Part shown: piece after piece, positions 1 to 64,000 of the stretch | Layout of the letters: each line of letters starts with the position of its first letter | Numbering within the stretch: position 1 is the stretch's first letter | Source of the DNA: Corallium rubrum | Lineage: Eukaryota; Cnidaria; Anthozoa; Scleralcyonacea; Coralliidae | Assembly (NCBI GenBank): GCA_964035015.1 | Contig: OZ036002.1 | Coordinates: 31,001-95,000, forward strand | DNA: 64,000 nucleotides | Direction of reading: 5' to 3' | Position numbers and translations under genes: made by a program | Notes under the pieces: model-generated | What the model was told of the DNA's origin: nothing | The model's database searches: none | The model's input: the letters and a program-made list of their open reading frames with translations, nothing else

Positions 1-573
1 GGCTCATTTCTCCGGTTGAACGTAATCGTATACGATCGACTGCAGAAACCGCCTAAATTCCATGTTATTCCTGACGCTTAAATTTTATTTACGAATAATT
101 CCTGTTATGCTGCCACACTAATTCCACTATGTTCTTTCGCGAAAAATGATCATTCAAAGTAACTGAGCAACCAGCGGCACATGAGCCACTCGACTTCGCC
201 ACGGTTCTATAGAAATTCAATAGGACGAGAGTTCCTTTATCAAACTACTAATCTTTTTCTAAATGACTTGGTAATTTCTTAACTAGAGTGGCTTCTTCGA
301 CTTGTTTTGTCACATAGGTCATTATGCCTGTGAGCCGTGGCATACGCAACTTCTTTTAAATGGCTACTACTGTAATTAATCGCTTGCTCATCGCATAAAA
401 CTTTAACTTCAAATGCTTACAAAAAAATTATTGTAATCCCGTTCGACAATATAATATGCATATAAACTAACCACATATTCTTCTTTAGCATATTTTAAAA
501 CATTAATGGTCAATCCATCAGAGAAAATGGATTTTTATGAATTAAATCTGTTGCGTTTGCGTCCAATTTGTTC

Positions 574-833
574 TCAGACAATCATTGACATAATTCTTGA
601 AACAAAGCTAACATGAAATGGTTTCATGTTCCCCCTCCCCCCACTTCAATGTTGTGGACCTCAAAACGTTTGCAATTTGCACTCAGTCACCTGCCATTAC
701 ATTTAAATGTTCAGAGTATCAACATTGAAAAGGGGGACGGGGGGATAGCAATTCATGCAAAAAAGAGGCCTAGCAATTAACATGGCATGATTCACTCAAG
801 TCGTTTCAACTAATTTTGTCAATGATTGTCTGA
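574..833. mobile_element. 260-bp foldback (MITE-like) segment inside the satellite unit
   Basis: The ends are inverted copies of TCAGACAATCATTGACA (17 bp exact), extending with mismatches through AATT and TTGAAAC to about 30 bp. Inside, a second inverted pair joins CCCCCTCCCCCC plus TTCAATGTTG (about 629-657) to CAACATTGAA plus GGGGG (about 719-746), so the whole segment can fold on itself. It occurs at the same place in all units except those starting at 24589 and 28441. No clear target duplication flanks it, so a true transposon origin is inference; a palindrome native to the satellite is the alternative. Confidence 0.7.
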
Positions 834-975
834 ATTTACGTTAATAATTCTCCGTACATTTTTCGTTGCAGAGAAACGGCATATTTTACCCACGACTGCG
901 CAAAGTGATCTCACATACATTTAACACATATATTGATCGCTAACAACAAACGATAAACTTTAAAGGTTAATTACA

Positions 976-994
976 TGACGTCACCATGACGTCC
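976..994. promoter_or_regulatory. Paired CRE-like motif in the satellite unit
   Basis: A perfect palindromic TGACGTCA (976-983) is followed 11 bases later, start to start, by TGACGTCC (987-994). TGACGTCA is the known CREB/ATF binding site. The spacing is about one helical turn. It is present in the units I read. Whether it is bound is unknown. Confidence 0.45.
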
Positions 995-1592
995 TAATGT
1001 TAACTGTCACTACGCGGAAATCAGGTTCAAAATTATTGTCGGTTTAAAAGCTGCGCACGCCCTCTGTATTTCCATGATGAGTTTATAATTCTGACACAAA
1101 ACCTACACGTAAAATTAAAATCTGTCGATAACTTTATTGCAGACCTATCATGAAGGATAATGTATACCCTGCACTTGCGCAAATCATTAAAATATTTGAC
1201 CATTCATGCTGATATAAAGAGAAAAGTCGGGAAGAAATTGTCTTAAGTTAATGCCCAAAAGAACAGAACAAATTGTTTGTAGCAAGGGGGAAAAAATTCT
1301 TTCACCAGTTGCATTCATTAAAAACTTGTCAATAGAATAATTACCCAAGGCTTCGAATTCATCTCAAGTTACAACTGGCACCCGTGTTATAAAAGAGCTC
1401 ATATGTCAAGGAACATAAATAAACAATGAATCGAGGAGTTCAGCTCGATTTCAACAAAAATAATCGATACCCAAACCTTTCTCCTTATACTTTTATCATT
1501 ACAAATAGTTGACAAATAGTTGACAACACATATATACTTCTAAGATATCATTGCACTTTGCTGTGTACGAGACCGCTAAAATTAAGCTCAGC

Positions 1593-1857
1593 TTACCACA
1601 CTTTACCACAAACTTCGCATAATATTCAGTGCAATTTCAACTGAAATATTCGTTACACAAAGATGTTTTTAAACTTTAGCTCTATTTAAGCATTAAGTGG
1701 ACATAATTGTTGCATTTGATCACACTTTACCATATACTTACACTAAAATTTAGTACACTTTACCACACTTTACCACAATCTGCATATATAAAAGAATCAT
1801 AATCTAATTTATTAACATAAGCATGGTAAAGTGTGGTAAAGTGTGGTAAAGTGTGGC
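1593..1857. promoter_or_regulatory. Inverted iteron cluster (TTACCACA / TGTGGTAA) flanking a TATA box
   Basis: Plus-strand copies of the decamer TTACCACACT lie at 1593-1610, 1721-1732 and 1755-1777. The reverse complement, GGTAAAGTGT, is repeated three times in tandem at 1824-1857. Between the last two clusters sits TATATAAAAG (1785-1794), a good TATA box. The arms could pair into a stem of 20 or more bp with a 46-base loop. TGTGGT is also the core of the RUNX binding site. The cluster looks like a promoter or an origin-like iteron array; the sequence alone does not decide. Confidence 0.5.
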
Positions 1858-4800
1858 AAAATACAGAATTGATATGGTAAACTGAATTGATATAAAACGA
1901 TGTAGCTAAGAAATTACTATAAACAGTTCATTTCACTCGAAATAATTCTATAACACTATTTATTTGTCCAATATAGCGAATGCTAAGCAGCAAGGCGCCA
2001 TGTTGCGATAGACCCCCTGGGAGATTTGTTCAAAAAACAAGACATGTCGGGCTCATTTCTCCGGTTGAACGTAATCGTATACGATCGACTGCAGAAACCG
2101 CCTAAATTCCATGTTATTCCTGACGCTTAAATTTTATTTACGAATAATTCCTGTTATGCTGCCACACTAATTCCACTATGTTCTTTCGCGAAAAATGATC
2201 ATTCAAAGTAACTGAGCAACCAGCGGCACATGAGCCACTCGACTTCGCCACGGTTCTATAGAAATTCAATAGGACGAGAGTTCCTTTATCAAACTACTAA
2301 TCTTTTTCTAAATGACTTGGTAATTTCTTAACTAGAGTGGCTTCTTCGACTTGTTTTGTCACATAGGTCATTATGCCTGTGAGCCGTGGCATACGCAACT
2401 TCTTTTAAATGGCTACTACTGTAATTAATCGCTTGCTCATCGCATAAAACTTTAACTTCAAATGCTTACAAAAAAATTATTGTAATCCCGTTCGACAATA
2501 TAATATGCATATAAACTAACCACATATTCTTCTTTAGCATATTTTAAAACATTAATGGTCAATCCATCAGAGAAAATGGATTTTTATGAATTAAATCTGT
2601 TGCGTTTGCGTCCAATTTGTTCTCAGACAATCATTGACATAATTCTTGAAACAAAGCTAACATGAAATGGTTTCATGTTCCCCCTCCCCCCACTTCAATG
2701 TTGTGGACCTCAAAACGTTTGCAATTTGCACTCAGTCACCTGCCATTACATTTAAATGTTCAGAGTATCAACATTGAAAAGGGGGACGGGGGGATAGCAA
2801 TTCATGCAAAAAAGAGGCCTAGCAATTAACATGGCATGATTCACTCAAGTCGTTTCAACTAATTTTGTCAATGATTGTCTGAATTTACGTTAATAATTCT
2901 CCGTACATTTTTCGTTGCAGAGAAACGGCATATTTTACCCACGACTGCGCAAAGTGATCTCACATACATTTAACACATATATTGATCGCTAACAACAAAC
3001 GATAAACTTTAAAGGTTAATTACATGACGTCACCATGACGTCCTAATGTTAACTGTCACTACGCGGAAATCAGGTTCAAAATTATTGTCGGTTTAAAAGC
3101 TGCGCACGCCCTCTGTATTTCCATGATGAGTTTATAATTCTGACACAAAACCTACACGTAAAATTAAAATCTGTCGATAACTTTATTGCAGACCTATCAT
3201 GAAGGATAATGTATACCCTGCACTTGCGCAAATCATTAAAATATTTGACCATTCATGCTGATATAAAGAGAAAAGTCGGGAAGAAATTGTCTTAAGTTAA
3301 TGCCCAAAAGAACAGAACAAATTGTTTGTAGCAAGGGGGAAAAAATTCTTTCACCAGTTGCATTCATTAAAAACTTGTCAATAGAATAATTACCCAAGGC
3401 TTCGAATTCATCTCAAGTTACAACTGGCACCCGTGTTATAAAAGAGCTCATATGTCAAGGAACATAAATAAACAATGAATCGAGGAGTTCAGCTCGATTT
3501 CAACAAAAATAATCGATACCCAAACCTTTCTCCTTATACTTTTATCATTACAAATAGTTGACAAATAGTTGACAACACATATATACTTCTAAGATATCAT
3601 TGCACTTTGCTGTGTACGAGACCGCTAAAATTAAGCTCAGCTTACCACACTTTACCACAAACTTCGCATAATATTCAGTGCAATTTCAACTGAAATATTC
3701 GTTACACAAAGATGTTTTTAAACTTTAGCTCTATTTAAGCATTAAGTGGACATAATTGTTGCATTTGATCACACTTTACCATATACTTACACTAAAATTT
3801 AGTACACTTTACCACACTTTACCACAATCTGCATATATAAAAGAATCATAATCTAATTTATTAACATAAGCATGGTAAAGTGTGGTAAAGTGTGGTAAAG
3901 TGTGGCAAAATACAGAATTGATATGGTAAACTGAATTGATATAAAACGATGTAGCTAAGAAATTACTATAAACAGTTCATTTCACTCGAAATAATTCTAT
4001 AACACTATTTATTTGTCCAATATAGCGAATGCTAAGCAGCAAGGCGCCATGTTGCGATAGACCCCCTGGGAGATTTGTTCAAAAAACAAGACATGTCGGG
4101 CTCATTTCTCCGGTTGAACGTAATCGTATACGATCGACTGCAGAAACCGCCTAAATTCCATGTTATTCCTGACGCTTAAATTTTATTTACGAATAATTCC
4201 TGTTATGCTGCCACACTAATTCCACTATGTTCTTTCGCGAAAAATGATCATTCAAAGTAACTGAGCAACCAGCGGCACATGAGCCACTCGACTTCGCCAC
4301 GGTTCTATAGAAATTCAATAGGACGAGAGTTCCTTTATCAAACTACTAATCTTTTTCTAAATGACTTGGTAATTTCTTAACTAGAGTGGCTTCTTCGACT
4401 TGTTTTGTCACATAGGTCATTATGCCTGTGAGCCGTGGCATACGCAACTTCTTTTAAATGGCTACTACTGTAATTAATCGCTTGCTCATCGCATAAAACT
4501 TTAACTTCAAATGCTTACAAAAAAATTATTGTAATCCCGTTCGACAATATAATATGCATATAAACTAACCACATATTCTTCTTTAGCATATTTTAAAACA
4601 TTAATGGTCAATCCATCAGAGAAAATGGATTTTTATGAATTAAATCTGTTGCGTTTGCGTCCAATTTGTTCTCAGACAATCATTGACATAATTCTTGAAA
4701 CAAAGCTAACATGAAATGGTTTCATGTTCCCCCTCCCCCCACTTCAATGTTGTGGACCTCAAAACGTTTGCAATTTGCACTCAGTCACCTGCCATTACAT

Positions 4801-7800
4801 TTAAATGTTCAGAGTATCAACATTGAAAAGGGGGGACGGGGGGATAGCAATTCATGCAAAAAAGAGGCCTAGCAATTAACATGGCATGATTCACTCAAGT
4901 CGTTTCAACTAATTTTGTCAATGATTGTCTGAATTTACGTTAATAATTCTCCGTACATTTTTCGTTGCAGAGAAACGGCATATTTTACCCACGACTGCGC
5001 AAAGTGATCTCACATACATTTAACACATATATTGATCGCTAACAACAAACGATAAACTTTAAAGGTTAATTACATGACGTCACCATGACGTCCTAATGTT
5101 AACTGTCACTACGCGGAAATCAGGTTCAAAATTATTGTCGGTTTAAAAGCTGCGCACGCCCTCTGTATTTCCATGATGAGTTTATAATTCTGACACAAAA
5201 CCTACACGTAAAATTAAAATCTGTCGATAACTTTATTGCAGACCTATCATGAAGGATAATGTATACCCTGCACTTGCGCAAATCATTAAAATATTTGACC
5301 ATTCATGCTGATATAAAGAGAAAAGTCGGGAAGAAATTGTCTTAAGTTAATGCCCAAAAGAACAGAACAAATTGTTTGTAGCAAGGGGGAAAAAATTCTT
5401 TCACCAGTTGCATTCATTAAAAACTTGTCAATAGAATAATTACCCAAGGCTTCGAATTCATCTCAAGTTACAACTGGCACCCGTGTTATAAAAGAGCTCA
5501 TATGTCAAGGAACATAAATAAACAATGAATCGAGGAGTTCAGCTCGATTTCAACAAAAATAATCGATACCCAAACCTTTCTCCTTATACTTTTATCATTA
5601 CAAATAGTTGACAAATAGTTGACAACACATATATACTTCTAAGATATCATTGCACTTTGCTGTGTACGAGACCGCTAAAATTAAGCTCAGCTTACCACAC
5701 TTTACCACAAACTTCGCATAATATTCAGTGCAATTTCAACTGAAATATTCGTTACACAAAGATGTTTTTAAACTTTAGCTCTATTTAAGCATTAAGTGGA
5801 CATAATTGTTGCATTTGATCACACTTTACCATATACTTACACTAAAATTTAGTACACTTTACCACACTTTACCACAATCTGCATATATAAAAGAATCATA
5901 ATCTAATTTATTAACATAAGCATGGTAAAGTGTGGTAAAGTGTGGTAAAGTGTGGCAAAATACAGAATTGATATGGTAAACTGAATTGATATAAAACGAT
6001 GTAGCTAAGAAATTACTATAAACAGTTCATTTCACTCGAAATAATTCTATAACACTATTTATTTGTCCAATATAGCGAATGCTAAGCAGCAAGGCGCCAT
6101 GTTGCGATAGACCCCCTGGGAGATTTGTTCAAAAAACAAGACATGTCGGGCTCATTTCTCCGGTTGAACGTAATCGTATACGATCGACTGCAGAAACCGC
6201 CTAAATTCCATGTTATTCCTGACGCTTAAATTTTATTTACGAATAATTCCTGTTATGCTGCCACACTAATTCCACTATGTTCTTTCGCGAAAAATGATCA
6301 TTCAAAGTAACTGAGCAACCAGCGGCACATGAGCCACTCGACTTCGCCACGGTTCTATAGAAATTCAATAGGACGAGAGTTCCTTTATCAAACTACTAAT
6401 CTTTTTCTAAATGACTTGGTAATTTCTTAACTAGAGTGGCTTCTTCGACTTGTTTTGTCACATAGGTCATTATGCCTGTGAGCCGTGGCATACGCAACTT
6501 CTTTTAAATGGCTACTACTGTAATTAATCGCTTGCTCATCGCATAAAACTTTAACTTCAAATGCTTACAAAAAAATTATTGTAATCCCGTTCGACAATAT
6601 AATATGCATATAAACTAACCACATATTCTTCTTTAGCATATTTTAAAACATTAATGGTCAATCCATCAGAGAAAATGGATTTTTATGAATTAAATCTGTT
6701 GCGTTTGCGTCCAATTTGTTCTCAGACAATCATTGACATAATTCTTGAAACAAAGCTAACATGAAATGGTTTCATGTTCCCCCTCCCCCCACTTCAATGT
6801 TGTGGACCTCAAAACGTTTGCAATTTGCACTCAGTCACCTGCCATTACATTTAAATGTTCAGAGTATCAACATTGAAAAGGGGGGACGGGGGGATAGCAA
6901 TTCATGCAAAAAAGAGGCCTAGCAATTAACATGGCATGATTCACTCAAGTCGTTTCAACTAATTTTGTCAATGATTGTCTGAATTTACGTTAATAATTCT
7001 CCGTACATTTTTCGTTGCAGAGAAACGGCATATTTTACCCACGACTGCGCAAAGTGATCTCACATACATTTAACACATATATTGATCGCTAACAACAAAC
7101 GATAAACTTTAAAGGTTAATTACATGACGTCACCATGACGTCCTAATGTTAACTGTCACTACGCGGAAATCAGGTTCAAAATTATTGTCGGTTTAAAAGC
7201 TGCGCACGCCCTCTGTATTTCCATGATGAGTTTATAATTCTGACACAAAACCTACACGTAAAATTAAAATCTGTCGATAACTTTATTGCAGACCTATCAT
7301 GAAGGATAATGTATACCCTGCACTTGCGCAAATCATTAAAATATTTGACCATTCATGCTGATATAAAGAGAAAAGTCGGGAAGAAATTGTCTTAAGTTAA
7401 TGCCCAAAAGAACAGAACAAATTGTTTGTAGCAAGGGGGAAAAAATTCTTTCACCAGTTGCATTCATTAAAAACTTGTCAATAGAATAATTACCCAAGGC
7501 TTCGAATTCATCTCAAGTTACAACTGGCACCCGTGTTATAAAAGAGCTCATATGTCAAGGAACATAAATAAACAATGAATCGAGGAGTTCAGCTCGATTT
7601 CAACAAAAATAATCGATACCCAAACCTTTCTCCTTATACTTTTATCATTACAAATAGTTGACAAATAGTTGACAACACATATATACTTCTAAGATATCAT
7701 TGCACTTTGCTGTGTACGAGACCGCTAAAATTAAGCTCAGCTTACCACACTTTACCACAAACTTCGCATAATATTCAGTGCAATTTCAACTGAAATATTC

Positions 7801-10800
7801 GTTACACAAAGATGTTTTTAAACTTTAGCTCTATTTAAGCATTAAGTGGACATAATTGTTGCATTTGATCACACTTTACCATATACTTACACTAAAATTT
7901 AGTACACTTTACCACACTTTACCACAATCTGCATATATAAAAGAATCATAATCTAATTTATTAACATAAGCATGGTAAAGTGTGGTAAAGTGTGGTAAAG
8001 TGTGGCAAAATACAGAATTGATATGGTAAACTGAATTGATATAAAACGATGTAGCTAAGAAATTACTATAAACAGTTCATTTCACTCGAAATAATTCTAT
8101 AACACTATTTATTTGTCCAATATAGCGAATGCTAAGCAGCAAGGCGCCATGTTGCGATAGACCCCCTGGGAGATTTGTTCAAAAAACAAGACATGTCGGG
8201 CTCATTTCTCCGGTTGAACGTAATCGTATACGATCGACTGCAGAAACCGCCTAAATTCCATGTTATTCCTGACGCTTAAATTTTATTTACGAATAATTCC
8301 TGTTATGCTGCCACACTAATTCCACTATGTTCTTTCGCGAAAAATGATCATTCAAAGTAACTGAGCAACCAGCGGCACATGAGCCACTCGACTTCGCCAC
8401 GGTTCTATAGAAATTCAATAGGACGAGAGTTCCTTTATCAAACTACTAATCTTTTTCTAAATGACTTGGTAATTTCTTAACTAGAGTGGCTTCTTCGACT
8501 TGTTTTGTCACATAGGTCATTATGCCTGTGAGCCGTGGCATACGCAACTTCTTTTAAATGGCTACTACTGTAATTAATCGCTTGCTCATCGCATAAAACT
8601 TTAACTTCAAATGCTTACAAAAAAATTATTGTAATCCCGTTCGACAATATAATATGCATATAAACTAACCACATATTCTTCTTTAGCATATTTTAAAACA
8701 TTAATGGTCAATCCATCAGAGAAAATGGATTTTTATGAATTAAATCTGTTGCGTTTGCGTCCAATTTGTTCTCAGACAATCATTGACATAATTCTTGAAA
8801 CAAAGCTAACATGAAATGGTTTCATGTTCCCCCTCCCCCACTTCAATGTTGTGGACCTCAAAACGTTTGCAATTTGCACTCAGTCACCTGCCATTACATT
8901 TAAATGTTCAGAGTATCAACATTGAAAAGGGGGGACGGGGGGATAGCAATTCATGCAAAAAAGAGGCCTAGCAATTAACATGGCATGATTCACTCAAGTC
9001 GTTTCAACTAATTTTGTCAATGATTGTCTGAATTTACGTTAATAATTCTCCGTACATTTTTCGTTGCAGAGAAACGGCATATTTTACCCACGACTGCGCA
9101 AAGTGATCTCACATACATTTAACACATATATTGATCGCTAACAACAAACGATAAACTTTAAAGGTTAATTACATGACGTCACCATGACGTCCTAATGTTA
9201 ACTGTCACTACGCGGAAATCAGGTTCAAAATTATTGTCGGTTTAAAAGCTGCGCACGCCCTCTGTATTTCCATGATGAGTTTATAATTCTGACACAAAAC
9301 CTACACGTAAAATTAAAATCTGTCGATAACTTTATTGCAGACCTATCATGAAGGATAATGTATACCCTGCACTTGCGCAAATCATTAAAATATTTGACCA
9401 TTCATGCTGATATAAAGAGAAAAGTCGGGAAGAAATTGTCTTAAGTTAATGCCCAAAAGAACAGAACAAATTGTTTGTAGCAAGGGGGAAAAAATTCTTT
9501 CACCAGTTGCATTCATTAAAAACTTGTCAATAGAATAATTACCCAAGGCTTCGAATTCATCTCAAGTTACAACTGGCACCCGTGTTATAAAAGAGCTCAT
9601 ATGTCAAGGAACATAAATAAACAATGAATCGAGGAGTTCAGCTCGATTTCAACAAAAATAATCGATACCCAAACCTTTCTCCTTATACTTTTATCATTAC
9701 AAATAGTTGACAAATAGTTGACAACACATATATACTTCTAAGATATCATTGCACTTTGCTGTGTACGAGACCGCTAAAATTAAGCTCAGCTTACCACACT
9801 TTACCACAAACTTCGCATAATATTCAGTGCAATTTCAACTGAAATATTCGTTACACAAAGATGTTTTTAAACTTTAGCTCTATTTAAGCATTAAGTGGAC
9901 ATAATTGTTGCATTTGATCACACTTTACCATATACTTACACTAAAATTTAGTACACTTTACCACACTTTACCACAATCTGCATATATAAAAGAATCATAA
10001 TCTAATTTATTAACATAAGCATGGTAAAGTGTGGTAAAGTGTGGTAAAGTGTGGCAAAATACAGAATTGATATGGTAAACTGAATTGATATAAAACGATG
10101 TAGCTAAGAAATTACTATAAACAGTTCATTTCACTCGAAATAATTCTATAACACTATTTATTTGTCCAATATAGCGAATGCTAAGCAGCAAGGCGCCATG
10201 TTGCGATAGACCCCCTGGGAGATTTGTTCAAAAAACAAGACATGTCGGGCTCATTTCTCCGGTTGAACGTAATCGTATACGATCGACTGCAGAAACCGCC
10301 TAAATTCCATGTTATTCCTGACGCTTAAATTTTATTTACGAATAATTCCTGTTATGCTGCCACACTAATTCCACTATGTTCTTTCGCGAAAAATGATCAT
10401 TCAAAGTAACTGAGCAACCAGCGGCACATGAGCCACTCGACTTCGCCACGGTTCTATAGAAATTCAATAGGACGAGAGTTCCTTTATCAAACTACTAATC
10501 TTTTTCTAAATGACTTGGTAATTTCTTAACTAGAGTGGCTTCTTCGACTTGTTTTGTCACATAGGTCATTATGCCTGTGAGCCGTGGCATACGCAACTTC
10601 TTTTAAATGGCTACTACTGTAATTAATCGCTTGCTCATCGCATAAAACTTTAACTTCAAATGCTTACAAAAAAATTATTGTAATCCCGTTCGACAATATA
10701 ATATGCATATAAACTAACCACATATTCTTCTTTAGCATATTTTAAAACATTAATGGTCAATCCATCAGAGAAAATGGATTTTTATGAATTAAATCTGTTG

Positions 10801-13800
10801 CGTTTGCGTCCAATTTGTTCTCAGACAATCATTGACATAATTCTTGAAACAAAGCTAACATGAAATGGTTTCATGTTCCCCCTCCCCCCACTTCAATGTT
10901 GTGGACCTCAAAACGTTTGCAATTTGCACTCAGTCACCTGCCATTACATTTAAATGTTCAGAGTATCAACATTGAAAAGGGGGACGGGGGATAGCAATTC
11001 ATGCAAAAAAGAGGCCTAGCAATTAACATGGCATGATTCACTCAAGTCGTTTCAACTAATTTTGTCAATGATTGTCTGAATTTACGTTAATAATTCTCCG
11101 TACATTTTTCGTTGCAGAGAAACGGCATATTTTACCCACGACTGCGCAAAGTGATCTCACATACATTTAACACATATATTGATCGCTAACAACAAACGAT
11201 AAACTTTAAAGGTTAATTACATGACGTCACCATGACGTCCTAATGTTAACTGTCACTACGCGGAAATCAGGTTCAAAATTATTGTCGGTTTAAAAGCTGC
11301 GCACGCCCTCTGTATTTCCATGATGAGTTTATAATTCTGACACAAAACCTACACGTAAAATTAAAATCTGTCGATAACTTTATTGCAGACCTATCATGAA
11401 GGATAATGTATACCCTGCACTTGCGCAAATCATTAAAATATTTGACCATTCATGCTGATATAAAGAGAAAAGTCGGGAAGAAATTGTCTTAAGTTAATGC
11501 CCAAAAGAACAGAACAAATTGTTTGTAGCAAGGGGGAAAAAATTCTTTCACCAGTTGCATTCATTAAAAACTTGTCAATAGAATAATTACCCAAGGCTTC
11601 GAATTCATCTCAAGTTACAACTGGCACCCGTGTTATAAAAGAGCTCATATGTCAAGGAACATAAATAAACAATGAATCGAGGAGTTCAGCTCGATTTCAA
11701 CAAAAATAATCGATACCCAAACCTTTCTCCTTATACTTTTATCATTACAAATAGTTGACAAATAGTTGACAACACATATATACTTCTAAGATATCATTGC
11801 ACTTTGCTGTGTACGAGACCGCTAAAATTAAGCTCAGCTTACCACACTTTACCACAAACTTCGCATAATATTCAGTGCAATTTCAACTGAAATATTCGTT
11901 ACACAAAGATGTTTTTAAACTTTAGCTCTATTTAAGCATTAAGTGGACATAATTGTTGCATTTGATCACACTTTACCATATACTTACACTAAAATTTAGT
12001 ACACTTTACCACACTTTACCACAATCTGCATATATAAAAGAATCATAATCTAATTTATTAACATAAGCATGGTAAAGTGTGGTAAAGTGTGGTAAAGTGT
12101 GGCAAAATACAGAATTGATATGGTAAACTGAATTGATATAAAACGATGTAGCTAAGAAATTACTATAAACAGTTCATTTCACTCGAAATAATTCTATAAC
12201 ACTATTTATTTGTCCAATATAGCGAATGCTAAGCAGCAAGGCGCCATGTTGCGATAGACCCCCTGGGAGATTTGTTCAAAAAACAAGACATGTCGGGCTC
12301 ATTTCTCCGGTTGAACGTAATCGTATACGATCGACTGCAGAAACCGCCTAAATTCCATGTTATTCCTGACGCTTAAATTTTATTTACGAATAATTCCTGT
12401 TATGCTGCCACACTAATTCCACTATGTTCTTTCGCGAAAAATGATCATTCAAAGTAACTGAGCAACCAGCGGCACATGAGCCACTCGACTTCGCCACGGT
12501 TCTATAGAAATTCAATAGGACGAGAGTTCCTTTATCAAACTACTAATCTTTTTCTAAATGACTTGGTAATTTCTTAACTAGAGTGGCTTCTTCGACTTGT
12601 TTTGTCACATAGGTCATTATGCCTGTGAGCCGTGGCATACGCAACTTCTTTTAAATGGCTACTACTGTAATTAATCGCTTGCTCATCGCATAAAACTTTA
12701 ACTTCAAATGCTTACAAAAAAATTATTGTAATCCCGTTCGACAATATAATATGCATATAAACTAACCACATATTCTTCTTTAGCATATTTTAAAACATTA
12801 ATGGTCAATCCATCAGAGAAAATGGATTTTTATGAATTAAATCTGTTGCGTTTGCGTCCAATTTGTTCTCAGACAATCATTGACATAATTCTTGAAACAA
12901 AGCTAACATGAAATGGTTTCATGTTCCCCTCCCCCCACTTCAATGTTGTGGACCTCAAAACGTTTGCAATTTGCACTCAGTCACCTGCCATTACATTTAA
13001 ATGTTCAGAGTATCAACATTGAAAAGGGGGGACGGGGGATAGCAATTCATGCAAAAAAGAGGCCTAGCAATTAACATGGCATGATTCACTCAAGTCGTTT
13101 CAACTAATTTTGTCAATGATTGTCTGAATTTACGTTAATAATTCTCCGTACATTTTTCGTTGCAGAGAAACGGCATATTTTACCCACGACTGCGCAAAGT
13201 GATCTCACATACATTTAACACATATATTGATCGCTAACAACAAACGATAAACTTTAAAGGTTAATTACATGACGTCACCATGACGTCCTAATGTTAACTG
13301 TCACTACGCGGAAATCAGGTTCAAAATTATTGTCGGTTTAAAAGCTGCGCACGCCCTCTGTATTTCCATGATGAGTTTATAATTCTGACACAAAACCTAC
13401 ACGTAAAATTAAAATCTGTCGATAACTTTATTGCAGACCTATCATGAAGGATAATGTATACCCTGCACTTGCGCAAATCATTAAAATATTTGACCATTCA
13501 TGCTGATATAAAGAGAAAAGTCGGGAAGAAATTGTCTTAAGTTAATGCCCAAAAGAACAGAACAAATTGTTTGTAGCAAGGGGGAAAAAATTCTTTCACC
13601 AGTTGCATTCATTAAAAACTTGTCAATAGAATAATTACCCAAGGCTTCGAATTCATCTCAAGTTACAACTGGCACCCGTGTTATAAAAGAGCTCATATGT
13701 CAAGGAACATAAATAAACAATGAATCGAGGAGTTCAGCTCGATTTCAACAAAAATAATCGATACCCAAACCTTTCTCCTTATACTTTTATCATTACAAAT

Positions 13801-14341
13801 AGTTGACAAATAGTTGACAACACATATATACTTCTAAGATATCATTGCACTTTGCTGTGTACGAGACCGCTAAAATTAAGCTCAGCTTACCACACTTTAC
13901 CACAAACTTCGCATAATATTCAGTGCAATTTCAACTGAAATATTCGTTACACAAAGATGTTTTTAAACTTTAGCTCTATTTAAGCATTAAGTGGACATAA
14001 TTGTTGCATTTGATCACACTTTACCATATACTTACACTAAAATTTAGTACACTTTACCACACTTTACCACAATCTGCATATATAAAAGAATCATAATCTA
14101 ATTTATTAACATAAGCATGGTAAAGTGTGGTAAAGTGTGGTAAAGTGTGGCAAAATACAGAATTGATATGGTAAACTGAATTGATATAAAACGATGTAGC
14201 TAAGAAATTACTATAAACAGTTCATTTCACTCGAAATAATTCTATAACACTATTTATTTGTCCAATATAGCGAATGCTAAGCAGCAAGGCGCCATGTTGC
14301 GATAGACCCCCTGGGAGATTTGTTCAAAAAACAAGACATGT

Positions 14342-16390
14342 GGCTCATTTCTCCGGTTGAACGTAATCGTATACGATCGATTGCAGAAACCGCCTAAATT
14401 CCATGTTATTCCTGACGCTTAAATTTTATTTACGAATAATTCCTGTTTTGCTGCCACACTAATTCCACTATGTTCTTTCGCGAAAAATGATCATTCAAAG
14501 TAACTGAGCAACCAGCGGCACATGAGCCACTCGACTTCGCCACGGTTCTATAGAAATTCAATAGGACGAGAGTTCCTTTATCAAACTACTAATCTTTTTC
14601 TAAATGACTTGGTAATTTCTTAACTAGAGTGGCTTCTTCGACTTGTTTTGTCACATAGGTCATTATGCGTGTGAGCCGTGGCATACGCAACTTCTTTTAA
14701 ATGGCTACTACTGTAATTAATCGCTTGCTCATCGCATAAAACTTTAACTTCAAATGCTTACAAAAAAATTATTGTAATCCCGTTCGACAATATAATATGC
14801 ATATAAACTAACCACATATTCTTCTTTAGCATATTTTAAAACATTAATGGTCAATCCATCAGAGAAAATGGATTTTTATGAATTAAATCTGTTGCGTTTG
14901 CGTCCAATTTGTTCTCAGACAATCATTGACATAATTCTTGAAACAAAGCTAACATGAAATGGTTTCATGTTCCCCCTCCCCCCACTTCAATGTTGTGGAC
15001 CTCAAAACGTTTGCAATTTGCACTCAGTCACCTGCCATTACATTTAAATGTTCAGAGTATCAACATTGAAAAGGGGGGACGGGGGGATAGCAATTCATGC
15101 AAAAAAGAGGCCTAGCAATTAACATGGCATGATTCACTCAAGTCGTTTCAACTAATTTTGTCAATGATTGTCTGAATTTACGTTAATAATTCTCCGTACA
15201 TTTTTCGTTGCAGAGAAACGGCATATTTTACCCACGACTGCGCAAAGTGATCTCACATACATTTAACACGTATATTGATCGCTAACAACAAACGATAAAC
15301 TTTAAAGGTTAATTACATGACGTCACCATGACGTCCTAATGTTAACTGTCACTACGCGGAAATCAGGTTCAAAATTATTGTCGGTTTAAAAGCTGCGCAC
15401 GCCCTCTGTATTTCCATGATGAGTTTATAATTCTGACACAAAACCTACACGTAAAATTAAAATCTGTCGATAACTTTATTGCAGACCTATCATGAAGGAT
15501 AATGTATACCCTGCACTTGCGCAAATCATTAAAATATTTGACCATTCATGCTGATATAAAGAGAAAAGTCGGGAAGAAATTGTCTTAAGTTAATGCCCAA
15601 AAGAACAGAACAAATTGTTTGTAGCAAGGGGGAAAAAATTCTTTCACCAGTTGCATTCATTAAAAACTTGTCAATAGAATAATTACCCAAGGCTTCGAAT
15701 TCATCTCAAGTTACAACTGGCACCCGTGTTATAAAAGAGCTCATATGTCAAGGAACATAAATAAACAATGAATCGAGGAGTTCAGCTCGATTTCAACAAA
15801 AATAATCGATACCCAAACCTTTCTCCTTATACTTTTATCATTACAAATAGTTGACAAATAGTTGACAACACATATATACTTCTAAGATATCATTGCACTT
15901 TGCTGTGTACGAGACCGCTAAAATTAAGCTCAGCTTACCACACTTTACCACAAACTTCGCATAATATTCAGTGCAATTTCAACTGAAATATTCGTTACAC
16001 AAAGATGTTTTTAAACTTTAGCTCTATTTAAGCATTAAGTGGACATAATTGTTGCATTTGATCACACTTTACCATATACTTACACTAAAATTTAGTACAC
16101 TTTACCACACTTTACCACAATCTGCATATATAAAAGAATCATAATCTAATTTATTAACATAAGCATGGTAAAGTGTGGTAAAGTGTGGTAAATGTGGCAA
16201 AATACAGAATTGATATGGTAAACTGAATTGATATAAAACGATGTAGCTAAGAAATTACTATAAACAGTTCATTTCACTCGAAATAATTCTATAACACTAT
16301 TTATTTGTCCAATATAGCGAATGCTAAGCAGCAAGGCGCCATGTTGCGATAGACCCCCTGGGAGATTTGTTCAAAAAACAAGACATGTCG
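14342..16390. repeat. Divergent satellite unit with private variants
   Basis: This unit lacks two bases of the usual ATGTCGGGCTC at its left border and has private changes near its start (CGATTGCAG for CGACTGCAG, TGTTTTGCTG for TGTTATGCTG, TATGCGTG for TATGCCTG) and later AACACGTATA for AACACATATA. One of its three TGTGGTAAAG iterons has lost a base (near 16190). No other unit in the window carries this set, so it is either older or recently exchanged from elsewhere in the array. Confidence 0.8.
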
Positions 16391-19300
16391 GGCTCATTTC
16401 TCCGGTTGAACGTAATCGTATACGATCGACTGCAGAAACCGCCTAAATTCCATGTTATTCCTGACGCTTAAATTTTATTTACGAATAATTCCTGTTATGC
16501 TGCCACACTAATTCCACTATGTTCTTTCGCGAAAAATGATCATTCAAAGTAACTGAGCAACCAGCGGCACATGAGCCACTCGACTTCGCCACGGTTCTAT
16601 AGAAATTCAATAGGACGAGAGTTCCTTTATCAAACTACTAATCTTTTTCTAAATGACTTGGTAATTTCTTAACTAGAGTGGCTTCTTCGACTTGTTTTGT
16701 CACATAGGTCATTATGCCTGTGAGCCGTGGCATACGCAACTTCTTTTAAATGGCTACTACTGTAATTAATCGCTTGCTCATCGCATAAAACTTTAACTTC
16801 AAATGCTTACAAAAAAATTATTGTAATCCCGTTCGACAATATAATATGCATATAAACTAACCACATATTCTTCTTTAGCATATTTTAAAACATTAATGGT
16901 CAATCCATCAGAGAAAATGGATTTTTATGAATTAAATCTGTTGCGTTTGCGTCCAATTTGTTCTCAGACAATCATTGACATAATTCTTGAAACAAAGCTA
17001 ACATGAAATGGTTTCATGTTCCCCCTCCCCCCCACTTCAATGTTGTGGACCTCAAAACGTTTGCAATTTGCACTCAGTCACCTGCCATTACATTTAAATG
17101 TTCAGAGTATCAACATTGAAAAGGGGGGACGGGGGATAGCAATTCATGCAAAAAAGAGGCCTAGCAATTAACATGGCATGATTCACTCAAGTCGTTTCAA
17201 CTAATTTTGTCAATGATTGTCTGAATTTACGTTAATAATTCTCCGTACATTTTTCGTTGCAGAGAAACGGCATATTTTACCCACGACTGCGCAAAGTGAT
17301 CTCACATACATTTAACACATATATTGATCGCTAACAACAAACGATAAACTTTAAAGGTTAATTACATGACGTCACCATGACGTCCTAATGTTAACTGTCA
17401 CTACGCGGAAATCAGGTTCAAAATTATTGTCGGTTTAAAAGCTGCGCACGCCCTCTGTATTTCCATGATGAGTTTATAATTCTGACACAAAACCTACACG
17501 TAAAATTAAAATCTGTCGATAACTTTATTGCAGACCTATCATGAAGGATAATGTATACCCTGCACTTGCGCAAATCATTAAAATATTTGACCATTCATGC
17601 TGATATAAAGAGAAAAGTCGGGAAGAAATTGTCTTAAGTTAATGCCCAAAAGAACAGAACAAATTGTTTGTAGCAAGGGGGAAAAAATTCTTTCACCAGT
17701 TGCATTCATTAAAAACTTGTCAATAGAATAATTACCCAAGGCTTCGAATTCATCTCAAGTTACAACTGGCACCCGTGTTATAAAAGAGCTCATATGTCAA
17801 GGAACATAAATAAACAATGAATCGAGGAGTTCAGCTCGATTTCAACAAAAATAATCGATACCCAAACCTTTCTCCTTATACTTTTATCATTACAAATAGT
17901 TGACAAATAGTTGACAACACATATATACTTCTAAGATATCATTGCACTTTGCTGTGTACGAGACCGCTAAAATTAAGCTCAGCTTACCACACTTTACCAC
18001 AAACTTCGCATAATATTCAGTGCAATTTCAACTGAAATATTCGTTACACAAAGATGTTTTTAAACTTTAGCTCTATTTAAGCATTAAGTGGACATAATTG
18101 TTGCATTTGATCACACTTTACCATATACTTACACTAAAATTTAGTACACTTTACCACACTTTACCACAATCTGCATATATAAAAGAATCATAATCTAATT
18201 TATTAACATAAGCATGGTAAAGTGTGGTAAAGTGTGGTAAAGTGTGGCAAAATACAGAATTGATATGGTAAACTGAATTGATATAAAACGATGTAGCTAA
18301 GAAATTACTATAAACAGTTCATTTCACTCGAAATAATTCTATAACACTATTTATTTGTCCAATATAGCGAATGCTAAGCAGCAAGGCGCCATGTTGCGAT
18401 AGACCCCCTGGGAGATTTGTTCAAAAAACAAGACATGTCGGGCTCATTTCTCCGGTTGAACGTAATCGTATACGATCGACTGCAGAAACCGCCTAAATTC
18501 CATGTTATTCCTGACGCTTAAATTTTATTTACGAATAATTCCTGTTATGCTGCCACACTAATTCCACTATGTTCTTTCGCGAAAAATGATCATTCAAAGT
18601 AACTGAGCAACCAGCGGCACATGAGCCACTCGACTTCGCCACGTTTCTATAGAAATTCAATAGGACGAGAGTTCCTTTATCAAACTACTAATCTTTTTCT
18701 AAATGACTTGGTAATTTCTTAACTAGAGTGGCTTCTTCGACTTGTTTTGTCACATAGGTCATTATGCCTGTGAGCCGTGGCATACGCAACTTCTTTTAAA
18801 TGGCTACTACTGTAATTAATCGCTTGCTCATCGCATAAAACTTTAACTTCAAATGCTTACAAAAAAATTATTGTAATCCCGTTCGACAATATAATATGCA
18901 TATAAACTAACCACATATTCTTCTTTAGCATATTTTAAAACATTAATGGTCAATCCATCAGAGAAAATGGATTTTTATGAATTAAATCTGTTGCGTTTGC
19001 GTCCAATTTGTTCTCAGACAATCATTGACATAATTCTTGAAACAAAGCTAACATGAAATGGTTTCATGTTCCCCCTCCCCCCACTTCAATGTTGTGGACC
19101 TCAAAACGTTTGCAATTTGCACTCAGTCACCTGCCATTACATTTAAATGTTCAGAGTATCAACATTGAAAAGGGGGGACGGGGGGATAGCAATTCATGCA
19201 AAAAAGAGGCCTAGCAATTAACATGGCATGATTCACTCAAGTCGTTTCAACTAATTTTGTCAATGATTGTCTGAATTTACGTTAATAATTCTCCGTACAT

Positions 19301-22300
19301 TTTTCGTTGCAGAGAAACGGCATATTTTACCCACGACTGCGCAAAGTGATCTCACATACATTTAACACATATATTGATCGCTAACAACAAACGATAAACT
19401 TTAAAGGTTAATTACATGACGTCACCATGACGTCCTAATGTTAACTGTCACTACGCGGAAATCAGGTTCAAAATTATTGTCGGTTTAAAAGCTGCGCACG
19501 CCCTCTGTATTTCCATGATGAGTTTATAATTCTGACACAAAACCTACACGTAAAATTAAAATCTGTCGATAACTTTATTGCAGACCTATCATGAAGGATA
19601 ATGTATACCCTGCACTTGCGCAAATCATTAAAATATTTGACCATTCATGCTGATATAAAGAGAAAAGTCGGGAAGAAATTGTCTTAAGTTAATGCCCAAA
19701 AGAACAGAACAAATTGTTTGTAGCAAGGGGGAAAAAATTCTTTCACCAGTTGCATTCATTAAAAACTTGTCAATAGAATAATTACCCAAGGCTTGAATTC
19801 ATCTCAAGTTACAACTGGCACCCGTGTTATAAAAGAGCTCATATGTCAAGGAACATAAATAAACAATGAATCGAGGAGTTCAGCTCGATTTCAACAAAAA
19901 TAATCGATACCCAAACCTTTCTCCTTATACTTTTATCATTACAAATAGTTGACAAATAGTTGACAACACATATATACTTCTAAGATATCATTGCACTTTG
20001 CTGTGTACGAGACCGCTAAAATTAAGCTCAGCTTACCACACTTTACCACAAACTTCGCATAATATTCAGTGCAATTTCAACTGAAATATTCGTTACACAA
20101 AGATGTTTTTAAACTTTAGCTCTATTTAAGCATTAAGTGGACATAATTGTTGCATTTGATCACACTTTACCATATACTTACACTAAAATTTAGTACACTT
20201 TACCACACTTTACCACAATCTGCATATATAAAAGAATCATAATCTAATTTATTAACATAAGCATGGTAAAGTGTGGTAAAGTGTGGTAAAGTGTGGCAAA
20301 ATACAGAATTGATATGGTAAACTGAATTGATATAAAACGATGTAGCTAAGAAATTACTATAAACAGTTCATTTCACTCGAAATAATTCTATAACACTATT
20401 TATTTGTCCAATATAGCGAATGCTAAGCAGCAAGGCGCCATGTTGCGATAGACCCCCTGGGAGATTTGTTCAAAAAACAAGACATGTCGGGCTCATTTCT
20501 CCGGTTGAACGTAATCGTATACGATCGACTGCAGAAACCGCCTAAATTCCATGTTATTCCTGACGCTTAAATTTTATTTACGAATAATTCCTGTTATGCT
20601 GCCACACTAATTCCACTATGTTCTTTCGCGAAAAATGATCATTCAAAGTAACTGAGCAACCAGCGGCACATGAGCCACTCGACTTCGCCACGGTTCTATA
20701 GAAATTCAATAGGACGAGAGTTCCTTTATCAAACTACTAATCTTTTTCTAAATGACTTGGTAATTTCTTAACTAGAGTGGCTTCTTCGACTTGTTTTGTC
20801 ACATAGGTCATTATGCCTGTGAGCCGTGGCATACGCAACTTCTTTTAAATGGCTACTACTGTAATTAATCGCTTGCTCATCGCATAAAACTTTAACTTCA
20901 AATGCTTACAAAAAAATTATTGTAATCCCGTTCGACAATATAATATGCATATAAACTAACCACATATTCTTCTTTAGCATATTTTAAAACATTAATGGTC
21001 AATCCATCAGAGAAAATGGATTTTTATGAATTAAATCTGTTGCGTTTGCGTCCAATTTGTTCTCAGACAATCATTGACATAATTCTTGAAACAAAGCTAA
21101 CATGAAATGGTTTCATGTTCCCCCTCCCCCCACTTCAATGTTGTGGACCTCAAAACGTTTGCAATTTGCACTCAGTCACCTGCCATTACATTTAAATGTT
21201 CAGAGTATCAACATTGAAAAGGGGGGACGGGGGATAGCAATTCATGCAAAAAAGAGGCCTAGCAATTAACATGGCATGATTCACTCAAGTCGTTTCAACT
21301 AATTTTGTCAATGATTGTCTGAATTTACGTTAATAATTCTCCGTACATTTTTCGTTGCAGAGAAACGGCATATTTTACCCACGACTGCGCAAAGTGATCT
21401 CACATACATTTAACACATATATTGATCGCTAACAACAAACGATAAACTTTAAAGGTTAATTACATGACGTCACCATGACGTCCTAATGTTAACTGTCACT
21501 ACGCGGAAATCAGGTTCAAAATTATTGTCGGTTTAAAAGCTGCGCACGCCCTCTGTATTTCCATGATGAGTTTATAATTCTGACACAAAACCTACACGTA
21601 AAATTAAAATCTGTCGATAACTTTATTGCAGACCTATCATGAAGGATAATGTATACCCTGCACTTGCGCAAATCATTAAAATATTTGACCATTCATGCTG
21701 ATATAAAGAGAAAAGTCGGGAAGAAATTGTCTTAAGTTAATGCCCAAAAGAACAGAACAAATTGTTTGTAGCAAGGGGGAAAAAATTCTTTCACCAGTTG
21801 CATTCATTAAAAACTTGTCAATAGAATAATTACCCAAGGCTTTGAATTCATCTCAAGTTACAACTGGCACCCGTGTTATAAAAGAGCTCATATGTCAAGG
21901 AACATAAATAAACAATGAATCGAGGAGTTCAGCTCGATTTCAACAAAAATAATCGATACCCAAACCTTTCTCCTTATACTTTTATCATTACAAATAGTTG
22001 ACAAATAGTTGACAACACATATATACTTCTAAGATATCATTGCACTTTGCTGTGTACGAGACCGCTAAAATTAAGCTCAGCTTACCACACTTTACCACAA
22101 ACTTCGCATAATATTCAGTGCAATTTCAACTGAAATATTCGTTACACAAAGATGTTTTTAAACTTTAGCTCTATTTAAGCATTAAGTGGACATAATTGTT
22201 GCATTTGATCACACTTTACCATATACTTACACTAAAATTTAGTACACTTTACCACACTTTACCACAATCTGCATATATAAAAGAATCATAATCTAATTTA

Positions 22301-24588
22301 TTAACATAAGCATGGTAAAGTGTGGTAAAGTGTGGTAAAGTGTGGCAAAATACAGAATTGATATGGTAAACTGAATTGATATAAAACGATGTAGCTAAGA
22401 AATTACTATAAACAGTTCATTTCACTCGAAATAATTCTATAACACTATTTATTTGTCCAATATAGCGAATGCTAAGCAGCAAGGCGCCATGTTGCGATAG
22501 ACCCCCTGGGAGATTTGTTCAAAAAACAAGACATGTCGGGCTCATTTCTCCGGTTGAACGTAATCGTATACGATCGACTGCAGAAACCGCCTAAATTCCA
22601 TGTTATTCCTGACGCTTAAATTTTATTTACGAATAATTCCTGTTATGCTGCCACACTAATTCCACTATGTTCTTTCGCGAAAAATGATCATTCAAAGTAA
22701 CTGAGCAACCAGCGGCACATGAGCCACTCGACTTCGCCACGTTTCTATAGAAATTCAATAGGACGAGAGTTCCTTTATCAAACTACTAATCTTTTTCTAA
22801 ATGACTTGGTAATTTCTTAACTAGAGTGGCTTCTTCGACTTGTTTTGTCACATAGGTCATTATGCCTGTGAGCCGTGGCATACGCAACTTCTTTTAAATG
22901 GCTACTACTGTAATTAATCGCTTGCTCATCGCATAAAACTTTAACTTCAAATGCTTACAAAAAAATTATTGTAATCCCGTTCGACAATATAATATGCATA
23001 TAAACTAACCACATATTCTTCTTTAGCATATTTTAAAACATTAATGGTCAATCCATCAGAGAAAATGGATTTTTATGAATTAAATCTGTTGCGTTTGCGT
23101 CCAATTTGTTCTCAGACAATCATTGACATAATTCTTGAAACAAAGCTAACATGAAATGGTTTCATGTTCCCCCTCCCCCCACTTCAATGTTGTGGACCTC
23201 AAAACGTTTGCAATTTGCACTCAGTCACCTGCCATTACATTTAAATGTTCAGAGTATCAACATTGAAAAGGGGGGACGAGGGGATAGCAATTCATGCAAA
23301 AAAGAGGCCTAGCAATTAACATGGCATGATTCACTCAAGTCGTTTCAACTAATTTTGTCAATGATTGTCTGAATTTACGTTAATAATTCTCCGTACATTT
23401 TTCGTTGCAGAGAAACGGCATATTTTACCCACGACTGCGCAAAGTGATCTCACATACATTTAACACATATATTGATCGCTAACAACAAACGATAAACTTT
23501 AAAGGTTAATTACATGACGTCACCATGACGTCCTAATGTTAACTGTCACTACGCGGAAATCAGGTTCAAAATTATTGTCGGTTTAAAAGCTGCGCACGCC
23601 CTCTGTATTTCCATGATGAGTTTATAATTCTGACACAAAACCTACACGTAAAATTAAAATCTGTCGATAACTTTATTGCAGACCTATCATGAAGGATAAT
23701 GTATACCCTGCACTTGCGCAAATCATTAAAATATTTGACCATTCATGCTGATATAAAGAGAAAAGTCGGGAAGAAATTGTGTTAAGTTAATGCCCAAAAG
23801 AACAGAACAAATTGTTTGTAGCAAGGGGGAAAAAATTCTTTCACCAGTTGCATTCATTAAAAACTTGTCAATAGAATAATTACCCAAGGCTTTGAATTCA
23901 TCTCAAGTTACAACTGGCACCCGTGTTATAAAAGAGCTCATATGTCAAGGAACATAAATAAACAATGAATCGAGGAGTTCAGCTCGATTTCAACAAAAAT
24001 AATCGATACCCAAACCTTTCTCCTTATACTTTTATCATTACAAATAGTTGACAAATAGTTGACAACACATATATACTTCTAAGATATCATTGCACTTTGC
24101 TGTGTACGAGACCGCTAAAATTAAGCTCAGCTTACCACACTTTACCACAAACTTCGCATAATATTCAGTGCAATTTCAACTGAAATATTCGTTACACAAA
24201 GATGTTTTTAAACTTTAGCTCTATTTAAGCATTAAGTGGACATAATTGTTGCATTTGATCACACTTTACCATATACTTACACTAAAATTTAGTACACTTT
24301 ACCACACTTTACCACAATCTGCATATATAAAAGAATCATAATCTAATTTATTAACATAAGCATGGTAAAGTGTGGTAAAGTGTGGTAAAGTGTGGCAAAA
24401 TACAGAATTGATATGGTAAACTGAATTGATATAAAACGATGTAGCTAAGAAATTACTATAAACAGTTCATTTCACTCGAAATAATTCTATAACACTATTT
24501 ATTTGTCCAATATAGCGAATGCTAAGCAGCAAGGCGCCATGTTGCGATAGACCCCCTGGGAGATTTGTTCAAAAAACAAGACATGTCG

Positions 24589-26390
24589 GGCTCATTTCTC
24601 CGGTTGAACGTAATCGTATACGATCGACTGCAGAAACCGCCTAAATTCCATGTTATTCCTGACGCTTAAATTTTATTTACGAATAATTCCTGTTATGCTG
24701 CCACACTAATTCCACTATGTTCTTTCGCGAAAAATGATCATTCAAAGTAACTGAGCAACCAGCGGCACATGAGCCACTCGACTTCGCCACGGTTCTATAG
24801 AAATTCAATAGGACGAGAGTTCCTTTATCAAACTACTAATCTTTTTCTAAATGACTTGGTAATTTCTTAACTAGAGTGGCTTCTTCGACTTGTTTTGTCA
24901 CATAGGTCATTATGCCTGTGAGCCGTGGCATACGCAACTTCTTTTAAATGGCTACTACTGTAATTAATCGCTTGCTCATCGCATAAAACTTTAACTTCAA
25001 ATGCTTACAAAAAAATTATTGTAATCCCGTTCGACAATATAATATGCATATAAACTAACCACATATTCTTCTTTAGCATATTTTAAAACATTAATGGTCA
25101 ATCCATCAGAGAAAATGGATTTTTATGAATTAAATCTGTTGCGTTTGCGTCCAATTTGTTCTCAGACTGTCTGAATTTACGTTAATAATTCTCCGTACAT
25201 TTTTCGTTGCAGAGAAACGGCATATTTTACCCACGACCGCGCAAAGTGATCTCACATACATTTAACACATATATTGATCGCTAACAACAAACGATAAACT
25301 TTAAAGGTTAATTACATGACGTCACCATGACGTCCTAATGTTAACTGTCACTACGCGGAAATCAGGTTCAAAATTATTGTCGGTTTAAAAGCTGCGCACG
25401 CCCTCTGTATTTCCATGATGAGTTTATAATTCTGACACAAAACCTACACGTAAAATTAAAATCTGTCGATAACTTTATTGCAGACCTATCATGAAGGATA
25501 ATGTATACCCTGCACTTGCGCAAATCATTAAAATATTTGACCATTCATGCTGATATAAAGAGAAAAGTCGGGAAGAAATTGTGTTAAGTTAATGCCCAAA
25601 AGAACAGAACAAATTGTTTGTAGCAAGGGGGAAAAAATTCTTTCACCAGTTGCATTCATTAAAAACTTGTCAATAGAATAATTACCCAAGGCTTTGAATT
25701 CATCTCAAGTTACAACTGGCACCCGTGTTATAAAAGAGCTCATATGTCAAGGAACATAAATAAACAATGAATCGAGGAGTTCAGCTCGATTTCAACAAAA
25801 ATAATCGATACCCAAACCTTTCTCCTTATACTTTTATCATTACAAATAGTTGACAAATAGTTGACAACACATATATACTTCTAAGATATCATTGCACTTT
25901 GCTGTGTACGAGACCGCTAAAATTAAGCTCAGCTTACCACACTTTACCACAAACTTCGCATAATATTCAGTGCAATTTCAACTGAAATATTCGTTACACA
26001 AAGATGTTTTTAAACTTTAGCTCTATTTAAGCATTAAGTGGACATAATTGTTGCATTTGATCACACTTTACCATATACTTACACTAAAATTTAGTACACT
26101 TTACCACACTTTACCACAATCTGCATATATAAAAGAATCATAATCTAATTTATTAACATAAGCATGGTAAAGTGTGGTAAAGTGTGGTAAAGTGTGGCAA
26201 AATACAGAATTGATATGGTAAACTGAATTGATATAAAACGATGTAGCTAAGAAATTACTATAAACAGTTCATTTCACTCGAAATAATTCTATAACACTAT
26301 TTATTTGTCCAATATAGCGAATGCTAAGCAGCAAGGCGCCATGTTGCGATAGACCCCCTGGGAGATTTGTTCAAAAAACAAGACATGTCG
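24589..26390. repeat. Short satellite unit (1,802 bp) lacking the foldback interior
   Basis: The sequence jumps from TTCTCAGAC directly to TGTCTGAATTT near 25162-25174. The inside of the 260-bp foldback is gone and six bases of each terminus remain as TCAGAC-T-GTCTGA. The rest of the unit matches its neighbours, apart from a private ACGACCGCGC. Confidence 0.95.
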
Positions 26391-28440
26391 GGCTCATTTC
26401 TCCGGTTGAACGTAATCGTATACGATCGACTGCAGAAACCGCCTAAATTCCATGTTATTCCTGACGCTTAAATTTTATTTACGAATAATTCCTGTTATGC
26501 TGCCACACTAATTCCACTATGTTCTTTCGCGAAAAATGATCATTCAAAGTAACTGAGCAACCAGCGGCACATGAGCCACTCGACTTCGCCACGTTTCTAT
26601 AGAAATTCAATAGGACGAGAGTTCCTTTATCAAACTACTAATCTTTTTCTAAATGACTTGGTAATTTCTTAACTAGAGTGGCTTCTTCGACTTGTTTTGT
26701 CACATAGGTCATTATGCCTGTGAGCCGTGGCATACGCAACTTCTTTTAAATGGCTACTACTGTAATTAATCGCTTGCTCATCGCATAAAACTTTAACTTC
26801 AAATGCTTACAAAAAAATTATTGTAATCCCGTTCGACAATATAATATGCATATAAACTAACCACATATTCTTCTTTAGCATATTTTAAAACATTAATGGT
26901 CAATCCATCAGAGAAAATGGATTTTTATGAATTAAATCTGTTGCGTTTGCGTCCAATTTGTTCTCAGACAATCATTGACATAATTCTTGAAACAAAGCTA
27001 ACATGAAATGGTTTCATGTTCCCCCTCCCCCCACTTCAATGTTGTGGACCTCAAAACGTTTGCAATTTGCACTCAGTCACCTGCCATTACATTTAAATGT
27101 TCAGAGTATCAACATTGAAAAGGGGGGACGGGGGGATAGCAATTCATGCAAAAAAGAGGCCTAGCAATTAACATGGCATGATTCACTCAAGTCGTTTCAA
27201 CTAATTTTGTCAATGATTGTCTGAATTTACGTTAATAATTCTCCGTACATTTTTCGTTGCAGAGAAACGGCATATTTTACCCACGACTGCGCAAAGTGAT
27301 CTCACATACATTTAACACATATATTGATCGCTAACAACAAACGATAAACTTTAAAGGTTAATTACATGACGTCACCATGACGTCCTAATGTTAACTGTCA
27401 CTACGCGGAAATCAGGTTCAAAATTATTGTCGGTTTAAAAGCTGCGCACGCCCTCTGTATTTCCATGATGAGTTTATAATTCTGACACAAAACCTACACG
27501 TAAAATTAAAATCTGTCGATAACTTTATTGCAGACCTATCATGAAGGATAATGTATACCCTGCACTTGCGCAAATCATTAAAATATTTGACCATTCATGC
27601 TGATATAAAGAGAAAAGTCGGGAAGAAATTGTGTTAAGTTAATGCCCAAAAGAACAGAACAAATTGTTTGTAGCAAGGGGGAAAAAATTCTTTCACCAGT
27701 TGCATTCATTAAAAACTTGTCAATAGAATAATTACCCAAGGCTTTGAATTCATCTCAAGTTACAACTGGCACCCGTGTTATAAAAGAGCTCATATGTCAA
27801 GGAACATAAATAAACAATGAATCGAGGAGTTCAGCTCGATTTCAACAAAAATAATCGATACCCAAACCTTTCTCCTTATACTTTTATCATTACAAATAGT
27901 TGACAAATAGTTGACAACACATATATACTTCTAAGATATCATTGCACTTTGCTGTGTACGAGACCGCTAAAATTAAGCTCAGCTTACCACACTTTACCAC
28001 AAACTTCGCATAATATTCAGTGCAATTTCAACTGAAATATTCGTTACACAAAGATGTTTTTAAACTTTAGCTCTATTTAAGCATTAAGTGGACATAATTG
28101 TTGCATTTGATCACACTTTACCATATACTTACACTAAAATTTAGTACACTTTACCACACTTTACCACAATCTGCATATATAAAAGAATCATAATCTAATT
28201 TATTAACATAAGCATGGTAAAGTGTGGTAAAGTGTGGTAAAGTGTGGCAAAATACAGAATTGATATGGTAAACTGAATTGATATAAAACGATGTAGCTAA
28301 GAAATTACTATAAACAGTTCATTTCACTCGAAATAATTCTATAACACTATTTATTTGTCCAATATAGCGAATGCTAAGCAGCAAGGCGCCATGTTGCGAT
28401 AGACCCCCTGGGAGATTTGTTCAAAAAACAAGACATGTCG

Positions 28441-30242
28441 GGCTCATTTCTCCGGTTGAACGTAATCGTATACGATCGACTGCAGAAACCGCCTAAATTC
28501 CATGTTATTCCTGACGCTTAAATTTTATTTACGAATAATTCCTGTTATGCTGCCACACTAATTCCACTATGTTCTTTCGCGAAAAATGATCATTCAAAGT
28601 AACTGAGCAACCAGCGGCACATGAGCCACTCGACTTCGCCACGTTTCTATAGAAATTCAATAGGACGAGAGTTCCTTTATCAAACTACTAATCTTTTTCT
28701 AAATGACTTGGTAATTTCTTAACTAGAGTGGCTTCTTCGACTTGTTTTGTCACATAGGTCATTATGCCTGTGAGCCGTGGCATACGCAACTTCTTTTAAA
28801 TGGCTACTACTGTAATTAATCGCTTGCTCATCGCATAAAACTTTAACTTCAAATGCTTACAAAAAAATTATTGTAATCCCGTTCGACAATATAATATGCA
28901 TATAAACTAACCACATATTCTTCTTTAGCATATTTTAAAACATTAATGGTCAATCCATCAGAGAAAATGGATTTTTATGAATTAAATCTGTTGCGTTTGC
29001 GTCCAATTTGTTCTCAGACTGTCTGAATTTACGTTAATAATTCTCCGTACATTTTTCGTTGCAGAGAAACGGCATATTTTACCCACGACTGCGCAAAGTG
29101 ATCTCACATACATTTAACACATATATTGATCGCTAACAACAAACGATAAACTTTAAAGGTTAATTACATGACGTCACCATGACGTCCTAATGTTAACTGT
29201 CACTACGCGGAAATCAGGTTCAAAATTATTGTCGGTTTAAAAGCTGCGCACGCCCTCTGTATTTCCATGATGAGTTTATAATTCTGACACAAAACCTACA
29301 CGTAAAATTAAAATCTGTCGATAACTTTATTGCAGACCTATCATGAAGGATAATGTATACCCTGCACTTGCGCAAATCATTAAAATATTTGACCATTCAT
29401 GCTGATATAAAGAGAAAAGTCGGGAAGAAATTGTGTTAAGTTAATGCCCAAAAGAACAGAACAAATTGTTTGTAGCAAGGGGGAAAAAATTCTTTCACCA
29501 GTTGCATTCATTAAAAACTTGTCAATAGAATAATTACCCAAGGCTTTGAATTCATCTCAAGTTACAACTGGCACCCGTGTTATAAAAGAGCTCATATGTC
29601 AAGGAACATAAATAAACAATGAATCGAGGAGTTCAGCTCGATTTCAACAAAAATAATCGATACCCAAACCTTTCTCCTTATACTTTTATCATTACAAATA
29701 GTTGACAAATAGTTGACAACACATATATACTTCTAAGATATCATTGCACTTTGCTGTGTACGAGACCGCTAAAATTAAGCTCAGCTTACCACACTTTACC
29801 ACAAACTTCGCATAATATTCAGTGCAATTTCAACTGAAATATTCGTTACACAAAGATGTTTTTAAACTTTAGCTCTATTTAAGCATTAAGTGGACATAAT
29901 TGTTGCATTTGATCACACTTTACCATATACTTACACTAAAATTTAGTACACTTTACCACACTTTACCACAATCTGCATATATAAAAGAATCATAATCTAA
30001 TTTATTAACATAAGCATGGTAAAGTGTGGTAAAGTGTGGTAAAGTGTGGCAAAATACAGAATTGATATGGTAAACTGAATTGATATAAAACGATGTAGCT
30101 AAGAAATTACTATAAACAGTTCATTTCACTCGAAATAATTCTATAACACTATTTATTTGTCCAATATAGCGAATGCTAAGCAGCAAGGCGCCATGTTGCG
30201 ATAGACCCCCTGGGAGATTTGTTCAAAAAACAAGACATGTCG
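28441..30242. repeat. Second short satellite unit (1,802 bp), same junction
   Basis: The junction TCAGAC-T-GTCTGA near 29014-29026 is identical to that of the unit at 24589. Together with its 2,050-bp left neighbour it forms a 3,852-bp dimer that repeats the 22539-26390 dimer, which points to duplication of one deletion event rather than two events. Confidence 0.95.
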
Positions 30243-31111
30243 GGCTCATTTCTCCGGTTGAACGTAATCGTATACGATCGACTGCAGAAACCGCCTAAAT
30301 TCCATGTTATTCCTGACGCTTAAATTTTATTTACGAATAATTCCTGTTATGCTGCCACACTAATTCCACTATGTTCTTTCGCGAAAAATGATCATTCAAA
30401 GTAACTGAGCAACCAGCGGCACATGAGCCACTCGACTTCGCCACGTTTCTATAGAAATTCAATAGGACGAGAGTTCCTTTATCAAACTACTAATCTTTTT
30501 CTAAATGACTTGGTAATTTCTTAACTAGAGTGGCTTCTTCGACTTGTTTTGTCACATAGGTCATTATGCCTGTGAGCCGTGGCATACGCAACTTCTTTTA
30601 AATGGCTACTACTGTAATTAATCGCTTGCTCATCGCATAAAACTTTAACTTCAAATGCTTACAAAAAAATTATTGTAATCCCGTTCGACAATATAATATG
30701 CATATAAACTAACCACATATTCTTCTTTAGCATATTTTAAAACATTAATGGTCAATCCATCAGAGAAAATGGATTTTTATGAATTAAATCTGTTGCGTTT
30801 GCGTCCAATTTGTTCTCAGACAATCATTGACATAATTCTTGAAACAAAGCTAACATGAAATGGTTTCATGTTCCCCCTCCCCCCCACTTCAATGTTGTGG
30901 ACCTCAAAACGTTTGCAATTTGCACTCAGTCACCTGCCATTACATTTAAATGTTCAGAGTATCAACATTGAAAAGGGGGGACGGGGGGATAGCAATTCAT
31001 GCAAAAAAGAGGCCTAGCAATTAACATGGCATGATTCACTCAAGTCGTTTCAACTAATTTTGTCAATGATTGTACATATATACATACACACCATTATGAG
31101 CATGTATCTAC

Positions 31112-31234
31112 CTTTTTGTAAGCACCTGTCGCTCCACATGTTATGCGTCCACTCCACTTGAAATATTTTCTGTCCATTTTTACAACATCAATGACTTTTG
31201 TTGTCGCTGCACCTCTTCGAGATTTTTTACGCCC
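31112..31234 (-). CDS. Candidate internal exon of an unknown minus-strand gene
   Basis: On the minus strand a 123-nt open stretch is bordered by an acceptor (TTTTCTTGTCAG) and a donor (AAAAAG then GTAGAT), and is a whole number of codons. The predicted 41 residues are basic (GRKKSRRGAATTK) followed by a tryptophan- and cysteine-containing segment (YFKWSGRITCG). It lies only 39 bases from the satellite edge. The phase fits the 31814-31982 exon only in that exon's less protein-like frame. I do not recognise the family. This is a splice-signal-based guess. Confidence 0.3.
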
Positions 31235-31813
31235 CTGACAAGAAAATCATGCATCAGCACATTAATGGCTATGCAGTTAAAAACAAATAAACAGCAAAGA
31301 AAACAAACTCTAGAGATCAGTGTCGGATCTAGAATCAGTTTAAAAGGTGGGGTTTATAACACAATTGTATTCTCTGCTTGGTGCTATTCTGGCCTATTTA
31401 ACGCAAATTTGACGTCATTTTGATGCGTGAAACAGTCGATAGTCCTTTACAATAACAGGATTAGGTAACCGGCGTGGTCATTAGATGTTAAGGTGTTGCC
31501 CGGGAATCTAGCTACCCTATATACCCCCTAGTGCAGAGTAAGAAACAACGTACATGCAGTAAAAAATGTACGAGTAACTGATTTATACAAAAACAAAAAG
31601 AATAGCCCTATTCAACTAACAATGTTTTGCGTGCTTCCACCCGTCTCCTCGCCGTGCTGATTTCGCTTGTTTACAACATCGCGTTTGACGTCACCCCATC
31701 CATACCCTATAAATAAAATTATTAGATTATATATTTAAATCTGGGTCACTGCATAATGGTGAAGACGTAACTTATAGAAACTAAATCATACTTATTTCGC
31801 GATATGCTTATAC

Positions 31814-31982
31814 CTGCAACACACACATCCATGGTCGTTTCTCTAGAGTCAACTTCTGACGATGTTGGTGGTAACCTATGTCTGTCCTTACTATGCCCGC
31901 AGTGGAAGCATTCTGCAAGTTCGGACACCATACTATACCCAATACACTGACATCCACTGGAACTACAGTTCGGTAACAGTGC
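31814..31982 (-). CDS. Candidate Cys-rich exon of an unknown minus-strand gene
   Basis: The 169-nt minus-strand segment has an AATTATAG acceptor and a GTTGCAG/GTATAAG donor. One frame is open across it and reads like a zinc-binding module: C-x5-C-x-C-x-GY, then ECFHCGHSKDRH, about 56 residues in all. A second frame is also open and is the one compatible in phase with the downstream candidate exon at 31112-31234, so either a further exon lies between them or one call is wrong. I cannot name the protein. Confidence 0.3.
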
Positions 31983-32198
31983 CTATAATTATATTGCAAA
32001 CATTATACAATAAATACATCATAGTATAATATTAATACATATGTAACAGGCATTCGTGGATGTTCGTAAAACGTAACCCTTAATTCAGACCAGGCTTTTT
32101 CCTTCTTCTGGGACCAGGGGGAGGCTTTTGAGGCCCCCCTTTAAATCGAAAACTATTTAACCGATGGCCACTGAAGTTTCACATGAGTTTCACATTGA

Positions 32199-32212
32199 GT
32201 TTCCATGGTAAC
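32199..32212. promoter_or_regulatory. RFX X-box-like palindrome
   Basis: GTTTCCATGGTAAC is close to the palindromic X-box GTNRCC-N(0-3)-RGYAAC recognised by RFX factors. It stands in a non-coding stretch (31983-32566) that otherwise holds only scattered ATGACATCAT/TGACGTCAT-like motifs. A chance match is possible. Confidence 0.25.
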
Positions 32213-32566
32213 GTACTATGACATCAAAATGATGTCATTTAATTGATTTTAGTGAGGCAAATTCTGTAGGCTCCATGTGTTGAAGTATTATCTCAAGTTG
32301 TAAGAGAAGTTTACTATTTAGTAAGACATTAGCAACAGCGATGACATCATTATGACGTCATGGATCTGCCATCTCGGATCCACCATTCTTGTTTTCGTCG
32401 TATATGAAGAGAAAATAGTCTTAGGCGAGTTATCATCATTAAAAATATCATAAATGGTCAATAATTGTAACCACATGAGTAAAATCCTGCAAAAATCGTT
32501 CAAAACAGTGAATTTTACAGAGTACTCAGAATTTCGTAAAATCTATCAAAATATCTCAACCTAGAG

Positions 32567-32830
32567 GACAAATGGCCCTGGTGGAGGCTAGCTCAAAATG
32601 CGCGCAGTATATTGCGCATTTTGTTAACTAGAACTCAGTTCTTTACACAGTAATTATACCGAATTACACCAAATTATTGCATGGTTTAAAATATAATTTC
32701 CCAGGAACAACCGACAAGGTCAAAATACAATTTTTTCAAAAAAGATACAAAATCAAACCGTTTGATTTACGCCATAAGCTCTTGACCAATCAGAGGCTGA
32801 GATAGCCTAGCCTCCACCAGCCATTTGTTC
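32567..32830. mobile_element. MITE, ~264 bp, with ~23-bp terminal inverted repeats
   Basis: The left end ACAAATGGCCCTGGTGGAGG and the right end CCTCCACCAGCCATTTGT are inverted copies with a 2-bp indel. Inside, CAAAATGCGC and GCGCATTTTG form a perfect inner hairpin (about 32594-32623). No coding capacity is seen. I could not settle a target duplication, so the superfamily is open. Confidence 0.7.
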
Positions 32831-33440
32831 CCGCCATCTTGGCCCAGTTCCCTACAAATGGCCCTGGGTACGAGGTTGGGTTACCACTTACAATGGCAAC
32901 ATCACACTGTCTCAACGCAAGTCGATGTAACGAAAATGTTCCCAGATAAATTTAGTTGGGAAAAGTCACCAAATATAGTGTTGATTGCTTTATTGGTTCT
33001 AAAGTTATTACCCGTACGAAAACGAAAGATCTTACAAGATCTTTAAATAGACTATGATAGATCTTGGAGACCTTTGCTAGACCTTTTCTTGACAATTATA
33101 AGATTTCAATAGTCTGTCAAATGTCTTGCAAGACCTTTGTGCCGCGATTGTCCAGAAAGGTCTTGAGAAAAAGTCTTGAAAAGTCTTAAGTAGATCTACT
33201 AAATAGATTCGGCAAAGTATTTTGCCTTAAAGGTCTAGTCATATGCCGCAAGGTCTAGCTTGTCACAAATTTGCCTGTCTAAGGTTCGCTGCAAAATTTA
33301 TGGAAGATTCTTATTTTACACACTGCGTCAATACTATAGCTTTCGCTATGGGCTCGGGCTAGATTCAAAAACTCAAAACGTGACCGTAATATTTGTCGTA
33401 GGTTAAAGTAAAGAATGAGACGTTTAGTCCAAATATAATA
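32831..33440. other. Non-coding stretch with degenerate AAGATCTT / AAGGTCTTG repeats
   Basis: From about 33020 to 33270 the words AAGATCTT, AAGGTCTTG, GTCTTGCAAGAC and AGATCT recur irregularly on both strands. I see no regular period and no gene. The open frame at 32825-33046 has no protein-like features. Confidence 0.5.
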
Positions 33441-33569
33441 TATCATTTATAGACCTAGCTTTCGCTCGGGGAATTTGATGAAATATTACCCCTCGGGATG
33501 ATATATCCCTCGGGCGAACCTGCGGCAATATTTCATCGAATTCCCGTCGTTCCAGGTCTATAAATGATA
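33441..33569. repeat. Long-hairpin element 1
   Basis: The arms TATCATTTATAGACCT (33441-33456) and AGGTCTATAAATGATA (33554-33569) pair perfectly, and the inner parts (GAATTTGATGAAATATT with AATATTTCATCGAATTC) continue the stem. Near the loop are CTTTCGCTCGGG and CCCTCGGG words shared in style with the other hairpin elements of the window. It directly abuts the TIR element that starts at 33570. Confidence 0.85.
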
Positions 33570-35035
33570 ATAGAGAGCTTAAGCAAGCGGCGTTTTGACA
33601 ACACGGACGTCAGATGTCCGCGCGTAGACTGGATCTGAAGCGGCGTTCGTGGTGTCGCGTGTTTACGTTAAGCAACTCGCGTTCTTGATGGCAAGAACGT
33701 CTATACTCTATAGATGTTTTTACTTTTTAAACAAACCAATAATCATCTGTGCAAACAAGAATGTAAGCAAACTCTTTCCACCCAGCTAATGAAGAGGTAT
33801 ATGAAACAGTTTCAGAAGTGGAATATAGGGGATCATTGGCATAATTAGAAAACCAAAAAAGTACAACAATGTCAAAAATAGTTTATTTCATGAATGCCTT
33901 CTATGGTATAATCCTGCAAACTAGATTTTTATGTTACAATAAATGTACAAAATTACTCCATCCTGATTAATTATATTAATTATACAGACTATATGACAGT
34001 TTAAAGAGTACAGAAAATAAAATCACTTGTAGTGCCATAATATTGAATTGCATAACATAGTACATAAGTCCTTGGGCTTGACTTGATAGTTGTCTCAATT
34101 GTTTACCCACGCATTCCAGCCTTTATTGCTTACTCTAGCTGTTTCCTTCCACTTCTTTCAGATTTTCCTTTGTAGTATTAGCTGTTATGATAAATATACA
34201 AAAAATAAATTACAAGCTACATTATGGAACACCATCAGAAAATGTAATTTCGAATGTGCATGAACTTAGGATATCAAGTAAAACAAAGTGTAAATGAAGT
34301 TAAAATTCAGAAACTATTGAGAGCTCGAGGCAGTTTTTAATGAATCAGGATAAACTATAACTAATTGATATTTCCTTATGAAATGCTCGAGGCCAGACAA
34401 GCATTTGGATGTTTGAATGTAAAAAATAGAATATCACACGGACTGCATTTCGATTAGACAATTGTGAAATGCATTTGTTATTGGACACCTTAAAATCAGA
34501 GATTCTTACAAGAGAATTTAACCTGTGATTTGCTAAAACCCCAAAATTTCCGCCAGCTTCTGCATGAGCTTATGCAACGAGATAACTTTGAAAACTTATA
34601 TAGCTATCGTTTTGCTTTGCTCAACTATAAAAGGACTCGACGCTTCCAAGCAAACAAAACTGCCCAGAAAAATAGCTTTTAATATCAATTATTATGTGGC
34701 ACAAGTTACTTCCGTTGAAATCGTGTGTTCTCATTGGCCGAGACGTAATCGACCGGTCGATTACGGATATTGTCAGCCATGTTGTTTGCAACTAAACAAC
34801 GAAAGAAAACCGCAAGAATTTTGTGAATTCAACAACCTGAGGACTAAATTATGTATGATTGGGACGAGAGCAATCTGGAAGCGAGTTTAGGAGTCCGAAA
34901 GCGATGACAACAAAAGCAACAACATTGAAAACGAGGAGTTTATGTCACACGCTCGAGGTCACACTAAACTGACTAAAGTACGTATCATGACAAGGTATAA
35001 ATGTAAGGTTTGTTGTTTCAAAATGCCATATAATA

Positions 35036-35160
35036 AACTTTTTATTAACCTCGCTTGCTCGGTCTTTATAGAGAAATATCAGACCTCGGTCTTTGTGTAC
35101 CAAAAAGACCTCGGTCCGATATTTCTCTGTAAAGACCTCGCGTTCGGTTAATAAGAAGTT
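35036..35160. repeat. Long-hairpin element 2, nested in the 33570-36146 element
   Basis: A 125-bp near-perfect palindrome. The arms start AACTTTTTATTAACC and end GGTTAATAAGAAGTT; the inner stem GGTCTTTATAGAGAAATATC pairs with GATATTTCTCTGTAAAGACC, and GACCTCGGTCTTT repeats near the loop. It has no coding potential. Confidence 0.9.
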
Positions 35161-35483
35161 AGTAACACTCTTCTAGATTATTTCTACGGGTAAAATGCTT
35201 CAAAATGTTTGATAAACTATAAACTTTAGAAAACACAACTGCCTTTGACTTATCAAAGTGATATCTCAAACAAAATGCATGATCTTGTGAACACAATTTA
35301 ATTTCAAAATGTCTGGCTAACAAGTGTTACACAAGCAGTAAAGACAGCTAAACGAGTAAAACGTCCAACCACACCAGCTTTTAAATGAAATATATCTATG
35401 AAAATGCTTTTGGAGGAACTAGAAACAGAAGACATCTACTGTAGAACATCGGTTTTAACCGAAGCTATATCTGCCGTAAAAAT

Positions 35484-35872
35484 CAGGGATGGCAAATCTT
35501 CTTTAAACATTTTTTCTTTAATCTTTTTTAATGATTAAAGAAGATTTTAATTGAAGCTAAAAATCGTCTTTAATCTTCTTTATTTATGTTCTTTCTTCTT
35601 TTAATATTTAACCAAAATTACATTAAAATAAAAATTAAAAAGTATCTTAATACTGCTTCATTCACCCGTGCATTCACTAAATGATGATTGATGACACTCA
35701 TGAGAGAGCCTGGTGACTAGTTAAATTACCGTATTAATTAAGTTATAAAAAATTGTTGAAATTTTAAAGGTTTTCTCAAGAATCGTCTTTAATTGTCTTT
35801 AATTGTCTTTAATTGAATTAAAGAATAAAGAAGATTTTTTTTTCTGGGAAAACCTTCTTTAATCCATCCTTG
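35484..35872. mobile_element. hAT-type MITE (389 bp) built of TCTTTAAT words
   Basis: The ends CAGGGATGG and CCATCCTTG are imperfect inverted repeats. The flanks GTAAAAAT (35476-35483) and GTAAAAGT (35873-35880) match at 7 of 8 positions, as expected for an aged 8-bp hAT target duplication. The interior is AT-rich and is mostly TCTTTAAT/ATTAAAGA repeats on both strands, with three tandem TCTTTAATTG copies near 35790-35815. Confidence 0.8.
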
Positions 35873-36148
35873 GTAAAAGTAGTTGACATGAATTTTAAAG
35901 ATTAGGTAAAATATGCATTTGAGAACACTATCTATAAACGTTTTACTGCCAAAGATGTAAAATTTGGTCCAGAAATTACACTTACCTTGAGGCGTTCTTG
36001 ATCATCAACACGTACCGCAAAACTTGAGGTTTGGTCGGTGACTTGACTTCAGGGACGTGATGTCCTCAAACCCCGCGAAAACAACGACAGTTTACTTCCG
36101 GTTGACGTCCGTGTTGTCAAAAACGCCGCTTGCTTAAGCTCTCTATTA

Positions 36149-36945
36149 ATAGTAACACCAGTCGCAGAGATAGAACGATTTTAACGCGAAAGTCGTCAAC
36201 AACCAAGTAACTTAATGTCCCTTTTACCGACGAAGAATGCAAATATTATAGCCATGTACGAATTTATCGCGTAGATACAGTTCTAGGAATTCTACTATAA
36301 AAATAGTATCACGCGGTTTCTCCCGCAACATAACAATGTTGTTTGACAAGCAGAATCTCGATCGCCTGATTTATAAAGCGTGATAACAGCACACCGAACT
36401 AATTCTTATTACAATTGCTTCAGTCACAACACGCTGCATAAATCTGTTTGGTTCGCTCTTTGAATTGATAGGTACGCTCTTAACCGTGCGGCTTGCATAT
36501 TAAAAGCTCGCTCGCTGGAAATCAACCGAAATCTTATGGAAATTAACCAAATAATTTTCACTGACTAGCTAGACGTATCAACATTGATGTTTCGGAAGAA
36601 TAATGCAGTCGCACGCTAGACAACATTTGATATCTGACTGTAAAGGCATGTATATAGCTTTACATCAATCGCACACCCTATTTAAAAATACGGATATCTC
36701 ACACATACAGATTACAGATATTTCGCGGCACAGTAACCGACCACAACTTACGTGCTCGAACGCCGGACACCCACAGACACAGGTGTGAGACGATGGATTG
36801 CTCATCCGATAACCAAGACATTTCTTTCCGTGACGACGGCAAACTCCTCTAAAATTCCCAGCAAGATCCATGATCGCCTTTCAAGGGAACCGCGTGCAGT
36901 GTCATGCGCTGCAGGGGGTCTTCTGGAACTTTTGCGTGCATTTTC
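36149..36945. other. Stretch without recognised features
   Basis: I see only short open frames here without protein-like character. The sequence becomes the 15-bp minisatellite at its right edge, through one malformed unit near 36927-36945. Confidence 0.5.
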
Positions 36946-37770
36946 AACTTTTACATTTTCAACTTTTACATTTTCAACTTTTACATTTTCAACTTTTACA
37001 TTTTCAACTTTTACATTTTCAACTTTTACATTTTCAACTTTTACATTTTCAACTTTTACATTTTCAACTTTTACATTTTCAACTTTTACATTTTCAACTT
37101 TTACATTTTCAACTTTTACATTTTCAACTTTTACATTTTCAACTTTTACATTTTCAACTTTTACATTTTCAACTTTTACATTTTCAACTTTTACATTTTC
37201 AACTTTTACATTTTCAACTTTTACATTTTCAACTTTTACATTTTCAACTTTTACATTTTCAACTTTTACATTTTCAACTTTTACATTTTCAACTTTTACA
37301 TTTTCAACTTTTACATTTTCAACTTTTACATTTTCAACTTTTACATTTTCAACTTTTACATTTTCAACTTTTACATTTTCAACTTTTACATTTTCAACTT
37401 TTACATTTTCAACTTTTACATTTTCAACTTTTACATTTTCAACTTTTACATTTTCAACTTTTACATTTTCAACTTTTACATTTTCAACTTTTACATTTTC
37501 AAATTTTACATTTTCAACTTTTACATTTTCAACTTTTACATTTTCAACTTTTACATTTTCAACTTTTACATTTTCAAATTTTACATTTTCAACTTTTACA
37601 TTTTCAACTTTTACATTTTCAACTTTTACATTTTCAACTTTTACATTTTCAACTTTTGCATTTTCAACTTTTGCATTTTCAACTTTTACATTTTCAACTT
37701 TTATATTTTCAAATTTTACATTTTCAACTTTTACATTTTCAACTTTTACATTTTCAACTTTTACATCTTC
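36946..37770. repeat. 15-bp minisatellite A, (AACTTTTACATTTTC)x55
   Basis: There are 55 units of exactly 15 bases. The first 37 are perfect; substitutions (AAATTTTAC, TTTGCATTTTC, TTATATTTTC) appear only in the last third. Because the period is divisible by three and the unit has no stop in any plus frame, all three plus frames stay open and give spurious pentapeptide-repeat proteins (FSTFT, FQLLH, FNFYI). The reverse complement GAAAATGTAAAAGTT is related to minisatellite B at 38911. Confidence 0.97.
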
Positions 37771-37785
37771 CTCCCACCAGTGACA

Positions 37786-37788
<3 letters not shown>

Positions 37789-37854
<66 letters not shown>
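37789..37854. repeat. (AT)33 microsatellite
   Basis: Sixty-six uninterrupted bases of alternating AT, 18 bases after the minisatellite. Confidence 0.97.
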
Positions 37855-37858
<4 letters not shown>

Positions 37859-37873
37859 TATTTTATAACAGGA

Positions 37874-37933
37874 GTGTTTTATCAGATATAAAGACACGAG
37901 GCGAAGCCGAGTATTTTTATATCTGATAAACAC
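37874..37933. repeat. Short hairpin element 3
   Basis: The arms GTGTTTTATCAGATATAAA and TTTATATCTGATAAACAC pair with one bulge around a GAGGCGAAGCCGAG loop region. A related sequence (TTTATCACATATAAAGACAC) lies about 140 bases downstream near 38070, so these may be the two ends of one larger element. Confidence 0.75.
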
Positions 37934-38228
37934 GAACTGCGAGTTTATTGAACGGCTTCAAAAACGAACCACTTGGTATTAAGTTCATTGGCGTAGAAAG
38001 TTTGAAAAATAACCTTGTCTAAGCCGAGAAAATCAAAGCTAAAGTTTATGTAAATCAGGAGGTATCTTTATCACATATAAAGACACTGATAAAACCTTAA
38101 TTTTTTTTTAATTTTCCTCGTGAATTATTAATAAGTTTTTGAAACATGGTTCGCGACCACTGGAAAATGGAAATAAATTCCGGTTGCAACCTTTGTTTTC
38201 GGTTTGAACGACCTTGCGCATTGTTTGG

Positions 38229-38516
38229 ATGATACTAGCCGTCTATAAAGACGTCTTAAACGTCTTGGACTATCGCAAGAGGACTATCGCTGATAAAATT
38301 TTAGCGGCGTCTGTTAAGCGCATCGGTCGCACTTTAGTAACAGACGTCCTGAGACGTTTGGAACGTCTAGTATGAAATATATCAAATTATGATGCATCAA
38401 ATTATGAGTACACATTTGATTGTCCGTGATCAAAACTTTGTGTGTCCTGCATTCGCTTGAACAGCTAGACGTTTAATTTGTGTCTAGACGAGTTAAACGT
38501 CTGTAGTATAAATTGG
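38229..38516. mobile_element. Putative MITE rich in AGACGT words
   Basis: The left end ATACTAGCCGTCTATAAAGA and the right end (reverse complement ATACTACAGACGTTTAACTC) are roughly inverted, and AGACGTTT/AAACGTCT recurs about six times on both strands, including an internal inverted copy ending in ACGTCTAGTAT near 38373. Boundaries are approximate and no target duplication was resolved. Confidence 0.45.
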
Positions 38517-38910
38517 ACCAATTATCAATTATGTTCATTGCCCTATATAATTGTGAAACAAAAGGTATTAAAAGACAAGCAAAAATTGATTCCTGGCTTG
38601 CAATACGGCGATCACGAATCCACAAGTCAAAGCTGAAGTTTTAATTAAGCCGTCGTTCCCAAGTCGGATCATGTTACCGCTTCGGTTACGCTAAAGCCGC
38701 GTAGTTGTCGTTTGTTCGTTGTTTTAATATCTATTATAAACTAGACTGGAATATGTATCGCCACATATCAGTAAAAATAGCATTACTCCCTGGCCTTCGG
38801 CTAAAATCAGAGCTAGCAGCGCGTCCTCATTCAGACGGCCCCGGTCTTTATATATAAAATCACGAAGGTGAAATAATCCACGGCGCGATATCGATATTGA
38901 CAAAAATGTA

Positions 38911-39315
38911 AAATCAAGAAATGTAAAATCAGAAAATGTAAAATCAGAAAATATGAAATCAGAAAATATGAAATCAGAAAATATGAAATCAGAAAATATG
39001 AAATCAGAAAATATGAAATCAGAAAATATGAAATCAGAAAATGTAAAATCAGAAAATATGAAATCCGAAAATATGAAATCAGAAAATATGAAATCAGAAA
39101 ATATGAAATCAGAAAATATGAAATCAGAAAATATGAAATCAGAAAATGTAAAATCAGAAAATATGAAATCAGAAAATATGAAATCAGAAAATATGAAATC
39201 AGAAAATATGAAATCAGAAAATATGAAATCAGAAAATATGAAATCAGAAAATATGAAATCAGAAAATATGAAATCAGAAAATATGAAATCAGAAAATGTA
39301 AAATCAGAAAATGTA
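38911..39315. repeat. 15-bp minisatellite B, (AAATCAGAAAATATG)x27
   Basis: There are 27 units of 15 bases in two main types, AAATCAGAAAATATG and AAATCAGAAAATGTA. The second type lies at both ends and at two internal sites. Both strands stay open, producing spurious MKSEN and FSDFI repeat frames. The GTA type shares GAAAATGTAAAA with the reverse complement of minisatellite A, so the two arrays are relatives in opposite orientation 1.1 kb apart. Confidence 0.95.
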
Positions 39316-39479
39316 AAATCTAATTTCATGTTGTCGCGTCTGGGCTTCCGTATCTTTTTGTTAACAAAACCAAATAAATAATGAAAAATAACATTTTTTG
39401 TACTAAATAATAAATTTACACTTGGTACCCCATACAAGCGCAGCTTTTTCTTCTAAAGATAATATTTCATATATCTGCA

Positions 39480-40085
39480 TTGGATCTATATGAAACCGTT
39501 GGTATACTTAACGATGAAAGTAAACATTACGACGATGAAACTGTTTTTAGATGCGAACACTGCTTGTTTGAAAGAAGTGTACTACCCGCTGGTTATCTCT
39601 TCAAATGGGAAGATACATACCAAAGATACATATACAGTTGGATCAATCTTCCCAAAACAAAACAAGAACTCATCGCATTGCCGTGTCTTAAATATCAATA
39701 CCAATATGGAAATCTAGCGAGATCAACTATAAACGCAATCGGGATCAACTATGTCCTAACGCAATCTACAAACGGAATAAACAATCTATTTACGATCGAA
39801 AAGTATTCTAAAACATTTCTTAAAGAATCTTTTGATAAACCAGAATGAATAAAAACAATAGATGCTCTCAAACATATTGCAGTCGATATAGATAATGGGT
39901 CATCAGTGGATTATTGTATCGAGAAAAATGAAGAAAAGTGTTTTTTAATTGAACTTTCCATTCGATTAAGAGAAGAAAAGAAATCGAAGTTACTTTTAAA
40001 CCTTATGTTTAATTTAAACTGTATACATACTAGAATTAAACATGAACAAGTCGTTAAGAAAACAATTAGATCTAGAACCATGTAA
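39480..40085 (+). pseudogene. Unknown intronless ORF with one in-frame TGA
   Basis: A frame of 122 codons runs from ATG 39480 to TGA 39846-39848 and then stays open in the same frame for 78 more codons to TAA 40083-40085. A single CGA-to-TGA change would explain the break; readthrough is an alternative. The first part has FRCEHCLFERS (a CxxC pair) and is rich in Y, N and K. The second part is charged and possibly helical. I recognise no family. Its neighbours are two minus-strand intronless ORFs, 55 bases away and beyond, a compact convergent layout more like a DNA virus or large DNA transposon than an animal gene. That reading is inference. Confidence 0.45.
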
Positions 40086-40140
40086 ATCAAAGCAGAACAG
40101 TTGTTATTGTAATTTGATATCAAATGAAATGGAAATTTAC

Positions 40141-40509
40141 CTAACATCTGCTGTTGTCTCTTCGTTCACAATTACGGAATAAACTATTTAAATCAATAGG
40201 ATGATTGTTCAACCAGCTATAGAGACGTAACATGGATATACGCGTATGTTCATCTACCTTTTGTTGCTGTACATGTTCTGCATACTTCCTTTCCACAACA
40301 CACTTTATCTGGTTCTTCAAGCATTCAGATATATCCACTTTAATTTCTCTCAGCTTTTCATCTAGGATTTCTTGCAGGTACTTTGCTATTTCTTTAATAT
40401 CATTGGTTAAATGTTCTTGAACGCGTCGATTTACTGAATCATTACTTTCGCTAAGATGTGTACTACGTAAAACTAACGAATCGATTCTCTTGTTCTCGTC
40501 TAGTTCCAT
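40141..40509 (-). CDS. Unknown 122-aa protein with predicted coiled coil
   Basis: An intact minus-strand frame from ATG 40507-40509. Residues 20-75 are strongly charged with a heptad-like pattern (for example DIKEIAKYLQEILDEKL), suggesting a coiled coil, followed by a basic, Cys-containing tail. There is no signal peptide. A good TATA box stands 53 bases upstream of the ATG at 40562-40571, which supports this start. The 3' end faces the 39480-40085 frame with a 55-base gap. No family was recognised. Confidence 0.5.
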   Translation of the reverse strand: MELDENKRIDSLVLRSTHLSESNDSVNRRVQEHLTNDIKEIAKYLQEILDEKLREIKVDISECLKNQIKCVVERKYAEHVQQQKVDEHTRISMLRLYSWLNNHPIDLNSLFRNCERRDNSRC

Positions 40510-40561
40510 CTTTATTATCGTGATGACTCACTCGTCTAACGCTGTTTACAATTGCGGCGGG

Positions 40562-40571
40562 TATTTATATA
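40562..40571 (-). promoter_or_regulatory. TATA box for the 40141-40509 ORF
   Basis: Minus-strand TATATAAATA lies 53 bases upstream of the ATG, leaving room for a short leader of about 20-25 bases if transcription starts ~30 bases downstream of the box. Confidence 0.5.
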
Positions 40572-40649
40572 TAAATCTTTACCCAAATACGGTAATAGGA
40601 AAAACAAAACAAAAATTACGTTTTTTTATTTAGCGAAATATATTATTAT

Positions 40650-40934
40650 CTAGTTCACCCAATACCTACAAAATTTACCTATTTCCGAACTAAAATCATA
40701 ACCCGTCCGAGATAACGTGCGATAATATTTACCCGTGGGAATTGGTGAAATTCCATCCGTATTCACTGCTTCAAAATAAACCAGATCTTCATACATGTGA
40801 AAATATTCTTTTTTTACGTCTATCACCTTGAACCGTGTACCGAGACAACTACCCAACATATCTACTATTCTTCCGAATTCAATAAATCTCGCATCAAGAT
40901 TTTTAGACACATCAACGACTTCATTTATCAACAT
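40650..40934 (-). CDS. Unknown 94-aa protein
   Basis: An intact minus-strand frame with ATG at 40932-40934. The protein is mixed alpha/beta in look, with no membrane segment or Cys cluster; its C-terminus is aromatic (GKFCRYWVN). It is in the same direction as the 40141-40509 ORF, with a 140-base gap that contains the TATA box of the latter. Upstream lie two CArG-like repeats. It could be a transferred viral or element gene; I recognise no homologue. Confidence 0.4.
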   Translation of the reverse strand: MLINEVVDVSKNLDARFIEFGRIVDMLGSCLGTRFKVIDVKKEYFHMYEDLVYFEAVNTDGISPIPTGKYYRTLSRTGYDFSSEIGKFCRYWVN

Positions 40935-41010
40935 CCTTGCACGCTTGTGTACACTGACATGTCTACGTCTACCCTAGACAACAGAGTAAATCATACAAGC
41001 ACAAAGTAAA

Positions 41011-41170
41011 TCATACCACCCTATATGGTCATAGGTATGCGTATGAATAAGCGAGGGGAAAAAAATTTTATTCACAAGAAAAAATCACAATGTAAAATCA
41101 TAACCCATATTTACGGTACAAATTTTCCCCCAAAAAATTCAATTCATACCATATATGGTCATGGGTATAC
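41011..41170. promoter_or_regulatory. Two direct repeats with CArG-like boxes
   Basis: TCATACCA(CC)CTATATGGTC and TCATACCATATATGGTCATG begin at 41011 and 41144 and share flanks (ATA/ATG-GGTAT-CAT). The second contains CCATATATGG (41149-41158), a perfect match to the SRF CArG box CC(A/T)6GG; the first has one mismatch (CCCTATATGG, 41019-41028). They lie 80-240 bases upstream of the minus-strand ORF at 40650-40934, a position suited to regulation of it. Confidence 0.45.
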
Positions 41171-41949
41171 TCATAGACCGGAAGGGGCGTGATCCAATAT
41201 ACACAAGCATATACGTCACGACACACCCCTAATCCATTCATTCGACAACATGGTGGAGTGCAGAGCGGAGCTCCGGTAGTCCGCTCCGAAAAAAACCCAT
41301 TTTTTTTCAGGTGAAAAAATTCATCGTGATTTTTTTCTTTTTTTTCCTTGAAAATTTTTAGGCAAACTATTTCAAGAAAATTTTTTTTTTTTCTCGTCCA
41401 AATTGTCTCTCGAAAATATGCATGGAATGTGACACACATTCACACCAAAAACAACTACAATCTAATGGTGGAACTTTAAATTTTTGTCGCAACCCTCCTG
41501 AACTACTAAAAATTCCATTTATAATGAGGAGCCAACACCTACTTTCTGACACCCTCTGGAAATGCAATATATCACAATCTTTTTCCGATTTTATGATTGG
41601 TTAGCCAATTACTAGCTCGATTCTGATTGGTCTGGGACTCGGTCCCAGACCCACACACATTAAAAATATATATAATATATCATTCACTACTGCAAGGCTC
41701 GCAGTTTGCAGCTAGGTCTGATGTTGTCCGACAAGTCGACGCAGGTGCAAGACTTGTCAGCTGGCAATAAGAGCTTCTTAGCCGTCAAGAAATGGACCAT
41801 GATGGTTTGCTTGAAATGAATTTAATTTATTCTTACTTAATTTTATGCGGATTTCATGGTTTGTATATATATATAGTCCATAGTTCCTTCTGTGGATTGC
41901 TTGTCACGATGGGGTGGGGTTTGTCTCCTTTATCCCAAGGAGACTTGTG
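41171..41949. other. Stretch without recognised features
   Basis: T- and A-rich homopolymer blocks (41290-41400) and open frames without protein-like composition. No repeat with the rest of the window was noticed until the DIRS-like terminal repeat begins at 41950. Confidence 0.45.
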
Positions 41950-42150
41950 GCGTTCTAATACTCCCACCTTTTCTGTGCTAACTCTAAATTAATTTACTTA
42001 ATATTTTGTCATAATTATTATGTAATTGATTACAAAAATAAACCGGCTTTGTCCTCACGCACATAGCCATTATTATTCCAAACAGTCTTTGTCTGGTTTA
42101 TTTCTTCAAGCACAGAAAACTGAGCTCCTCTTGACAAGCAATTGGACAGA
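41950..42150. repeat. Direct repeat copy D1 of the DIRS-like end
   Basis: About 201 bp starting GCGTTCTAATACTCCCACC and ending ATTGGACAGA, about 90% or more like D2 by eye. It contains AATAAACCGG, a possible polyadenylation signal. Confidence 0.9.
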
Positions 42151-42152
42151 GC

Positions 42153-42454
42153 GATAAAGGAATTATTGGCATACCAATAAAGATTTTATTGCTTCCCGTT
42201 TGTAGATTAGCTAATTAGATTATTCTTTACATGATTATTTGCACGAGAATATTTGTGGTCACATGAGTGCAATGGCGGGAATATTTGTCACGTGAGCGAA
42301 ATGGCGGGAATAATGGTAGTCACATCAGCGCAATGCGCGGGAAAACGGGATTGGAATTGGCGGTTATATAAAAGCTGTAATGTGTGTGATCAGTTAATTC
42401 CCTACTGCACGTCGGCTTCTACAAGGTCAAGCAGAAGCTTCAAGCAAATCTTTG
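42153..42454. repeat. Inverted end A' (302 bp)
   Basis: Reverse complement of 47416-47717, with only scattered differences. It starts GATAAAGGAATTATTGGC and ends CAAGCAAATCTTTG. It lies between direct repeats D1 and D2. Confidence 0.95.
42252..42374 (+). promoter_or_regulatory. Promoter in inverted end A': E-box/E2F modules plus TATA box
   Basis: Three ~30-bp modules follow each other: GTCACATGAG-TGCAATGGCGGGAAT, GTCACGTGAG-CGAAATGGCGGGAAT and GTCACATCAG-CGCAATGCGCGGGAAA. Each joins a CANNTG-like motif (CACGTG in the second) to an E2F-like GGCGGGAA or GCGCGGGAAA. About 20 bases later comes TATATAAAAG (42365-42374), then a TCAGTT that could serve as initiator near 42390. The same block lies in end A in the opposite orientation, where it drives toward the ORFs. 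Confidence 0.6.
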
Positions 42455-42511
42455 CCCACCCTCCCCGTTTTCCTGACGCAGCTCTTGCAGGTTGTTTTAT
42501 ATTTCTCGTCT

Positions 42512-42710
42512 GCGTTCTAATACTCCCACCTTTTCTGTGCTAACTCAATTAATTTAGTTAATATTTTGTCATAATTATTACGTAATTGATTACAAAAAGA
42601 AACCGGCTTTGTGCTCACGCACATAGCCATTATTTTTTCAAACAGTCTTTGTCTGGTTTATTTCTTCAAGCACAGAAAACTGAGCTCATCTTGACAAGCA
42701 ATTGGACAGA
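42512..42710. repeat. Direct repeat copy D2 of the DIRS-like end
   Basis: About 199 bp, the second copy of the 41950-42150 sequence, joined to the element body. Differences include CAATTAATTTAG for CTAAATTAATTTAC. Confidence 0.9.
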
Positions 42711-42984
42711 ATTAGTAGTGTTAATTAAGGGAAGAGATAAACAATGTAATGAATGCATGTAAAATATGAGTGCTTCACAACTCATAACTTGGCTATCTGC
42801 AGAATGGTTAGCATTTCCATAAGCATCAATCCTGGATTTCGCATGCATTCAGACGATCCATTACCTGACAGTGATACAACTACAATCATTTTCAAAAGTC
42901 GTGGGACATTTGCGTCAGTTGTCGGTTTTCCAACTCCCCCGACCCCATGTTCAATGTTCTATACCGCCCCAAAGAAGTACACTA

Positions 42985-44280
42985 AGTACAATGGGTTAAA
43001 ACTCTAAGATAGTGATATTCAAGTTTTTCCACCGTCCACGGTGGAGCCAAGCTCCGTAACACCATTCATTACTGAAAATGGCACCGTAGCCCAAACTAGC
43101 CGCCGCATCAGTATAGAGATTCAAACTGGCCGAATCCAGCCATATATCACTAACAAAAAACGCGCGTCCGTTAAAATCCGCTAAAAAAGACTGCCAAATC
43201 TCGAGGTCTGCCTTTACTGATTTAGTAAGGCGAATAAAGTGATGAGCGGACTTCACATCCTTACAGATGACGCAAGAAGGCCCGTCCAGGGACAACCACT
43301 GAGCATGCAAAATTGAGTAAACCAGTTAAAGATTGAATTTCACGTAAAGTGACCTTTTTGTGGCGTCTAAATGACGAGATTAAAAATCTGCATTTCTCAG
43401 TTTTATCGTCAGGTTAACGGGCCTCCATGCTCAGGGTGTCTAGCTCGATGCCGGCAAACGAAATAATATTTATGGACCGACGGTTTTTTCCGGCGCCATA
43501 GGTACGCCCAAGTATTCACATAACGATAAAGCAGCAAAGTTAATGCGACATTGGTGATTAGAACTAGCTGCCATAAGATAACCATCAAGTATGTGGATGA
43601 GATTCGATATCTTTAGATGTTTCTTAGCAACCCATTCGAGAGCAGTGCTAAACATTTCAAAAGTGCGACAAGAAGACGCGCAGTCCATTGCCATAGCGTG
43701 GTCATAATAGTATTTTCCCTGCCAGGAAATACCTAGAAGATCATAATCTGAAGGCTGAAGCGGGATAATCCGAAAAGCACTCTTAATATCTGTTTTGGCC
43801 AAAAAACTACCTCGTCCTGTTCGTTTGATTAATGCAATTGCATCGTCCACCCTGGCGTAAGTGACTGTTATGTGCTCTTGAGCAATACCGTCATTAACAG
43901 AATCGCCATTTGGGAACGACGAATCAAATGATGAATCAAACGATATTCCCCAAAGGCCTTCTTGGGAACAACACCCAAAGGAGACACACGGAAATTGTCG
44001 AAAGGAGGTTGATCAAAAGGGCCAGCGAGTCTATTGGCAGCCAACTTCTTCGAAAGTTTAGCACTAACAATCTCAGGGTTTTGTTGCGCGGACAAGAGGT
44101 TTTTCGCAAAATATGAGGTACGTAAACCTTCAAAATGAAGGGGAAAACCAAACTTAAAACCATAATACAAAGACGAAGTCAATCTCGAATCGTATCCACA
44201 TAGCAAGGGTAATAACTTATCAATTTGAACTGGTGTTAGTAGGTCGAGACATGGCCGCGGATGGCGGTGGTTTGCTGAGA
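42985..44280 (-). pseudogene. DIRS-like reverse transcriptase / RNase H, broken
   Basis: The minus-strand reading starts near RPCLDLLTPVQIDKLLP, overlapping the end of gag, and runs through RVSPLGVVPKKAFGEYRLIHHL (an RT N-terminal block) and FLAKTDIKSAFRIIPLQPSD (motif A, with the first catalytic Asp). It then reaches HILDGYLMAASS, where the usual LDD of motif C reads LDG, so the second catalytic Asp is lost. A frameshifted part follows with LYTDAAASLGYGAIF, the RNase H Asp motif, and ends at ITILEF-stop near 43010. There are at least three breaks (about 43860, 43460 and 43010). The recombinase that normally follows is missing. Confidence 0.85.
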
Positions 44281-45342
44281 GGCCGTGAGGAACGAAAAGT
44301 ACATCGAATTGACGGGTGTACTGCACCACATTTGTGGCATTGATGTTTGAAATTGCAGCCTCGGCAATCAAACCCTCGATGAAATTTCCGGCAAAAACCT
44401 TTAGGAACAAATGGTCCGGCTAGAGTAGATTGATAACTATTGCGAGCAGCCTGAGGTTTGGAGGCCGCGAATTATTGAAGTGTTGTGCACGAATCCACAG
44501 TTCCCAATGAGTTGTATCCCAAGGCATTCCAGCACGGTTGTTTTGACGCAAGAAACGAAATTGTGTGTCGTAAAATCGCCAATGGCCACCGCGCGCGGCC
44601 AAGTCCCGAACCACTTCGCCGTATTTCATTAACGCTGGCGCTTCCATGGGATATTTACCCGTGTAAACCCAACGAAAATCTGAAACGCGGATGTCCATGT
44701 TTCAATGTTGGAAATTTGCCGGATTTTTTGAATTGGTTTCAAAGATAAAGTAGGCATCGAGGAACCTGTTTCAGCGCTCAAAGACAAGTGATACTGGGTA
44801 TCACCTGTCCCCAAGCTGAGCAATAAGCCAAAGTCGAAAAATTCATTAGCCTAAATCTTGGACTTCAATTTGCTATTCACTTGAGTCTCAACAGGTATGC
44901 TCACGGAATTGAAAACAGACGTACCTGATGAGGTCGCTTGTGAGACCTCAACGAAATTCTCACGTGAAACATGTTGCAGAGCAGTTGCCACAAGCCCCTG
45001 CGTAGTGGCATCTGCTCGTACAACCATACCCGCTGAAACCAGAGGCATTTCTCTACTTTCAGCGGTCGACGTAGATGAAGATGGTACTGGATGTGTGGCA
45101 GCATTCAGCGACGCGAGGACAGCCTGCAAAACCGCCGTTACAATGCGCTGGACAGTCGAATCGGACAGGGCGGCATCTGAATGAGCAGCACTCGCGATTG
45201 TAGAACCTACGTTGTCGTCAGGCAAGGGAACAGTGGGGACTGAAGTAACACGTTCGCTTTCTCGCTGTCACGAAGATGCTGGCCGTACATTAGTAGGTTG
45301 CGCTCTACGCTGAGACCGAGTGTTTCTACGGGTGGCAGGCAT
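44220..45342 (-). pseudogene. DIRS-like gag with zinc knuckle, broken
   Basis: ATG at 45340-45342 begins MPATRRNTRSQRR; a TGA follows after 24 codons and the frame then continues through a Ser/Thr/Ala-rich region to 44851. Frameshifts lead into TWTSAFQIFVGFTRVN and into PMEAPALMKYGEVVRDLAAR with HWRFYDTQFRFLRQ, the conserved core of metazoan DIRS gag proteins. The C-terminus has FCRKFHRGFDCRGCNFKHQC followed by HKCGAVHPSIRC, a CCCH-type zinc knuckle, and ends at TGA 44220-44222. The pol frame overlaps this end. Its role in a live element would be nucleocapsid and RNA binding. Confidence 0.8.
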
Positions 45343-46256
45343 GGTTCTGAAATAAAAAACTAAACCAAAACGGAGACAGTCAAGGCAAGTGAGTAATCAT
45401 AATGTTCACATAGACATAGCGACAAACACATAACACAGAAACTGAACAAGGCAGCAGGATAATCATGGCATACAACGACGGTAGCCGCACATTGAGAATC
45501 CTTATAAATGCTGCAAAATATCTATATACAAAGTGGGCAATCTGAAAACAACATATAACCGCACCATCTCAACAATATATTGATTTCAGTGTGGGCATCT
45601 GAAAACATTTGAAACGTCCTAGCCCACTTAGGCATACATAGTCTCTAACACAAGAACAGTGGCAAAATAGATCATCGCATAAACACTGAATGTATTGCGA
45701 GACAGTTTAAGACGAACAACTAGTTAATGCAGCCACGAATTCATGAATAAGTCTTGTGCAGAAAAAATGCAATGTATTGAAATCTCAATGTGGGCATCTG
45801 AAAACAGTTATGTTGCTCTAGCCCATAACAAACAAGACAAGCACAGACATTACCACAATTATGTAGGCATGGGGAATACACAATATTCATATAACGTATA
45901 AATTAGCATTTTTATGTAACAGATTATCCAGATCATTCGCCAATGCGCAAAACAAGGGTAACACATTGCCTCTGTATGTCAACGCTAAAATCACAATTGT
46001 CGCGATTGCTTAAAAGCAGGAACTTCCTCCTTCAAGTTTGATAAGCCGAATGACGCACGATTTCCTGGCGTCACGCAATTTAACACGAAATCAAATAAGT
46101 ATAATGTAATTCTATATATACGGAGGAAGATGAATAAAAACCATAATATATCGACTGGGAAAGTACGTCAAAACATGGCAAGCAAGTAATCATGCATAAA
46201 CAAAATAACAAAATATCACATGATAACAAATTAGTGAAAAAGGTAAGGGCAAGGGT
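45343..46256. other. Non-coding spacer of the DIRS-like element
   Basis: It holds three diverged copies of GTGGGCA(A)TCTGAAAACA at about 45534, 45590 and 45790, each followed in two cases by CTAGCCCA within 35 bases. No ORF. It separates the esterase from gag and may be the gag leader or an internal complementary region. Confidence 0.5.
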
Positions 46257-47355
46257 TTAAATACCTAACATTTGTAGCCCCTTAAAGATTGCACCACGAT
46301 AACTTCTGTACAGGCAATATTGGCCTTCCATATTACAATGCACGGCATCATGGCACAGCAGAACATGGTCTATCCTAAAAAATTCCCGGTGCTCCCACAG
46401 AAAAACGCCGGGTTCATCCGAAAGCACGACAGACAAATATTTGCACAGAATATCTGCTTATGCGTTAAAGCCAGTGTCTGGCGCCTAGGAATGTGGGATA
46501 TACCTATTGATAACCTGACATACACCAACAACGCGTACCACATAGTGTTGGCGTAGAAATTGCGCCAGGTTATCGATATCCGAGCCAACAACTTCGGGAG
46601 CTAAATGGCTCAGATCGTTTATCCCAATTTCCAATATGACGGGCCTAAATTGCTGCACAAACTGCAAATCGAACTTGATCAGTTTGTCGACAGTGCGGCC
46701 ACCCGTGCCCCGAAGAGCAATATACGCTTGAGCAATATATGCTTTAAGTGCATTAGGATGGGAACCACTAAAACAACAGAGGAAAAAGGCAAAAGCTAAA
46801 ATCATGTTTAAAATACTTAACAATATGGGACCAGAATGTCTGAACAAACTATTTACTTTCAGGCAAGAAGTCTTAAGTCAAAATCTTCGTGACAATTCCT
46901 CTAAAGTGTGTTTGCCACAACCACGAACAAACAATATGAAAAAAAGTTTTATGTTTGATGGCGCCTCAATATGGAATTCCCTACCATCAAACATAAGAGA
47001 TAGTAAATCCTTTTCAAGCTTTAAACGAAAAATTGCTACTTATGTTGATACAAACTAAGATTTTCTCTATATCTATGTAAATACCGAAACTACCAATGTA
47101 ATATAGCTAAGTACTGTTCTGTTATTTTCCTGTTTGTAAATGTAATTTTGTTTCTATTGTTTTACACGCCCATCGTGGAAACCAGCTTTTGCTGACGATG
47201 TTAGCGTGGTTAAATAAAGCTATCTATCTATACCCTGACTCGGGAAGGTGAAAATTTTGGCTCGTGCGCGGATCAAAATTCCCTTCTAAATCTGTCCGCA
47301 AACGGCGAACAAAAGAGTGCCCAAGAATAAGAATTTTAGGAACAGAACCCGACAT
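46257..47355 (-). pseudogene. SGNH/GDSL esterase ORF of the DIRS-like element, split by a LINE fragment
   Basis: Starting at ATG 47355 the protein reads MSGSVPKILILGHSFVRRL, with the block I Ser in GHSF. After ~430 bases of inserted LINE sequence it resumes with RGTGGRTVDKLIKFDL (block II Gly), then ILEIGINDLSHLAPE (block III Asn in GxND). Two stops later come VFLWEHREFF and DAVHCNMEGQYCLYRSYRG, with the DxxH of block V. All four SGNH residues are therefore still visible although the frame is broken by two stops and the insertion. The gene lies directly downstream of promoter end A. The substrate is unknown; SGNH domains are also found in some LINE ORF1 proteins. Confidence 0.85.
46798..47230 (+). 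mobile_element. LINE 3' fragment (CR1/L2-like), inserted in the esterase ORF
   Basis: The plus frame 46804-47058 encodes FKILNNMGPECLNKLF, then KSFMFDGASIWNSLPSNIRD and SFKRKIAT, the typical C-terminus of CR1/L2-type reverse transcriptase polyproteins. It is followed by a ~150-base 3' UTR with AATAAAG and a short CTAT repeat, the style of CR1-like 3' ends. It is severely 5'-truncated. The left border is approximate. Confidence 0.8.
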
Positions 47356-47415
47356 AGTAAATAAAGTATAATAAAGATAATGAATAAGAAATGATTTAGC
47401 AATATACCTTTTAAA

Positions 47416-47717
47416 CAAAGATTTGCTTGAAGCTTCTGCTTGATCTTGTAGAAGCCGACGTGCAGTAGGGAATGAACTGATCACACATATTACAGCTTTT
47501 ATATAACCGCCAATTCCTATCCCGTTTTCCCGCGCATTGCGCTCATGTGACTACCAATATTCCCGCCATTTCGTTCACGTGACAAATATTCCCGCCATTG
47601 CACTCATGTGACCACAAATATTCTCGCGCAAATAATCATGTAAAGAATAATCTAATTAGCTAATCTACAAACGGGAAGCAATAAAATCTTTATTGGTATG
47701 CCAATAATTCCTTTATC
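47416..47717. repeat. Inverted end A (302 bp), promoter-bearing
   Basis: Reverse complement of 42153-42454. On the minus strand it carries the E-box/E2F modules and TATATAAAAG (47496-47505), about 140 bases upstream of the esterase ATG at 47355, so it is placed to drive the element's ORFs. Confidence 0.95.
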
Positions 47718-47882
47718 TTTTATTAAAACATGTACAGCTGTAATGACCAGTACATTCTTCTTCCTCCCTCCCTTACCCGACAACCCTAATTGTACAGTCA
47801 TTGTAGTGTAGTTGTAGTCATTATCCTCACACAGCATGGATCCATGTTATAATATTTAATTTCTTTGCTGATGACATTTTAG

Positions 47883-49034
47883 GGGTAGTTTACTACACTC
47901 TTGGAAATATACATCTAAAGTATCGATCTCATCTAGATTCTATACAGCTATTGGCAATTGCAACATATCCAGTCATCACGAAACATGGTATTGATTGGAA
48001 CCATTTCTGCAGGATCGAAAATATTTGGAACAGGTACAGTATGGTATATTTACCATATAAGTCATGTAGCTATCATTGATAAGCCTGTGTTAATTGCCGC
48101 TTGTGTATTTTAACCTTCCCCCAACGTATATTTTTATGCAATTATAACAATTCCTCTTTCAATTCACTGTTCTTCTTGATGACCTTTTTTGCCCAGGAAA
48201 ATACAACCTTTGGTATTTTACTCTGGTTGTACCAAATTATTTAATTCATCAATTGGCAGAAAAAATTGACCAATCAAAACTGTTTGCAGTACTTTATTCT
48301 TTGACAATTTCATTTCCTTATTAGTTAAAATAATAATTATTCATTTTTATCTTAGGATGAAGGACGTCACTTTATACTACGTGGTATTTGTCAATCACTT
48401 TGAGGGACTATTGCATTTGTTTCCGGTGACAACCTTGGCTCCCAATTGGTGGTTTTAAAGAATGTACTGCGGTGAGGCATAGATGTAGGCATTGCATGGG
48501 TTTGGTACATGACATTCAAACTAAGGTGAGTACTGTAGTTAATATTGTTTATACATAATGTATGACTTCAAATGTTGTACAATGCAGATGTATGCACATA
48601 ATAACAGTATTTTTGAAAAGAGAGTTTACTAACTAATCTATTATCAATATTTTTTCACTTTATGCAGTTCAGAGAAGCATAGTTTATACTCAGGACAAAG
48701 GCTGGTCACAACTACGAGTGTGAGAATGTTGAAAGAGAACCAGGTACTGAAATCATCTATGGAATCAACAGAATATCATCTCTATGCAACTCACGTTACT
48801 TTCATGTAATTGGTGGGCTTCCTGCGGATGCCATGCATGATATTCTGGAAGGTGTACGATACGAATGTAAAGAAATGTTGAAAGTGTTCATCTATGAAGA
48901 TTCCTATTTAACTATGCAAGATTTGAATGAAGGAATAAAGGACTTCAACTACGGATACTACAATGACAAGAACCGACCATCACCAATTTCCTCAGTTACC
49001 CTCAATAGTAACTCCAACAGTCTCAAACAAAAGG
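47883..49034 (+). pseudogene. Multi-exon DNA-transposon transposase, 5' exons (MHDILEGV family)
   Basis: Three exons are visible. Exon 47883-48033 (acceptor CATTTTAG, donor CAG/GTACAG) encodes VVYYTLGNIHLKYRSHLDSI and QLLAIA. Exon 48356-48525 (acceptor CTTAG, donor AAG/GTGAGT) encodes GTIAFVSGDNLGSQL then, one base out of frame, GGFKECTAVRHRCRHCMGL. Exon 48668-49034 encodes FREA-stop-FILRTKAGHNYEC, then RYFHVIGGLPADAMHDILEG and DFNYGYYNDKNRPSP. The DNLGSQ...GGF...CRHC and MHDILEGV motifs belong to a widespread animal transposase family; I suspect EnSpm/CACTA-like but am not sure. Frameshifts and a TAG make it dead. The remaining exons lie at 53048-54676. Confidence 0.75.
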
Positions 49035-49619
49035 GTATATGTATGTTATATTACATGTAATATCATGTTTGTGGGCATTTTTAATATACCTCATTATATT
49101 CATTTTTACTAATCCTTCCTTCGTTTACGTCAAACTAAGTCTGATTATAGAACTAATCATATCCAGGTTGACGTCAACGGAGTTGACAACAAAAGAATTC
49201 CCGCAAACATGATATTACAAAGTAATTGCTGCCAGCCGTAAGGCGAGCAGCTTACTAATCTTGACGAGGTCTGGGCCGAGTTTATATGCGTTCACAAACT
49301 CGATTCTTAGGATTTCGTGGGTGATGATCTTCGGTATAAGCAATGTCTACCGTTCAGCAGCAGTCATTATTAAATTGTGCGCTACGCTACACCACGTTGT
49401 CTTTCTTCCTCGAGGACTTTTCTTGGCAAGTTGGCATTGTTTGGCGCTGGAATATATTGATTTATTAAAGAGAAGTAAGTGTGACGTCCATGTTGAGGAA
49501 AATGTCGCATGCTTAAGCTCTTTAATTGAAAATGCTTTGGACGATAACAAGTATTTTACTACTAAATAGTAAATGGTAGCAACTCGCAGCACTTCACTTC
49601 TGATAAAAACTTCTAGTAA
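49035..49619. other. Stretch without recognised features
   Basis: Open frames on both strands (49261-49569 plus, 49347-49655 minus) show no domain and the minus one starts inside the hairpin at 49620. No repeat with other parts of the window was noticed. Confidence 0.45.
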
Positions 49620-49764
49620 CATAAAAAGAGATGCATTTGCTATTAAACGTCCCACTCGATTTGGGCCATTTAGTAAAATTCGCTTTGGCCTTCGGCCCTC
49701 TGGAGTTTTACTAAATGACCCTAATCGAGCGGGACGATTAATAGCTAATACGCCTCTTTTTATG
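49620..49764. repeat. Long-hairpin element 4
   Basis: Arms CATAAAAAGAG...GCTATTAAACGTCCC...CCATTTAGTAAAA and their imperfect complement enclose a GGCCTTCGGCC loop. It shares the words CATTTAGTAAA and CGAGCGGG with hairpin 5. Confidence 0.85.
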
Positions 49765-50134
49765 ATATTACTTATAATAATTACTGTGTATAGAAAATCT
49801 GGGTATTACTATGAAATTTTTGGGTCTAGGTCTGCTTTTCCTCAAAACCATGACCTTATCCCAGACCTAAAAATGCAAAATTCCAAACTGCTGAACTGCA
49901 TGATTTAGTTTGTTGTGGAGTAACGATCATGCAGTACCAGTCACATTACTCTGATCTAGCTAAATCTGACAAAATAGTAATTTGTTCTACCATTTTGGGA
50001 TCTACCGTTTCTGCATTACCTATTCACATTTACACCAGTTGCCTATACGCATCATGTTCTTAATAATATTGTAATATTATACCTCAAATAAATAAAATAT
50101 AATATTATGCTGTATATCACCAAAGCTTTACTTA

Positions 50135-50330
50135 AGCCTGGTTTCCATTTGGTCACCATGATTGCAACCGTGTCATGGTGGTCAATGTGATATAGTCAGG
50201 AACTATCTTGTCTTTTGTCTGCTGTATGCAAAGCAGTCTTTACTGATTGCAGTCTGTAACAGATTGCCACTCCACTACATCAACCATTATGACACTGTTG
50301 CGATCGTGGTGACCAAATGAAAACCAGGCT
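50135..50330. mobile_element. Harbinger-like MITE, 196 bp, TTA target duplication
   Basis: The ends AGCCTGGTTTCCATTTGGTC and GACCAAATGAAAACCAGGCT are inverted, and the similarity continues for ~55 bases per side (GTCACCA, TTGCAAC, GTGTCAT). TTA flanks both ends (50132-50134, 50331-50333), the target preference of PIF/Harbinger elements. Confidence 0.85.
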
Positions 50331-50333
50331 TTA

Positions 50334-51146
50334 GTGTTTGAGTTATTAATATGACTTCATGTGTTGTTTGTTTCTTCTCTTGACACTACAATTATTGCAT
50401 TACAGTATTTCATGTTTTTAGCTTGTCCTTTTACCTCATAATTTTGTATATATGTACTTTAGGTAGTAGTTGATTGTTGTTAGTATATACTGCACATACG
50501 ATAAATGCCAGAGGTTGCTTTCTTATACACCTGTACTGCACTCACAATATCTGTCAAACTGCCAAATTCCAGGGATGTGCAGAGCTCAGAAAATTCTAAG
50601 TGCCAGATAGAAAATAAGCAATAAGCCGAAGAAAGATAGTGATAATATCAATGTTTAGACAAACTGCAGTAGCCTCTATTGACAAAATACGAACAGTCAG
50701 CACTACAATAAATTATAATTTATACAATGGCTTCTTTTTCATATAAACAATACCAAAACACTGTGTAATGTACTGCAGGTGTAGGTGAACTACTAGGCAT
50801 GCAAGCTCATGCAACTTCAATTGAATTATACTGCTTGATTTGATGTTTAAATCCAAGTACCCCCTACTAATATTTCTCAGCTGCACAGATGCAGCTGATT
50901 GTATTTTTCAGCTGCACAAATGTTGTGCCTGGGTAAATTTCTGCTTTGATGATTGGAAATCGTATACAACAGGAGGATGAGAGATAGCAACTGTTCAACA
51001 TGCTCCTTGAAATTATAGACATTGTTTTCTCACCCATTGTCAGTGAGGAAACTATTGGGATCCTGGAAGGTTTAACTGAATAATACCATGATCCCCTCGG
51101 GTTCTATTGTTCCGAGCGGGCATTAAAATCTCTAAATTCTCTCTGA
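50334..51146. other. Stretch without recognised features
   Basis: AT-rich sequence without protein-like open frames. A CTCGGG...CCGAGCGGGC motif near 51096-51120 is a partial relative of the adjacent hairpin. Confidence 0.45.
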
Positions 51147-51231
51147 GCGGGCAATTTACTAAATCGCGCGCTCGACCGGGCGATTTAGACTAAATCGCCC
51201 GATCGAGCGGGCCATTTAGTAAATTGCCCGC
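51147..51231. repeat. Long-hairpin element 5
   Basis: Arms of 41 bases (starting GCGGGCAATTTACTAAAT) pair with four mismatches around a 3-base loop (GAC). The CATTTAGTAAA and CGAGCGGG words are shared with hairpin 4, so the two belong to one family. Confidence 0.9.
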
Positions 51232-51436
51232 ATTTGTATGCATGGCCGAACATCCAAACAATACCTTTATACACAACAATAAAAAGACTTTTATTATGTG
51301 CTGTTAATTATTACATACTTGCTTAGATTCTCATTTATGCCACTCAATTACAACAACACTGAAAATAAGTTTATTTACTGATATTGATATTTATATGTAC
51401 GTTACCGTGCACAGAAGCTGCCTGCAACATGCCGCT

Positions 51437-52706
51437 TCAATCTAGATTCGAATTCACGCTTTTTTTATACTCAACACAAGCATTTACTAGAGTTTCATCG
51501 TCAACATCATCAAATACTGCAGAAGCGTTAGTTGCACCAGAAAGGACACTTGACACTGCGACGTTAGCATTCACATCTTCTCTCTGATAAGTTCTCACAC
51601 CTTCAATTGATCGATGTCCGCTTCGTTTCATTATAGCCTTTTCTGGAACACCGGCATCATACAAACGTGTCACGGCAGTTACTCGACCAGAATGATTGCT
51701 ATAATTCCCGACTAAACCAGCATCCTTACACATTTCTTTAAATCGCTTGTTAAGTGTATTCCAACCAATTGCTCTATTCTCAAACCAAGTTATTGCGCCA
51801 TACTCCCAATTTCCTTTAGGTTTCAAGTAAAAGGGACCATCACTCGCATGTTCTGGGCTAAAAAACGCAGAAAATATGAGTAAATAATTCGTTTGTAAAA
51901 TATGAAGAAATGATATTCAACAATACATAGCACATCGAAACGTAGAACTGATAAATGAAACTGAAAGACTCTTCGTGTAAAGGGTCTTCTACATGCTCTA
52001 CTCTCTTCACCTCCTGTTTGCGTCTCTTCAAGCCTCCTTGGTTTGTTTTGGAGATCTTTTCTACATACTTTACGATCATCGTTCCAGCAGGTTGTTCGAC
52101 AAATTCGAATTGGTCATGCGTTAATTCTCGCAGCTCTTTACCACCTCGTAGCGCAAACAACTTCCCAGTCAAGTATAATAATGTATTGATAACACTATCC
52201 GGGCAACTTGTGCCGAGAATGCCACTACTCCACATTTTGCTTTCATCATTAACGCACACTGCATCTGCTTTCTCTTTAACTGGGTTTTGAGAAGCCCTTA
52301 GTTCCGTTAGCCTGCCATCGAGAGCTTCTTGAAATGGCTTTAACTCAGATGAACGGAACAAATTCAACTTTGGATGTTGCACCTGTATGCTTCGATTTAA
52401 ACCACAAAACAAGCTATACAAAACTTCATGACGATACTGGCCTCCATCTCTCTTCCTTACTTGTAAGTTTAATCTGCTCAGCCAATAATTAATCTCCTTG
52501 ATGCTTAGATCTTCAAAGTTTGGGACACGCTTGAATTGTTGATTCTCGCCAGTAAAATCAATGAACTCCTTATTTCTTGCTTCAGCTCATTTTCTATAAA
52601 CATTCCTGCTCCAAGATGTGTGCTTCGTCGTATTTGCGGGCGTTCTGTTCTCTCGAGCTTTCTCAACATCGCGTTCTGTAAAATTTGAGAACCGCTTCTC
52701 CGCCAT
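51437..52706 (-). pseudogene. Crypton-type tyrosine recombinase (DUF3504-like), nearly intact
   Basis: The minus-strand protein begins MAEKRFSNFTERDVEKAREN, has one TGA (expected Trp, after NVYRK), then continues in the same frame through FKRVPNFEDLSIKEINYWLS, HPKLNLFRSSELKPF and LFALRGGKELRELT (the N-terminal catalytic Arg). About 100 bases that look like an intron or indel follow (about 51857-51975, acceptor GCGTTTTTTAG), then PEHASDGPFYLKP, NHSGRVTAVTRLYDAGVPEK and KRSGHRSIEGVRTYQRE, giving the His-Arg, His and Tyr of the recombinase active site. This matches metazoan Cryptons, which are also the source of the C-terminal domain of ZMYM/QRICH1 proteins. A live element would integrate by site-specific recombination. 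Only one clear stop is visible. Confidence 0.85.
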
Positions 52707-52864
52707 GCCCTTCGACTTCGCCAAAATCGAACAACAACGTTTTGTCAAATCTACCTCGCATTTATACACGCCTACACACATGCATTCAAAATGTCTTTGT
52801 TCTCATATGACTTTTAAACAATAGAAACTAATTACGGTACCCCGGTGATCGTACTATTACAAAC

Positions 52865-53017
52865 TAATAGCATGACATATCGGGAAATTAGTGATTAAAT
52901 GCCCCCTCAGGCTCGGGAGGTTTGTAGAATTCCCTGGGGCTGCGCCCTCGGGAATTCCACAAACCTCCCTCGCCTTCGGGGCATTTAATCACTAATTTCC
53001 CTCATGTCATGCTATTA
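52865..53017. repeat. Long-hairpin element 6, 153 bp
   Basis: A near-perfect palindrome. Arms TAATAGCATGACATATCGGG and the complementary end (CCCTCATGTCATGCTATTA) continue through GAAATTAGTGATTAAATG, CTCGGGAGGTTTGT and GAATTCCC. The loop region is TGGGGCTGCGCCCTC. It sits between the Crypton start and a transposase exon. Confidence 0.92.
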
Positions 53018-53047
53018 CTTATAAGAACACCATCAAATATTTACTTA

Positions 53048-54676
53048 CATCTTGGGAGATCTGTTTTACCAAAGATGCACTACGTGGTTCATTTCCCAGC
53101 ACAAATACTAAAGTGAGTCGATCAGGGTTTAATAATTATGAAATTATGATGAGCATGAATATTATGAACATTGGGCCTCTTAAGAAACCACACTGAATGT
53201 TCACTGTTCTGTTGGGATTCCAATTTTTCTAGACAGTGAGACCTTCTCATTAGTGGAAAGCTGCTGTTACATGTAATTATAAATTAAACATCTGTTTGTA
53301 AATTACAGGCTGGGACCATGGGACCAATGGTTAGATCATGGTGCATGAGGTATGAGGCCAAACACTTTTCAAGCAAATAGCTGGTGTCATGGGGAATTTT
53401 ACCAATGTGGCCTACACACGTGCTGAAATATAACAGCGTCTTCAATGTTTAAAACCGGATACATCAGGAAACGGCATGGTGAATTTATTTGCAAGCCTGT
53501 AGAAATTGTTAATTATGTTTAGAGTACATGGATTTTAATTGCAGGTGCTGTGTCCCATTCCTGTAACACATGTTCAAAATTTCCATGTCAATTATTCACG
53601 ATCAAATTATCAGTGGTGGATTAGGGGGTCGACTTGCCCACGCCCCACAGGTCCTATGGGGCCTGGGGCTGCTAACGCCTTATGAAATAGAGACCCCAGG
53701 GTGTACATCCAATTTGAAAAGACTCAGCTAGGTGCATTGAATCCGCCACTGCAAACGATTATGCAAACAAGCACGTAATGTCATGTAATCATCAATGATG
53801 CAATTTACATGTTGCATGTACACGTTGATATGAAATTAGATTGTAGCTGCAGATGCTGATTATTTTAATCAACTGAGCGAGCAAGAGCCATTACTGCTAA
53901 ATCACACAAGTTTATTGTATGAGTAAGTTCAGTCTTTCTTCAACTTTGTTTTAGCACATTAAGAGTGGTTATAGAAATAAATAACATAATTCAATTATCA
54001 TATATATAGGCTTGTACGCCTGGGGAATACTTTTATTATAATACTCTTAATTATTACAATAAAGTTATATTGTAATTATGCTTCATCTGGAACCATTACT
54101 TTTAATTTCACCCGTTCATATTTCTCCTTTAGACCTTTAGAAGGTACTGTCTTGCAAAAAGTAATTGAGCTGCAAGTAATTATGCCCACATCTGCACTGG
54201 GGTTGGGAGGGAAACTGAGGCATTTGCCTTGGTCGCCTGGAAAAGTGCCTGGGCCCCTAATTATTAGGCCTTACCACTATCGGTTGCTATCTCACAATTC
54301 ATTTGTGAAAATTACTTTCTTTCCTAAACACTGCAGGTCTACCAATGTAATCATCAACGGAATAAAATACAAAGTGAATGCTGTGTTGATTCTTAATCTG
54401 GATTAAGAATTACCAGAGTTTGGATCAATATCCAAAGTTATTGTATTCGCAGACAAATACATATACTCTCAAAAGACAAAGTACAAAACTGTTGAATACA
54501 ACAGGCACTACCATTCATATGGAGTCCGAAGAGAACTCATGCCAGAGTGCAGAGTGCTTTTACATCAAGAGATGATGGCAATTTACATGCCAATTCATAG
54601 TGTTACATCATATGGTGTAGTCCAGCGAAATGGAACTTTGTTTGTGGCTCCACCTTTTATGGTACCGGACAATTAG
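53048..54676 (+). pseudogene. Multi-exon DNA-transposon transposase, 3' exons
   Basis: This is the continuation of the 47883-49034 gene. Exon ~53048-53112 encodes HLGRSVLPKMHYVVHFPAQI and has donor AAA/GTGAGT. Exon 53309-~53470 (acceptor AAATTACAG) encodes GPMVRSWCMRYEAKHF, then one base out of frame IAGVMGNFTNVAYTRAE and QRLQC. The last exon, from 54337 (acceptor CACTGCAG), encodes STNVIINGIKYKVNAVLI, a TAA at 54404-54406, and then in the same frame ELPEFGSISKVIVFADKYI, YNRHYHSYGV and a stop at 54674-54676. The LPKMHY...WCMRYEAKH pattern is characteristic of the same family as the upstream exons. Exons between LKQKG and LPKMHY are missing where the Crypton and hairpins lie. Confidence 0.75.
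53611..53751. mobile_element. hAT-type MITE, 141 bp
   Basis: The ends CAGTGGTGGATT and AATCCGCCACTG are inverted with one mismatch. The flanks CAAATTAT (53603-53610) and CAAACGAT (53752-53759) match at 6 of 8 positions, as for an old 8-bp duplication. It lies in an intron of the decayed transposase gene. Confidence 0.75.
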
Positions 54677-54843
54677 GCTATCTAAAGGACTGTCTCCTCA
54701 TGAAGTCCGAAGAGAACTCATGCCAGTAAAGTGCTTTTACATCAAGAAATGATGGCAACTTACATGCTAATTCATACTGTTACACCTTATGGTGTAGTCC
54801 AGTGAAAGGAGCTTTGTCGATTAGACTGTCTAAAGGTCTCTCT
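54521..54843 (+). repeat. Local tandem duplication of the transposase 3' end
   Basis: The segment beginning GGAGTCCGAAGAGAACTCAT at 54521 recurs diverged from about 54702 (GAAGTCCGAAGAGAACTCAT), including TACATCAAGAAATGATGGCA and TATGGTGTAGTCCAG and the ATTAG-(A/G)CT-TCTAAAGG tail. The second copy has lost part of the middle. Confidence 0.85.
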
Positions 54844-54868
54844 GTCCCTCCCTCTTCCTCTCCTCTTT

Positions 54869-54876
54869 CTCTCTCC
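54869..54876. repeat. Left target-site duplication of the hAT element (CTCTCTCC)
   Basis: CTCTCTCC immediately precedes CAGGCCC; the same eight bases follow GGGCCTG at 58240-58247. Both lie in a CT-rich tract, so the match is somewhat less informative than in unique sequence. Confidence 0.8.
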
Positions 54877-55068
54877 CAGGCCCGGATTTACCGATAGGCT
54901 TACCAGGCTATAACCTGTAGGCCCACAATTTGGACGGCCCACGTTTTGGGAGGGAAAAAAAATAGACACTATTTCAAAATTTCCCCAAACTTTATTTTCC
55001 CCGAATTTTATTTTAGCCCATAAGCTACAAATCTTTCCGTTCAGGGCTTCACATAGATCGTTTTCATC

Positions 55069-55129
55069 TGACGTCACGGCGGCCATATTGGTGTACCAAA
55101 ACAATGAAATGGCGGCCATATTGGTGTAC
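55069..55129 (+). promoter_or_regulatory. Possible hAT promoter: CRE plus two 19-bp direct repeats
   Basis: TGACGTCA (55069-55076), a perfect CRE palindrome, is followed by two copies of GGCGGCCATATTGGTGTAC (55078-55096 and 55111-55129). GGCGGCCAT resembles a YY1-type site. The block is 120-180 bases upstream of the first ATG of the transposase. Confidence 0.45.
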
Positions 55130-55247
55130 GGTATGGGAATTAGCTCTTTCTTATTCAAATATTTCGTATTGTTTCACCACCCCAATGGGGCCACCAATCA
55201 CATGAGTGAAAACGTTGTATAGACTTAGATGGTCTTAGATCCCAGCG

Positions 55248-57953
<2,706 letters not shown>

Positions 57954-58239
57954 ATGTTGAATCTCATAAATTCGATTTGTTCTACTCTTCAAACATAATT
58001 AGTTTTCTACTTTGTTAATTAAAATACACTGTTCTTCATTTATGCATAATTAATTATTCTACTTTATAGAAATATTTCTTAAAAATGACGAAAAACTCTG
58101 TTAAAAAATGGGATTTCAGACGTTTATATTTTGTTCAAAAGTGTCCTCAAAATGCGGGAAATGCTGTTGCGCATGCCGCCGGACCCCCTAGAAATGTGTC
58201 GCCACACTTGTAGGCCCAAAATTGGTAAATTCGGGCCTG

Positions 58240-58317
58240 CTCTCTCCCTTTCTCTCCCCCTCTTTCTCTCCCCCTCTTTCCCTCCCCCATATCTCTCCCT
58301 CCCCCTCCCTCTCTCTC
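58240..58317. repeat. CT-rich tract (CTCC/CTTTCTC) right of the hAT element
   Basis: It is the continuation of the CT-rich sequence at 54836-54876 on the far side of the hAT element. It resembles the CCCT-type tail that ends the LINE fragment at 60804-60891, so the hAT probably hit an older LINE-tail-like microsatellite. Confidence 0.85.
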
Positions 58318-60803
58318 TGGAATAATATAAGCCTTACACAAAGTAGCCTGCGAACCCAGACCTACTTTCTGCCTCCCGCGAAAACTATGGTCTGCGAACC
58401 CGAGCAGAGATTTGATTTCCGTGACGTAATACCTTTTTATCCAATCACAACTTACCTCTTAAAAACAGGGAACTAACGCGCGGGATTTGTGCGGGATAAA
58501 CACGCAAACGCGTGGAAACAAAGGAGTGAAGACATAAGCAATTCCTTTCTGAAATGACAGAAGGTATCGAGAGTGCGCTATAAAATACGTCGGCAAAGAG
58601 AGAAAGGATGACCGATCTTTTCGTGAATTTCCCTACTGGATTTGGGAAATCCCTATATTTCAAGGCTTGGCACTCGTGTTTGGTTCGCTATCCAGCCGAG
58701 CGAAGCCTGATCAAGTCAGTCGCCTCAATTCTCTTGGGATTTATAGTGCCGCATCGCTGAACGAATCGCGTCAAATGTTCGGTTCGATCGACTGAAAGCG
58801 GTGCTAAAGGGAGAGTTTTCCATCGTGTTTGGATAACCAGAGTTGTGGCTAGGTGATGAAAGATGATATGGCGGAAAATGGTTCACAGCGACGTTTATAA
58901 TACAAGATTATTTAGAAGGCTGTGAAAGCTGTGGCAGTCGATGTGTCAATTTCAGAACAATGGTACGTAATTGCAACAAATCGTATTACAACACCAGTTT
59001 CCAAATAAGAAAGTGACTATCGAATCTATGAAGTCTCTGCAAATATTATACTCGCTTGAAATGTGATTCCAAATTTGTTTTTGAGATTGCAATATGTTTT
59101 ATGACTTATTATGTTGTTGTGATTATATTTAAGACAAAAATGTTGAGAAAAATATCTGTTGTTCTTTGTCCTAATATAAATTAGTAAATTACAGCTTTCA
59201 TTTCAACCGAGCCTAACAATATTATAAAATATTGTCATTCACATTTTCTTAATGATCTGTCAGTGCTAAATACTCTTTTTGAAAAGTAATATTGTTTTCA
59301 CTATTAATAAACGACATAAGCATAAGCATCAGCTCAAGAAAAAAAAAGTTTTATCTGTGAAACTTTTATATTAAACATGTCATTACAGCGGATCATAGTT
59401 AATAAAAAGAGAGACAGAGCGGATTAACGACAACAATTGTCGCGTTTATAGTTGCAATAATTTAATATACTATTATACTGTATGACGTTTCCAGGCAAAA
59501 TGTCAGATACCTTACCGGCATACATAGGAGTTACATTTCTTTGTATTGTCTTTTGTTTATCATGGCCATATATATGCTTGTGCTTATGTCCTAGTGAAAA
59601 CCAGGCTTTATACTACAGTTATCATGATTTAATATTGTTGAACCAGCCACTGCTATGCTGGGAAGCCACTCAGGATTTTATTTTCTTGAAGACGCAATAG
59701 TTATCAAAAAGGCATCGGGAAGAGGGGCTCTCTGTTTCCATTCTAGGCATAACTTTTCAAATTCAAAACTTGTTACAAACTCCGCCTTTGTTTCAGTTTA
59801 CTCGGAGCGTGGAAGGCTGTCGTCGTCAATATAAGCTGTTAACTTCCAAAGTCAGAAGTCCAGGACGATCAATACCGCTTTAGCAATTCCGTATTGTTTT
59901 ACTCGGATATTCTGCAGTAAGATGAACTTTAGTCTCTTTCTTTTGAGTTTCTGAAGCTGGTCGAACTGGTGAAGATGAGTTTCAGCTTTCTTGAGAGTTG
60001 AGCGGCGTCGATAGTGCTAAATTCATTAATTTTCCCCTTCGTCGCGGGAAATGTTTTCTTTAATACAAAGAAAACAAGTGTCGTTCATCGTTATATAAAG
60101 ACTTAGTACTATACAATATACTTGTCAAAAATTGCAAAACGCGTGGGCAATTTTAGCTAAATATATTTTCAAATTTGATTGGATAACACGAGACAAAAGG
60201 TATTACGTCACGAAAATCAAATCTCTGCTTGGGTACGCAGACGCTAGTTTCCGTGGGAGGCAACGAGGGCGGGCAAATACGTCTGGGTTCGCAGGCTATA
60301 CACAAAGTGACCGACTCCAAAAATTATAGAATCGAGCAGCTCGTGTGATAACAAATTCTCAATTATTTAAGATGGGATACACTAGCTGTCATGCGCTCTA
60401 CACATATTCTAATAATGATACCTAAAACAATGCATACTCAAGCGCCACCATATTTAATTGACCAATTCCATAGGGTAATTGATACTACCAATTATAATTT
60501 GAGAAATAATGATATCAATCTCAAATTACCAATGCCAAATACTGAAAATTTACCAAAAAGTTTCATATATCAAGGTGTACAAGCTTGGAATGCCGTGCCC
60601 GCTGATCTAAGGAAGGTAACCTCGCTAAGTAGTTTTAAAAGGAAATTTTCATCTCTCCTCCAACAGTGAATGACATTGTAAATACCTAACTTACTTTTCA
60701 CTTGATGTAGCATATATTTTAAATTAATTTCTATGAATGTAATTCGTACGGCTTTCATGTAAACCAGAAGTATTTCTGATGAAATTCTGTGTTTAAATAA
60801 AGG
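58318..60803 (+). mobile_element. LINE 3' fragment, split by a 1,955-bp TIR element
   Basis: Reading across the insertion and removing one target copy gives WNNISLTQSDRLQKL-stop-NRAARVITNSQLF, then, out of frame at 60391-60669, APPYLIDQFHRVID, PNTENLPKSFIYQGVQAWNA and SFKRKFSSLL, the C-terminus of a CR1/L2-like ORF2. A 3' UTR follows with ATAAAGG, and a CCCT microsatellite tail. It is 5'-truncated and carries a TAG and frameshifts. Confidence 0.85.
58344..60298. mobile_element. Non-autonomous TIR element, 1,955 bp, 9-bp target duplication
   Basis: Both ends start TAGCCTGCGAACCCAGAC and remain similar for more than 100 bases, including TCTGCG(A/T)ACCC and GCAGAGATTTGATTT(T/C)CG TGACGTAATACCTTTT. 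The flanks TACACAAAG at 58335-58343 and 60299-60307 are identical. A 9-bp duplication with long TIRs suggests a Mutator-like element; an 8-bp hAT reading (ACACAAAG) is possible because a T precedes both. The interior has no recognisable transposase; the 72-codon frame at 59482-59700 has no family features. Confidence 0.92.
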
Positions 60804-60891
60804 TCCCTTCCTCCCTCCCTCCCTCCCTCCCTCCCTCCCTCCCTCCCTCCCTCCCTCTCTCTCTCCCTCCCACTCCCTCCCTCTCTCTCTC
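60804..60891. repeat. (CCCT)n/CT-rich LINE tail
   Basis: TCCCTTCCTCCCTCCC...CTCTCTCTCTC, directly after ATAAAGG of the LINE fragment and directly before the 5' end of the next LINE. Confidence 0.9.
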
Positions 60892-60976
60892 AGCTCTCCA
60901 ACAGTACGGACGTGTGTTCGGTTTCTCTGTGAAAATTCGAAGTTTCTTTATCGTACATCAGCTATAATCGTTCCCA

Positions 60977-62271
60977 ATGGAAACGCAAAAGCAATTGCTT
61001 AGTTTCTCTGATGATCTTAACAACTTCCAATGGGCAGGAACCACGCCAGAGCTTAAAGACTATTTTAGTGAGTTATACGAGGATGAAACTTGTGAAGTCG
61101 TAAAAGATTCTATGCATAACTCTGTATATATCAAGTTTACTGAGTTCACGGTTAAACTCTGAAGATTTTTGGAGAGAAGGCAAAAGAAGTGAGAAGTTCT
61201 CTCTTCAATTTACTTAAACATCCTGAAACGTCTCAAGATACTTCGCCACCATTACTCATCGATGTCGACGAAGTCGAAGCTTCTTCTCCAAAGTCAACCA
61301 TTACGAGTCAAGAGTACTTGAACATGAAAAAGGAACTTACCAACATCAGGCAAGAAATATTTGCTGTAAAACATCAGCTTTTGCCTCATGCTTCAACTAA
61401 AAATGAAGATGAATCGAATATCAACGACCTCAAACAAGAGATAAAATTCCTAGCGGCCGAGCGTGACGAACTTAAAAGAATGGTTGAAAAGCTTCACCAG
61501 GAGAAGGAAAGTCTCGTTACTGCTTTGAACATCGTCGTTAATGAAAGCAACTTCAACAAACAACGGCAACATGTTCCGTTAAAAGAAAACTCAAACTGCG
61601 ATACAGCTGCCGTGGATGGTACATCAAACAACGACGATAGCGACAGTGGTCGTCCATGGGCTACTGTAAATAACAGCCGAAGGAAAAGGTCAAAAGTCAA
61701 ACCTACAGACTCCAAGAGCAAAGGTGAAACGCCTTTAGACAATCACAAAACTCGTCAAAACAATAAAGACCGACCAACTACAGTTATTCTTGGTGATTCT
61801 ATAACCTATGGCTTACAAGGATGGAGAATATCTGACAAAAATAACAAGGTCGTTTCGCACTCTTTTTCTGGAGCCAAAATTAGTGATTTATTTCATCATG
61901 CAATTCCAACACTGGAGAATAAACCAGAAAAGATAATTCTACATATTGGAACTAACAACGTCAGTCGAAGCGAAGATCCGCAAGAAGTTGCAGACGAAAT
62001 CGTGAAGTTATGCAAATTTATTGAACAAGAGTCTCCAAACACCAAGATTGGATTGTCAGAGTTAACGCCACGAAGTGACTCGAAGAAAACCAACAATGTG
62101 AGAGAATCTGTCAACAAGATTCTAAGGTCCTTCTGTCGCACCAGAGATTGGAAGACGATTCCACATCCAGATTTAAACGAACGATTTTTGAACTCTCGTG
62201 GTATTCACCTCAATGCGACTGGAACATCTATACTTGCTAGAGACTACAAAGCATTTATTAACCAACATTGA
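60977..62271 (+). pseudogene. LINE ORF1: coiled coil plus SGNH esterase, one frameshift
   Basis: ATG 60977 begins METQKQLLSFSDDLNN; after 61 codons the frame stops at FTVKL, and a one-base shift restores LKIFGEKAKEVRSSLFNLLK in the frame that runs to 62271. Residues 40-110 of the second part are a charged coiled coil (KEIKFLAAERDELKR-like heptads), followed by a basic linker (NNSRRKRSKVKP). The SGNH domain shows TTVILGDSITYGLQGW (Ser of block I), KIILHIGTNNVSRSED (block III Asn) and NSRGIHLNATG (His of block V). ORF1 proteins of this type occur in CR1 and L2 LINEs and bind RNA or lipids. The sequence is 95% readable. Confidence 0.88.
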
Positions 62272-64000
62272 TTATCTACTTGGGAAACTGAAGGTAGCAT
62301 TTATAACAAAACTCCCAAGGTTAGAGGTTAGAGGTTTTAAATTTGCTTCAATTAACATAACAAGCTTGCTTGCTCACAAAGATGAACTGCGTGTTTGGGT
62401 TGAAAACCTAAATATAGATGTTTTAGCAATTAATGAAAGTAGACTTGACGCTTCAATCCCAAATAGTTGTGTAAGTATAACTAACTATAATATTGTTCGG
62501 AAAGATAGAAATCGCAACGGTGGTGGTGTCGCTGTCTACATTCATAATTCAGTCAACCATACAAATAGATCGCATTTAATTCCTGAGACAATGGAAGCTG
62601 TTTGTATTGATATATTGAAACAGAATAGCAGGCCTTTCTCAATTGTTTGCTGTTATAGACCACCTAATAAAGATTCTGAAGATTTCTATAATAGTTTGAA
62701 GACCATTACGGCCAAAATAGATAGTAAAGGAAAAGAACTATATATATTAGGTGACTTGAATTCAAATCTTATTTCTTCGCAGAAAAATAAAACCCCAGCG
62801 TTTATTAACTGAGCTTATAGAAGAGTACCAACTCACTCAACTAATCTTGGAACCTACTCGTGTCACTAAATCGAGCAGTACCTTGATTAACGTTATCTTA
62901 ACAAACACTCCTAACCGAATCGTCTGTAGTGGTGTTCTTCATGTCGGTATTAGTGACCACAGCATAGTGTTTGGGGTAAGAAAAATTGCTTTTCATTGCA
63001 CAAAAAAACATAGGATAATTGAATTAAGAAACTTTAAAAAGTTCAATGCAGAAAGCTTCAAATCTGACTTAACATCTGCACACTGGGATAATTTAACGTT
63101 GACTGACAATCCCAATGATATGTGGGTTGCCTGGAAAAACATGTTTTTAATCATAGCCGATAAGCATGCACGTTTTAAGAAAAGGAGAGTAAGACATAAA
63201 AAATCACCTCGGCTCACTTCTGATATTAAAAAAAGAATGATTGAGCGTGATAGATTAAAAGCTGTGGCTACCAAAACAGGCGATCCGGTTGAGTGGGCTA
63301 ACTTCAAGCAATTAAAAAACTCTTTAAACAATGAAATTAAAAAAATTAAAGAAGAATATTATCACAATCGTTTTAATGAAACCTTTGGACAATCTAAACA
63401 AACTTGGCCAACTATAAATGAAGTGATGTCAAGAAACACTAAGTCTGAACTTAATGTGCAAACCGTAACTATTAACAACACCGCATATACCAATCCGGAA
63501 CAAATAGCTGAATTATTTAACAAACGTTTTACGGAGATTGGTCCTAACCTAGCATCAAAATTACCTACTTAGTAACACGTTTACGTTTACTGAAATAACA
63601 CCATCTGATGTTAAAATCGTAATAAACAATCTTAAAACAGATATGGCGACTGGCTTAGGCAAAATCCCCTGTCGCCTTGTAAAAGAAGCGGCTCCAATAA
63701 TAGCTGCTTCGCTTTGTCACATATTCAATACTTCCATTCGTGCGGGAATTTTCCCGGATGACTGGAAGAGAGCCAAAGTTACTCCCATTTACAAAGCAGA
63801 TGCTAAGGATGAATTGAACAATTATAGACCAATCTCTGTTCTATCTCCCATTGCAAAAGCTTTGAAAGACTTATTCATAACCAGTTGCTTCACTACCTGC
63901 AGTCATCTAACTTATTATCTAAACACCAATCAGGTTTTTGAAGCCTTCACTCTACTACAACATCACTATTGGACGCAACTAGGGAATGGTTTGCTAATAC
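62198..64000 (+). pseudogene. LINE ORF2: APE endonuclease and partial reverse transcriptase, frameshifted
   Basis: The endonuclease part shows FASINITSLLAHKDELRVW, INESRLDASIP, GGGVAVYIHNS, CCYRPPNKDSEDF and YILGDLNSN, then after a frameshift near 62800 SSTLINVILTNTP and GISDHSIVFGVR (the catalytic SDH). A linker of charged helices follows. After another break at ~63570 the RT begins: TGLGKIPCRLVKEAAP, FPDDWKRAKVTPIYK and NNYRPISVLSPIAK. A third frameshift near 63866 leads to LSKHQSGF-stop-SLHST. The catalytic YADD lies beyond the window. The true start is probably near 62285. The family is CR1/L2-like by endonuclease and linker style. Confidence 0.88.

Follow-up and report, generated by a model that had tools for sequence, protein, structure and literature searches.

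A tandem array in Corallium rubrum as a probable integrated concatemer of a non-autonomous Tc1/mariner-type transposon bearing a putative iteron origin

Results

The window analyzed here is a 64,000-nucleotide stretch of contig C18, and the window features given below lie on its forward strand. A GFP search of the genome gave one exon-sized match, with PDB sequences of anthozoan type as its nearest, a weak pointer to an anthozoan cnidarian host. Positions 1..31072 belong to a tandem array with a spacing of 2048-2050 bp, in which each unit consists of a 250-bp module with inverted-repeat ends and a 1.8-kb body, giving the arrangement (module-body)n-module. The first-pass annotation had described 15 full units over 31 kb. 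The tandem array is real and 15 bodies do start in the window, but its true extent is larger: leftward of the window it runs a further 19.7 kb, to C18:11305, so that the whole array spans C18:11305-62072 (50.8 kb), with TA on both sides. It holds 25 units, made up of 25 bodies and 23 modules (C18:30001-31000 being bridged by the period). Two spacings of 1802 bp occur among those of 2048-2050 bp, and these short units lack only the 250-bp module. The units are not uniform, those at the centre being more alike than those at the edges. The first whole body (829..2627, 1799 bp) contains no 60-codon ORF, as annotated, and coding capacity of the unit was rejected, the longest stop-to-stop frame per unit being 59 codons. 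An Rfam scan of the window returned no family at gathering score, and a known structured RNA was rejected on this basis.

The unit core is present in 420 exact copies genome-wide. The unit occurs on several contigs, which removes the possibility raised with the first-pass annotation that it might be confined to this one; an assembly artefact was rejected for the same reason. Among the first 100 core matches listed, 23 loci are spread from 3.7 to 92.9 Mb along the 96-Mb contig C1. Eleven of them carry one exact core and 12 carry more, counts in which exact matching may miss units. This scatter does not support the suggestion of a centromeric or subtelomeric array, and a centromeric satellite was rejected because the loci are dispersed. 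No TTAGGG dimer was found in the first 10 kb of C18.

The first whole module (579..828) has the terminal inverted repeat (TIR) ends CAATCATTGACA / TGTCAATGATTG, an inner C-rich/CAATGTTG stem and inner flanks CTCAGA and TCTGAA, while the second module (2628-2877) gave a single-strand DNA fold z of -6.1. The array stops at a module end rather than at an arbitrary point: a terminal module (30821..31072) closes it and is followed by the right copy of a TA target duplication (31073..31074), the left copy of which lies at C18:11303-11304. The 2-bp flanks were equal at 6/6 loci read on both sides (5 TA, 1 TC), loci that were chosen independently of the TA pattern. For the 15 window-family loci on C1 that are covered by the list of TA ends, an exact TA+TIR end was found at both expected distances in 11, at one in 2 and at neither in 2; pairing left 24 TA ends unpaired. 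Because they are bounded by module ends with 2-bp target duplications, the arrays resemble mobile elements. An LTR/TRIM-like array was considered and rejected, as the ends read CAATC...GATTG instead of TG...CA and the duplication measures 2 bp instead of 4-6 bp.

At two places in the window the module is missing between two bodies and a CTG footprint stands there (25167..25169 and 29019..29021). The AGA-CTG-TCT footprint was found in window-family arrays and in the autonomous array L054; others are CAGTG at C1:3.68 Mb and CAG at one join at C1:31.1 Mb. Compared with the modules of four relatives (L048-L051), the window module is 83% alike over the first 49 bp and 92-96% alike over the last 26 bp. 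Taken together, the view of the array as a mobile, integrated concatemer is well supported as regards mobility. The TA duplications, and TIRs common to a transposase-coding element, make a putative non-autonomous Tc1/mariner passenger the best reading of the window array.

The genome also carries a 4.3-kb relative that has ends, layout and an iteron palindrome built on TGGTAAAGTG in common with the window unit. This relative (L049) encodes an intact HUH/SF3 Rep-like protein of 504 aa (Rep) and a Tc1/mariner transposase of DD34E type of 334 aa; its only other frames above 100 aa are two antisense frames inside these (226 and 148 aa). The transposase matches DDE_3 (PF13358) at 1.2e-15, above cut-off. 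Residues D176, D274 and E309 (L056 numbering), which we take to be catalytic, are invariant in 4/4 aligned transposases, the last two being separated by 34 intervening residues. The L049 transposase has a shorter C-terminus than that of L053, and longer frames of 369-374 aa are found in other Rep arrays. Among six divergent Rep families, three had no transposase in the stretch examined and one had a transposase split over two frames.

HYH, YxxK, GPxNCGK[TS] and LNDFRW are invariant in the seven aligned Reps (L049 and the six families, which are 43-65% identical to it); among these are the HUH, YxxK and Walker A motifs. The Rep of L061 exceeds the Parvo_NS1 cut-off, a Pfam match of the HUH domain (PF23343, E = 7e-5) falls under its cut-off, and comparison with PDB profiles gave E = 0.15 or worse. 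A PDB sequence search of Rep gave no useful match, scanning the Rep set against PHROGs and NCBIfam gave only weak unnamed or ATPase-type matches, and no relative was confirmed in IMG/VR, plasmids, phages or prokaryote genomes. The homology of Rep to known families is weak. In 20/21 Rep pairs synonymous sites were saturated, with pN of 0.21-0.44, and the L058/L059 pair gave a dN/dS of 0.14; we read this as continued selection on Rep. An element with Rep and transposase is a well-supported partner of the window family.

The putative replication origin of the window unit is an iteron palindrome (1652..1898) homologous to positions 824-1070 of the L049 body. Its left arm (1755..1777) holds inverted copies of TGGTAAAGTG and its right arm (1824..1860) holds 3.7 copies; between them lies an AT-rich spacer (1778..1823) containing a TATA-like stretch as well as the shared TAAT(C/T)TAATTTAT, which we consider a candidate nick or unwinding site. 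The second-unit counterpart of the right-arm region (3772-3915) gave a fold z of -9.05. The 10-bp iteron has 7 exact copies per unit, compared to ~0.005 expected from base composition; L049 has 8 and six other families have none, three of these Rep families having demonstrably a different repeat of their own. The origin alignment between the window body and L049 reached E = 6e-30 over 262 columns and was the sole strong similarity found between this body and the coding element. Outside it, neither the left nor the right body arm was clearly above shuffles when compared with L049, except for a TGACGTCAC block in the left arm. The nonanucleotide NANTATTAC, which in origins of CRESS-DNA type lies in a stem-loop, has no match in the window unit or in L057, L060 and L061, and two matches each in L049, L056, L058 and L059. 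What stands of the earlier suggestion of a replication or amplification unit is an iteron palindrome with an AT-rich core, common to the window unit and an element encoding a Rep-like protein.

The CRE pair, TATA-like stretch and iterons that were annotated are all present in the unit sequence. The CRE-like pair (976..994) consists of TGACGTC at 976-983 and 987-994, and at 147-149 bp past the module TGACGTCA is present in the window, in L048, in L049 and in L051; L060, L061 and the window-family copy L064 gave no match to it. The L049 copy overlaps the start codon of the transposase (ATG ACG TCA), and for this reason TGACGTCA is possibly a mere leftover. The TATA-like stretch (~1784-1794) is located within the spacer between the iteron arms, and its exact form is absent from 10/10 relatives checked, including the window-family copies L063 and L064. 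The promoter reading of the unit is accordingly the weaker one.

We surveyed tandem arrangement in the 150 scored matches among 748 DDE_3 candidates, counting a match as tandem if a second one occurred at a distance of 0.8-6 kb on its strand. Tandem matches made up 18/32 of those beside Rep (a Rep match within 3.5 kb, among the 89 Rep matches listed), 11/16 of the L050/L051 type and 0/102 of the others. By locus, among the matches listed, the figures were 4/18 for the Rep class, 4/9 for the L050/L051 type and 0/102 for the others. The L050/L051 type (16 matches with no Rep listed nearby) was kept as a separate class named by frame length and stop, L051 being the one member read. By reading of the list, 14/49 Rep clusters are tandem arrays, the 49 including three fragments of one gene. 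Because the tandem families read carry direct-repeat modules too, the 0/102 control, which holds for the matches listed, cannot separate an effect of Rep from plain recombination.

Array-private variants were present in all units read at C53 (2/2), C1:10.83 (3/3) and C1:31.1 (4/4), and the two units at C82 are identical. The 14 units of the array at C1:9.01 Mb are 99.9% alike internally and 95.9% alike to the window. Outer modules of diverged elements showed identities of 0.976-1.0 within an element and of about 0.94-0.99 between elements. This contrast has exceptions: young loci have identical modules also between loci (nearest other locus 1.0). At C1:23.39 Mb the locus's own two modules are 0.992 identical, yet identity to another locus reaches 0.996, and the L050 modules are less alike within (0.988) than L048 and L050 are between them (0.994). 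C1:10.03 Mb, whose two modules are in opposite orientation, was left out of this comparison.

Discussion

Taking these results as a whole, we propose, with a probability of roughly 70%, that the array arose when a non-autonomous transposon was amplified by Rep and the resulting mobile concatemer was integrated by the transposase. Rep would bind the iterons and replicate a circle of one module and one body, by a rolling-circle or similar mode, yielding head-to-tail concatemers that the transposase would insert at TA via the outermost module ends. The window family would have lost both genes and been served in trans. That same transposase would remove inner modules, and solo modules may persist as MITEs. 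Rep-driven amplification is an inferred step.

The main rival to amplification by Rep is unequal crossing-over between modules. In this view a MITE pair would have captured the body to form a composite transposon moved by a Tc1/mariner transposase, and the direct-repeat modules would recombine so that single insertions grow into arrays, with no part for Rep in the amplification. The tandem families read do carry such direct repeats, the more uniform centre of the C18 array is what crossing-over would be expected to produce, and single-core and multi-core loci both exist (11 and 12 of the 23 C1 loci listed). This explanation nevertheless does not account for the iteron origin being the only strong similarity of the body to the coding element, for iterons that differ between Rep families, for the selection maintained on Rep, or for very young insertions (C82, C53, C1:10.83) that show no unit differences and are already multimers. 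We regard it as rather unlikely.

It is considerably less probable that the coding relative is an endogenous ssDNA-virus-like replicon with an acquired transposase, and the window array a defective satellite genome. The HUH and SF3 layout and the weak Parvo_NS1/E1-like helicase scores are in keeping with such an origin, but no sign of a capsid gene appears among the L049 frames above 100 aa and none of the viral, phage, plasmid and prokaryote collections searched yielded a confirmed relative. We give almost no credence to an ordinary structural macrosatellite, centromeric or subtelomeric, with incidental promoter- or origin-like content. Although its units would indeed be long, near-identical and non-coding, this view is already contradicted by insertions that are dispersed and target-duplicated with precise ends, and it sits poorly with an origin homologous to that of a Rep element and with excision-like footprints.

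The Rep-amplified concatemer would belong to a new, two-engine type of animal element, for which we take the odds to be even: an HUH-SF3 Rep would, from an iteron origin, turn the excised and circular element into concatemers, a Tc1/mariner transposase would insert them, macrosatellites would be born in one insertion, and gene-free units with an origin and end module would ride along. The origin of kilobase-unit satellite arrays is a long-standing question, and slow unequal exchange is required in many models. One genome here shows both putative engines, an origin and an end module, in several diverged families of which at least four have their own iterons, so that an origin of satellites by replication before insertion becomes directly testable. 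If true, this could explain how some satellite DNA arises, and the pairing of a Rep with a DDE transposase would link replication of virus or plasmid type to eukaryotic cut-and-paste transposons.

The elements resemble Tc1/mariner (IS630-Tc1-mariner) transposons and their MITEs in TIRs, TA duplication, short footprints and the DD34E-type DDE_3 transposase of the coding relative. They differ in carrying a whole TIR module as a direct repeat at each end, in the added Rep gene and in that many insertions are concatemeric; the Tc1/mariner members known to us have one pair of TIRs. The Tc1-type Tec elements of Euplotes have a second recombination enzyme. With HUH-SF3 Rep replicons (CRESS-DNA viruses, parvoviruses, eukaryotic plasmids) they share motif order, invariant residues, replicon size and iterons on either side of an AT-rich palindrome. 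In contrast to these, L049 has no capsid-sized extra gene, the window unit lacks NANTATTAC, sequence similarity is weak and chromosomal insertion would proceed through a DDE transposase. Helitrons, to our knowledge, lack TIRs as well as the TA duplication that a DDE enzyme makes.

Head-to-tail copies of DNA transposons are also seen in hobo arrays, which are tandem transposon copies (PMC12628747), and in Helitron arrays, for which a rolling-circle origin is discussed; these are not known to have the pair of DDE transposase and Rep found here. Xenopus miDNA4 and Xstir are described as MITE-satellite composites, with a repeat that is internal to a single MITE or derived from it (PMC12628747, PMC9659126). 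Like our arrays they link a MITE, of Tc1/mariner type in miDNA4, to a tandem repeat. In our arrays, by contrast, the unit includes the MITE-like module, which also delimits the array, and there is a Rep-coding partner. Teratorn, a fusion of piggyBac and a herpesvirus, and Terminons, which can include a Rep and be arranged in tandem, likewise join a transposon to replication machinery (PMC6431247), but Teratorn is herpesviral and 41-182 kb long and Terminons are retroelements, unlike the elements described here.

Results

The window opens with a tandem array (1-31072) whose units are spaced 2048-2050 bp apart, plus two spacings of 1802 bp, bearing out the ~2-kb repeat described in the first-pass annotation; as also claimed there, no ORF in the unit reaches 60 codons, and Rfam returned zero families at gathering score in the window. 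The window corresponds to C18:31001-95000, and the full array spans C18:11305-62072, a stretch in which 1 kb is bridged by period. The array contains 25 bodies and 23 modules. Each body is 1799 bp, while the 250-bp module has inverted ends, CAATCATTGACA ... TGTCAATGATTG, with a C-rich stem inside. The short units at 1802-bp spacing are without the module and otherwise complete. Across the 474 Mb and 312 contigs searched, a 39-bp unit core had 205 + 215 exact copies, compared to none for the reversed control, and the unit was indeed found outside contig C18, for example as arrays on C82, C53 and C1. A GFP-like exon in this genome is closest, among PDB entries, to sequences of anthozoan type, suggesting that the host is an anthozoan cnidarian.

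The window also holds two 15-bp minisatellites (36939-37770 and 38903-39320; 55.5 and 27.9 copies), inverted relative to each other, ~70% alike and within long open frames of up to 343 aa. An inverted pair of MITE-like 302-bp repeats (42153-42454 and 47416-47717) is 97% identical, each with a tandem core of 29-32 bp. A probable non-LTR retrotransposon is indicated at 61189-62812 by frames that carry GDSL lipase and Exo_endo_phos domains, and a DUF3504 frame lies at 51858-52418 on the minus strand.

Arrays at 4 loci (C18, C82, C53 and C1:10.83 Mb) are bounded by a left module end and a right module end. Equal 2-bp flanks were present at 6/6 loci selected independently of the TA pattern: C53 has TC/TC, and the other five (C18, C82, C1:10.83 Mb, C1:7.95 Mb and C1:10.03 Mb) have TA/TA. 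The single window-family element at C1:10.03 Mb has end modules opposite in orientation, as if one had flipped. Of the 15 C1 window-family loci covered by the list of TA ends, 11 displayed TA and the TIR end at each of the two predicted distances, 2 at just one of them and 2 at neither. The TA+CAATCATTGACA pattern had 348 + 350 genomic matches, compared to 1 for the reversed control. When the first 100 such ends on C1 were paired, 24 stayed unpaired; the rest gave 12 short pairs (10 module-sized, the remaining two 32 and 144 bp long), 11 window-family elements, 4 Rep elements and a further group of 11. Among the members of this last group that were fetched, two (L063 and L064) proved to be window-family copies, 96-97% identical, and three (L048, L050 and L051) were of the Rep-less type of the coding family.

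Modules missing from inside arrays left short joins. AGA-CTG-TCT was found in the window, the left part of the C18 array, C1:30.48 Mb and C1:9.01 Mb; AGA-CAGTG-TCT at C1:3.68 Mb; and AGA-CAG-TCT at a single join at C1:31.1 Mb. With exact window-family flanks the CTG join occurs 32 times in the genome, and it is also present in L054, an autonomous array whose body differs. Because these leftovers recur at the exact module boundary across differing sequence backgrounds, they suggest enzymatic excision of inner modules rather than one inherited deletion.

The end search also recovered L049, a 4.27-kb coding element with TA and TIR ends as in the window, a whole module at either end, and inner flanks (CTCAGA and TCTGA) that match the window. 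Its 334-aa transposase frame exceeds the Pfam cut-off for DDE_3 and has a shorter C-terminus than that of the Rep element L053; other Rep arrays carry transposase frames of 369-374 aa. An intact 504-aa Rep frame lies on the opposite strand, with weak HUH and SF3-helicase scores. In six diverged Rep families that were fetched, Rep was 43-65% identical, HYH, YxxK, GPxNCGK[TS] and LNDFRW were kept in 7/7 Rep proteins, and L061 Rep exceeded the Parvo_NS1 cut-off. A whole transposase adjoins Rep in L056 and L060, and L053 has a long stretch of one there; in L057 the transposase is divided between two frames, and none was found in the parts of L058, L059 and L061 that were fetched. Synonymous sites were saturated between Rep pairs, with pN of 0.21-0.44 in 20/21 pairs, and the closest pair (L058/L059) had a dN/dS of 0.14; Rep therefore looks maintained. 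Between-family transposase pairs were likewise saturated (pN 0.21-0.44), and the near-identical L049/L053 pair gave 0.42, from few changes.

A frame with a P2X7 intracellular domain adjoins Rep at L061:3561-4103 (P2RX7_C, E = 8e-39), and a long pure 6-bp repeat encoding poly-glutamate lies in frame immediately ahead of it at L058:1-224. Modules of L057, L060, L058 and L059 measure 145-260 bp and keep the ends AGA|CAATC or TA|CAATC and an inner stem, C-rich..CAATGTTG / CAACATTG..G-rich. Retention of this stem across diverged Rep families suggests a conserved hairpin function.

Strong similarity between the window body and L049 was found only in an iteron palindrome that aligns over 262 columns at 69% identity (E = 6e-30), a second match (48 columns, E = 7e-6) lying within the same iterons. 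The iterons reported earlier are real, with 7 copies of TGGTAAAGTG in the window unit, in a palindrome homologous to that of a Rep-coding element; L049 has 8 copies and the other six families 0. L056, L057 and L060 each possess a private repeat missing from the rest of the eight-member set. The iteron arms fold much better than shuffles (z = -9.05) and, in five aligned sequences, flank an AT-rich spacer with TAAT(C/T)TAATTTAT; the NANTATTAC motif was not found in the window unit. We regard the palindrome as a putative Rep origin, with repeats that vary by Rep family as a Rep-origin pair would show.

Some coding elements are also tandem. Near-identical Rep genes are arrayed with a period of ~3.7-4.0 kb; C32, for instance, has arrays of 7 and of 6 copies, and C1 has arrays of 4, 3 and 3. 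Two such arrays, at C1:28.64 and C1:43.04 Mb, terminate in TA-flanked module ends. Among the 150 scored DDE_3 matches listed, 18/32 lying no more than 3.5 kb from a listed Rep were tandem, as were 11/16 of the L050/L051 type and 0/102 others. By locus, the respective counts among the matches listed were 4/18, 4/9 and 0/102 (Rep vs others, p = 4e-4), a control in which the effect of Rep is not separable from the presence of direct-repeat modules. Likely L050/L051-type arrays, whose transposase frame has one stop, lie at C1:47856967-47864134, C96:216018-223522 and C263:16098-18698. It thus looks as if defective Rep-less units, apparently of this type, are tandem too.

Discussion

Only the structural parts of the mechanism we propose are visible in the sequence; we infer that excision or recombination would yield a circle with one module, which Rep would copy from the iteron origin into concatemers. 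The transposase would then insert these at TA via the outermost module ends, with the gene-free window family supplied in trans. No description of a Rep gene in a Tc1/mariner element, or of such an element inserting as concatemers, was found among the matches listed in the full-text literature searched, as judged by title and abstract start (preprints lie outside its scope and subscription papers are sparse in it); the comparison drew on parts of PMC12628747, PMC9659126, PMC6431247 and PMC6668415. The combination of Tc1/mariner and Rep with concatemer insertion is likely, albeit not established, to be new.

Copying from such a circle would give each array one template. Variants common to the units of one array and unseen in the other arrays compared occurred in three arrays that are small or partly read (2/2 units in C53, 3/3 in C1:10.83 Mb and 4/4 read in C1:31.1 Mb). 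Both C82 units are identical, and the 14 units at C1:9.01 Mb are 99.9% alike and 95.9% identical to the window. Units of the C18 array (25 units; 24 bodies compared) are not uniform, and its centre is more uniform than its edges, which is expected under unequal exchange as well and counts against a single template.

The outer modules of diverged elements, compared with the oppositely oriented pair at C1:10.03 Mb (L037) set aside, were mostly closer to each other than to those of other elements. Within-element identities were 1.0, 1.0, 0.992 and 0.976 for the window family and 1.0, 1.0, 1.0 and 0.988 for the Rep family, compared to between-element means of 0.94-0.98 and 0.97-0.99, respectively. 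Exceptions were young loci, whose modules are identical across loci too, a C1:23.39 Mb module with a nearer match at another locus (0.996), and L050, whose within-element identity (0.988) is below that between L048 and L050 (0.994). This trend is as a one-module circle would predict, in the manner of retroviral LTRs, but it is not decisive.
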